Positions 1 to 64,000 of a stretch of 64,000 bases of DNA are shown here, piece after piece (position 1 is the stretch's first letter; every line of letters starts with the position of its first letter). This stretch comes from Siphonodentalium dalli (Eukaryota > Mollusca > Scaphopoda > Gadilida > Siphonodentaliidae). Location: positions 188,300,369 through 188,364,368 of the forward strand of contig CP136061.1 of NCBI GenBank assembly GCA_032622095.1. Direction: 5' to 3'. The notes under the pieces were generated by a model that was given only the letters and a program-made list of their open reading frames with translations, was not told the DNA's origin and did no database searches. The translations under genes and the position numbers were made by a program.

Positions 1-345
1 ATTTTAATCTGACATTAACCACGACGCCATCATTTCAAGACCCTTCCAGTCCGCGATTTTATTTGAATGAGATTTCGGCTTCACATGCTTATCACCTCTT
101 TGGGTTTACGGAATGCGACAGATACGGCTGGTGTGCTCGCTGATGGGCATCACTTCTTATTTGGTCTTATCAAATCTAACCAAAGTCGACGCGATGTGCA
201 CATTGCTGAGATGTGTTCGCTACCCAAACATATTTTTTTTCGGCGACTGGCTTCCTTCATTGTGTATTTCTGGTTTGACGATTACTGTGAGGCTTTGTGT
301 CGTCTGCAGCCAGCGATGGCTGTCGGTTGTGAATAGCGATCTTAT
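1..345 (+). pseudogene. LINE reverse-transcriptase C-terminal remnant
   Basis: Two overlapping forward frames together read like the C-terminal zinc-finger tail of non-LTR retrotransposon ORF2: ECDRYG in one frame, then GVLADGHHFLF and SNQSRRDV in another. This resembles C-x-x-C-G...E-D-x-x-H-F-L-F...R-R-x-L. A frameshift and loss of Cys residues show it is dead. Confidence 0.45.
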
Positions 346-883
346 TTTCCGGGAAGCTCGTAATTCACGACGACGAGTACAGTGATTGCCAATCTAAACA
401 GCACACCTCAGTCGTAGCACAATATAACTGAACTGTTTACATGAGATATATTGACCAGTCTCAAACTGAGTAAAGAAATATATTGCAGAAAATAAATTTC
501 AGGTGTTACCTAAGCTTATCAGAAACCATGAAATCGTAACCGTTCTTACGGATAGTAAAATACGGGAACGATTAGAAAGTATACAAATGTTGGTGACGTA
601 GTACCTTATCCGTATCCGTAATCGTAAACGTGTGTTTTGCTAAAGGTCTCTATTATTCCTGATCTTCGGAAAGATAAGGAAAGGTAATTGCGTGATTTTT
701 TTTTCTCGAATTTGGCCTGATGATCTCGTAATCATACTCGAGTTTATGTATATGTTAAAGCTGTTATTAAATGACTTGGGGAGGTTGGTATTCATCCAGT
801 TGTGCATAAAAAGGCATACCCGTTGCATGTAAACGTCTTGTAATTTCAAAATGTTGTTAGTTTTAAATAAAGGTTCAGTATGG
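346..883. other. No gene seen
   Basis: AT-rich sequence; I see no coding, RNA or repeat signal that I can support. Confidence 0.5.
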
Positions 884-1130
884 CTATTGTAGTGTTTTTG
901 TTGATAGCTCGGATAGCTTTTTTCTGTAAAACAACAACTTGGTTGTGGGTACCGGCATTACCCCATACAGAATATGGGAGTGTACTAATGCAAAATACAG
1001 CATACGGAGACAGTCAAACGGACGGAACTTTTTAACTCGATTTATGGCATATAAGGAGTTGCTAATTTTTGCACAAATAGCTTTCAAGTGATGTTCAAAT
1101 GATACGTGTTCATCAATGTGTATTCAAAAA
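884..1130 (-). pseudogene. LINE RT thumb fragment
   Basis: The minus strand reads IHIDEHVSFEHHLKAICAKI, SNSLYAINRVKKF, then LRMLYFALVHSHILYG. This is the typical region after the RT palm in Jockey/CR1-type non-LTR elements (L-Y-x-L-N-R-x-K...L-Y-F-A-L-V-H-S-H-L-x-Y-G). The short length and lack of flanking domains mark it as a relic. Confidence 0.75.
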
Positions 1131-1199
1131 AACAAATGATTTCTCTTGACAGTCCGATCCAATTCTTATAAAAATATATATATTCAATGTATGATTTCC

Positions 1200-1504
1200 A
1201 AGTATATATCGGCCGTTTTTTTTCCTGCCTCATAAGTTCGTCTTGAACTTTGTCTATTTTAGCATTTGACTCCTCCTATTTCTTGCACTTTGGAGTTAAT
1301 TTTACATACGTCCTTTGTCATTTTGAGATTTTCTTCGACAATTGAAATCATCGATTCTTTCATGGAGCTAACTTCAGCTCTGAACATGTTCAGGTCCTCG
1401 TGCACTTTTCGAAAACCAGTGTCCATTGCATTTTGCATTGATGTAATGCTCGAATGGATAAGTTCTAGTATGGATGGATCATTGGTACTTGGTTGAACAT
1501 TCAT
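1200..1504 (-). pseudogene. LINE ORF1-like coiled-coil remnant
   Basis: The minus strand encodes an 81-residue heptad-rich stretch (SILELIHSSITSMQNAMD onward, HEDLNMFRAEVSSMKES). After a frameshift it continues as NAKIDKVQDELMRQEKK. The pattern resembles the coiled-coil ORF1 of L1/Tx1-like LINEs. It lies 5' of the RT fragment on the same strand, so the two may be remains of one element. The family assignment is tentative. Confidence 0.45.
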
Positions 1505-2019
1505 ATTTTGTTAGTGTTTACTTTTTCTGGATTGTGCATCGAAGTTAGGAAAGTTGTTTTAGAATACAGGACATTTGAGTTGAATTCACAACGTCAGGAT
1601 CGAAACAATTTTCTCAATGTAGTGTGTGGATAATATATATTCAAATTAGACGGATGAATGGCATGTTGTTATCAAGTAATTAGGAGGATTCCAATGAATT
1701 TTTCTTTGAAGCTATTTTTTCCACACCGTCATCTGAATTAACTGATGAAAGTTGTTGATGCAAGCACGGACGACGGGCGCCAACCCATGGCAATAGGTTG
1801 ACAGTGTAAAAGAAATTGGATACACCATTTATTGCACGTTTGCCGTCTCATTGACAACTAACCGCCACGGTTAGTTTGCACGGACTTTTGGAAATAGAAC
1901 ATAGCTTCCTCGATTGAGACTCGCGATAAGTAACCTAACAATTAGTTGTTGTGACCTCAGCAATAAGTTCCAATACAATACATATAAGTAATATAAACAT
2001 ATGAAATATGAACAATAAA
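1505..2019. other. No gene seen
   Basis: No supported coding signal. Around 1760-1800 is a GC-richer patch of the acggacgacggg type that also recurs near 33420. Confidence 0.4.
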
Positions 2020-4165
2020 TGGGGTCCGTGATTACACGTAATTACTGAAAGTGTCAGGGATTTCATGAAACCACTAAAAGTGGCTAGGGATTACTCGTAA
2101 TCACTGAAATTTGTTAATTGATTTTACACATTCTTACTGGTCGGATTTCAGTAAATGTGTAAAAGTGTAATGGATTTTAAGAGTCACATTTGATACTTTA
2201 CACAATATAAATCCAGATAATTTGTCTCAATGACTAATTGGCTTCTCTGCTGGCATTATTATAATTTAACAACGATTATGGAAGTTGTTTATTTTAATCA
2301 TTTGAGTGATACTAAAATTAATAGCTGCTCATTACTATAAATCCTGGGTTGTTTTCTATACCCTCATCCGGTGTGACTAAACACCGCCCGGACCAGCCCG
2401 GACCAGCCCGGACCCCACATATGGACTATATGAGTGATTTTAAGGCCAACATAAGTGCAGGGGTGTCACGGAAACCCACTCAGGGTCGCTATTAACCCTC
2501 AAAATGCCGGCATCGGCGAAAATGTTCGCCGCGAAATGAAGCTAACAGCCCGGACCTCCCCTGCTGCGTCCAGGTGTGATTTTAGTATTCATATCTGTGC
2601 GAGGGTGTTAATGAAACCCAAATACGTACGGAGAGTGGTCAAGGTCAAACGGACGTGCCGCTTATTAACCCCTAAACTTCCCAGATTCAGCCAGAATTAC
2701 AAAATTGCGCCCCCAATAAACAAGCTCACAGCCCGGACCCCCTTAATGTCCTCGTACTTCTAATAACCCCTTACATATGTGTTGTGGAACTACCCTCGAC
2801 TACACTCACGAAGATACAAGGGCGAGTCGCACACGAATGCCTGGCAATTAACCCCCAAAATGCCGCCATCGCCGATTATGTTTACCGATAACGACCCTGA
2901 CAGCCCGGACAATCCCGGTCCAGCCCGGACCCCCCATATGGACTATATGAGTGATTTTAAGGCCAATATAAGTGCAGGGGTGTCATGGAAACCCACTCAT
3001 GGTCGCTATTAACCCTCAAAATGCCGGCATCGGCGAAAATGTTCGCCGCGAAATGAAGCTAACAGCCCGGACTGCCCCTGCTGCGTCCAGGTGTGATTTT
3101 AGTATTCATATCTGTGCGAGGGTGTTAATGAAACTCAAATTTTGAGGGTTAATAGCGACCCTGGGTGTGTTTCCATGACACCCCTGCACTTATATTGGCC
3201 TTAAAATCACTCATATAGTCCATATGGGGGGTCCGGGCTGGACCGGGATGGTCCGGGCTGGTCCGGGCTGTCAGCGTCGTTATGGGTAAACATAATAGTC
3301 GATGGCGGCATTTTGGGGGTTAATTGCCAGGCATTTGTGGGCGACTCGCCCTTGTATCTTCGTGAGTGTAGTCGAGGGTAGTTCCACAACACATATGTAA
3401 GTAGTTATTAGAAGTACGAGGACATTAAGGGGGTCCGGGCTGTGAGTTTGTTTATTGGGGGCGCAATTTTGTAATTCTAGATGAATCTGGGAAGTTTAGG
3501 GGTTAATAAATGGCACTTCCGTTTTACCTTGACCACTCTCCGCGCGTATTTGGGTTTATTAACACCCTCGCACAGATATGGATACTAAAATCACACCTGG
3601 ACGCCGCAGGTGCGGTCCGGGCTGTTAACTTCATTTCGCGGCGAACAGTATTCTCACAACCAATTTGATTTGTGTCCGGAGAGACTTTTGACTACCGATC
3701 ATATCTGCCAAACAAAGATTCTCCCTCTACGCTCTGCAGTCAGGGAGCAATCTGCAACAGGTGGTCAAGGATTTAAGAAATGTAACTGTTATGGGGACAT
3801 GCACGATAGCCAAATGTAAATATTTCAAGGCTCAATTAAAATGTAATTCACGATGTCACAATAGCCTAGGTAACATGTAAAAACAAGTAGATGATGACTT
3901 TGTATTGAGCTAAGTGAAATGTTGATTGTGTTTTTAATATGACTATAATTTCAATGTATTCCATAACTTGTTTGCAATAAACAAAATTTAAACTTTAACT
4001 TGGTTGTCCTTCAGTAATTTCATGAAATCCCTGGCGCCTAAAATCAGTAATTGCGCGAAATCCCTGAATTTTCTAGTAATTTCATTAAATGCCTACTCAG
4101 ATCAGGGATTTCACGAATTTACTAAACGATTCAGGGATTTCGCGTAATTACTAATTTCACTGATT
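2020..4165. mobile_element. Possible composite repeat element with GGGATTT-rich ends
   Basis: Both flanks (about 2025-2170 and 4005-4165) carry multiple short units of the form cagggatttcatgaaa with intervening agtaatt, in mixed orientation. They bracket the GC-rich palindrome at 2405-3650. This suggests a single element with related ends, but no target-site duplication could be defined. Confidence 0.35.
2405..3650. repeat. GC-rich large inverted repeat with tandem 500-bp unit
   Basis: The segment 2524-3022 recurs as its reverse complement at about 3137-3650. In addition, about 210 bp at 2405-2620 is directly repeated at 2930-3135. Runs of cagcccggac and its complement are scattered through both arms. 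Arms differ by scattered substitutions, so the palindrome is not recent. The open frames here are inside the repeat and have no recognised product. Confidence 0.85.
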
Positions 4166-4496
4166 TACTGTAACATATATACCTAGTTGGTTGTTTTTTT
4201 TCCTTAATCATTTGGCTTCGTCAGAATCCGATGGAGAAACTGGTCTGTTCCTGATTATTTTATGATATATTGAGAAATAGCCGTATGAGTTACACAGTAC
4301 ACATTATATTTGCACAATAATATAGCTCATGAATCTAAAAAGGTGTTATTTTGCAGTTAATTTATACGCGGGATTTACTATTTTTGATTATTTTCATATA
4401 CAGTCTGGCATTACATACGCTCGTTTGAATATAAACGTTCGGTAATATGTAATCAGTCTTTTTGCGCGCCCAGACATCCGCCCGGACGTCTGTCTG
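4166..4496. other. No gene seen
   Basis: AT-rich spacer with no feature I can support. Confidence 0.4.
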
Positions 4497-4826
4497 TCAA
4501 CATTTTGGTTTCCAGATGATAACTTGAGTTTGGATTATTTTATCACAACTAAACGTGGTTTGTGGCTCACACATACCAAAATATAGGTCAAGTTCGAATT
4601 TGGGTTCAGCCCGATGATTTTTGTCAGAGTTATGGGCCTTTTTCGACTTGGAGAATTCAATTCTACGTCAACATTTTGGTTTCGGTTGATAAGTTGAGTT
4701 TGTATTATTTGAGCACGACTAAACTTGGTATGTGACTTACTCATACAAAAATACAGGTGAAGTTCGAATTTTGTTCGGCCAGATGATTTTTGCCAGGGTT
4801 ATGGGCCTTTTTCGACTTGTACATTT
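4497..4826. repeat. Tandem dimer of about 180-bp dispersed repeat
   Basis: Two diverged copies (about 4497-4676 and 4677-4826) each run from acattttggttt through to ttatgggcctttttcgactt. I associate the gagttatgggcc-type repeat with bivalve genomes, from memory and not checked. Confidence 0.75.
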
Positions 4827-5865
4827 TGCATATTCTTGCTTTCCAAATTATATTTTGCGTTATATTATTGCACTCTTATTTTGTATGTAGTTTGTCACTA
4901 GGTCTCATAATGCAGGTTAAAGGGTTTGGTAGTTGGTACCTGATAGCCAATTTTCTTTTATAGCAATTGAAAATGACAGCTATTTACTTTGCAAACGGGC
5001 GTATTGGCTGGTGGTGCTCTTGTTGCTATTAATGATCTTCGTTAGCCTAAACATTGTAGTTCAATACTTAATTAACTTAATTATTAGAAGTAGTTAATTA
5101 GGCCCTCGGACTCGCCGCGGCTATTATAATGGAACAAAACGAGCAACTCGAGGTATACCAATCATCATTGGTCTCGATATGAATAAATAATTTCTAGATC
5201 CCATGAATGATAACATTTAACCTGAGAACATTTACATGACAAATAGATCAATTTGAGGACCATTTTAACAATCAGTAATGAAGCACCGTCCGTGGATGTG
5301 GAATAAATATCGTTAACGAGGCGAACGGCTACATTATTAATTTTAACGATGAACACGTAAACATTAATCTCAGAGGCTTGTACCACTATATAAACACCTA
5401 AAAATAAATAAGTCCCCCATGGCACATTGCATACTATCTCAGTAATCCCTAGGCTGATTATCGTGACATTTTGCATGGATGATCAGTATCATAAGAATGA
5501 TTCGTTGATATAATGCTGGCTTCCCTGAATGTTTGCATCCATGAGTGAGGAACATTTGTGTGAAGGTAGTGCTCAGTTCAAAAGTCACAACACCGTTATA
5601 ATGGTTCAAACCCCATTTAAGATGCATGTACAGGACCAACTTTTAGAAATAAAAAGTATTTATATGTGTGTCTTTCCGGTCGAAGGTCAGTTAGGATGTT
5701 CGGACTGGCAGTTTGCTGATCCCTTCACCCTTTATACAAAAAATTTGGCACCGTGCTCTCTTTATAATGAATGGACACTAGACATATGGCTGCTAAATCT
5801 CCTTGCAGCAGCTGAGCATTGTCTTAACGTTTAGTGCCACTCTTTTATAGACTGTTCATTCGGGG
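4827..5865. other. No gene seen
   Basis: Overlapping open frames on both strands at 5165-5834 show no family signature. Nothing else is supported. Confidence 0.4.
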
Positions 5866-8800
5866 GGTGTCTTTTTACCGGATTCCGGATTCCGGATCCC
5901 GGATTTCGACCCGGATTTAGGTGTCTTTTTACCGGATTTCGACCCGGATTCGGGTATGAATTTCATGCTTGTTTTATCGCACATTTAACCAATTAAAAGC
6001 CGTTTCTGACACGATTAAACCAATATAGGGCTGTCGTGCTCTGCTCATTCAACCCGATTAAGCGTATTTAAAGGTACACATCGTGCCCGGATCAGCATAC
6101 TTCTTATTTTTTCATATAGACACGACGGTTGGATTGATTTTACGTGATCATGATGGCATTTAAGGGAACACACCATGTCCGGATCCGAATTAATTATCTC
6201 GTAATTATTGATAATATTTAAAGGTAGATATCATGTCCGGATCCGGTTTTTCTCTCTCTCTCTCTCTTTTCCATATAAATTATCGTCTTTTTGATATATT
6301 AAATGTCACGTGGAACAAAGTTATAAGTTGATTTTGAGACGTTATACTAGGCTGTTGGATTGATTTCACGGAATGATTATCGCATTTAAAGGTACACACC
6401 ATGTGCGGAACCGAATTAATTTCCACGTATTTACTGATAATATTTAAAGGTACAGATTATGCCCGGATCCGGATTTTCTTCTTATAAAGTAATGCTTATT
6501 TAATACAATAAATGTAAACTGAGTCGCGTGGAACTAGGTTATAGATGTTGATGTTTAGGTCAGATCATTCCCGGATTCGGATACGAATAGTTCTTTTCTA
6601 TTTCATATAAATAGTCAAGTATTTAATACATTAAATGGGAGCTGAGCCACGCGGAACTCAGTTTATTTGGAAACGGTGAACATCGCGCTTGGATTGATGT
6701 CACGCGAGAATGAGCCCATTTACAAACAGACTTTATGCCCGGATCTGGATCCGGATTTTATGTGTCTTTTTCTAATTTCGACCCGAGCCCTGATCTCAAT
6801 TTTATGTTTATTATAACCCATGTTTAACACATTAAAAGACATTTCAGACCCGCGAAAACATGGCACAGGTTGCGTTTAACAGTAATATCATTCGGATTGA
6901 AATAAATTGACTTGCTTTTGTGAAGATTTTTTGTTCTCCAGCCCACAAAAAAAACCTGGTGCAGTTTAAATGGTTTATTGTTTTAGTTCGATTATAAACG
7001 ATTATATTTGTGATACTAGTAGTATTACTATATTGTAAATTCGATATTTAAGCCGGTTTAAGTGAGATAGATGTACGACTTGTATTAAGCGTTTTATGTC
7101 ACGACGCCCGAATCGTTATAAAAACACTGCTAGCATATTCATCCCGTTGCAGCCAGCTACAGTTTATACAGTGATTATCTAGTTTAAAGGTACAGACCAT
7201 GCCCGGATCCGGTTTAAAAAAAAAAATCTCCATATAAATTAACGCCTATTTAATATATTAAATGTCAGCTGAGTTAAGAGGAAGTTAGAAGTTGATTTTG
7301 AGATGTTAGACCCGGCTGTTGGATTTATTTCACGGATCACGATCACGATGATCGCATTTAAAGGTGCATGCCATGCACGGATCCGAATTAATTATCGCGT
7401 ATTTATTAATCATTTTTAAAGGTACAGATTATGCCCGGATCCCGATTGTTCTCCTTTCACTTATAAATTAACTCCTATTTTATACATTAAATGCCAGCGG
7501 AGTCACGTGAAACCAGGTTCCACGCGACTCAGTTTACATTTATTGTATTAAATAAGCATTACTTTATAAGAAGAAAAATCCGGATCCTGGCATAATCTGT
7601 ACCTTTAAATATTATCAGTAAATACGTGGAAATTAATTCGGTTCCGCACATGGTGTGTACCTTTAAATGCGATAATCATTCGGTGAAATCAATCCAACAG
7701 CCTAGTATAACGTCTCAAAATAAACTTATAACTTTGTTCCACGTGACATTTAATATATCAAAATGTTAAATTTTGTAAATCAGTGTTGGGTTTAAATAGA
7801 ATGGCGTCTAATCACGCGACAAGAGCAGAATTGGGCAGATTTTCGATAGCACATGATGCGATAATGAATGCTGTAAGATATATGCTTAAACTGTCTGAAA
7901 GAAAACCGAATATGTTACTTCAGAATTCTGCCCAAATATGCGAGGAATATATAATTCCACCGTTTTTGGCAGAAGCACTTCACATGCCAAAAATAAGCGA
8001 TTTAGAGAATAACCTATCGCTGGAATATCTCAATAAAGTCCGGGAAGAATTAAAATGCGTTCATATTATAACGTTCAAAAACGAAATATTCGATGACAAC
8101 AAGAAAAATGGTATGAATAAATTAAGAACGTATCGTTGTTTCAAAGAACAATATGAAATTGAACCATACTTACTCCAAATTACTAATTTGTATACGAGAT
8201 CGTGTTTCAGTAAGCTTAGAGTAAGCAATCATAAGTTGCAGGTAGAGGTTGGGCGACACGCTCAGCCAAAAATACCTTACGAGAAACGCATATGTAAAAA
8301 ATGTGAAGCAAATGAAATTGAAACGGAAGAACACTTTATAATGAGATGTGAAAAACATAACCATTTGCGGAAGAGATTTTTCACTGAAATAGGAGTTCAC
8401 CAACCAATTTTCGTAAACTTTGATGAAATAGAAAAGTTCATATTCCTCATGAAGGCTGAACACCCGAGTATATGCAATCTGATCTGTAACATGGTTCGGC
8501 AGTTTTCCGCAAATAAATGAGAATATAGTGTTGAGTTACAAATACATGTTATATATATATTTTATATGAAATTGTCTTGACTTGTGTTTAAATTATCTGT
8601 ATTATGACAACTGCCCCGCGTGGGTGTATTATGTCAATAAAAATGTTATGTTATGTTAAAAAAGACTATAATTTATATGGCAAAAAGAGAGAGAAAAAAA
8701 CCGGATCCGGACATGATATCTACCTTTAAATATGATCAATACTTACGAGATAATTAATTCGGATCCGGACATGGTGTGTTCCCTTAAATGCCATCATGAT

Positions 8801-9079
8801 CACGTAAAATCAATCCAACCGCCGTGTCTATATGAACAAATAAGAAGTATGCTGATCCGGGCACGATATGTACCTTTAAATACGATTAATCGGGTTGTAT
8901 AAGCACGACAGCCCTATATTGGTTTAATCGTGTCAAAAACGGCTTTTAATGGGTTAAATGTGTGATAAAACAAGCATGAAATTCATACCCGAATCCGGGT
9001 CGAAATCCGGTAAAAAGACACCTAAATCCGGGTCGAAATCCGGGATCCGGAATCCGGAATCCGGCAAAAAGACACACCC
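5866..9079. mobile_element. Foldback (long inverted repeat) element, about 3.2 kb, interrupted by a LINE
   Basis: The left end, gggtgtctttttaccgg, and the right end, ccggcaaaaagacacaccc, are inverted. The arms pair over about 690 bp: 5866-6555 with 9079-8658 plus 7763-7510. Both arms contain repeated modules of tttaaaggtacac followed by catgcccggatccgg (for example near 6075, 6165, 6225, 6385, 6455, 7190, 7365 and 7430). No transposase frame is visible, so it is non-autonomous. Confidence 0.85.
7764..8657 (+). mobile_element. 5'-truncated LINE insertion with RT C-terminal ORF
   Basis: Inserted in the right arm of the foldback element: the mirrored left arm reads continuously across the site (near 6285-6295). 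It carries an uninterrupted frame, 7783-8520, of 245 codons. Its second half reads FSKLRVSNHKLQVEVGRH, then ICKKCEAN, then EEHFIMRCEKHNHLRKRFF, the Cys-Cys-His-Cys tail of non-LTR reverse transcriptases. The 3' end is a ttatg-tt microsatellite tail followed by A residues, as in CR1-like LINEs. There is no start-to-palm region, so it is dead on arrival, but the open frame suggests it is young. Confidence 0.85.
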
Positions 9080-11010
9080 TTAATTCGGCCCCTTTGTTCC
9101 ATGCAGGTGCCAAGTCACAAGGGAATGGTACACCTGTCGTTAAGCTTGACCAAAGCAGTCCAACATGGCCTCCATGGATGTTTATCAAATTTAAAAATTG
9201 GTATGAAAGTATCAAAAATGTCAAAAAGTTCACAGAAAACAACTAGCCAACTTATAATATGTACATGCCGTTAACAGTGCCATTCAAAAGCCGACCGCTG
9301 TGGACCCCAACCTAGGACATATACATGTGATAATTGGATTAATTATTGAATAACGCTGATGTGTGTTGATGTACATAAGCGTATCAAACTGAAGGATACC
9401 TTAATGTGAAGATGTCAGGTTATTTTTTTTATTCTATTGCACTTTATTTCCTAGGTTTAGTGACAGTTAAGATGACGGGGTCAATGTCACAAGGCATCGA
9501 TCACATTCGTAGCCATATTTTCAAACTGATCACGCATGTATATAGCCAGATTGTCAAAGGCGATCACATTCGTAGCCAGCTTTTCTTATTCATGTGTGTC
9601 TAATAGACGAGACTTTATGTTTGGCTAATCACATTCCTGAGCAGATGAATGAACAACTTACATTTATAATGGCGGAAATAAATTAAATATTAGTTAATCA
9701 TTTCTATACCTAATGTCATGACATAACTATAACTAAATAAAAGAACCCAGGTTTGGAGCATGACGTCGCCATTTTTGTCGCGTTTTCATGCGATGACAGC
9801 ATATATTGTGTCATAAAGCGACAGGAATTAGAAAAGCCAGGTACAAATGTAAACAACGCCTGTGAAAAGCTGGCTACATTTGTGGTCGATTTGAAAGATG
9901 GCTACGAATGCGATCGATGCCTTGTGACAATGATCCCCATAGGCGGCAATTAGTGTGTTCTCTCGATTTGAATATATCGGAACCGGGGTTAACAGACTCG
10001 AATACCATGTCAAACAATCATACAACGCTGATTTTTAGCAAGACACTTGGTATCTACTCCCCATGCATTAGTACAGCTACGGGGAGGTGGTGAGGGAGTT
10101 ACAATTTATCCTCGGTGATAATTGTGTAATTGCCATGCACTCATCAATAGAGTTTTGAAGGTGGGGTGTCAATCCCTCTATCCGAGTGATTTTGTCATCG
10201 TGGTTTATTGTGGAATAAACGACGTTGAAACGTATTCACATAATGCATTGTTAAAGCAAAAAAAGCATAGTAATGTACAGTATCATTCCATCGATAAATG
10301 TGACGTCTCGTGTGCAATTGCCATGTACATGTATTTACCACTGTCCTTTTCCAGGTGGGGTGTCGAACCCGTGACCCCGAGTTATAACAGTGGGTTGGCT
10401 AATGGCCAGTAATTGAATGTCACTGTTAACGTCATGTAGTAAATATGTGGCACTTACTTACCAACCGATATCTGACTATGTGCCCGCGTACAGACATAGC
10501 ATTCAGATAATTTCCATAACAGAGTACATTTTGATTTAGGGTAACTACGTAAGAAATGTTTTGTTGAAAAATCCACATGTTACATTAAAACATTTAATTC
10601 AATTTTCCAAAGTAAGGATATGAGTTGTGACTAAACTTCACCAGAAAGTAAACAGCTATGCTTGGCATCGATTGCGCTGCATTGTTTATACATGGGCCAT
10701 GTTCACTCAAAGGTCCCAAGCATACAATTTAACCATACGTTACGTTACTGATTCAAACAGAATAGAAATGATTTTTTTATTTTGTTTTGCAAGTATACAT
10801 ATCCATGCATGGTGCTGATTTGTGTTTGTAAAGAAAATTAAAAGTAACCAACAGGCCATAAGCAAAGAGCAATGAAAGTATGATCAGCTTCGTTTTACAC
10901 TGTAGCGCCAGATATAAACACAAACAAACAAAACAAAAAACGAAAACAAAGTTAGTGTTCTTGTAAAATGTAATAATGTATTATGTTATTTATACTATAC
11001 ACGCCGACGC
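9080..11010. other. Non-coding, with SINE-like B-box relics
   Basis: No gene is supported. Near 10153-10185 and 10353-10382 are two related stretches (ggtggggtgtc, with aaccc or aatccc) that on the minus strand resemble a tRNA B box (GGGTTCGACACCCC). They may be degraded ends of tRNA-derived SINEs. Short repeats of atcacattcgtagcca occur at 9500-9580. Confidence 0.4.
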
Positions 11011-11219
11011 GCCCTATATTCTGACACCCGATGACACTGATTTTTCATGATACCCTATATTGTGACACCCGATGACACTGATTTTTCATGATACCTTATA
11101 TTGTGACACCCGATGACACTGATTTTTCATGATACCCTATATTGTGACACCCGATGACACTGATTTTTCATGATACCCTATATTGTGACACCCGATGACA
11201 CTGATTTTTCATGATACCC
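11011..11219. repeat. 41-bp minisatellite, five copies
   Basis: Five near-identical units of 41 bp (accctatattgtgacaccc, then gatgacactgatttttcatgat) with one or two substitutions in total, followed by the start of a sixth. Confidence 0.95.
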
Positions 11220-12350
11220 ATTTTTGTATACAGCTTATTGGTGCTGTATTTGTTTATAAAAAAATCGAGTCCCTCAACAGGAAACCTATAAAACCCATAA
11301 ACAATAATTAAAATTTAAATCACACTTGATGATAATGAGAGAACATAGAAACTAAACAATATTACTAACTTAGGATAGTCAAAGATATTTCCGCAGAATG
11401 ACTAACTTGGGTTATTCGTAATGACAAAGTCATAAAGTTAGTCACCATGCCTATGATATTGTTAGTCATATACTAGTATAACTGTGATTGAGGCATAATG
11501 GCCAACTTATCGTAGTCACTGGGAAAGTGAAAATGTAATTTGGTATGAATTTTGTCAAATAATTCCAAGGCTCAACCAGATGATATAACGTCCAGAATCA
11601 GAGACCAAGTTAAATGCAGGCCACTATCTCAATCAAATCTAAAAAAAACACAGATTCTAATACGTGTTTGTACAACAGTTTGTGTTTTCGGTCTGTTTGT
11701 TTGGTTCATTACCGGGATGTGGTATCTATGGATTTTAATATTTTATCCAAATATTGTAGTCTTTGGTGTGGGTTATAAGTTCTGACATATATGGCATTAT
11801 CTCCTACACATTTGTTCAATTATAGATATAAAAGAATCGCGACGCAATGGATACTAAACATTTAACAATGGACACAACACATCATTTAAGACAGTGTTGT
11901 AAATATATTTATTCTGAGTCTATCTTAGGCACAATAAATAAGGTCAGCGTTAGTCATTATTATTGACTCGCGGAAATGTATGGGTTAGTCGCAATGACTC
12001 CAAATGCTTTTGACTAACATACTGACCCGAAGTTTGTTCTCAGTGTAGAAGTAATAACACAGTCCTGCAATGTTAACGTTGCCGGTATATAATAATTGAG
12101 CGCATATTTTCAAGAAAGTATATATGCATAAATATTATTTGATAGCTTGACATGCACAGAGAAATACTTCCGTCGTGACCAATGAATCTTCCTGTGGTGG
12201 ATTTCTGCCTAAGATCCATAATGTACGTCCAATATGGCAGGCGCGCATGACGACACCAGGCATTGTAACGATCTCTTTTGGTGTACATGTCAAATTGCGC
12301 TACAACCATAAGCGTCCCACACATAATCCAAACACGATGGCCTGTTTCTG
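11220..12350. other. 3' flank of SLC1-like gene 1
   Basis: Contains scattered gttagtca and tgactaac motifs in both orientations between 11370 and 12030, suggesting a decayed repeat. No other gene is seen. Confidence 0.4.
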
Positions 12351-12618
12351 TTAAACATGGGTTCCATCCAAACCTTTTTCTGTGCGAACTACATGACCGA
12401 CGACACAGTTCTCTTGTTTTTCGTGTATTTGGCCTGATCCACCAAACTTCCTTTGTGATAATGAAGGATCATTAGGGTTGGTGCCTACATGTACAACATG
12501 GTAAGAAATATTTTCTTTCTCGTGTTCACCTTCGTGAAGAATCTTTTGGTTAAACTGATACGTCACTGCTGTGTTCAGACATTGACCCAGTACGTTACCA
12601 CCTGCTCGGATTCTGTCA
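12351..12618 (-). CDS. SLC1-like gene 1, exon 11 (TM8 and C-terminal tail)
   Basis: Terminal coding exon of 268 bp including stop TAA at 12353-12351. It begins DRIRAGGNVLGQCLNTAV, the TM8 D-R-x-R-T-x-x-N-V-L-G-D segment. Asp456, Arg459 and Asn463 are kept, but the Thr398 and Asp405 positions (GltPh numbering) are Ala460 and Gln467. A hydrophilic tail of about 70 residues follows and ends in Thr-His-Val, a form compatible with a class I PDZ ligand (inference only). An AATAAA on this strand near 11912-11907 is a possible but distant poly(A) signal. Confidence 0.9.
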
Positions 12619-15600
12619 CTGAAAAACAAACATAATATTAAAATCGTGTGTCTCTACCATGAAAGGTTTAGTACAGAAGCAGGTCGAACAGGCAGGAACT
12701 TTTTCCATTAGGAAATATCGTTTACTATTATTTTCAACGATATGGCACATATAATGTCATTTTTTTTTAATATTACACTGCTAAGCTGTGCATGATGTTT
12801 GTCAATTGCAAACCGTTAACGCGACGAATACACCCTCGGTTGGTATGACCGACACAGACGAGAGGCATCCAATTTTGATATCAGATAGATCTTGGCATCT
12901 ATATCGACCAACATCTCAACTTTAACCAACAATTAAATGAGTCAGTCAAAGACGGGAATCGGATTCTCTACTTAACAAAGCGCACGTTTGAGTATAGATA
13001 GAAACACATAATGCAGCTGTTCATCGAGATCTTAGTTCGGATTTTCTGTAGAGTTTTTTAAATTCTTCTGGCGAGATGTTGGAACCTACCTGGTCAGATC
13101 ATTTAATTACGGCATGAAAGTAGGAAAACTATCTGTTACACAGAGGCAGGGAGTAGTAACACTCATCCAAAAAGACAACAAACCACGACAATTTCTTAAA
13201 AACTGGAGATCATTATCATTATTAAATGTGACATATAACATTCTCACAGGAGTCTTATCTGAAAGATTGAAACATGTTCTACCATTTCTAATACATTCAG
13301 ATCAAACCGGATTTATATCCGGACGTTATATTGGGGGAAATGTTCGACTAGTGATGGACATGGTGCCACATACAAAGCAAAATAAAATACCGGGACTCTT
13401 GCTACTGATAGATAGTATTTTATTCGATATCCTGGAAATTTATATTCAGTGTACTAAAGTACTTTAATTTTAGTCAACCATTTATCGATTTTATAAAGAC
13501 TCTTTATTGTGATACTTCATCATGCATACATTTAAATGGACACATATCGGAATTCTTCAACTTAGAGAGAGGATGTAGACAAGGCGATCCAATATCCCCA
13601 TATATTTTTTTATTATGTGCAGAAATTCTTGGTATTATGGTAAGATTCTCAAAAAACATAAATGGCATCAATGTTGGTGATAAGAATATAAGAATGTCGC
13701 AATATGCCGATGATACATTTCTTTTCCTCGATGGGTCACTTGAGTCTCTAGAAGCAGCCATGAATGTACTTGATTGCTATAAATATGTATCGGGTATAAA
13801 ACTTAATTATAATAAAACACATGCAGTGTGGATCGATACAAAGGCAGACAGCACAGAACAAATATGTGACCGATGAAAATTAAACTGGAATTCAGAAACC
13901 TTTAAAATATTTGGTATAGTATTTCATCATGACACTAAACGTATGATTGACATCAATTTTACACACGGGCTTAATCAATTGAAGAACATATTAGCAACGT
14001 AGAATAGCTGTCGTCAAATCGCTAGCTAACTCAAAATTAGTACACCTGTTCCTCGCATTACCGAATCCCACAGATCACCATATAATTTTTTTTAATAAAC
14101 TGCTCTTTGGTTTCATTTGGAACCAAGGCACAGATAGAATAAATAGAAAACTGCTCACACAGAACCATGCTGCTGGTGGGTGCAAAATGGTTGATTTCTC
14201 CGCTCAGATACACCTCATATACATAAATACCCCCATCACTGCCATTCTATTATTTTGTCAACTCATGTATAAAATGTTCATGTATTAATAAATCTGATGG
14301 GAAATAAACAATGTTTAAACCAATACGAGTACAGTTCCATGTGTATTATACTCAAAACATTTAATGCGACGCGCAGTGAATGAGCTCATGTAAACACACG
14401 AAAATCCGAACCCCTCGACACAACTCTCGTCGTCATGCAACACACTCTCCTATATATTGCACATTTACCACCTCACAAAACAACACTTGCTTGACCGCTA
14501 CATATGTGCTGTCAATCCGGACTGTATTTCTGCATATATACACACTCTAGTTATACCCGCCCCACTCCGTGGTCGACAAGATGAGGGAGTTTCATAAGGA
14601 TTTCATAAGTAACACCTGCTATAAACGGGTATGCTATATTCTACCCCTATTCTGTGCAAGCTGGAGTCATTTTGTGTAATGAGAATACAACTAAGGAGCG
14701 TAAACATAATGGATATTATACTCACAGAATCCACTCCACAGCAAACAGCAATGATATTTCCGAGGTAGGAAAGTTCATGGACGTTAGTATTATGAGGATG
14801 CTAACGATGCTGGCACTAGGGACCGGTGCCACTGCCAACGACAAGATTGTCGCCATCAGACTGGAAAAAAAAACAGATGGACAGCTATATGTTCACCTCT
14901 TATCTGTTATGGACTGATCATAGTTCCTCTCCGTCGCTTAATATATAGGCCGTTTGTATTACTTATTATTTGATCATTTCTCTAGCAAACCCCTCTGTAC
15001 TTGTATTATATATTCGGATGTTTAGGGCATTCCCTATATATACTCTTATAACTGAGTGGTAGAATCCATTTAGTAACGAAAGGACCATTTTCAAATATAA
15101 CCAAAACTGTTTAAATTCCGAAACGCTATATTTCCATCACTAAGTAATAATTACTGAGTTATCGATTCATTCCTAACTCATGAAAGGCAGTGACCTCCTT
15201 CTTGGTTTACGTCTATATTCCTTCCTATCTTGATCTCAATAATGAAGACATTGTAGTTTTACAGCCTGTTTTCCCGAAAACCAGCACATTCACAGCTTAA
15301 AATATAACTCGTTTTATGTATATAATATGCCAATAGCCTCGTTTTGAGTCTATAATGTGCTGAAAATTAGAGAATTTAATCACATTATCGACTCATAATG
15401 AGGCGATTCTAAACAGATTATTTGCGTACAATGACACAACTTTTCAGGTGTACGCTCTTTTACATGTGTTTTCACTGTGGCCGGCGCCATAAAACGAAAT
15501 AACGGGTATGAGTCCATTTATCTGCTTATTTCAGAGTCAAATAATCACATTATGTACCAATTTCACATTATAGGTCGATTACGTGCGTATTTGTGCGAGT

Positions 15601-17614
15601 ATATGTTGAGTTTTAAAGTGACACGTAACACTCCGCTGGAGTGATCGAATGAGAACAGTTAATAGAACACCTGTAATAATTTCCTAAGTTTGATATTCAA
15701 CTTAGCAGCACACAACGTCGTTCTACAGTGGAGGAACCATTGGCTTTTGTTTATTTGTCACATATTTACTTGTGTATGTTGGTCGTATATACGGCATCTT
15801 TAAATTTAACCAACATTTTTTTTTTAAATATAAATCCTTCCATTTCGAGGATGCATGTGCGTGTGGCAATGGTCATCATACTCACCCCACCGTGACGTAG
15901 TCACCCAATGTTGGTACAATGCCAGCATATTCGACGAGAAATAAAACAGAAATGACGATGTAGATACCGCTTCCGCCAGCAAACAACGTAACACCGAACG
16001 GTACCGTGAAACAAACGAGCCGTCTGTCCATCTTTTGCTTATACTCCAGCGAATTCATCATGTCTGGAATTGCAACAGCCCTGAAAACCGATAATTCAGG
16101 CAAATATGTACAGTACTGCGAAATGAGTCACCCTTCTAAGATGTGTCCTTTTTACCAGCTCATGCCGTACTTGTCCTCTTGTTTATTTTACAGATATGTG
16201 CAAACGTTATTGCAGTACATGCACATTGCCATTTAATATCGAAAAGTTGATTATTTCATAACAGCGAAGATAAATTCACACAACACTCTCAAAATACATT
16301 ATGTTACATGGCGGTTATCACTATACTATAATGACTTCTCACCCAGGTAGACGTATAGGTTACACTAGTGTAAATGTTTTCCATAGGCCTCAGTGCTAAC
16401 GTTTATTGTGTACTGTTGGCAATATAAATTATGGTTCCAAAATTTTCTTTAAATCTGAAAAATTTACATTTGGGGAAACTTTTTACGTAAAAAAATCATG
16501 TCTGTCTAGCAGGGAATTCGCATTTAAATCTTGTGTTTTCGTAACTAGTGTGAGAACCGCATAAAAAAAATACTGTCATATTTTAGACCACACCAAAAAA
16601 TTCAAACTTCACTACAAAGGATTAATTCCTGTGCCAATGGCTATTTTACCTCTGGGAAATCATAGGGAAGAGGAGTGATGATTTTTTTTATCCAAAAAGC
16701 ACACAAGGCTATTGACCAATCAGGGCCCAGTGTCTATTTTATTCTCTCCTATATATCCGCTAGATGTCACTCCGTACCATATTTACACCAGTGTAACCTA
16801 TAATTCGTATAAATATATTTATCAGTCGGCAAACATCTAAACTCGCATTTATCCTAGTATATGCTCTTATGAAGAATATCATGTTTTCATGGTGGCACTG
16901 GTATCACCACCAAATCAAACCAATGTTAACCCTTTCTATACTAAATATTCATTGATGAGTAGTTCCCATAGGAAATATTCGTCTAACTTAAGTCCACACA
17001 AACGGCCATAGGCATAAGTATGTGCATATGTTATCTGAACATTTCCTGCTACTCCTTCTGTACTTGTATTATCTGCCGTCGGCTTGTTTTTTTCTGAATA
17101 CCCCTCCAAATGAATAATAGACAACTCCAATGTATACTTTTATGAGTGAATTGGATAATGCATTCAGGGTAGGAAGGGTTAACGCCCAGTACAAAGTCGC
17201 AAATACTTACGGTGATGTTGTGGCAAAGCCGACCAGCCATGGTCGGGTTATATCCAGAAAGAAACGAATTGGATTTCGTCGCGTGAATAAAAGTAGAACC
17301 ATTGGGAAGATTCCAAGCTGATATATGGCTTGACCAACCACAACGGCAATAGTCAATCTGCCAACATGTCCAAATACATTTTCGATATCATTGATCGTCG
17401 CTAATGAAGCCATTATCAGGCTGGCTACGCCCACTGGAGTCAACCTGAAAATCACGGAAAATAGAAAGACTTCGCACATCAAACATAATTCAGCTTAACT
17501 CAACAACGATGTGTTCTTAAGATGGTGTCACATCGAAACGGTCTCTTGCATCTCTATCTCACAGAATTTCTCTCTCTTCACTCTAAATATCTCTCTTCAC
17601 CCCCCCCCCCCCCC

Positions 17615-17672
<58 letters not shown>

Positions 17673-20600
17673 ATCACACATTCGCTCTCTCTCTCTCTGT
17701 CTCTATTTCTATCTTCGCTTCTCTGCCTATGCCTGTATATCTCTCCAACATCATAAACCATAGGAATGCGAATTCCTCAATCGTGTCTTAGTCTTACAAC
17801 AGTTAATTATGAAGTTCACATCTATATTTTTAAAAACAGTCAAAATCTTTAAAATACATTTTTGACTATTTTACCGGCCCGAGTGGGTTAAATATATTAG
17901 ATAGACAACATAGGGCAAGACCATTCTGCTTATTTCGGCATTTGAATGGAGTTTTAAGATAATTTCTCTACATTTACAAGTTTTATTCTATACCGATTGT
18001 AAGTTCTATTATATAAATTTGTGTTATATAGAGGATCTCACATGAGTTTCTATTTTATACGGAATTTATCAACCGAGTTCACTAAATTCGATTTGAGCCG
18101 AGGTTTACCGAGGCTCAAATAGAATTTAGTGGACGAGGTTGATAAATTACGTATAATATAGGACGAGTGTGAGATACTTTTTATCACATGATCAAATAAA
18201 CGCGAAGCAATGCGAAATATCCATCGAAAACAACGATAAAAACCGCATCGATCGCAAGTTATTTGAAGAACGATGTGACGTCATCGCACGCGCTGATATT
18301 AAACGTGTGTCTTATCGATAATTATGAAACAGCTTTTATGGGCAAATTATGTGATAAATATATATATGGTGAGAGTCCGATTAGCTCAACAGAAGCGTAT
18401 AAAAATCTCATATTAGTGTGGTAAAGTCATCAGATCTACGCAAAAACAGTACCAAACGCGTGGGTAATTCGGGGGTCAACATTTTACGAACACCAGGTTG
18501 ATCGTTGACACGAATGTTACACACGTGATTTCTATGGAAGACAGATCTAGCAATCATACACATGTATCTGAAGAAATGACACTAATGGCACTTTCACATG
18601 TAGCTGCAAGAAAATTCCAGGTATGCCCATGTGCATGACTTACTTTTCATATGAAAAACATAACACAGGACTTTATCCTAGGGAGACATGTCCCATGTCC
18701 CACGCCCCTGTATGTTTGGTAATGTGATATACACTACAGCCCCACGAACCAAACCAAATCCACAACTCTAGAAAACTTCATATGGGCTCTCAATGAGGTC
18801 ATCCGATTTGCCACAAAACGACAATAATTTATTATATAGAAGCTCCCTATGCACGAGAGCAGCAACGTGGCTACACATGTGTGTATCTCACCCCACACGA
18901 CTACGGTAATACATTTCAACGGTTGGAAATTTCATATAATGAACTTTAAACTCAACTCAAATACCTAACACCCATTTGCGCGTACACGTACGCGATTGTT
19001 GTAACATTTATTTATTTATTAATACTTATGTATGATTATAAAACTATGTCTATATTGTTATTCGTATATATGCTGTGTCATACCGGATACGTCTGGCAAT
19101 TGGAGAATCAATTCTTATTCTGATTCTTGACTTACAATTATAAATATACGTACCACATGGACCATCGAATGACTCGCATGAATATCTCCGATCCAATGCT
19201 AAAGAACTCGAGGAAAGGTTGAGCGCTGGGACCTTGAGCATTGATGGCAATTCCTATCACAATTGAAACGCCAATCAGTCCTGAAATCAGAACACAAGCT
19301 CGTTATCTTATATGTCTTTCTGACACATGCCAATGGCTGCAATAGTGTTAGTAAATCTGGCATTCAGCTGCACATGCAGACATATACTACTTTTTTTTTA
19401 ATCAGTGTTTGTTTTGTTCATTCGTTCAAACGTGACAGAAAGACACACACTATAGTGTAGTTGTCCTTCTTGCCATACACATAATATTATTTATTTTTTT
19501 AAACCTTTAAACTTCGCAACTCTGTGACTTGTACTTTATCCGCACATGTTTTAGAGTTTACAATGTATGATAAGACCAATATATGAAAACATGAATGTTC
19601 CTAGCCATGTCTTTTCATTGTCAAATATAAAACCGCCCAACACCATTTGTACATAAACGATACAATAAAATATGTTTAAACTAAACCATCTGGTATTCCA
19701 CGCCACCTATTAACTACCCTCTTCTTATGTGGGTATAGACATCCTTACATACATACATGTATATAATATGTATACATGATTATGAGAATAAACTGATAAA
19801 CTGGTTGGTTGATTGAAGGAGTTTGCGGACACATACCTAATACATTAGGTGAATCCTTCTTTCCTTCGCTCTTAGAAATCACTGCACGTTCCGTTTCGTT
19901 CTGAGTACTGTTATCTGCGTACTGGTATTGCGTTTGAGCCTGTTTGCAGAATAAATGTAAAGATATTACATTCTTGTAAAACACCGCACATTACACATTC
20001 TGACTGATTATGTTTCAAAAAGAATGGTGTACAAATGAGCCTAATAGTGTCAGGATCTAGTGACATCAACCCCCCGGTGTGTAGTATGTGCATGTGTAGC
20101 ACATGCAGAGCTCCGGAAAATATATTACTTTTTCCAACAACGCTACTTTGGTTTGATTTATTTTGGGCTTATCGTTGTTTCAGTCGCTAGAACATATCAC
20201 GACATTGTCTGTTTTTAGCTGGAGGAAATACCGCGAAAAGTGTTAATTTTAAACATAAGAAAGAAAAAATAATACCCAACAAATATTAGAGGAGTCATAC
20301 AGAACCCAACTTTCTGAATGAAAACATTCTTAAATTTCACGATTACAAGCTACAAGGCATGGCAATTCTTGAACCAGTGTTGCTCTCAATTAAATAGTCA
20401 CTCGATCCTTTCGCTATTTCAGGTTATGTACCTTTCATGGCAGTTTTTAATTTCCAATCAATTTCCATACTTGCTGTGAACGCTATTTCCAGAAATTTCT
20501 TTCAAAAACTTTATCGAAGTAATTTTTTTTTTAAATGTTTATTGTTATATGGCATGGCGTAATTTCATATTCGGTATAACATTAACTTGCATAATGCCAA

Positions 20601-23600
20601 CACATCAGGCTGATATGATATATCAACTTTCTATTTTCCAATTTGGAAAGTGGTTTTTCATTGTAGTAGGCAAAATATCAGCCAATTAAACATTGACATT
20701 GAAATATTGACATAATAAAAACGGATAAAGTGTTCGTCGATATTAATGACGGAAATTGGGATTATATATTTAACAAAAATAATTGAGATAATTTGCCATG
20801 TATTATGTTGTTCGGTTATTTACAATTTTATACGCCCATAAAAGTCATAAATGCAACAAAAAAGCGTTGATTGCATATATCTACGAGCCAACTTCGCCAT
20901 AGCTAAACGGGGTATGGCGGTCTGGTGAGCTGTGAACTTTACCAACTGAGCCACCGCACCCCTCCAATAACGCTCAAGCTGAACATGACCTGATAACATT
21001 TTAACAGGAGGATATATGGTTCAACTATTTTTGGTCTTTTTGATTTTAGAAATGCTTCCATCGTTTTCTTGGTGGAGCTGAGACCCACAGGGGGTAGTTT
21101 CTCTATCGAACTAAACCGGACATAGAAACTTTTAAAAAAGCTACCGACAATCTTGCCATGTGCAGGAACCAACTTTAATCAAGTTACCTTGTTTGTAACA
21201 GTTTACTCAACTGTACTGGCAAGATATTGAGCCAACTTTTCCATTTGTGTGTCGCAGCCTTGGTGGTTCATGACGACGATTTTATATGTATCTTATTGAC
21301 TGTGTAACCATATTTTTTATTTCAGATTCCATTTATAAGTAAAAGAAACTTATATTTCTCACTTACCTGTCTAAACCCCACTTCCACTATGTTATCTGGA
21401 ACAATATTTCTGCAAGTACATATATACAATTACTAGTGTTTTCTAAACGGAACGAACTTTCAACGTCGCATGTAATTGTGCACGAATGACTGAGTATATA
21501 ATTATTGTATGGGAACTGGAATTGTCAGTATAACTTTCATTAAATGATAAGTGAGCTATTTATACAGGTATAACCACATGAATGAATCACAATGACATTA
21601 TTCTGTCTATTTACAATAGTATAAATGTGTATTGAGTTTTATGAATCCAACTTATGATATGACATAATTATAACTGGTTTTATTTAGTTAGCAACTTACC
21701 TGATAAGGTCAACAAACACATCCTGTGACTCTATTGAGTCTCGTCTTGTCCCCTTGACTGCGCCTCCGCCACCCTTTCCTGTATTTCAGAGAAGTTCATA
21801 AATTGTTGAAATAATGGTGTATATTAAAGTGTACCTGTAATCATGTATGTACAGGTATGTACATGTATATATGTATGGTCGTAAATTGATAAAATTGTAC
21901 GCATTGGCACCAGAGAAGCCCCTCCCACCTCCTCGAAACCCAAAAGATAACCGCTAGAACCACAATTATGACACTAGATCCCTTTACCTGCAACACATAA
22001 CCTCTCGTAATAACCTGATTTTGAAATAGGAAAAGACATAAAATGGGTGCCGCCACGTGTCACGAGTCGTTTTTTATTATCACGTGTTGTTGTCTAACTT
22101 TAGACAAACCCAGTTGATTACATTATGTATGTTATAGCAGTGGACGGACCAGGGTAGTGAAGGGACAGAACTTGCAGTTTGAGTGGACATGGCACCATGT
22201 CCAACGTTCATTATTACGAAAACTAATTAGGTCGAACATTTTCGTTGGAGGTATGTGCTGTAAGATTTATGTTGACTTTCGAAGAAGCAAATTTGACAAC
22301 TTTTGCTACTTAAAGGCACGTGAGGCCTTAGTTGTCGAAAATATTCATATTTGTTCTAATCACCGTAAACAGAAAAACATTAAAACGCATACAGTTTCGT
22401 TCATATATACCATGACCATCACGTAAACAGCATGTTATCGTAAAGACCTACTATATTTTACCTAAGCAAGAGCCTGATTGTGTTACAGAAGACAGCACAA
22501 TGCTACTGGCTAATCACACACAAATGGCATAAACGCTCTTTATTATTTCCATATCAGGAATTCACCAACAAAGAACGCTCTTTATGTTTACTATCATAAT
22601 ATAAACAAACACCAGAAAAGTAACTTTTTATGATTTTGTTTACATAACAATGGTCAAACATTTGACAATAACATACTGTTTATGCGATCTTTCTTATTTG
22701 TATACGGACAAAGTATGTCTACATTTTGATGTTCTTTCTGTTTGTGGCGGCTTTTGACGGGTGGAAATATTTTCACAGGATACCCACCGCCAAGGCCAAC
22801 CGTACCTTTAATGACTTCACATACACAATATCATAAAGAATTGCTGTAATCCCGCCACCATGCGGACAATGATGCGTGTACAAAATAAAGAGCGTTTTTA
22901 ATTGTTTACGATTTTTAATTTTTTTACTCTATTGTAGAAATTACCCGCCAGGTAAGAACACATATTCCACTTAATCCTTAGTCCCAAAAAAGACACACAA
23001 TTCAGGTTTGGTAATGTAATTGAAAAAGTAAAGCTAGTTATTTTATATATGCGCATATAATTGTGAAATGCGTTACTATAAATTCTAATATAATGCGAAG
23101 GGCCTCCGTTATAAATTACTAATCATTACTTGAGAAAGTACGGAAGCATGGAGCCGCGACATACAAAAATAAATTCCACGCCTAGATCGTAGTTACGCCG
23201 ATGGTCACATACAGGGTGAATATAGGCAAGGAGACCAAGTTTCCTCTGCATTAACACACTCGTGCCCTACTTAAATATGTGCATTTCTGGTCAATGGTGA
23301 ACTGAGAATGGTGTTTCCCTTGGTCAATTGTGGACAAATTATTTTTCAATATGATGATATACAAAGAACAAAATCAATACAGGGGTTTGGAGACTGATCA
23401 GTTCTTATCAGGGGAGGACATGATTTTGTTGTATAGATTTGTGAGCCGAGACCTGCCCTACCTTTTACATTAAGGGCTATATGGGAATAATATAGAATAA
23501 CTTATGTCGTTTATCTTGTAATATTCCTTTATAACCACATCTCAGACAGTAATTTAGAAGATTTGAGCACACACATAGTGACTAAAAGGCAAGGGGTCCA

Positions 23601-25617
23601 AGTTTCCCCGCCTTACCCCACACCTGCCCTGCTTCCAAATATACATTTCTGATCATTAATTTCTGAGAATCGTCTCTAACTTGGTCAATTGTGGCTAAAC
23701 CTATTGCAGTATGATGAGATGCAATGAATAAAATTAAAACAGGGGTTTGGAGACTAACATTCTTATCAAGGAGCTGAAACATGAATTTCATAGATTTGGG
23801 AGGCGAAACCTGCTTTTACATTAAGGGCTATGCAAATAATATAAAACCATTGATGAACTCAGTCATTTGATATTCGTTTAAAACCACATCTCAGACAGTA
23901 AAGTTCTATAAAAGTTTGAGCCACATACAAAGGGACTAAATGAAATGGGAACAAGTTTCCCCTGCGTTACTACACACCTGCCCTATACCTCAAAATGTGC
24001 ATTTTCTGATTATGCATATGTGTATATTTAGGTAGGACTGTACTAGGACATGTATGGTAAGATTAACTACATAAATTATTCTATATTATTCCCATATAGC
24101 CCTTAATGTAAAAAGGTAGGCAGGGTTCGGCTCCCAATTCTATAAAAAAAATCAGTCCCCCCCCCCCCCCGATATGAATTGATCAGTCTCCAAACCCCTG
24201 TTCTGATTTTATTCTTTGTATACCCTCATATTGAAACATAAGATTGTCCACAATTGACCAAGGGCAACACCATTCTCAGTTCACTAATGGCCAGAAATGC
24301 ATTTATCATGTCACCTGGTTGGATCGACCAATGAGGACGCTCCGTTGGTAGAGGCATATCAGGAGACATCGGGTCGTCATCTTTGTAGCCCGTCCCATAT
24401 GGAATCCATATCCCCAGGTCAGCGATCACATATGGGGTCGATGTCCGCCATTTTGTTTTTCATGGAACTCTGCCGCTTCGGGTATAATTTCGGTGTATTT
24501 TGGCGCCAAGAAAAGGGATATCTGTCGGAAATCAAGTTCTGTTAATTTAAAGACATAGTACCATATACCAAAACCTGCATGTGATATATTTGAGAAATTC
24601 TAAACACTCATAAATTAACTATCAATCTCAAGTTTGTTGTCCTGCTTCTGGTGATTAGCCATTGACTCAATGCGTTGACGTCCAACGCCCATGACGCGTC
24701 ACTGTGACGTTACATAAGTTAATAGCCATAGACAACAAATTTACTTACTGGCAGGTAATGAACTTCGTATAAGTAATTCAAATTCTCACACGGAAAACAT
24801 GATAGGTGGGTGACATGATAAAATCGTTACAGGGCTCGTTGTTGCCGGCTACGGTGACATATGACACGGCTACGGTGACATATGACACCGTATCCGGCAA
24901 CAACTCGCCCTGTAACTTATAGTTCAGGTGGGTCAGGAGTGTGTTAATGCAGAGGAAACTTGGTTTCCTTGGTTTTATTCACCCTGTATGTGACCATCGC
25001 GTATATCCGCCGATGGTCGGCGTAACTACGCCGATGATCGGCGTATATCCGCCGATGGTCGGCATAACTACGCCGATGATCGCAGTATATACGCACATAA
25101 TAGGCGTATATACGCCAAGGTTCGATGTAACTACGCCGATCACCGGCGTATATTCGCCGATCTAGGCCTGGAATTTGTTTTGTATGTGGCGGCTCCATGC
25201 TTCCGTAAGAAAGAGTAATGCTTGTATGCCATTACGCATTACCCCATTCGGACTGCACAACCATGCGTTGTAAACATAGACAAACATATACCTGGTCGGA
25301 AGGCAAGAGATATGCCAAGTGCAAGCATCACCAACAGCATGTGCATCAACATGATGCAGGTGAAGGACGTTGCCGTTATTCGTCCATTCTCTTTCGGATT
25401 CAGTTTGGCTGCCCCTGAAGCGACATACCACATCGATTATTAATTTATTACACCAGTCATATTCACCAGATGTCATTTTCCATCATCCGCTTACTGCCAA
25501 ATCCGTCTTCTCGTTGACATATAAAAATAAAAATATATACATCTGTTAGTTAGAATGTACTAATATTGAGAATAAAATATGTTGACACCAAATTTCCTGT
25601 CTGTTCACTCTCTCTCT

Positions 25618-25695
<78 letters not shown>

Positions 25696-28600
25696 ATAAT
25701 ATGTTTTTCACAAAATCGAATACGTCCTCACTTCTAACGGCCATAATTCACAAACGCCTGAACCAATTCCTACGATTACAACGATTTACAAATATGGTAC
25801 ATACAAATATCTATAGGATAAACAGTTCGACAACAGTAACAATACGAAGAACATACGCGACAAGGTGGCCTCACTTTAGTACAGGAGAAAAATAAACCGT
25901 CGATTTCGAACTCAATATTTATCGGGAAAAGAACCCAACTTTTGTTCAAAATTTCTACATGTATCAGCATGTATCGACATATCTAATGTCAATCTGCGCA
26001 AATCAATCGCATATTTGAATCCAAGTATCCAGTTTTTATGGCCATTAGAAGTGAGGACGTATTCGATATAATAATTTTACTCGTTTTTAACGACACGCCC
26101 CTGTAGGAAATCATTGTTATATTACGATAAAACACTTCAGGCGAAATTGTTGACACTCTTCCTCAAATGGTACTTCGTGCTTGTCAAAAAAATATTCCAA
26201 ACTAAACTTTGAACCAACGATGAATGAATATATCAAAATATTAAATTATTTATGTTTAATGATTTCCATAAGAATTTATACTTGAGTGACTCAACCTGAG
26301 TTTGTGTCGTTTTTTTCAGATTGTTTCAGAAGTCTTGCAGAAACGAGCATCCATTTTGAGTAGTACCTCCCAAGTGTTAGTTTGACTTTGTTTTGTTTGT
26401 GTGTCTTTATTTCTGTTCCATTTAATAAAACAATACGAAGGAAATTTCCACATACGAGACCCTATAACTTGTGTGCTTGATTATCTAGATATGACCGATT
26501 ACTTTTATTTTTGTCTACTCATAATTATTTTAACCACTTCCATACTAAATGGATTACACAACCAGTTATAAAAGTATACAATGGAATGGTATATTATTAA
26601 TCTTGAGGGATAGTCAGGTAATAAAAGCAGACGACAGACAGAAAAACGGATAATACAAGAGCAGAATGCTTGATATTCATTGGTGTGAAATGTTTAGATT
26701 ATAGATCGTTTGTTGAACATGTCATAATGGAACTACTCGTCTTCGTATTTAGTAGAGAAATTGTTAAATAGGTACTCAGAGTTCGACGCCAATGTTTATG
26801 GAACTCGTTTTGCTTTTCATTTACACGTATAGCCAAACAAATAGCTTGCTAACAAGTTTAAACATTTTTTTCTAATTATTCGTTGCACCCATTCAATTGA
26901 CTAACTTTCATAAAAGTAATGACCGAAATCACCCCTCTTACCTGTTATTACACTGCATGCAATCACGGGTAATATCAAAAGTTTCAACGCACGTAAAAAC
27001 AGCTCCCCGGGTAACCCTGAAAAGTACAGATTAATTATCTTTATACATCAACTTTTACCGTCAAAATATAAATCGTATGCCCACTCACATTCATGTAAGT
27101 GTTATTACACATTCAGGATAGCATTGCACTCTTAACATTTCTGAGTAAGTATTGTGTTGCGTGGTCCACAATTATCCTTGTGCGTTAAAAAACAAAGTTA
27201 TAACTTTCGGAAACACTTTCTGACGGTGGTAGGTGTAACCAGGAATGTTGCAAGAAGGTCCACGATCCTTTAAATTCCAATTGCACCCATCTCCAATGAA
27301 CCAGATCAGACCAGACCCAACTCTCATTTTCGTGAAATTATATTTGCACCCCCCCCCCCCGGCCTTTGGTTGGAACTTTCGGACCGATGAGAATAATTTC
27401 AACCTATATATGATGGAAATTTTAACCAATGTTGTGTCGGGCACGCAAGTTCCAACTGTCTACTAAAGTTGTGTGTGTTAGACAACCCCTACCCCCTCTC
27501 CTTTCGCCACGTCACTGTGCGTAACCATATATGTTTCACTGCAGTTTGAGTCATTAACGCCACCGGTGTATACTGTGGGCCAAATTATAAAATTGCATGG
27601 TCCTATGTAGGTTTTATAAATATATTGGGTCGCTTTAAAAGCTCTAGTGCTACCCCGAATGCGGTTATTTTGGGACGCGTTAAAGTTGTACTGCAACCCC
27701 GACTCCGGTAAAAGCTGTAGTTGGAATGTCCAAGTTCGTGAAAGTTCTAATAACTATGCCGATGATTTGAGAAGCTTTATTGTTTTAGGATATTGTAGAA
27801 AGGCTAATCTGGCCGAGTCAAATTGAGCTATATTGATGGGATATCTCGCAGGACAACACATTTCGAGTTGTCGTGGGGTGTGTATTCGCTGGATGCCTTA
27901 TAGTTGCAGTATGTAACCATTATGACCGCGTTAATTGCTTTCGATGTTTAGGTATGAACAATGGCTGGGCCATGCACTCTTGGCGGGAACACAATACCTC
28001 CGATTTTTTATCCGCATTTAGAAGCTTTCTGGTGTGGTGAATGAGAAACCTGCAGTAATAAGCCGTAGTTTTTTGTAATAATTTGAAGGATTAGTTGTTT
28101 TAACGGAATTCTAAGGCGGTGCATTCATGTAACCAATATATTTTATATTATAATTTATATTTGTGGCTAATAATATGATCTTGGTGGCGTTACCATTTCT
28201 GACTATGGTTTTCTTGTAACATACTGGCGTAGACAATATAATCAGCAGACGAGTTCCGAGTACCGTGTGATCGGAGAATTCAGATGACGGCTATCAAGAC
28301 TTCGAACCTTTATTTATTTATTTTTTATTTTTTTTGCAATTTTTCGTCATATTAGTTCACTTGACAAAACTTTCGGCAATTTCAACTAAAGTGTCACGGT
28401 TTTGCACCGTCGAACACATGTTTAGATAGCTTGTCATTTGAAGTTCGGCTCATAACTCGTTTGAATAAATTCAGATGTCAACGCGATCGATGTGTTGGAA
28501 CTGTCATCGGGGATTCACTGTGCAGACATCGGGGATTCACTGTGCAGACATCGGGGATTCACTGTGCAGACATCGGGGATTCACTGTGCAGACATTTTTT

Positions 28601-31600
28601 TAAATATCTCACGGAGTGCGCTATGGTGCGTTCGCTTTGTGTGTGTGTGTGTGTGTCGTTCCTCCACATGTAAAAATAGCAGCGTCGTGATATGGCCTCG
28701 CGGCTCAAATAACGATAAACCCCAACACATATAAACACACCGGTTAATATGTACGTAGTACCATGGAAAGTTTGGTTTGCGTGCAATTGCCCGCTCTTTG
28801 ACCAATCAACCAGTTCAAACTTCTACTACAATTTAAACAATAAACAGTTATCATGGCTTTGTACTCTGTATAGATCGAGAACAAGTCTGCGTAGTGTGCG
28901 AACAGTTCCGTTGATTGGTACTCTATATATGAAAATCAAAAAGTTAAATTATTCATGAGTAGCGAGCTTACAGGCGGAAATAATTACATTCAATTAATAA
29001 TGTATATTGGCTGTTGTGAACTTCCCCAGGATATAGGACAGATTACGCAAAAGAAGCAACGTTTATCATATATTTTATCATAGTTGAGTACTTGTGCGGA
29101 ATTGTTGGAACTGGCGTATATCTGGATTAGTAGCGAATGTTGGATGAGCTGCCTCATATATTTACACCATGAGTTACGAATGCACACCTAATAATAGGGA
29201 AATGCACACAATGATTTTACTATAGAGTTGAATATACTAAATTGTCTGTACGCAAGTGCCATATTTCGGCAACGATCAAAAAATGTTAGGTCTAAACATT
29301 GGCCTAGATTTTCTAAGTGGTTCTTTTATTTTAAAATGAGGCCTCTCGAAATAAATGTTGGAAAAGTTCTTGCATTATGGGACATGATTGTGAAGCAAAA
29401 TATCAGCGATTATAAACTTCGGCATCCCCCAGAGGGTTTATTGTGACCCAAATCGCTGAGCACTTTTGCACCGCATAAGGGAGTATTTCCCCAGAATCAC
29501 CCGCATAAGGGTGTATTCCCCCGGAACCCCGCAGAGCTATCTGTCACCCACTATATTGGCCATTATTAATTATATATGCCATTTACTAAGAGGCGATATA
29601 ATTAATAAATAGGGTATTACTTGGTTGGTTTGATATTATAAGGTCTGCTATCAGCCCTCGGTAACCTTCGGCCTCAGGCTGATATGAGGTTACCTCTAAA
29701 TTAACGTTTACCTATCGGGCCTAATATCAAACCAACCAAGTGATATCCTCTAAATGAACCGTCCCCACGATAGCCTCGGTGAATTGCCGTTTGTGTGGCA
29801 TTCCAGTCAATTGATCTGAACATACATGTATATACATGGGGATTGAAACACAAGTTTTGTCAACTTAGTGACGTCCCTGCCCCGCACAAAAGCTGTAACA
29901 TAACATTTAAACAAGATGACAGGATGAAAATTGTGTATTTTAGCATGGAAACAGGTGTGATTATTTGTGCAGGGTGTGTTATGAGTATTTTTATCTCTCA
30001 TGTTGTCATAAGTTGTGTCTAAATAGGCCGGGCATTTAAATTTTAAATGTGTTTACAAAGACAGGTTGTCGTAATGGGAGAGAAATAAATTATGTTACCC
30101 AAAACGTTTTGTTGCAGTAATGTTGGACTGTGTAATATGATATAGCAATATATTTCGTCTGTGATCATTTTCAGAGATTCCGCAGAGAAGATGCTTAGTA
30201 TTCTCTGTACGAAAGTTATTCGCTTCAAGTTTGTGGTAGAATATTCTTCTCTGGTTGGTGAACAATGGATAGTGGAAGAAGAAATTACTAGCATCCTCCC
30301 ATGGGAAACCACATTGACATTCAGGACTATCTGCTAAGTGAGTAGTGTGCTTTAGGTAGCTACAATAGTTTCGGAGTTTACAATGGTTCACACAATCTCC
30401 CGATGACCTCTTCTACAAACTGGATAGCGTTTTGGAGCTGGGGAGATTATGTTTGGGTGTGTTTGAAATCGGATATATTTTCCGAATCTATGACAAACGA
30501 AGGGAGCTTATTCCAGTCAATCAACAGGCAGTCAGTATAATCCGCATAAATACGATGGACACACATGCGCCTTTTTAATGTCGAATTCTGAATCGTATTG
30601 TGATTTGAATCGATATCGAACCATTTTTTGTACAAATGCATATATTATTTTTGTCTTTGGCTTTGTACTTGGTTTGATATTTGGCCCAATATCACATCAA
30701 CCAAATAATACTATATTTATTAATCAGATCACCTCTAAGTAACTGACAGTTCTTTTATACGTGACATAGAACAACTCTATATCTACAAATATATTGAAAT
30801 ATACAGCGAAATAGAGTTGCAGCATGTCGTAAAACTATATTACTCGGATTTGTGATGTCGTAAAACGATATTACTTTAATTGGTGATGTCGTAAAATTAT
30901 ATTACTAGTTTTAAGGGCAAATTGAAGCTTTATTCACATAGTTCGAAAACAGGCTGTTCTGAAAAAAAATGTTAGATAAAACATTATTTGTAAATCATTG
31001 ATATTGGACCAACCACCTTCGAGAAAGAAATTTTGCTACCAGCAGGCGAAAGAGAAGCAATTGAACTGTGATTATATATGGAGCGACTCAACCTTAAACG
31101 TCGCCGCGTCTATAGACTCACGCGCGTCCACACTTGCTTAAGACTTGGTTGGATATATCCTGATATGACCCCCCTCATAGCTGTTTTTCCTTCTTCCGCT
31201 GGTCTTTGATATTGAATGCAGTGGTTGATGAACTAAAACGCAAATAGCTGTCCTGGCAACGTGTCACATATCCAGGTGGCCTTGGTTGTTTCTATATCAC
31301 TTGGTGTTTATTATTATGCAAATATAAATATAGTAATTGTATTACTCTCGGGGGATATAGAGGCTAATACTGAACCGAAGGAGTCCATGGCATAATGCTG
31401 GTAATATAGAGCGTAATCCTTGACCGAATGGCGCGTCTCAAACCATCAGAAAATAAGCAACTCTGATGTACACACCGACGGGTATCATTAACCCACCAGA
31501 AATGACAGATATGTGCTATCTAAATACTCTGACATATGTACGTGAAAGGGGTAAAATCAGTGTGGATTGAAGTACATATTGACAATCCTGATCCGGTGTT

Positions 31601-34600
31601 GTATAGGCCTCCAAATACCAACGAGTCTCATTTGGGCAGAAATTTTACTAAATATAAGTTCATCTTGGGACGGAGATAACTTGATAATATTAGCGGCAGA
31701 CTTTAATGAAATTTACAGGATGGATGTGAATGGAGTTTATGGGGAAATAGAAAGACATTCTAGAATCTTACATGGAGCAAAACGTGTTTAGTCCCACCAA
31801 TTTTGCAGCTACATGTACATCCTCTTCATCCATTGGCCATTTGGTCAGTGAAGGTATCAGTGTTGAATGATGTGATGTCATGAACAATATATTATAATAT
31901 GGAATTGTATTTCACGTCCATGTATGTAGTACTAACGCCGAGGGGAAATTTATCGCGACATAACAAATCTATCAAAAGACGAATCTGGAATTTTGTAGTT
32001 CAGTTGACTAAGCATGAAGGAATGTCTTTTGGCTTATTTCAGAAGCTCCTGTACAGGTAATATCAGCAGATCACACCATTTTTTCAATCGCTATCTGACA
32101 AACATCCCCAATAAAACTATATTAATGAAGAAAACAATGTCCGGAATTTGTAATGTCTGAAAAGTCACAAACTAGCAACAAATAAAAACACTACCGACAT
32201 GAAGTTGTGGCTGCCATTAGAAAAAGTTAGGAAAGTGTCAACTTGGAGAGTGGCTAATGTCAAATGTTAAAGTTAATGGAGCGATATAACGAGGAAAGTT
32301 GGAATGTTTATGTAATCCTAGGTGTCAATTCAAAGAGCAAAATCCAAGATGGGTTTCGTCGAAAAACGTTCAAATTCGGTGCCTGTAAATTTTCAAAATA
32401 ATTCTAAAATAAATGAGGGCTGCAGTGTGTGCCGATCGATTGCTGCTGTTGGGGGTGTTTTTCAGCGAATTTCGAAAACAACTGATGGCTCCCATCTAGC
32501 GGTCATCCAGAAGAGCCATTAGAAACGTGCTGACGATAGGACCAGGGATGTGGCCTGTAGTATGTGCCGAAGGATTTAGTCATGCAAAGAGTAAAATACA
32601 AGATGGCCGATGGCGGTCATGTTTTTAACGTAATGGGGAAAACAAATTTATAGCCCATTTAGTGATCGCCAAAAAATACATATATAGGTTGGTGACAATC
32701 GGACGAGCATGTGGTCTGTATGGTGTTCCAAAGGATTTAGTAATTCCAAGATGGCTGCGGCAGCCATGTTTTCTTGGAAACTCTTTGAAATTCGATAACT
32801 CCCATCTAGAGTTGATCATAAACAATTCTCCAATAAATTAGGGCTGCAGAATGTGAGGGCTGCAGGGTGTGCCGATCGATTCAAATTTGAAATCCAAGAT
32901 GGCTGCTGGCGGCTATATTTTTAATAGATTTCGGGGAAAAATCGATGACTCCCATCTGGGGGTCACCCGAAGATCCGTATAAAGTTTGGTGACAAACGAA
33001 TGAGGATGTGGCCTGTATGATTTGCCGAAAGATTTAGTCATGTAAAGAGGAAAATCCAAGATGGCCGCTGGCGGCCATGTTTATCAGTGTAGTTGATGGC
33101 TGCCACCTAGTGGTCACCCGCGACGATCCGTATGAAGGTGTGGTCAGTATGGTGTGCCTAATACCTCGCTCCCAACTAGAGGTGATCCTAAACATGCCTG
33201 TACATTTCCACCAATAAATACGGGCTGCAGGTTGTGAAATTTGAAATTCAAGATGCCTGCTGGTAGCCATGTTATTAACGAATTTTGGGGGAAATCGATT
33301 ACTCCCATCTAGAGGTCACCCCGAATATCCAAATAAAGTTTAGTGACGATCGTGGAGAATGTGACATGTAGGGTGTGCTAAATGAAATGTTGACGGATGG
33401 CGACGCACACACGCTCGGGCGCACGCACGGACGACGGATACAAACACATTGGAAGAGCTCAAAATTGTCAAGTTGAACTAAAGCGGTATTATGATTCCAA
33501 AACTGGTGAATTACTAGTAATGGAAACACAAATGCTTACGTTGATGGAAAAGCTTATAGAAAACACTGCTTGACAACAAGAGTGCCTCTATTCCACCAAT
33601 ACATATTTGGTATCACCATTAGACAAAGCTAAAGTCTTAAATGACTATACTTTTAGTTCTATGTCAGTGCACGGTCGATGACTCTAAACAATTTTTTCCT
33701 GAAATTCCCATAGTGTTACCTCCTACAAAACTAAACGATATCAAATAACTACAGAAGAAATATCCTAAACAAACTTAAAACAGGGTTCTGATATGTTAAA
33801 CCTTGAAAAAACTGCCCAACTTCCCTGTCTGGACATATACGATTCGTCGTTCTTTTGATCATGGTAAGGTGGTATGCTGCATGTTGTGACAAAAGCCCGT
33901 TGACAAGATGTGGTATAAAGGTCTCTGAATTAAATTAGCCGTCAGTGGAATGTTTAGCAAAGTCAATTCACTGCTCAAATCTTATCTCAGCAACAAACCA
34001 CAAAGAGTTTTTATAGATAAAGAATCATGTAACTGGGCAATAGTAACCACTGTTGTTCCTCAAGCATCTGTTTATTCTCCTTTATACTAACGACATTACT
34101 CCTGGTATATTTTTTATAAAATATAAGACTATTTGCGAATGACACATCTATATTCCTAATAACTGAGAGCAAGAACTTACCTGTAATGTTTTTAAACATT
34201 GAAAAAATAGTCAGATGGTCGTCCCAATTGTTATGTTCATTAATCCATTAAAATAGAACTTTATTAGACTCAAGGAAAAATGCCACTAACCATCCTCATC
34301 TTCTGACTAATAATGTATGTCTTAATTTGGTAACAACACATACACATATAGGACTGACTCTGAATAACGAGGGAGCATGGGGTTATCAACTTTTGTCACA
34401 TCACATTGAAGGGAACATATTTAATGTAATTCGTAACATGTACAGCAATGGTAAGTCATATGTTGCTACTAACGGGGTATCCCCAGATTTAATCTAAAGC
34501 TTAATTAGTGTCAGACAAGGTGATAATAAATCGCCCCTCCTCTTTGCTCTATATATATACCTGATTGATCAAGAAAATGTCTTGAATATATGGGGTTGTG

Positions 34601-37600
34601 ACGTCGTGGATTTTTCTGGATTAAAAGGTTTAAGGGTTGATGAATATCCATCCATCTTTTTATAATGTTATATGCGGATGACACTATAGTGATAAATCAA
34701 TAGTGATAAGAGAAAGATTATGATTTTTATGAGAAAACCGCGTTAAACAAACACATTTAAACTTCATGGAAGCAGTATCGGTATCTGTGAACAGTATTTC
34801 ACGTACGGGGTACTTTTGGAGCCGAGAAGAATGAGCGCTGTAGATCAGCGAAAAAAGCCATGTTTTCATTGATTAACAAAGTCAGGACTCACAAATAGAT
34901 ATTGGGGGTATAGTAGAAATGTATGAGAAAGCCATTGTACCTACTCTTCGTTATGGCTTGGAAATATGGGGATTTGAACATATTGAGGGAATATGTAAGT
35001 TAGTACGTTGGTTTTTGAATTTAATTTGTCATAAAAAAGACAACACCAAATGTTTTTGTTTATGGGGAGTTAGGTGTATAGCCTACCGATTTAAAAATAA
35101 AACTAAGGTGCCTTGGCTATTGGGGAGATTGATTATGGGAAATAGCTGTAAACTAGCATATAAACTGTATTGTATGATGTATGCTATTCATGATTCTAAC
35201 CAAATCGAATACCCTTAGATTGACTATGTGAATACGACGCTTTGTGAACATGGCATGATGGAAATCTGGACGTATCAACATGTACAAAACATTAATTGGT
35301 TTTACGAAACTTGTAAGAGGACGTTATGTGACCTTTATATACAGAAATGGATGGGAAATATACGATCCTCTACTAAATGTATTTTCTACAATCAGATCAG
35401 GTGCGATTTTATTAGACCTAAGTACTTTTCACTTCCATGTATCAGCAGTGTAACAATACTGATGAAATTCAGAACCAGAAATCATAAGTTAGCGATAGAA
35501 ACCGGATCGTGGAATAACATAAGTCGCTTTCAGATAGTCTGTTCACTATGCGAGCAAGGTCTTGGTGATGAATACCATTTGCTCTCACATGTGGAATTCT
35601 TAAAGAACTAAGAGAAAAATATATTGCTAGATATTTGTACAATGACCCGACCATATCAAAGTTGATTAAGTTATTCAATACACACGACGAAGAAACAGTC
35701 ATTAATCTCGCGACATTTATTCAGAAAGCGACGGCGAATTTGCAACCATCTCTGACATTGATAATCTATAAATGTACAATGACCGGTAGTGGTCCTAGTA
35801 CGCTGAATATATACATGTATATGGTGTTACATTCAATTTCGTATATTGCATTTATGTATTGTTACTTACCTTATACATGTGTATATATGTATTATGACAC
35901 TCACTTGATTATGTATACTCTCTTGTGAAGAGAGAGAGAGATATAATGAATTATTAAAACTTGAAATTAAAAAACTTGAAACTATATCAACAGTAACAGA
36001 AAAGGTTGAACCTAGTACAAATATTTCGATATCGTTTTTAATGTGTACTGAAACGCTTGAACGTATACATTTTACCTGGATTCTCCCAGTATGTAAATAT
36101 GCCTCAACAGTCTTGGATAATTGTCCAAAATATTTCAACAGTTGGAAATTTCATACCTGCCAAAACATTAGTTGGAATGGTCATCAGTTGGAAATTTTCC
36201 AACATTAGGGGGGTGACAGGTTGGAAATTTCCAACACTTGGAAAGCTTGTGTCCTGGTCCTCCCCCGTGGATAGTCAAAACTGATACTAAATTTAAGAAA
36301 ACAATATTGTCATACATTTGGTCAACATTGTCATTGGAATTGTCATCATTTGGAAATTTTCCAACCTAAGTGGGGGGTGTCAGGTTTGAAATTTCCAACT
36401 CTAAGAAGACTTGAGGCTAGTCTAGATGCTAGGATTTTGCGATTTTCTTGTTCAGATTTCAAAATTTTCGAACACCGGGCCGAACCATGGTCTGCCCGGT
36501 GTGTCACTGTCCCTCCCCCGTGACCAAAACAAAACTGCTAATTAGTTTAACAAAACAATAGTTTAGTACATTCGGTCTAACTTGTGGACTGAAATGGTCA
36601 TCAGTTGGAGAATTTCCCAACCTAAGAGGGAGTATGAGGTTTGATATTTCCCACACTAGGGAAGCTTCAGTTGAGGCCAGTCCAGATGCTAGGATTTGCG
36701 ATTTTCTTGTATAGTTTTCCAAATTTTCTCACACCGGGCTGAACAAACATAGACGGACACAATGTCCTGGTCTCTTACCCGTAGCCGTGTGCATTTGTCT
36801 GGAGTAGGCTACTAGATGTTAGGATTTATGCAATTCTCAGGTTAAAGTATCTGAATTTTCTTATACCGGGCATATAGAACAACATAGGATATTAGGCCTG
36901 AGGACTGATGTGCAAGGGGGTGCAAATGGAATTATGCAAAACTTGTGTTATTCTGATTCAAGGGGGGTGCAAATGGAATTTCCCAATGTGGACACCCCCA
37001 AACGGAGTCCCTCTAGCCACATCCCTGAGTGCGACATCCCATGTTGAAATATGGTAAAATTCGTCAGAGCATTAAAAGCGGCATAATCCATCTAATGAAT
37101 ATCGACAGATTTATGGTTCGTCTTCCTTTTCCCGAGTTGAAGAGTTCTCTCAACTTTAAAGTGTTATGATTTCGGTAAAAAAAACATATGGTGATATGTA
37201 TTTCTGACGGAGGTCATTTAATACTGATCATTTCAGTATCTATAATGTGAAATTCGTCGCCCAGTTGTGACTAACACTAGGTATATTTACGCTCAGAATA
37301 GTTTATAACGCTTACGGATCCAGTTTAACTCGGAGGTGGTGGTTTCTTGTTCTGACCCGCAGAATGCTTGACACGAGCTTATTACCTACGCTACCAAGGT
37401 ACATCTCTTTGTCGAAATCTGTTTTTGTTATTCGATAGAGGGCGTATTCACTTGAAGTTGAGGTATAGCCCCTCCATTCTTGGATATAGTTATCTTCCAG
37501 TTGTGGATTGGATCAAACCTTAATCAGCAAGAGTAGACTTTTATTTTTATTTTAAGCGTTTATAGCATAATGGTATGTGTGTGTATATCCTGAGTATCTG

Positions 37601-38334
37601 AAGCGCAGAGCTTCCCCCCCCCCCAACACGCCAAGTAATATAATGGTTAGTTTCAGTTCCATGCACTCTCGACAACATATATAACTATTTATAATTACCC
37701 CACCAAACATAAGCCTTATGCATGTGAATCTTATTTGGTGGGAATCTATAAAGTGATTTTGACAAGAATTGTTTGAAACGCTAAATGCAGAAACCCGTAT
37801 GTGATTGTTTTAGCTTTGGTTCGTTAATTACGCTTGCGTATGATCATATTAATGTATATACGCATGAGAGTAAACTCGATAAGTTACGTGCTATTAGTGT
37901 TACATGTGTGTATTGTACATAGATTTTGTAATATGCGGCATGAACCAACATGCAGACTGAAGCTATAAACTTTGCCTTGTTCCTAGACTAAAAACGTTTT
38001 GCTCTAATTAAAAGTTGTTATTCTTTTAATAATTCTATTAATTAGTGAAATATTTTAAAACATAATAATTGTATATATACTCACGGATCCACGTGACCGT
38101 TGTAGGTGATGGGTTACTTTCTCTTATGAGGAAACCTGCACCAAATCCAACAGCAACGGAGATGATAATAAGTATCAGCAGAATATTTTCTTTCAGGAAT
38201 CTGCCACACTTCCCTCTACAACTGTGTATTTGGCCAACATTTTCTTGAGTTGGCACTATTCTGTATTGCTTCATTTCATCGCCTGTGTGACAAATTTGTT
38301 CTGTTATTGCATTGTATATTACGTTGTGGCTCAT
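12351..38334 (-). CDS. Divergent SLC1-family transporter-like protein, gene 1 (11 exons, 543 aa)
   Basis: Assembled by eye from exons 38334-38085, 27016-26942, 25414-25292, 21778-21700, 21409-21367, 19939-19837, 19280-19154, 17444-17211, 16080-15886, 14860-14726 and 12618-12351. All introns are GT-AG, phases match at every join, and the total of 1632 nt is divisible by three. The protein follows the SLC1 order: TM1 (about 50-70), LPGELFLRALKLLILP (TM2, 85-100), TM3 (about 122-147, ending FRPG), a glycosylatable loop, NVLGLIGVSIVIGIAI (TM4), SMWLTPVGVASLI (TM5), HP1, TM7, HP2, and TM8 with DRIRAGGNVLG. Length is typical of the family. SLC1 proteins are plasma-membrane trimers that carry glutamate or neutral amino acids with Na+. 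Here the residues for Na+ and substrate are mostly replaced, so transport, coupling and substrate cannot be predicted. A paralogue lies upstream in the same orientation. Family membership is near certain; function is not. Confidence 0.93.
12871..12996 (+). pseudogene. LINE RT fragment in gene 1 intron 10
   Basis: The forward frame reads IDLGIYIDQHLNFNQQLNE, then SVKDGNRILYLTKRTF. This is the L-G-I-x-I-D-x-x-L-x-F-x-x-H-I segment C-terminal to the RT palm of non-LTR elements. It is antisense to the host gene. Confidence 0.6.
13033..14280 (+). pseudogene. L1/Tx1-like LINE reverse-transcriptase fragment
   Basis: Several forward frames in order read GKLSVTQRQGVVTLIQKD, NWRSLSLLNVTYNIL, DQTGFISGRYIGGN, LLLID, GCRQGDPISPYIFLLCAE, SQYADDTFLFLDGS (catalytic YADD), FKIFGIVF, then LLFGFIWNQGTDRIN. 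This is the RT palm to thumb of an L1/Tx1-type non-LTR element with frameshifts and a deletion near 13430. Inserted antisense in intron 10 of gene 1. It lacks endonuclease and a 3' end, so it is inactive. Confidence 0.9.
14726..14860 (-). CDS. SLC1-like gene 1, exon 10 (HP2 and start of TM8)
   Basis: A 135-bp exon with donor GTGAGT encoding residues 410-455. The stretch after LMATILSLAV reads APVPSAS where canonical proteins have GAAGIPQAG. It continues IVSILIILTSMNFPTSEISL and LLFAVEWIL, matching L-V-T-M-V-I-V-L-T-x-V-G-L-P-x-x-D-I-T-L-I-x-A-V-D-W-x-L. The GltPh Asp390 position is Glu452. Confidence 0.93.
15333..15407. repeat. Imperfect hairpin (75 bp) in intron 9
   Basis: The left arm, tagcctcgttttgagtc, pairs with gactcataatgaggcg, and taatgtgc with cacatta. 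No coding content. Confidence 0.65.
15886..16080 (-). CDS. SLC1-like gene 1, exon 9 (HP1-TM7)
   Basis: A 195-bp exon with acceptor TTTCAG and donor GTGAGT encoding residues 345-410. AVAIPDMMNSLE matches the family's S-A-T-L-P-x-T-x-x-C-L-E; MDRRLVCFTVPFGVTLF matches V-D-K-R-x-x-R-F-V-L-P-x-G-A-T-x-N. The NMDGT sodium signature is replaced by Phe378-Ala-Gly-Gly-Ser382. The paralogous exon at 63548-63742 has the same length. Confidence 0.95.
17211..17444 (-). CDS. SLC1-like gene 1, exon 8 (TM5-TM6-HP1)
   Basis: A 234-bp exon with donor GTAAGT encoding residues 267-345. LTPVGVASLI is the TM5 W-x-x-P-x-G-I motif, then LTIAVVVGQAIYQLGIFP (TM6), then FTRRNPIRFF, close to the family's TRKNP-x-x-F. 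It ends GFATTS-P where canonical members have F-G-T-S-S-S-S in the HP1 tip. The serine-rich, substrate-contacting tip is therefore altered. Confidence 0.95.
17587..17710. repeat. Poly-C and CT microsatellite in intron 7
   Basis: About 18 C residues (17600-17617) followed by a CT dinucleotide tract with a few interruptions. Confidence 0.97.
18051..18160. repeat. Hairpin / foldback MITE (110 bp) in intron 7
   Basis: The arms pair almost throughout: ttatacggaatttatcaacc with ggttgataaattacgtataa, and actaaattcgatttgagcc with ggctcaaatagaatttagt. Flanking gatctcacatgag and tgtgagatac extend the symmetry. Confidence 0.85.
19154..19280 (-). CDS. SLC1-like gene 1, exon 7 (TM4c-TM5)
   Basis: A 127-bp exon with donor GTACGT encoding residues 225-267. 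LIGVSIVIGIAINAQGPS followed by QPFLEFFSIGSEIFMRVI and RWSMW matches the SLC1 block V-x-F-S-I-V-F-G-I-A-L through N-E-x-I-M-K-L-V-x-x-I-M-W. The final Trp codon is split TG|G with exon 8. Confidence 0.92.
19837..19939 (-). CDS. SLC1-like gene 1, exon 6 (TM4 extracellular loop)
   Basis: A 103-bp exon, phase 0 at its start, donor GTATGT, encoding residues 191-225. It holds the variable loop, with NST (200-202) and NET (204-206) N-glycosylation sequons. This is the loop that is glycosylated in animal SLC1 transporters. It ends PNVLG, which joins to LIGVSIV in exon 7 to give the conserved NVLGL motif. Confidence 0.88.
20930..20968 (-). repeat. tRNA-derived SINE head (partial)
   Basis: The minus strand reads ggtgcggtggctcagttgg, then taaagttcacagctc, a tRNA-like 5' half with an A-box (TGGCTCAGTTGG). 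No convincing B box or full cloverleaf, so it is treated as a SINE relic, not a tRNA gene. Confidence 0.45.
21367..21409 (-). CDS. SLC1-like gene 1, exon 5 (micro-exon)
   Basis: A 43-bp micro-exon between TTGCAG and GTAAGT. It encodes NIVPDNIVEVGFRQ (177-190), a clear match to the family's N-L-F/V-P-x-N-L-V-x-A-x-F-x-Q block at the start of TM4. It is easily missed by ORF-based calling because of its length. Confidence 0.9.
21700..21778 (-). CDS. SLC1-like gene 1, exon 4 (TM3-TM4 linker)
   Basis: A 79-bp exon with donor GTAAGT encoding residues 150-176. A Gly-rich stretch, KGGGGAVKG, precedes DSIESQDVFVDLIR, which aligns with the amphipathic VDALLDLIRN segment of SLC1 proteins. The split arginine codon AG|A continues into exon 5. 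Confidence 0.85.
22310..22811. mobile_element. TTAA-flanked MITE, family A (about 500 bp), intron 3
   Basis: Bounded by TTAA on both sides. The left end is ttaaaggcacgtgaggcctt; the right end, ccaaggccaaccgtaccttt, is its degenerate complement. The interior matches the copy at 40350-40851 in reverse orientation. A TTAA target and short inverted ends suggest mobilisation by a piggyBac-type or other TTAA-specific transposase (inference). No coding capacity. Confidence 0.85.
24826..24916. repeat. Hairpin within the 2-kb element
   Basis: gttacagggctcgttgttgc pairs with gcaacaactcgccctgtaac. The loop contains two direct copies of ggctacggtgacatatgaca. Confidence 0.85.
25003..25162. repeat. Array of self-complementary CGCCGAT-GGTCGGCG units
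   Basis: About eight half-units of roughly 21 bp alternate between tatatccgccgatggtcggcg-like and taactacgccgatgatcgg-like forms. Each unit is itself a short palindrome, so the array can fold on either strand. It lies at the right end of the 23139-25207 element; one degenerate unit is present at the left end near 23193. Confidence 0.9.
25292..25414 (-). CDS. SLC1-like gene 1, exon 3 (TM3)
   Basis: A 123-bp exon encoding residues 109-150. AAKLNPKENGR takes the place of the usual ALDSKASGR segment, followed by a hydrophobic TM3 ending LALGISLAFRPG, like the family's VIIHPG. By ungapped alignment from that PG, the Tyr-x-x-Thr-Thr/Ser positions that help form Na+ site 3 fall on Ile129, Met132 and His133, so the site residues are absent. 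That alignment is mine and could shift by a residue or two. Confidence 0.9.
25607..25692. repeat. CT microsatellite in intron 2
   Basis: An almost pure CT tract of about 86 bp with a single interruption. Open frames across it are artefacts. Confidence 0.98.
26942..27016 (-). CDS. SLC1-like gene 1, exon 2 (TM2)
   Basis: A 75-bp exon between TTTCAG and GTAAGA. It encodes residues 84-109, LPGELFLRALKLLILPVI and ACSVITG, which is very close to the conserved SLC1 TM2 signature (PGEL, then L-x-x-LPLI, then SLITG). The split codons at both ends (C|GG and G|GG) fit exons 1 and 3. Confidence 0.93.
27017..28504. other. Proximal part of intron 1, no gene seen
   Basis: AT-rich sequence with a short poly-C at 27350-27360. 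No coding exon or repeat that I can support. Confidence 0.4.
28505..28592. repeat. 22-bp tandem repeat, four perfect copies
   Basis: Four identical units of catcggggattcactgtgca plus ga. The absence of substitutions implies recent expansion. A short GT tract follows at 28638-28656. Confidence 0.97.
29613..29749. repeat. Hairpin element (137 bp), intron 1
   Basis: The outer arms attacttggttggtttgata and tatcaaaccaaccaagtgat pair, as do inner ctcggtaacc and ggttacctc. A diverged relative lies at 30668-30712 (ttggtttgatatt and aatatcacatcaacc). Confidence 0.85.
30043..30641 (-). pseudogene. LINE RT 3' end remnant
   Basis: The minus strand first reads LLIDWNKLPSFVIDS (the W-N-x-L-P motif after RT), then SPECQCGFPWEDASNFFFHY and PLFTNQRR, the zinc-finger-like end of non-LTR ORF2. 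A stop and frameshift separate the two parts. Same strand as the host gene, inside intron 1. Confidence 0.85.
31561..32070 (+). pseudogene. LINE endonuclease-to-linker remnant
   Basis: Frames in order read WIEVHIDNPDPVLYRPPNTN, then NLIILAADFNEIYRM (the endonuclease G-D-F-N region with Gly changed to Ala). After a gap comes KRRIWNFVVQLTKHEGMSF, resembling the K-R-T-I-W linker that precedes RT. Degenerate. Confidence 0.65.
32320..33400. repeat. Diverged tandem array of about 150-bp units
   Basis: Roughly six units share cccatctagnggtcacccg, gatccgtataaagtttggtg, gaggatgtggcctgta, and caagatggccgctggcggcc followed by atgtt. Units are 70-85 percent alike by eye. A related fragment is present in reverse orientation at about 59545-59712. 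Open frames in it are not genes. Confidence 0.85.
33930..34180 (+). pseudogene. Jockey-like LINE RT fragment
   Basis: Frames read FSKVNSLLKSYLSNKPQRVF, then IDKESCNWAIVTTVVPQASV, then TNDITPG and ANDTSIFL. The pattern L-K-S-Y-L-S-N-R-x-Q...V-P-Q-G-S-V-L-G-P...N-D-I...F-A-D-D-T is RT palm; the second catalytic motif is degraded (ADD to AND). Confidence 0.75.
34370..35800 (+). pseudogene. Second LINE: RT palm to C-terminus
   Basis: In order: GNIFNVIRNMYSNGKSYV, VRQGDNKSPLLFALY, GLKGLRV, MLYADDTIVI (catalytic YADD), then EKAIVPTLRYGLEIWGFEHI, then RTRNHKLAIETG, CSLCEQGLGDEYHLL. Two longer open stretches survive at 34919-35218 and 35228-35611. Frameshifts and stops show it is inactive. A different lineage from the fragment just upstream. 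Confidence 0.88.
36110..36860. repeat. Diverged tandem repeat, period about 255 bp
   Basis: Two and a half copies contain ttggaaattttccaac, ggggggt and cagtccagatgctaggattt blocks (for example 36205, 36355, 36605; and 36415, 36668, 36810). Confidence 0.7.
36861..38084. other. Distal part of intron 1, no gene seen
   Basis: No further exon or repeat that I can support, apart from a short poly-C near 37614-37624. Confidence 0.4.
38085..38334 (-). CDS. SLC1-like gene 1, exon 1 (N-terminus and TM1)
   Basis: Encodes residues 1-83 plus the first base of codon 84. The start is the first ATG after an in-frame TGA at 38361-38359, so the N-terminus looks complete unless an upstream non-coding exon splices in. 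A 45-residue cytoplasmic-type N-terminus leads into CGRFLKEN and a hydrophobic helix (about 50-70), then NPSPTTVTWI, matching the position of the short pre-TM2 linker of SLC1 proteins. The donor is GTGAGT. An alternative start is Met21. The following intron is 11 kb and full of repeats. Confidence 0.85.
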
Positions 38335-38487
38335 TCGTGTACCCGAAAGCTTGTATGATCAAGCATTCATGGATCTTAAAAGGTGTTAATTTGTTGAAAA
38401 TATCACACACAAACAGATATGTACACGCAGACATACATTATAATGGACATGTTCTGTCCTTGAGATAATCTAAGTGGTTTTTTGTTT

Positions 38488-38565
38488 ACGATTTGGATCC
38501 ATTGAAAGTCAGATTGACCCGTATACCGTATACCCGTGAATCTGACTTTACTTGGATCCAAATCT
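38488..38565. repeat. Hairpin just upstream of gene 1
   Basis: gatttggatcc and agtcagattgacccgtatac pair with gtatacccgtgaatctgact and ggatccaaatc. It sits about 150-230 bp upstream of the gene 1 ATG, so it may overlap the 5' UTR or promoter. Confidence 0.85.
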
Positions 38566-39412
38566 AATGCGCGAAGTATAATGTTATGTTTTATTTCACT
38601 CATATAGACTTGCGCGTTTTGTATATTTGAATGATATCCGAATAGTGGCAAATGTAGCCTCTCTCCAAATCAGTCGCCAATTTCATCGGGTGATATTGAT
38701 TCATAGACTACTTTTCGTTGATTGATTGAACAAATTTGATTTGAGACCCGTTTTCATGTACACATAGTGGTTTTTATACACAATTTATACAAAATTAGGA
38801 ATATGAGGCGATGGGGAGGGATGGGAGAACAAGTTATAAAACTTAAGAGTATTTATCCACTCCCATATGAATATTTAACACATATATAGTGTGGTTTTGT
38901 CTATAGTTGGTGTTGTACAAATTTCTCTAATTTTCGTTTCTAGTTGTATTTTGACATTTTGTATGGAAGCGTATTGGTGCCACATAAAAATACAAATGTG
39001 GGTCCCAGTATGTCCTAATTAGGAGATAGTAAGTATCTCCTAATTAGGACTTAGTATCTCCTAATTAGGAGATAGTATCTCCTAATTAGGAGATAGTATC
39101 TCCTAATTAGGACTTAGTATCTCCTAATTAGGAGATATTATCTCCTAATTAGGACTTAGTATCTCCTAATTAGGACTTAGTATCTCCTAATTAGGAGATA
39201 GTATCTCCTAATTAGGACTTAGTATCTCCTAATTAGGAGATATTATCTCCTAATTAGGAGATAATATAGATATAAAGAACTCAACACCAGTTAGCGGTCA
39301 TTTTCATTCCCATTCATCTCTCAGAGTCGCCGCCCAGAGAAAGGACATGCCCTCTTTGAGTGACGGTTGAATTTTCTGTCGGGCTTGGCTGGACATGGAT
39401 AGCTTAAAGGGG

Positions 39413-39750
39413 ACTGTACACTAAATCCGACAATTTGTGTGACCATCTCCGTTTATACTCAACAGAGTTTATGCAATAAATGAATGAATTTGAGACATCT
39501 ATTAGTGCAAAATACACTCGTGTGCTCTATGAACGAATAAAATAACATGGTAATTTTTATAATGAACATTTATTTATGACTCCAGCCGTTTATTAATTTC
39601 CATTATAATTACCATGTTGTTTGCATCATTCGTAGAACACACGAGTGTACGCTAATCAATCGCTCAAATTCATTCATTCATATATATTATGTTGAGTATA
39701 AAAGGAGATGGTCTCATAAATAGCTGGATTTAGTGTACAGTACCCTTTAA
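39413..39750. mobile_element. TTAA-flanked MITE, family B (338 bp), nested
   Basis: TTAA at both ends; termini aggggactgtacactaaatc and gatttagtgtacagtaccct are inverted. The whole element is a long imperfect palindrome centred near 39580. A second copy is at 44347-44703. It lies inside the 38962-41576 element. Confidence 0.92.
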
Positions 39751-40349
39751 TCCCCAGCCATGTCTCGTACGAGGTGAACTCTTTCCAGTCGGTGCATTGT
39801 GTCCATGGACCAATCGTGACCATACGTACAAATGCAGGCTGACTTGAAGTGGTTTTGCAGTAACAGGTCACACCAGTATCAACAGTTACTGGAAGTGGCC
39901 TGATAGGGTATGATATACCTCTGGTAGGGCCAACAGGAAACCACCCTCAGGGAGGCATCAAGACCACTCGAGGGAAGAAGAAAAAGAACAAGTGAAACAC
40001 AGAAACAGTATACAGAATTAGGGGGGAAAGCGAAAAAGAAGAAGTAAAAAAAAGTTTAGCTCATTTTCCCATCATTTTTCATTGTTTTATCACCATTAAT
40101 AACACCCAACATCATTCCTAAGTGGGTCGTGGAGGAGGACATACTGCCCTTCCAAATCCTCCCGGGCCCCAATCCCAAATTCCCAATAAACGGTTCGCGG
40201 TCATTTAGACCCACTCACATAATTATTGTATTCATTCGTTTGCAATGGATGAAGCATTGCAACTCTACTTCAATTTGGGGCTGAGTTATAAATACATCGT
40301 CCAATGTTTGTCTAATTTACACGGAATTTGCACATATCTCTACGTACTG

Positions 40350-40851
40350 TTAAAGGCACGTGCGGCCTTGGCGGTGGGTATCCTGTGAAAATATATCCAC
40401 CCGTCAAAAACCGCCACAAACAGAAAGAACATCAAAATGTAGATAGACTTTGTCCGTATACAAATAAGAAATATCGCATAAACAGTATGTTATGGTCATA
40501 TGTTTGACCATTGTTATGTAAACAACAGCATAAAAAGTTACTTTTCTGGTGTTTGTTTATATTATGATGGTAAACATAAAGAGCGTTCTTTGTGGGTGAA
40601 TTCCTGATATGGAACGAATAAAGAGCGTTTATGCCATTTGTGTGTGATTAGCCAGCAGCATTGTGTTGTCTTCTGTAACACAATCAGGCTCTTGCTTAGG
40701 TAAAATATAGTAAATCTTTATGATAACATGCTGTTTACGCGATGGTCATGGTTTATATGAACGGAACTGTATGCGTTTTAATGTTTTTCTGTTTACGGTG
40801 TTTGGAACAAATATGAATATTTTCGACAATTAAGGCCGCACGTGCCTTTAA
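40350..40851. mobile_element. TTAA-flanked MITE, family A (502 bp), nested
   Basis: TTAA at both ends with inverted termini aggcacgtgcggcctt and aaggccgcacgtgcct. Homologous to 22310-22811 in opposite orientation. It carries two copies of AAAGAGCGTT. Confidence 0.92.
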
Positions 40852-41660
40852 GCGTAAACTGAAAATGAAATGAAATTATTTTGGCATATAAACAGGTGTC
40901 ATCAAATTATCTCTGGATAGTCACTGGTATGTACATATACTCTATGTCGTGGATTAACTATATGATACACATATCTGGCCCTATAACATAACATCGGCGG
41001 ATTGGGGTATGGGGTGGCTAACTCCGGAATTCTCGAAAGGGCCCATAGGCCCTTTCCCTAACCCCTCATTTTAAGCCTTTAATTTTGAAAACAAGGGCGA
41101 AAGGCATGATAACGAACGGAGCGATGCGACCGTCAGCCGAGTGATCCGGAGATGAATCTGACCACGAACATGTTGAGTTCTTTATATGTGTGTTATCTCC
41201 TAATTAGGAGATAATATCTCCTAATTAGGAGATACTAAGTCCTAATTAGGAGATACTATCTCCTAATTAGGAGATACTATCTCCTAATTAGGACTTACTA
41301 TCTCCTAATTAGGAGTTACTATCTCCTAATTAGGACTTACTATCTCCTAATTAGGACTTACTATCTCCTAATTAGGAGTTACTATCTCCTAATTAGGACT
41401 TTCTATCTCCTAATTAGGACTTACTATCTCCTAATTAGGACTTACTATCTCCTAATTAGGACATAGCTATCTCCTAATTAGGAGTTACTATCTCCTAATT
41501 AGGACTTACTATCTCCTAATTAGGACATACTGGGACCCAACTTTTTATTTTTATGTGGCACCAATACGCTTCCATAATTTTGCGCTTATTCAAAGTCGAC
41601 TGAAACAACAGTATATGACTGGAGCTCCTGAAATTTTGCGAAAACCATGTGCTAATGAAT

Positions 41661-41815
41661 TATCTTATATGTGCGAGTCTCCCATGGGGAGCCTCGCATA
41701 TATAAGATAATACATTGGCTAAACAATGTTTACATTGACTTTGTAAGCCAGTGCATTCTCTTATATATGAGAGGATCCCTATGGGAGACTCGCATCTATC
41801 AAAGAATGCACTGGC
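41661..41815. repeat. Two consecutive hairpins
   Basis: Hairpin 1 (41661-41709) pairs tatcttatatgtgcgag with ctcgcatatataagata. Hairpin 2 (41747-41815) pairs gccagtgcattct with agaatgcactggc and contains a diverged copy of hairpin 1 sequence (atgggagactcgcat). Confidence 0.85.
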
Positions 41816-42424
41816 AAGGGGTCTTTAATGCTGCACCAGCGCAGCTCCCGTCATGCAAGTGTTAAAACTTCCACATTTGAAAGTCGATAGCTGGCTATCA
41901 CAACCTCGTGGTAATGGGATCATGGGTCCGACCTAAAATTATGTTCTCGTACAGAAAACGTACAGATGGTGTTACATCGAATGGGGCACCATTAAACCTT
42001 TGTGAATACTCGCAAGTGGTTATTTACTTTATCCTCATTGATTCATTTCCTGGTATATCTATTTTCACCTTATAAGTTCAACAGGCCGTTTGTTAATTGA
42101 ATTTAACATGTAGTTAGAGGGTTTGTAGTATTTACTGGAACTTGAAATTACACACGCGGTTGCAATCCGAGTCAAAACCAAGCCAGATGAAATAAGGTAC
42201 GTCATAACAGGAACCACTATTTGGCGGTCAACATGCAATATCTATGAACACAAATATATACATAGCATACGCCTCACTTGACACTCACATGTGTGTGGTA
42301 TTAAGTATATCTTACTGTACTTACAATGGGGTGACACCGATGTGAGTACACCTCTCGATCACTGCTTGTAATTAGCTCTCTGTATCTATATATACTTGTC
42401 ATTCATTAAATGCGATAAATAGGT

Positions 42425-43145
42425 ATGTTTGAGCCAAAATATATGCGATGTTTGTCAGTTACAGTGATGGCTTCTGATACGTTTGGGAGAATCGAGGAGT
42501 TCGACATCGATAGCGGTGACTGGGCTGAGTACACACCACGGATATTGGGCTTCTACTGTGATGCAAATGGCATTTCGGACTCAAGTAAAAAGCGGACCGT
42601 ACTTCTCAGCATTTGCGGAGCTAATACGTATAATCTAATCAAGACATTGTGCCAACCAGGATCTCTCGGGAACAAGACGTTCGATGCAATTTGTAAATTG
42701 GTAAAAGAGCAACAAAATCCGAAGCCGCCGGTGATTGTTCAGCGGTTTAGATTCCATACGCGTGCGAGACAGTCTTGTGAGAAATGCATAACCATGTGGC
42801 GGAATTGAGGCGACTCTCTGATCATTTGGATTTCCCTGACTTGGATCATATGTTGAGAGGCCTAAACGGTGTTGAAGATGAACGCATTTAGCGTAGACTG
42901 CTCTCAGAGCAAACTTTCACTTTCACAAAAGCTCTCCAGCTTGCGGCCAGTATGGAGGCCGCAGAAAGGAATTCACATATTTTGGGCGGTTCTAAACATT
43001 CAGACGTCCACAAAATAATGACACGGGTTGCATGTAAATACTGTGTAGAACTCTCATAACCTAATTCTTAAGTGCCAACATAAAGATACTGTTTGTTTCT
43101 CGTGTGGAAAATGCTCTCACACATCTTTCAAATAGCTGTTTGCTA
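42425..43145 (+). pseudogene. Ty3/Gypsy-type LTR retrotransposon Gag remnant
   Basis: A frame from 42425 to 42808 has the Gag matrix/capsid pattern of Ty3/Gypsy elements: IEEFDIDSGDWAEYTPR, KKRTVLLSICGANTYNLIK, PKPPVIVQRFRFHTR. A frameshift follows, then a frame with a stop (SEQTFTFTKALQLAASMEAA) and a CCHC-like knuckle near 43080-43130 (CFSCGKCSHTS). No protease, RT, integrase or LTR pair was recognised. A dead fragment. Confidence 0.85.
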
Positions 43146-44346
43146 GTGACACAGTCCGACACACATGGGCTTCGTGTGCATGCTCGTGGTTATGGATGGT
43201 TCGCGATATGAACAATACCGATCAGCGTTCACTCATAATATGGCAACCGATGAGACAGTTGAGCCATCGGCGGCATATCGTTCAGTAGAATGTCCCGCAC
43301 ATACTTCCTGTTCAGCAAACAAGTACAGTTAGACACCCACGGAGACTCTCTACTCACGTCCCAAGGCGCCAATGTCGCTTTCATTATAGAGAGGATCAGC
43401 ATGTATAGAGAGTGTAGCATGTATGGAATACGTGTATAGGGATTGTGCATGTAAAATGTATAGTGTCACATATCAAGCGACTATCCAAGCGCGTTGTCTA
43501 CTTTTAGCGACGGTCCCATTGCTGCAGTAGATTGGATCACAAACGCATAACTTAATTTTGAAATCCATTATTAAAACTCCAAAAAGATTAAGTTCCCCTG
43601 ATATTATCGAGGATATCTTCAGATGTAGTAATCAGAATGCGATAAAACTTTCGGAAAATAATCTCTTATATGTGACCAATATATCTGCTAACTAATAATA
43701 TAGTTAGTGGTAGGAATAAACACCAATTTAACAGGAAGAATCAACTTTCCAAAAATCACAAAGGGTTGCTGGGTTCATTAAGAGGGAACATGTTCACATA
43801 TGCTGGACATGGTCATGTCCAAATGTCAGATTTATCGGTTAACAATAATACAAGTCGACCTATCCATAGCTCCAAAGGTAGGGGGTAGTCTACAAAGTGG
43901 ATAGTGACTCTAAACGGGTGATATTCCTCTTCTACTGCAAGTGGAATTGACAGTCGCATGTGGTTCTTCCCATTAGTCTTCAAATGAGATTGCTACCTTA
44001 TAACAGCTGTGTGACTTTTGAATTAAGCATTGCTCCACACAAACGGTGCCCACGCAAGCTAGCAAACATTCAGCAAGCCGACATCAGTCCTAATATAATA
44101 TATACTGAATATACATGTACACATTCCAGACAACCGTACTCAGGATTCATGAGATACAGTCTAATATGTCGTGGGACATACTTATTTTGAGGTGTTTATG
44201 TGCAAGTAACATATAATCAGGATCAGCCACACGTGTATGCCTAGCATGTGAAATATGCTGATATTGCTTAAAATGGTACATGTCTTTCGTGACTACTGCG
44301 ACAAAACGTTAACGGTCATCCGGGTTTTTTTATTCGACGTGTAGCG
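43146..44346. other. No gene seen
   Basis: Downstream of the Gag relic; no recognisable pol sequence and no supported gene. Confidence 0.4.
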
Positions 44347-44703
44347 TTAAATGGGGACTGTACCCTAAATGCGACCATTTATGGGGCCATTTCTTGTTAT
44401 ACTCAACAGAATATGTACAAGAAATGAATGAATTTGAGCCATGGAAGAAAGCAAATTACACTCATGTGCTCTATGAACGATACACATACAACATGGTAGT
44501 TATAATGAAAATGAATATATGACTCCAGTCATAAATTGATTTTCATTATAATTACCATGTTTTTTGCATCGTTCATAACGCACACGAGTATATTTTTCAC
44601 TGATCCATGGCTCAAATTCAGTCATTTGTTCCATATAATTCTGTTGAGTATAAAAGGAGATGGTCCCATAAATGGCTGGATTTAGTGTATAGTACCCCTT
44701 TAA
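44347..44703. mobile_element. TTAA-flanked MITE, family B, second copy
   Basis: TTAA at both ends; termini ggggactgtaccctaaat and ggatttagtgtatagtaccc. Long palindrome, homologous throughout to 39413-39750. Confidence 0.9.
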
Positions 44704-45496
44704 TCTTGTAACAAAGGCCAATAAAATGATTTGCCTTATAAAAAACCGACCAGATAGATTTGAATGTTCGGTGAACATATACGGCGACGGTCGATAACAA
44801 GAATGTAATTTACTTGCGCGAAGAGGATTAAAGATGGTCTATCGCTTCCTGTAACAAGGTGTATATTGTTTAAAATAATAAATATGAATCGAAGACCCGA
44901 CTCGTAGCTATTATTTTATACCCCGGAAGCTATATAAAACGTATTTAGGAAGAGATAGACCATATGTAATTGTTTATTGAAGCCGTAACTTATCCGACTA
45001 TCGTTTACACGTTTTTCAACACAATTTGTTCATATCTATAAATATATACAGGTTCCGAGCCATGCTCATAATTGCTGATATTTCGCACCAATTGTATCAT
45101 TACAGCAATTCAATATTAACACACGTTACAAGTTAAGAGAATGTATCGCTGAACCTAGCTAGTATTGACGTCTAGTTTCAACAACATGACACAAAATATA
45201 TACACATATATACGCAGCGCGCAGTTACTATTTATCCGCTGTACAATTCCCAACAGCTGAACCTCACGATTGCTGCATTAAATCCGGGAAGATAAAAACA
45301 TCATAGCAGCTCATATATTATGTCCAGTCTGCTCACGATCAATATAACGTATACCACAACTGAATTAATTTCGCCACCCCATCTATCAAAATCTACACAT
45401 ACACCCGGTGGTGATAGGAAGAGTCAAATAGGTATTATAACGATATCCAATTTCCAGCAATTTTGGCCAACTTGGGAGGGGTACTATACTGGCATA
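44704..45496. other. No gene seen
   Basis: AT-rich intergenic sequence without supported features. Confidence 0.4.
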
Positions 45497-46942
45497 ATAG
45501 TCGGATTCCTTATGTCGAAAATAATGGTCGCGCGTTTTCGGAATGTTAAAAGCGTTATGAGAACCGTTTCTATACCACCAGTGTGTCTATTTTCAGAATC
45601 TACCTGTTTCCAGCTTGATATTTTAGTGGAAACAGGTTTGTGTGAGGCTTTTGTTTGTGCACCCCTCTATTTTTTCCCGTCCACCTGGTAATAAAAAACA
45701 TGCTATTACGCATAGCAAGTTCGGTAAGTGGCTTTCTTTGTTCTCAGAAATCGAAAAACATGGAGAGATCTTGCCATAAATTACTTAATTACATATCTTA
45801 ACGTGGAATTTTATCATAAAATCATCAGATGCATTGTATTTATGACTGCATTTTCAATTTTCTTTCCCAAATATTAAGGTATTGTATATTCTTAAAATCA
45901 GCTACATCACATATAGACGAACATGAACAATCTACAAGGATATCTTAATCATATGCCACAAACAAAACTTCGATACATCGATTTTTGGTAAAGATATCGC
46001 AGAAAAGCTAAACCTACCCTCACCCTCGCTGATTTCACAAGTCAGATTCCTTTGGTCGAAAACAACGGTCGCGCAATTTCGGATTGTCTAAAATAGAATG
46101 GTTTATTTATCAATAGCGTGTCTACTTTCCGAGTTTACCTGTGTCCAGTTGAAATTTTATTGGAAAAAAGTGTTTTGGACTGTTTTAATAATTTAAAGAG
46201 CGTTTGCTTATTATACAAATATTAATCCTCATAACTAACCTTCTGGTGGATGTGCGAGTTGAAATTAACAAAAGTATCAAATATGGCGGTCTACTTTCAG
46301 AGTCTACTTGTTTCCAGTCTGACATTTTAGTGGAAACAAATTGTTTGGACGGTTTAAAAAATTTAAAGAGCGTTTCCTGATTATACAGATATTAACTAAC
46401 ACGATTAGCTTTTTCATGAATGGTGGGAGTTGAAATTATGCACATATGTCAAGTATGACTCTGAAATGTATTTTTGAGAATGGTGTCGTCAGATAAGTCT
46501 CCACGGGAAGTGTACTACAGTTGCGAACAAAACTAACGTTGGACCCTATAGAGAGTTTGACAATTTACTCAAATGTTCAGTGGTGGAACTTAATGGCTAT
46601 CATATATGCATGGCTCTTACGTGTAATCTATCGTAACTACATGTTATTTTACCAAATTCACTTGCAATATAGTCAGGACACCAGATACAATAGTTGATAA
46701 AAATGTGGTTCACATCAATCATATACATCACAATCACGTGCTTCGGTGATATGTCCACTATTCTACAGATGTAATGTTTATCATGACTAAAGTTCCAGGA
46801 TGTCGTTGTAAAATTGATTGATGTTTTTTTGTTCATCAATTGACAAAATTAATGTTTATTGCCAGGACGAAGTACCGCATAATACGGAGTTGTGTGCTAA
46901 CAATTCTGCGAGTCATATTTATGTAAGTGTCAGTCAAAACTT

Positions 46943-48156
46943 TTAGGACATGGAAATATTTTTTTTATTAATTCGTGGCCACGAAATAACTAATTCGTGG
47001 CCACGAAATAACTAATTCGTGGCCACGAAATAACTAATTGTGATATACGATCGTCAGTCCCATTGTTGTAATGGAAGCGGATAGAGATGATCTGGTTGTA
47101 GTTGTCCACCAGCATGGTATGAGCCACGGTTAAGAAAATGTAAGGAGAACATTGTTTTGATATAAACTCGATCGTTGGACAACACCGACCCTGTCTTTAA
47201 AACAGCAGCCTTTGCCTTTTTGTTTGGTGGTGGTGAGTTCAAACCATGTATGGCCCGTAAAACAAATTAAGTAATCACCCCTTTCACCAACCCGATCCAA
47301 AGTTGCCGCCGTCCTGATGGTGGGTCACATAGGGCACCCACGACATCAGTATATCTTGGGGGCCACCATACAGCACCAATTATACCACATAAAACAGTTA
47401 AGGGGCCGAGAAATTGTATAGGTGCCATATTTGAACCCATCTGGGGCGGCCATTTTGGATCGGGGATGGTGAAAGCGGGTCAATATTTAGTTTGTCTCAT
47501 CAGGGGTCACCATACAACACACTGTATTCGACCTAAAATGGGAGGGGGCAATTGCATGGTACCATATATGGACCCCTATGATCAGTTATCATTTTCGCTC
47601 GAATGGGTTGAAGGTGTGAAAATTTAGCTTGCTTTGCGAGCCACCGTACAACACCCTTTATTTTGATCTATATCGGTCAAGTGACCGAGAAATAATGTGT
47701 ACCCTATTTGATCCCTTATGAGCGGCGACCATTTTGGATCGGGTATGGTTGAAAGGTGTGAATATTTATAAGTTTGTTTTTGGGCTCACCCTACAAAACC
47801 ACTTATTTGACTTAAATCGGCCAATATGCCGAGTGAAAATGGCATTCCCATTCGATCCCTTGTGGTAAAAACTAATGAATATTCAGTTTTTCTTGGATCC
47901 ACCTGACCCGTGTTTCCCCGTTCTCTCTGGGCTAGTTTATATCGGACGTTCATATCCCCGTAGAGCCCGGGTCCCACGCCATAAGGGGTTTATAGTAGCT
48001 TCTCTGCTATCGTACGCATTGTTTCTAAAACATCATCAAGTGTAACCATACCGTAAAGGTATCTGGATATATGCAAAGGTCAATCAGGTATAATTCGTCA
48101 CGAATTAGCATTTCGTGGCCACGAAATAAAAAAAAAAACAATTTCCCATGTCCTAA
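46943..48156. mobile_element. Inverted-repeat element with TTCGTGGCCACGAA palindromes (1.2 kb)
   Basis: The ends ttaggacatggaaat and atttcccatgtcctaa are inverted, as are adjoining poly-T/poly-A and tcgtggccacgaaat sequences. The left end has three 22-bp copies (46972-47037) of ttcgtggccacgaaataact. The interior (47290-47880) is a diverged tandem array with period about 150-160 bp containing ccattttggatcggg. No transposase. Confidence 0.85.
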
Positions 48157-48819
48157 ACCATCCACCGTAGCTTATGGATCATTCTGTTTTAGTATTAAAT
48201 ATGGAGAAACCCGACCAGCATCAATGTAACAACTACAACAACTCATCTATGCCAATTGTATGTTTAGCCATACATGTGGATAGGGTGGTATTGTTTAAAA
48301 ATGTTAAACAACGTTATCAATTCCATATGTATTGCTAAATATTGCTGGGCATATATAGATGGTTGTTCTATAATTCCTGGTCGGGTTTATCAAAATTGGG
48401 AGTTTAAATTATGTTCATCTGATGATAAAGAAAACACTTTCTCCGTCCACTCGATATACATCCCCCGGGATACATGTTTCACATACTAAATTAACACCTT
48501 AGTCAACATAACAAATCACTCCCTCAAATCCTTTGCCACAAGAATAAAAATAAATTGTCAGTATAAATAAGCAAGACATCTCTGGACACTTTTTGAAAGA
48601 TAATTTATTATAAGAAGATATATATGTGCATTGGTCTTATATATAGCACAACACAGTAAGATGCAAGTGACACAGTGCGGGGACAATACTGTGTCGAAGA
48701 ACATAGTTGAGGGGACCCTTCCATCATCCTTCATAATGTATCATGACTCCATCTGCTGTGAACAAACCATCGACTGAGGCTTAATGGGTCGTTCTCCCCC
48801 CAATAATATACTTGCATGA

Positions 48820-49340
48820 CTTTGATCCGATCAACACTCTGGGCCGTGGTATTTTCCCATAAATTAGATAGTGTCTATAGTCGGATGGTATTGGTTATGT
48901 TCAAATGGTGACACAGATATGAAACTGTACTTGTTAGTGCCCCATGGGCCATTGATCATTATAAGATCGAGAAACTTAGTCTAGAAAATTACCGGGAATT
49001 CACTGGAAATTGCAATTGTAGCTGATAGGGTCGTAATTCAACGTTTGCGTTTCCGATGCAGTTAATACCCAAATGTGAAATTTGAGATATACCTGGCCGT
49101 CAAAGTGAACCATATGTCTTATTTAAGGTTAGCAACGGTTGCTAATCAAATGCCACAATGGTGTACTAATCATCCACTCGTATTGCCTTAATTTAGTCAG
49201 TGTCTAATTACATGGTGCTGGTTTTGTTCAAAGTTGGGCACACGTATGTCTAAAACTATACAGCCATGCTCTGCATAGGCCATTGATCATTATAAGATCG
49301 GGAGACTTTACCACTGCTCCCGATAGCTCCTTAGTAACGG
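48820..49340. repeat. Tandem dimer, period about 310 bp
   Basis: gccattgatcattataagat and surrounding blocks (agtgtctaa, gttcaaa) occur twice, about 48870-48990 and 49198-49310. Confidence 0.65.
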
Positions 49341-50458
49341 TTACTAAGCACCTAATTGCAGGAAAGCAGGAAAATGCAAATATGGTTGATATCTATTTTA
49401 CTCATTAAGCTCTACTTTCGTGGAAATTCGAATTTACTTGATTTGCACAGCTATACACGAAGCGTGGCGATTAACTGTGGTCAGAATATTGATGGTGAAT
49501 GTTGGGTTTCAGTCGCTGTACTGAAGTTGGCCAAATGTAACTGGCGTGGGAAGCGTGAAAGCAAAGCCTATACCGCTATAGTAAATATCTCAGCTGCACC
49601 AAAATGTCCATTTATCAGTAGCACAAATCCTGCAAAAACACAGATTCTCTCAGTGCATGTGGGATAGACTCCGATGATAATATAATATGTAATCACATCG
49701 TGAACAGTATTGTTGTGATTAGTTTCGTTTGATTCAACAGGCTGCATATTATCGAAATTACAAAACCATTCGACACTTACTTTTGCCAATTACTGTATCT
49801 TGAGGCATAACTATATCATATATTGCATCTATTAAATCACGGATAGCTACAGTGGGCCAAACACGAGTGTTAGTCTTCATATTCAGTTGCGTACGATTGC
49901 CAATAAGTGATATTACAAACAACGTTTGGGCATAACACGAAATTCTCCATAGGTTTAGGTGTTAAATTTTGATCGCAACTGTACTTAGCAAGAATCATCT
50001 GATCACATCCATTCTTTTTAAAACTACGTCTGTGTTTCATACTTGGTATTTTTTTTTAGGAATATCAGTAGCGCATATTATAATACGCAAAATGGCGCCA
50101 TTTATCCAAAGTACTAGAATCTCCATAGGGCTCAGTGTTAATTTTTGATCACAACTGTAGCCAACAAGAATGAACAGATCACATCAAAATTTTCAAAAAT
50201 ACATATAACGGTCATATCTAGTAGTTTGGAGAAGTTTCAAATCGCACCGATCACCATACGCCAGCTGGCACCATCTATCGTTTTCTGTAAATACTAAACG
50301 CTCTTTAAATTATGTTGACCCCGATTTAGGCCGACCCGCCAAAATTCAAGAATGGAAACAAGTGAATCCTGAAAACACACCTACTAGGCATACATAATCC
50401 GTTTTCAGATCGCTTTTAACAAACCAAAAATGCAAAATGACATAAGGAATCCGACTAT

Positions 50459-52119
50459 AAGCCGAATGAATATTTATTTACTGTACACAGCAATGGATAG
50501 GCGTAAATCACTGAGTTATGCCCCTTGGTTTCACACACAAAATGTCAGATTTTAACCATGTTTTACTAAATATAACAATTGTCAATTATAAACCAGACAA
50601 CGTAAGAGCGATTGTCAGTAAATAAGCTTCGTCCACCTGATACGATATGACAGAACTGATAAACATATCAAATGGAAACAAAGTGATCGAGTCAGTTTTA
50701 AAAAATTGCCTCACAAAGGCAGATACAAAATTTATAAAATCGGGCTATTTTTCTATAGCCAAACACACGGGCTTATAGAACATCATGTTACGTATAAAAT
50801 TTGAAATTTCACAGATGTGTAAAATAATTAAACTACCAAACCAACAATGCCACATATAACACAGGCTACACTGACAGATATGTCCCTCGAATACTTCTTA
50901 TCCTATTTTCAGACATTACAACCCTCAAAATCGTATCCAGCTACCTTAACAATATGCATCCTAACATCACACGTTTGCTATGTTCATGTTATGTGTATAT
51001 TGTAAATAAAATTATCCTATCAAATCTTGTCCGCCGTGAAGTTGTTTGCTTTGTCTGTGTTAATTATCGTTTCAGTTGGTAGGAAATATCGCGACATTAT
51101 CATAGTTATATGATGGGACAAAGACCGGGCAGACGATTAATGTTACCGTGAAATCACCCCCATCCACGCCACCTACATGCAGACATCATGCACCGAACCC
51201 CGATCAGCAACTGGTATTCTTCACGTATATACGAATCAGGCAACCCTTCCTTTATGTAGATATCAAATATTCGTTGTACACCATATGCCGACTTAATTTG
51301 TCCGTCCGAAATAAGACGAAATTATACCAAATTTCGCGAAAGTTGATGATTTATTATTTAAAACATATATTCATAATTCATAAAATATTTCTACCTGATG
51401 TTTTACCTTAAATAAATATTACACCCTAGAATTCGACATATAAGGTTTGTTTGCTGAATATACATTTTACGGTTCTACTCACTTGCCATTATTACGAAGA
51501 TTCCTCAGAGAACAACCAAGAAGCTAGAAATGTATACCAACTTCAACTGGGTGGATAAAATGAGTCCACAATATAGTAATCGATCTCAATCGAATCAAAT
51601 AAAATAAATGCCCCAAGACCAGTGAGATAAAAAAAACTGTTCCGCTCTGGATATAGCTCCCCATATTGCTGATTCTGTGATTGATCTTGACCATGTTATT
51701 GGCGGGGAATGCATTAGAGTCTTTAATAATTCATTCTTTGCAATAGATGGAACCCGCAGAAAAAAACATCGGTCACGAAGACCACAGTTCATAGCACACT
51801 TCGTCTGAACAGAGTAACCCATATTCATAATACCACTCATACTATTAATATTACATTCTATGGGACTTATACGTGTACACAGTACACCCATCCAACGAGC
51901 GGCAGTCCATATAATATTTGCTATAAGGATTCCAAGTGTAATTTCCTTAAACGATTATAAGAAATGGCTTGATAGTCGTCATCGTAATTGACAATGATTG
52001 AATCCAAATCCACTTTTTTTTATAGTAGTTGTCATGGAAACAGAATTGCTTCGCTGAAATGACACACTAACTTTTCGAGAAAACACAAATTACACGCCAA
52101 TATCAATGCGTATATATAT
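50459..52119. other. No gene confidently seen
   Basis: No supported gene. A minus-strand stretch at 51700-51850 has a Cys pattern (QTKCAMNCGLRDRC) faintly like a PAN/apple domain, but is not convincing. Confidence 0.4.
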
Positions 52120-53440
52120 ATAGACACTAGCAGGTTAGCCCGCCACTGGCGTGGTTCGTCTCATGGCTTTGTTCGAAAAAGCAATTGCAACAGCTTCCGA
52201 GACACGTATGCTGCACCTAGGTGTAAAATTTCGTCGAAATCCGCCAGTTTTACCCGATTTGACCTTGAATTGATCATTTTCAAGGTCAAGGTCAGGTCGG
52301 GGGTCACAATTTAACCCGTCCATGACACTTCCCGTAGGTAGCAAGTTTGAGCTCAATCGGTTCGAGTCTATAAAGAACACACATTCACCACGGCAATCGG
52401 CATTGCCGTGGCAATCGCCGTAAGCTTCAATATTCGCCACGGCAATTGACTGCCGTGGGCCATGGACTGCCGTAACAGTTGATAACATGTTCACATTCGG
52501 CGGATCGGGCACTGCGGTCAGTCAAAAAACATAACACACACGCTATATAACTCCGGTATCACTAACGTACGCGGCATCGGAAGGGTGAGGTTAACTTCCG
52601 CCTGGATCCACGTGGCATGACGTAATTCACAACCACGTGTATTTACCTCGAAAGTGTTAAAATTGCGCGACCGCGACACACACAATGGCCCATAATGGGC
52701 ACGCATTCCCTGGAATTTCCCAGAAGATATTCATGGGGAGGTCAAGTGACCAATTTTGAAATTTGCTGGTCCCATTCGTCTGTAGGTCTGAGAAATTCTC
52801 GGCTAGATATTGTTACCAACATGACATATTTAAATTAATCCCGCCGTGCACCCCCATTATCAACGCGACGTAATTTTGGTACCATGTGTTGCGTTCTAAA
52901 AATAGGTCGATTGCAGTGGATTCGTAGAGATGACGAAATATGAGTGCGACAGAGAATATTGTTTGATCGAAAGCATTTGAATTAATACGTCACAAGACTC
53001 GCCTTGATGCTTGCTAATAGATATTTGTCCCTGCTATGTGTTGGGAATGTGAATTAAAATTGCCGTCGGGATGCCGTGGGGGTCTAATTTTGCAACGGCA
53101 ATACACAAAATCTCCCCCGTTCCTAGGAAGCCATAAGTACGTCACACAACACGCTCATGTCTGGATACAGTCTTACACGCTCACGCCCGGACCCAGACGT
53201 AAGAATCACATTACACGCATACGCTCTTTATCAACGACACTGTGGATACGAACGCTCTTTAACTATCAACTCGATTAAACCCGCAGTGCCGTTTTTGTGA
53301 CTGAGAGTGGAGAACGGGTGCTCAGAGCTTCTCCAAAACGCCGCGACGACCATTCCGGTGGGTTTAAGCCCGATCGGTGCAGCCGTTTCCGAGTCTATAG
53401 AGGACAAATATACACATATACACATATATTTACGGAAGTC
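52120..53440. repeat. Dispersed-repeat block with related ends
   Basis: Segments at 52330-52390 and 53350-53420 share the pattern caatcggttcgagtctataaag / cgtttccgagtctatagagg followed by acacata repeats, typical of the 3' ends of many invertebrate non-autonomous elements. At 52393-52485 cggcaat and attgccgtgg motifs alternate in inverted orientation. Class is not resolved. Confidence 0.45.
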
Positions 53441-53679
53441 TCAAAATATATAGGAGATGTTGTTCAGATTCACAGCAAAAAAACGTCATGGTTTACTAGA
53501 AATAATCAGCATCGAAAACATCGTTTTTCAATATCCAAAGATCCATTGTTCAATTAGACTGATGGTAGAACATTAGTATACTTCCAAGACCGGTTGTATT
53601 CTAAGATTTGTATAATGAGATGTCATTTCTGGTCAGCGGCAAGACATGATTTATTTTTGACATCTAACACTGGTGTGAT

Positions 53680-54114
53680 ATTTTTATTTGCCGCGAATTT
53701 TGGAAAACGGTCTCAGATTTTACAATTTACGGCGAATCTTTTGGCGATGGCAGGTGAGTATATATATGTTATTAGTTACAACTCTCTTCATAATTCGTGT
53801 ATTTATTTCCATAAATAAATGGTTAACAAAGACATTTCGGCAACATTTCAGAAGCGAAATAGTTTTTCCGGCCTCGATGAAAACGGAATATATAGGAACT
53901 TATACTGGTCACTCAAAATTTAGGACTGTTATACTAAACGAACATTAACTATTTAAATACGTTGGGTGACTATTATCAGACACAAGGTCATTAAAATTCA
54001 TCAATAAATCCAACGATATACCGACATTGCAACAAGTATATAATATACAATGTGCTTTCAGATTGACTGTGTTTTCATGTTATTCTGATTGCGTGAAGTG
54101 AGACTGTTAGTATG
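53680..54114 (+). repeat. Dispersed duplicated segment, copy interrupted by an insertion
   Basis: Matches 61748-62176 in the last intron of gene 2 (shared blocks such as ggtctcagattttacaattt, gatggcagg, tcatcaataaatc and gatataccga). Homology resumes after the insertion at 56586-56740, matching 62177-62300 (gccaatcaaatc, tcacgtgaga). Confidence 0.8.
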
Positions 54115-56585
54115 GGTTATAACCCGCTTGTATATCTGTACAAGAAATACAGACCAAGTCGCGTTAGCGCCGCGGTCTGAATGTCTTGTACAAATACCCA
54201 AGCGCGTTATAACATATTTATAAACCGATTCACACCCAGAGAAAACGGAATTGAGCCACTTTCAATACGATGATTATCAATTACCATTCAATCACTTTTA
54301 TCGGCATTTCAGAACGTTGGCTGAATGATAGTAAGCTATATTTGTTGGATTCATTGAGTGCAAAATACTTGTGTCTTAGAAAACCAGGAAGGGTCATCAG
54401 AACTTCAAATGCCGGTTCCCACAATCGCGACGGTGTTACCATCTTTATTCGAGTTTACTTGCCGAATGTCAAAAAGTAGCTCGAGACCCTCGATAATATC
54501 TGTCCTCGGTTGTCCTATCGTATTAATTGGAGACTTTAACGCTCACATTCGAAGGGACTCCAGTATGATATCCAAACATATCAGTGAGCGCACTATTCTC
54601 TTCCAATCATTCACCAAGCGTTGCGAAAGAGTGCAAAGGAAATGAGTTTTCCTACCTCCCTCAACACACTGTAAATAGACCACACTTAATTGATAATATT
54701 CTTGTGCATATTATATACGCACAGTGAAGTGATGAAAGATATGGGGGCAGTAAGACAGTCTAGCCTGACTATGCCACCCCCTCGAATATACAATGTAATA
54801 TTTGTCAAATGTATCATGCATTAATATGTGTATATTGAAATAAAATATCCTATCCTATCACTTAACACGGCGAATAATCTACCTGTTTCGTGCGCACTTA
54901 TTCTTAATGGTGTCATCTCCAATACGCGCCATCTGGTGGACCGCCCACGATTGGCGTGGCATCGTGCTGATATTGGTAAATATAAGCAAGTGTTAGAATA
55001 TCTATGTCCGAATCCATACGCGTTTTACATTAATACATACCAACTGCTGAACTCTTTATACGGTGACATAGTGTTTGCTCTGCTGACAGCGTCCAATATT
55101 TCGGTCCACAGGAAACAATTTCGGTGCCACCAGCGTTATTATTGGAACGAAGAACTGGATAGCTTGAAACTTTTCAGATGCGATCTCTTCATAACACATG
55201 GGATTCTGCCGGCAGACCCAGATTAGCGTTACCTATTTATTTAAATTATAAGGAAGCGAAACGAAAATTCAGGACAGTTCATCGCGAAGGAATCCGCAAT
55301 TCTATGACACACATTGTTATGATCTAGAACGTTATGCAATGGCCGACCAGATGTTCTGGCGTAGTTTAAAGAAGCAATCGCCGAAAGGCTCTCTTTGTCG
55401 CGATCCTGTTGGCATAGTTTCTGGATGGGCTTCTTATTTTGCTAATCTGTATTCGCCAGCGAAACATTCCCACTCTTTGCTTGAGCGGGGTATAAAGAGT
55501 GAATTATACATATACATGAACATACCAAGCGACGAATGTACCATGTGCCAACCTGTATCTAAAACAGAGATAGTGACTGAAATAAAAACTATGAAGCGAA
55601 ATAAGGCCCCCCGACCATGACTCGATTGTGTGTGAGCATATATTTAACCACAAAAATAAACTCACCGAACGCCTTCTGGTTTTGTTCAATGCAATTCTGA
55701 AACTTGAGTGGATACCATCTGGCATATCATAATTGCTCTATACAAGGGACACCCTAGAAACCAAAGTCACCTGGTAGGAACAGAGCAATAACCCTGCTGC
55801 CGATTATATACAAACTCTTCGAGTGCATGGTTCTTAAAAGACAACTGAATTCGAACGAATTGCGCGGCTTTACTGACCCGTTGCACAGTGGTTTTCAGCA
55901 AGGTTTGGTGTGGAATGTGACACCATTCTACGTGCAAGAAGCTATCTAGTATGCGAAGGACTATAACTCAAAAGTGTTGTAGCCCTCCTTGATTCAAGAA
56001 AGGCGTTCGATCGCGTGTGGGACGAGGGACTCTTGTCAAGTTTAAACGCCTAGGCGTCTCGAGTAAATGTATAACATTATTAGCTAATATCCAAACAAAT
56101 GCCATGACTACATTATCCGATGGCGTTTCAGTTTTTCTTCTGTGAAAAGTAAAGTTGTAGTCTTCAACGAATCTCGTTCAGCTCACAACCATCAGACACG
56201 AACTTGGAAAATAGGCTACGGTCCGATTAAAGAGGACAGAGTGCACTCGTCTCGGGCTATCTCAACACAATGTTCGCACTGGACCGAAAAATATTTTAGC
56301 CAAAATTTTAGCCAAATGAAAATTTTATTAGCCAAATGAAAACACTTTAGCCAAATGGTTTTTTGGCCAAAATCTCCATTTTGTTGAACACACGTTGTGT
56401 ATTTTGGATCATCACTGACGAAAGCCTGTGACCGAAAGCTTTGATATTAAGCAGATATTATATATTAAATGCTCATTCAATTAACATTTGAATGGTAATT
56501 GATACATGTACGCAATCATCGTATTGAACGTGGGGCAATTCCGTTTTCCTCTGGGTGTGAATCGGTTTATAAATATGTTATAACC
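54115..56585. mobile_element. GGTTATAAC-terminal inverted-repeat element carrying LINE debris
   Basis: The ends ggttataac and gttataacc are inverted. The region from 54206 inward (gttataacatatttataaac then cgattcacacccagag) is mirrored by the right end. The left end also contains a 97-bp hairpin (54115-54211: acccgcttg...caagcgcg). The paralogous sequence near 62176 lacks all of it, giving an empty site with TAT at the junction. The interior is a LINE fragment. Confidence 0.85.
54270..56345 (+). pseudogene. LINE ORF2 remnant (endonuclease, linker, RT)
   Basis: Successive broken frames read FIGISERWLNDS, SHNRDGVTIFI, IVLIGDFNAHIRRDS (endonuclease), then RPRLAWHRADIGKY, YYWNEELDSL, YKEAKRKFRTVHRE (linker), then VSGWASYFANLYSP, RNKAPRP, KFKRLGVSSKCITLLANIQT and KSKVVVFNESRSAHN (RT). 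Many stops and frameshifts; no YADD box found intact. It is nested within the 54115-56585 element. Confidence 0.88.
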
Positions 56586-56739
56586 TATACATATAGAAAG
56601 AATAGTCACGTGTTGATGTTCGTCGATATATATAGCAGGTGAGTATCATTCTATCGGAAATAGTAGAGCAATTTTCAGCCAATCAAATCACAAGATATTC
56701 ACGTGAGATGTAATATTGCTTGGTAGATGTTACCTGCAC

Positions 56740-58254
56740 GGAAAAGTTACGACTAGACTCGTCGATAGAGCAATTGAATGGTTCCTTCAGTAAATTGGCT
56801 GGTCCCAAATTATGTATTATTTTGGAGGAGGGATATAAAACGTGACTACACTTCAATCAATTCAGTATTTAATATCAGTATTATCAAAGTGGAGATATTA
56901 CAGAGTATGACTTGAAATTAATGCATATGTACCAGTATTAGTATAGTATATAAGGGATGAGTTAGTGCAGCAATCAAATAGTTGTGCCTATGCTGACATA
57001 CGCCTGCAGTATTTGAGCGTATTTGGCTATTTGCCAAATATATTTCCTTTCGAACTCGTCAATGTAGTCGTGATCAACGTGTTATGGTTCATCTAATTGG
57101 CCTATATTTCGCAAGTGTAATTACTATGACTTAAAAAAGTTTTCTCGGCATGACCTATGTAACTTATAATATAATATGATATATATGAGTATACTATCAG
57201 ATATAAACAGATTTAAGGATTGATTCCGACTATTTATTTAATTAACATGAGTCAGTGAATATATTCACTTACTGAAATACTAAATCTGGGATGAAACCAA
57301 GCTCAAGTGTTACATTACTTAGTACACTCAGGGCAAAGCCACGATTGAAAAAACCTATCTGTTCATTGTGATTTCAAAATACCAAACACATGGTTTGCAC
57401 AATATTTGTGTAATCTCAATCCTTGGTCCAAATTGCAAGGCAAAGTTATATCCCCTCGATACGTTGATCTGACCACTGCCATCACGAACTGAATGTAATG
57501 TGTCCTTACGTGTGTATTAAAGACTTTTGTCAGTTATAATTCAATCTGCATTATTCTGAGAAACTAAACTATCAATATTCAATGGGAAATTGGCAGCATC
57601 TGATCAAATTAGTCGGAAATTGTCCGATATAGTAGCACAAAATAGCCTGCCGACAACTACTATACGCCGGTTAGCCAGAAGTAAATAAAAACATGTTTAT
57701 GAAATGAGCTTGGTATACCATCCGCTAAATCCCCTAAGCAACTTCAATTTGTAGGAAATGTTCTCCTTGATGTACATGTACTTTAAGTTGAATAAGCTTG
57801 AATCAACTAAGATTTCTCAGAAGTTAAACAAGAAAACGTGATTACAAGCGACATATGCATGATTGTGACACGTTCCCTCTTCCAAAAATAGACACTAGTA
57901 CGTGATGGCATATTGTATATCCAGTATAACAGAGGGCAGAAATCTGCCTTGCAGTTTGTCGTTCGTCTTCTCTTGCACATCTGGTCGTCTTGACCTTAGC
58001 CAACAGTAGCGCTCTAAAATATCATAGAAATATGCAAATTGTGTTCCTAAAATAGTTACATTTACTGTCCCAGTTCGTGAAACAGAAACATTGGAGAAAA
58101 ACATATTTCCTATTGAACGAAGCTGCTGTTGACTTGTCTATCTGGCTCAAATGTATCATTGTACACCTCTGTAATTTATACATAATGTTCACGGAAATTA
58201 AACCATCCTTAACATGATAACTTAATTATATACAAGGTGAAATAACACTAGCTG
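56740..58254. other. 3' flank of SLC1-like gene 2
   Basis: No gene or strong repeat seen; the gene 2 3' UTR should lie in the right part. Confidence 0.4.
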
Positions 58255-58432
58255 CTACAAAGGAGTTACGTGCGATTCGGTGGCCACCGCGTGGTTGGAC
58301 ACTCCCTTTTCAAGATCGCTGTCATCTTCCAGTTCGTTTGGAATTTCTAGTAGGTGATCCTTGTTGAACTGATAGGTCAGAGCTGTATTCAGACAGTGTC
58401 CCATGGAATTGCCAGCTGAACGGATTCTGTCT
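58255..58432 (-). CDS. SLC1-like gene 2, last coding exon
   Basis: A 178-bp exon after TTACAG encoding DRIRSAGNSMGHCLNTAL, then TYQFNKDHLLEIPNELE and an acidic tail ending VTPL. Asp, Arg and Asn of the TM8 motif are kept; the Thr398 position is Ser and the Asp405 position is His. TYQFN is identical to gene 1. The stop lies at 58257-58255. Confidence 0.9.
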
Positions 58433-61400
58433 CTGTAATGAGACAACTACTACGTACAATACAACGACATCAATAGGTAAAACATACGCACAAGACACCA
58501 ACGAAATCAGAGGTAATGTGGTTTCGTTTAAGTAATTAGGGTCTATCGCTTACTCTTAGTTGTCATTTAATGACCATTTGTTTGTTTTTGTTTTTTTTTA
58601 CATTACATAATTATATCCATACACCCTATTTGCCAATATTAAAATAAACGTCGGTAAGACTTTTACCAAAGGACGATTGAGCGAATTGTCTACCATTGGA
58701 GTATAGCTATGTATTCTACAGCTCTATTAACGTTATCTATAATTACTTACTGGTGTTCGTGCAATATGATCCCTTATGGTACATCCGCACACTGGTAAAT
58801 GTTCCTGGATTTAGTCAAGCAGATCGTTTTAGTTTGTTTTATTTTATTTTTTTTATTTTGGGTATATTTAAGCCATTATATACACAGTTAAAAAATTCCC
58901 GTCGCTTTAACGGTGTCATACAGCGCAACATCGCTGACAACCTTGGACCGTTAAACATGCACATAAACATACACGTTTCAATGAAAATTGATGAACATGG
59001 GATTAATCGGTCCGTGTAATTGTAATAGTTGTACTTGTAAGTTGGAATTGTAGATATGTGATCATCCGTCACTTCGCGGCGTCAGTTCATTGTATACGGT
59101 GTTGTTATTGTTGACATTGAAGCTCTTGTGAATTACGCTGGCGCGAAAAGTATGTCCGCTCGTGTAAATGTACATGTATGTGCTTTGCACAATCAGAACA
59201 CTGTCAACTGGATTGAATAGTTCAATTTAAAAACAACACTGTCAACATTATAATAGCTGCTACGTTGTTGATGTTATTGTTGTTGTTGTTGTTGTTGTTG
59301 TTACCAGTGGTTGACATTGAAGCTCTTGTTAATTGTACCTGTATCCTCTTGTGTCAGTAAATGTGTCAATGTTTTGTTAGTCACAGCACTGTCAATTTCA
59401 ACATCAACAGTGAGCAGAATGAAGTCAGGTCACAGCCGACCTCTTCGTTTCTTCGAACTTCGACGATGCAGCCTCGAAGATCGCCCAGTTGTGACAATTT
59501 AGAGGAAAATATCAATGATTAAGCCGGTTTTCACACATTTACAACTAGGTGACAACTAGATGGGAGTCATAAAAAATGTCCGTATTTCATTGAAAAACAT
59601 TGCCACAACGCCCATCTAAATCATTCGGCGCACATAAGAGGCCAACTCCCTCATCCGACCATCACCAAACTCCATATAGATCTTCGGGGTGACCTCTAGA
59701 TGGGAGCAATACCTTAATTGGCACCAAAGTAGAGTGCTTGTGGAAATAGGTTTTTTTTTTACGGAATAACTGTCACAACATATAAATGAAAAAATAATAT
59801 TAATATCCAGTATTTATATATTTGTATAACAATATTAATATTATTAGAATAAGAACACGATAATTCTAGTTACTGCATCATTTATATTGGAGTCTAGTCT
59901 AACTATAAGTTGTAGGCTAGTATTTAATTTTGGTTACAAATTCATATGTTTATGAATTCATTAAAGAAAGTCACGAAAATACAAACTACGCACAGTTCGA
60001 ATTCTATATGAATGGAAGTTACGCTACAAGATCAAAATACATCGCGAGAACACAGTTTGTATGAACCCTACTCTAAAATAGTTTTAGTATGTCGTGGTGT
60101 TCGTCTGTAAATTCTGACTGATTTTTCACAGAGACTAACGCAACGTTATTCTAACGTTGTGTTCTTTTCTGTTCTGTTCAGGATATCCCTCTCTTTTTCA
60201 CATTTAGGCTATACAAGTTAAAATAAATATTTAAAACCTAGATTTTATTGGAAAGATTATTATATATAGGCCTACGTTTAAAATATTTACGTAAAAGTAA
60301 TTGTGTTGTGTTGTGTGCATTTAGAGTTATCCCTCGTGTATCTGGGATCTCAGCCAGTAGAGATTCGCCGATTTCAATCGAGTATCGTTCGACTGTTTCC
60401 AGGGATCTTAGCGAGGGAATAACAGTAAAATTCACAAGATGTGACATATATAGACCAAAATATGTGATGTACAATCGTAAACCAATCTTACAATTACCGC
60501 CGAGCAAACTTCCACCGATGGAGTATTTATTATATTTAGGGTTACCGATCTTGAAAAGTAGGTTAACTTTTCTTTACGGGATTCTCCTAATTGCGGCAAA
60601 ATGACAAAATAAAATTCGTGAGTGCTAAAAAACCCGGCACGTAATTTAATTACGGACGCAAGATAAGACGGATCGGCATTGCACAAAATGAATATACCGG
60701 ATCATTGTACTGAATACAATTAAACAATTAATAATACATAATAGATATCAGCAGTCAGATTATGTCACACTGTATGGAGTCACTGCAGTATATAATTTGG
60801 TTACCGATAAATATACTATTGAATTTTGACGCCATTAACTTTGAATCACGAACAATTTTCAGGGCCCATAAACCAACGGTGACTCATCGTACAACTTATG
60901 AAACCGGGCCGTCGGATTACGGCGGTCCGACACCGTCAAACCGACAGTGTATGCCATATCACAACATTGACGACACGTGATAAGGAAATTAATTACAATA
61001 CAATGATTAATCATGACGTCACGTGATACGGAAATAAATTACAATCCAATGATTAATCATGACACGTTATACGGAAATAAATTACAATCCAATGATTAAC
61101 CATGACGACACTTCAATCGCTTATGATTTATTGATTGGGGTTTAATGTCGCTTTGAGCAACTAAGGCCAGTTTTAGTGGTGGGGGGAAATCCGCACACTT
61201 ACGGCTAATCTAACAATGATTTCAGTAGCTGATAAACTCGTCGACCGTGTGCGGCAAACCACCTGGCAACTGGCAACTCCACCAGAAAACGATTTCGAAT
61301 TACAAAGTATACTATGGAAATAATTGGATTTGAACCCTTATCGCCAGCGCTGGAGGGCGAGACGGCTTGGAGTTGTACCCCTTATCGACTGAGCCACCGA

Positions 61401-63742
61401 GGCCCATCAAAATAACATCAATTAAACTCTTTGGTGTATGATTTGCATGGCTGAGGCCAACTTCAGTGTGATTGGATTGACAATATAAAAAGACATTATT
61501 TGAGCTACGTATGAGCGATAATTTGCTGTTTCAATGTATATTATATAGATAATGAATGGCTTGGAGTTGACTATGCCAAAATAGTGGTCCTCGAGGAGGA
61601 ATAGTCCACGAGCCGCAGGCGAGTGGACTATTCCTCCTCGAGGACCACTATTTTGGCATAGTCAACGACAAGACATTCATTATTTATTATATTATATCGA
61701 ACATTTGTGCCAATTCTCACACAATTTCTGAGTCTGATTTTGTCACATTTTTATTTACCTTCAATTTTGGAAATCGGTCTCAGATTTTACAATTTACGGC
61801 AATATTTTGACGATGGCAGGGGAGCACAACTATGTTATTAGTTACATCTAACATAATTTCTTCATGATTCATTTCTATAAATACGTCATTAGCAAAGACA
61901 TTTTGGCGAAATTTTAGAAGTCAACTTGTTTAACTTCGATTAACCGGAAAAGGAAATTATAAATAACGTCCACTGGCAATGCAAAATTAGGACTAGCCGC
62001 TTGCCAACTAAACGGACAAACTATGAAATACATTGGCTTGATATCATCGGACATTTGTAAGATCATTGCAATTCATCAATAAATCTAATGATATACCGAT
62101 ATTGCAACAAATATCACACAAGGTATAGTTTAAGATTGGTCGTATCTTCAGGCGGCAGCCCGATTTCGCGAAATGAGTTTGTTACTATAAATAGAAAAAG
62201 AATAGTAGGCATGTAGGAATCCTACTGGGGTACTATCGTAAAATAGTATAGCAGTGTGCAGCCAATCAGAATGCGAGAAAGTCACGTGAGATACAATATA
62301 TAATGATAACTGGTTCTTATGGAGCTTTCAAGCGCAAAGTGTATGCCATATACATACACAATTACCAATTGAAACATGCTCATAGGGAAACAGATGTGAA
62401 TATCGCCACTTCTGTTATTACTTGTATTGTAATGTTATTGTCTCTGATGTCAATTCTAATAAGGAGAGATACGTTAATACTATTGGAATATTGTACTTAC
62501 AGTAGCCACTCCACGGCAAACAGCAAGGATATATCGCTGGTGGGAAAATTCAAAGATGATAGTAGAATAATGACGGTCACTATGCTTGCGCTGGGGACAG
62601 CCGGAAGTGCCAGCATAAGAACAACCGTGAGAAACCTGGGGAAAAATGATAATTATGTCTCCAAAGATCTTTTTAAAATAAGGTAACAGTACACAATGTC
62701 CAACAATTTTGTTCAACCAGGGAGTTGATTATTTACTTCCAATCAATGCTGAACCATTTTCCTTGGAAATATCGTTATGTGTTCTATCGATTTATTGAAT
62801 TATACCCCTTGCGTCAGTTGCCTGCTTTGAAATTATCAAAACACCCATAAATTTCAACTTGGTTTTTTGTCAATTAACCAAAAGAGAAATCACTACAGAG
62901 CTAATGCAATTAAGTAAATATATCACCACATGACGTAACCATGCATGTATTAGAACCAAGAAATTGGACTGGAAAAAGTTATCGTCGCTATTTCGAAATA
63001 TTACCTCAAATGCCAAGGGGAGAGGAATTGGGCTACATTCCCGAAGTTACGTCGAATAAGTTGATCAGCACCAAACTCGAATACTATCAGCTACAAGTGT
63101 AGATCCCGCATATAGTGACTTCCATATTTTCAGTTTTCCTGGATGCTAGATCAAAATTGTTAATGACGATTTCCATGCAAATATCCGACGAACATGTCAA
63201 ATTTAATGTGATTTCAATTTCAGCGGGGTTAATAATAATAATCAATGGAATGATATATAGCGCCTTTCAAAGTGGATTTGCTTCAGTGCACTTTACGTCG
63301 ATTGTTACCTCGGTTCATATTGTACGTGATACCGTTGTCACTCTCATCCCCCATGAGGAAGCAACTCCAACTGCAACTAATTCGTGCGCAAATCAAGTTT
63401 AACATACTGACAATAAATATCGACACCCATCGAAGTACCCCCGTAACGCATGGTTGGTGGGAATCAGACACAGTACGAGAGACCTTATATCTGGAATGTG
63501 GCGTACATCATTGACATTGTGAGTTAGAGCAATCCTGGTATACGTACCATATAGAAACATAATCTCCACTTGTCGGTTCTATTCCTGCGTATTCAATGAG
63601 AAATAGGCTTGAAATAATAATGTATACCCCACTGCATCCAGCATACAATGTGACACTGAACGGAACTGTGAAACGAACAAGTCGCTGATCCATGTTCTGC
63701 TTGTTTTCCATTGAATTGATCATTTCTGGAATAGCAACAGCT
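58255..63742 (-). CDS. Divergent SLC1-family transporter-like protein, gene 2 (3' end, three exons visible)
   Basis: A second SLC1-like gene enters from the right edge: exons 63742-63548, 62635-62501 and 58432-58255, all GT-AG, with phases as in gene 1. Earlier exons (N-terminus to HP1) lie beyond the window. The visible protein aligns with residues 345-543 of gene 1, roughly two-thirds identical in the TM7 exon, and shares the same unusual substitutions: YAGCS for NMDGT and LPAVPSAS in HP2, with His at the TM8 Asp405 position. The tail is about 30 residues shorter. It is probably a tandem duplicate of gene 1. Open frame and conserved splice sites argue against a pseudogene. Confidence 0.9.
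59272..59301. repeat. GTT trinucleotide microsatellite
   Basis: About ten GTT/TTG units. The following ttgacattgaagctcttgt is a direct repeat of 59113-59131. Confidence 0.9.
60963..61105. repeat. Three tandem units of 43-46 bp
   Basis: Three copies contain acacgtgataaggaaatt or its variants, then ttacaatccaatgattaatc. Located in the last intron of gene 2. Confidence 0.9.
61326..61406 (-). repeat. tRNA-derived SINE head
   Basis: The minus strand starts ggcctcggtggctcagtcga, contains an A box (TGGCTCAGTCGATAAGG) and a B box (GGTTCAAATCC) about 50 bp downstream, with a partly foldable anticodon region. It lacks a clear CCA-compatible acceptor stem, so a SINE head is preferred to a functional tRNA gene. 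Confidence 0.6.
61551..61681. repeat. Near-perfect 131-bp hairpin in gene 2 last intron
   Basis: Arms of about 60 bp (gttgactatgccaaaatagt, ggtcctcgaggaggaatagt) pair with only a few mismatches around a short central loop (gagccgcaggc). Outer aatgaat/attcatt extend it. Confidence 0.95.
61748..62300 (+). repeat. Dispersed duplicated segment, uninterrupted copy
   Basis: Homologous to 53680-54114 joined to 56586-56740. It represents the empty-site state for the 54115-56585 insertion. Lies within the last intron of gene 2, about 200 bp from an exon. Confidence 0.8.
62501..62635 (-). CDS. SLC1-like gene 2, exon homologous to gene 1 exon 10 (HP2-TM8 start)
   Basis: A 135-bp exon with acceptor CCCAG and donor GTAAGT. 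It encodes FLTVVLMLALPAVPSAS, IVTVIILLSSLNFPTSDI and SLLFAVEWL. Same length and phases as gene 1 exon 10. The HP2 tip VPSAS is shared with gene 1, so the change predates the duplication. Confidence 0.92.
62636..63547. other. Intron of SLC1-like gene 2
   Basis: Between two recognised exons; no additional exon or repeat that I can support. Confidence 0.6.
63548..63742 (-). CDS. SLC1-like gene 2, exon homologous to gene 1 exon 9 (HP1-TM7)
   Basis: A 195-bp exon with acceptor TTTCAG and donor GTACGT. It encodes AVAIPEMINSMENKQNMDQR, then LVRFTVPFSVTLYAGCSG and VYIIISSLFLIEYAGI. Same length and phase as gene 1 exon 9. NMDGT reads YAGCS, and the Gly of the P-x-G-x-T turn is Ser. Confidence 0.93.
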
Positions 63743-64000
63743 CTGAAAATAGTTATCATGAGTTATATATTTCACCTGGCAAACAATTATATAAACCATG
63801 ATTGTTTATTTGATGGCGGATCAACGCACAGATTATATGTATATTCCAATATTCCTAATTAAGATTCCAGAAATTCTACAAGATAATGCCCATGGGGCAG
63901 CACAAACGCGAGCACGTGCGCATTTTGACCGATCAACAACAAACAAAATCAACGAGATAGGTCCTGATTTTATATTATGGAACGCCGCTGACATTTTATA

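Follow-up and report, generated by a model that had tools for sequence, protein, structure and literature searches.

The loss of ion coupling in secondary transporters is an open question; for bacterial SLC1 proteins it has lately been addressed by reconstructing ancestral proteins (Reddy et al., 2025, PMC12668577). According to the available part of that report, coupling passed from Na+ to H+ by way of an ancestor able to bind and exchange aspartate in the absence of Na+; of the sequences in the clade descending from it, 16% keep all Na+ ligands and none carries the full H+ signature, which is given for the ExtH proteins as a change of Thr or Ser at 92 to a hydrophobic residue, M311L, D405N and a putative S279E. 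The same text describes residues 295 and 327, one at either end of TM7, as tuning or switching the coupling, and AncInt as having lost coupling with its Na+ ligands intact (PMC12668577). Roles in the Na3 site are described for N310, D312, T92, S93 and Y89 (PMC3302783, PMC5110648, as available to us), and roles of R397, N401 and the NMD loop are described as well (PMC12668577). The N310A and D312A mutations of GltPh, like their EAAT2 equivalents, are described as abolishing uptake (PMC3302783). Site numbers here are those of GltPh, transferred through an alignment to EAAT2. We take D394, S278, G359, D390 and the Glu of TM7 to be functional site positions in SLC1 as well.

Among the matches listed in the open PMC literature, at the level of titles and abstracts, no animal SLC1 protein without NMDGT is reported. 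Three EAATs among six glutamate transporters have been described in the oyster, and the available part of that paper mentions no such loss (PMC11545548). This literature weakly suggests that an animal SLC1 protein without Na+ sites is novel. Here we describe three such genes, S1, S2 and S3, in the scaphopod Siphonodentalium dalli.

A tandem cluster of SLC1 genes

The window (the whole stretch of DNA analysed, 64,000 nucleotides, C1:188300369-188364368) belongs to a genome that was searched as 2.2 Gb in 9 contigs. Rebuilt from the sequence, S1 occupies 11 exons on the minus strand (38334-12351), with 1632 coding bases including the stop and a product of 543 aa; all ten introns are GT-AG and there are no internal stops, which bears out the original prediction of an intact SLC1 gene of eleven exons and 543 residues. 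Exons 4 and 5 are too diverged to be spotted alone and were located by tblastx against S2 and S3, and exon 6 was also matched in both paralogues by tblastx conservation. The exons of S1, and those of S2 that fall inside the window, are as follows.

38085..38334, minus strand: S1 exon 1; start codon, N-terminus and TM1; GTGAGT donor; the SDF match begins at residue 52
26942..27016, minus strand: S1 exon 2; TM2; S105 kept, at the position of GltPh Ser65/EAAT1 Ser103
25292..25414, minus strand: S1 exon 3; TM3; Na3 residues Y89/T92/S93 changed to I129/M132/H133
21700..21778, minus strand: S1 exon 4; start of the TM4 region; SQDVFVDLIR; placed by tblastx against S2/S3 and by splice phases
21367..21409, minus strand: S1 exon 5; RNIVPDNIVEVGFRQ; placed by tblastx against S2/S3
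19837..19939, minus strand: S1 exon 6; TM4 loop; two N-x-S/T sequons, NST and NET
19154..19280, minus strand: S1 exon 7; TM4c-TM5
17211..17444, minus strand: S1 exon 8; TM5-TM6 and start of HP1
15886..16080, minus strand: S1 exon 9; HP1 tip and TM7; FAGGS replaces NMDGT; E395 at GltPh 327
14726..14860, minus strand: S1 exon 10; HP2 and start of TM8; VPSAS, E452
12351..12618, minus strand: S1 exon 11; TM8 with D456, R459, A460, N463 and Q467; C-terminus; stop
63548..63742, minus strand: S2 exon 9; YAGCS replaces NMDGT
62501..62635, minus strand: S2 exon 10, in the second gene of the cluster
58255..58432, minus strand: S2 exon 11; His at Asp405; stop

Searching the entire genome at the protein level brought up two paralogues of S1, arranged in tandem with it, on its strand and with its exon plan. 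S2 (C1:188461145-188358623, 472 aa) has its exons 9-11 inside the window and the remainder beyond it, and is followed by S3 (C1:188528441-188474126, 478 aa); each has 11 exons with the phases of S1 and no stop, bringing the cluster to 33 exons without a stop or frameshift. The starts of S2 and S3 are in-frame ATG codons chosen in exon 1 and are less certain. Protein identity is 66.5% between S1 and S2, 57.4% between S1 and S3 and 61.0% between S2 and S3.

Against the Pfam SDF profile (PF00375), S1 scores 269.6 bits (cut-off 27.9) over positions 1-384 of 387, a nearly full-length match that therefore covers the TM1-TM8 sequence and both hairpins; all three cluster proteins match the profile at E <= 0.001, the best at 1.1e-81. 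At the Rfam gathering score, no match was found in the 64-kb window.

Intron 10 of S1 holds a dispersed repeat (window 13038-14195), present at 87-89% identity in at least 37 further places among the best 40 of 15974 candidates, and a frame within it resembles a reverse transcriptase as judged by eye only. The 3' portion of S1 (exons 9-11; window 10500-16335 at least) recurs, 99% identical in DNA, at C9:141762455-141772313. This copy carries the altered exon 9 motif, has ~4 kb more sequence than S1 at window position 15046, and is probably truncated, because exons 1-8 gave no match there.

Residues at the ion and substrate sites

The residue table of S1 agrees with most of the substitutions first proposed for this gene: NMDGT (310-314) is F378-A-G-G-S382, D405 is Q467, T398 is A460, D390 is E452 and Y89/T92/S93 of TM3 are I129/M132/H133, with D394, R397 and N401 kept as D456, R459 and N463. 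Two further losses came to light: Met311 is replaced by Ala379, and Ile386 stands where EAATs have their proton-site Glu. In HP1, the tip had been read as TSP in place of SSS, a register one position off: TSP corresponds to 276-278, and Ser277-279 align to S344-P345-A346, so that Ser277 is kept and S278 is replaced by Pro345. The HP2 sequence, V423-P-S-A-S427, was read correctly, but the size of the change was overstated by comparing it with IPQAG; IPSAG is what EAAT2 and the EAAT2-like gene of this genome carry, so the main change in this hairpin is Gly359 to Ser427.

These features extend to the whole cluster. The NMDGT positions read FAGGS in S1, YAGCS in S2 and QASGS in S3, so the family motif is absent from each, and in all three proteins (residues in the order S1/S2/S3) N310 (F/Y/Q), D312 (G/G/S), D405 (Q/H/H), M311 (Ala) and the TM7 Glu are lost. 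Furthermore, S93 is His and D390 is Glu throughout, and T92 is M/S/M. Among the Na1/Na3 ligands N310, D312, D405, T92 and S93, none of the five remains in S1 or S3, and S2 retains only a Ser at 92. The loss of the Na+ sites that had been proposed for S1 thus holds for all three proteins, which have lost the Na1 side chains (D405, N310) and those of Na3 (N310, D312, S93). The companion proposal, that substrate-site residues had been lost too, was half right. The amino-acid ligands D394, R397 and N401 are all present in every cluster protein, as are S277, T308 and P356; the changes are Thr314 to Ser, which is conservative, and Ser278 to Pro/Thr/Thr.

For comparison we used eight canonical proteins, five from the same genome together with EAAT1, EAAT2 and ASCT2. 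Position 327 is Glu in all three cluster proteins and Gln in all eight canonical ones. In total, S1-S3 share 55 residues that none of the canonical proteins has at the same position, including H133 (93), A379 (311), S382 (314), I386 (318), E395 (327), S427 (359), E452 (390) and N470, and the cluster therefore has a conserved design of its own. The initial observation on one gene is in this way confirmed and extended to a conserved trio.

The loss of sites occurs within a protein that has diverged broadly. The alignment has 274 gap-free columns, and the eight canonical proteins agree in 81 of them; S1 has changed 40 of these and all three cluster proteins have changed 32. Columns changed in all three make up 8 of the 13 ion- and substrate-site columns, on a site list of our own making, versus 24 of the 68 other invariant columns (Fisher p = 0.12), and we therefore claim only site loss within a broadly diverged protein, not targeted loss. 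The 32 changed columns show no sign of weaker constraint and no clear excess of identity either: S1-S3 agree with one another in 19 of them, compared with 144 of the 274 columns overall.

Comparison with described SLC1 proteins

EAAT2/GLT-1 (SLC1A2) shares with the cluster D394, R397, N401, a PSA-type HP2 and an SDF match over the whole profile. It is 32-37% identical to the cluster proteins over the 274 core columns (96 identical in S1, 87 in S2 and 101 in S3; 71-101 of 274 across all eight canonical proteins), and differs from them in that the cluster has lost NMDGT, D405, S93, the proton-site Glu and Gly359. ASCT1/ASCT2 (SLC1A4/A5) are also SLC1 members that depart from the common pattern, at position 397 of TM8 and at the Glu of TM7, which is Gln in ASCT2. 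ASCT2, which was the one aligned, keeps NMDG(A), D405 and T92/T93 with Thr at 397, whereas the cluster keeps Arg397 and loses the others. The H+-coupled DctA and GltP families give the best NCBIfam resemblances of S1 (82.6 and 70.6 bits), but these scores are far under the curated cut-offs (513 and 638 bits) and the H+ signature residues are missing.

The bacterial ExtInt and AncInt proteins (PDB 9bgy, 9bgz, 9bh0), as described in the available part of their report, resemble the cluster in combining the SLC1 fold with neither an Na+ nor an H+ signature (PMC12668577). Indeed, Na+ and H+ signature residues are both missing from S1-S3, the combination by which ExtInt is recognised. AncInt differs in keeping all Na+ ligands, whereas the cluster is nearest the animal EAATs and carries Glu at 327, where AncInt has Gln, and His at 93.

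Canonical genes in the same genome and the origin of the cluster

The genome profile scan listed 63 SDF exon matches; it proceeds exon by exon, and diverged members may escape it, as did the TM7 exons of S1 and S2. Among the TM7 exons that it listed outside the cluster and its C9 copy, NMDGT is found in 13 of 13. A single locus in near-identical copies accounts for six of these, and another three (C3:269.6M, C1:273.6M, C1:275.4M) appear fragmentary or damaged, so that the 13 represent about five distinct canonical genes, all five of which keep D405 in their last exons.

In an unrooted tree of S1-S3 and the eight canonical proteins (316 columns, LG+G4), the cluster is split from the rest by a branch of 1.19 substitutions per site with support of 100/100. 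This branch attaches beside EAAT2, with the EAAT2-like gene at C1:239.2M branching next, at a weak support of 88.4/66 and with long-branch effects possible. Gene structure supports this placement independently: the cluster and the C1:239.2M gene share, in position and in phase, the intron between exons 2 and 3, after (L/V)IT(G) in TM2, and the one between exons 6 and 7, which separates (A/L)G from LI ahead of TM4c. Both are missing from the gene at C3:286M, and the TM1-TM3 stretch is a single exon in the other three canonical genes. The intron between exons 1 and 2 of the cluster, however, is absent from the C1:239.2M gene, which counts against an EAAT2-like origin. Searched against solved structures, a profile of S1-S3 matched EAAT2 best (332 bits, 7xr4), with EAAT and ASCT chains at 271-332 bits and AncInt at 162; this ranking and the shared introns speak against membership in the bacterial ExtInt clade. 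Taken together, the weakly supported tree position and the two shared introns suggest an EAAT2-like ancestor.

Possible functions of the cluster proteins

Of the four functions first offered for S1 (uncoupled carrier, channel, receptor-like protein or regulatory subunit), we would favour the uncoupled carrier. S1-S3 may well be Na+-independent elevator carriers or exchangers for an acidic amino acid or a dicarboxylate, a reading to which we give roughly as much credence as doubt. The proteins would still be trimeric elevator carriers, with a substrate pocket that would form without Na+; an acidic substrate, gripped by R397, D394 and N401, would move downhill or by exchange, with no coupling to Na+ and probably none to H+ or K+. 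The fixed His at the Na3 ligand position Ser93 and the fixed Glu at TM7b position 327 might substitute for Na+, holding TM3 against TM7. A narrower form of the proposal, which we offer tentatively and consider doubtful as it stands, is that H133 in the Na3 cavity and E395 at the coupling position keep the pocket permanently in a high-affinity state, yielding a Na+-independent glutamate/aspartate exchanger or a ligand-gated anion conductance that would work beside ordinary EAATs.

The cluster resembles, in an EAAT-type animal lineage, the combination found in bacteria: no Na+ signature, no H+ signature and a changed residue 327. Several points count against a carrier. The S278P change in S1 presumably removes a backbone NH that contacts the alpha-carboxylate. 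Since the N310 and D312 mutants do not transport, loss of these residues alone kills known members. AncInt lost coupling with its ligands intact and is therefore a precedent for the outcome in S1-S3 and not for the route. The argument from position 327 is itself weakened, as canonical EAATs share Gln at 327 with AncInt, yet are Na+-coupled.

Perhaps, instead, the cluster proteins move no substrate and act as anion channels, receptor-like sensors or subunits that modify canonical EAATs. This is a serious rival, because N310A and D312A abolish uptake and AncInt kept its ligands, and we consider it possible rather than probable. EAATs have a built-in anion conductance, the Ser65/EAAT1 Ser103 position (S105 in S1, counted from EAAT1 T131) is Ser in all three proteins, and divergence runs all through the protein, with 40 of the 81 canonical-invariant columns changed in S1, which is what one would expect once selection no longer maintains the transport cycle. 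The fixed D394, R397 and N401 would, however, have less reason to persist without a ligand. Furthermore, the EAAT1 Arg388 position, which we assume to be correctly placed in S1-S3 by our own count on the alignment, is C/R/R and not acidic. In EAAT1 itself, Asp and Glu mutants of Arg388 are described as locking the channel open (PMC5472439).

It is also conceivable that the carriers were re-coupled, with H+ driving transport through the new His133 and Glu395 in place of Na+. Both residues are new and fixed in all three proteins, and bacterial members of the family are described as using H+ (PMC12668577). The published H+ signature is nonetheless missing from S1-S3, where position 92 is M/S/M, M311 is Ala in all three, D405 is Q/H/H and 279 is Ala in all three; the sole fit is T92M in S1 and S3, and we regard H+ coupling as unlikely and set it aside.

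Whichever function applies, the trio appears to be a natural experiment, in which the Na+ ligand positions vary (F/Y/Q, G/G/S, Q/H/H) and the amino-acid ligands are fixed. Should S1-S3 transport, SLC1 transport can survive the loss of NMDGT; should they not, they would be conserved 'pseudo-transporters' whose role in glutamate handling is to be found.

Constraint and integrity of the genes

S1-S3 are old, constrained genes. Pairwise NG86 estimates of dN are 0.231 (S1-S2), 0.340 (S1-S3) and 0.306 (S2-S3), with dS at 2.83 (S1-S2) and 3.59 (S1-S3) and not estimable for S2-S3, synonymous sites being saturated. Over 469 shared codons, the overall omega is 0.111 (GY+F3X4), with 0.091 for exons 1-7 and 0.122 for exons 8-11; given the saturation of dS these values are approximate. 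Neutrality is still clearly rejected: with omega fixed at 1 (kappa 2, same topology) the lnL is -4641.0, versus -4422.9 with both free, which is 218 log units worse. The original suggestion that an open frame argues for function is thereby backed by three old open copies with the same exon plan and an omega of ~0.11 among S1-S3, far from the value near 1 that had been named as the mark of a pseudogene.

Pseudogene and artefact readings are therefore unlikely. A decaying pseudogene or a chance reading frame might be suspected from the recent partial copy on C9 (exons 9-11, 99%), which indicates that copies are made and broken in this genome; we nevertheless give it very little credence, as it conflicts with three open copies, with 33 exons free of stops and frameshifts, and an omega of 0.11 with the neutral value rejected. 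Still less credible is alternative splicing that restores the canonical motifs, as a six-frame search of the window for NMDG-like motifs (N[MILV]DG[TASC] or [IV]NMDG) found none (one interrupted by an intron would escape), the genome scans list no canonical TM7 exon in the cluster (weak matches may escape) and the altered motif lies in exon 9 of each gene between conserved splice sites.

Duplicated SLC1 genes and other observations

One canonical SLC1 gene, with the same exon spacing throughout and 30.7 kb from the first to the last exon found, occurs at six places on five contigs: C6:224985081-225015780, C6:46658100-46688810, C3:199614847-199645541, C2:156916351-156947025, C8:10703641-10734334 and C9:48078891-48109584. 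Compared with the first of these, the remaining five copies show 99.8-100% identity across the 551-571 bases that surround the TM7 exon, and a further first exon lies at C9:48122885. The pattern suggests that a transporter gene was carried along in a large duplication, mobile or segmental, of recent date. Fragmentary SLC1 copies, some of whose matches contain stop codons, lie at C8:183623688-183624562 and C3:269585977-269592505.

The search of viral contigs gave 104 pattern matches and no relatives. On nuclear contig C1, positions 108127492-108128832 hold a copy of mitochondrial COX1, adjoined by an ND2-like frame, which is either a mitochondrial insertion or an assembly join. The COX1 frame is open with TGA read as Trp, which fits an invertebrate-type mitochondrial code.
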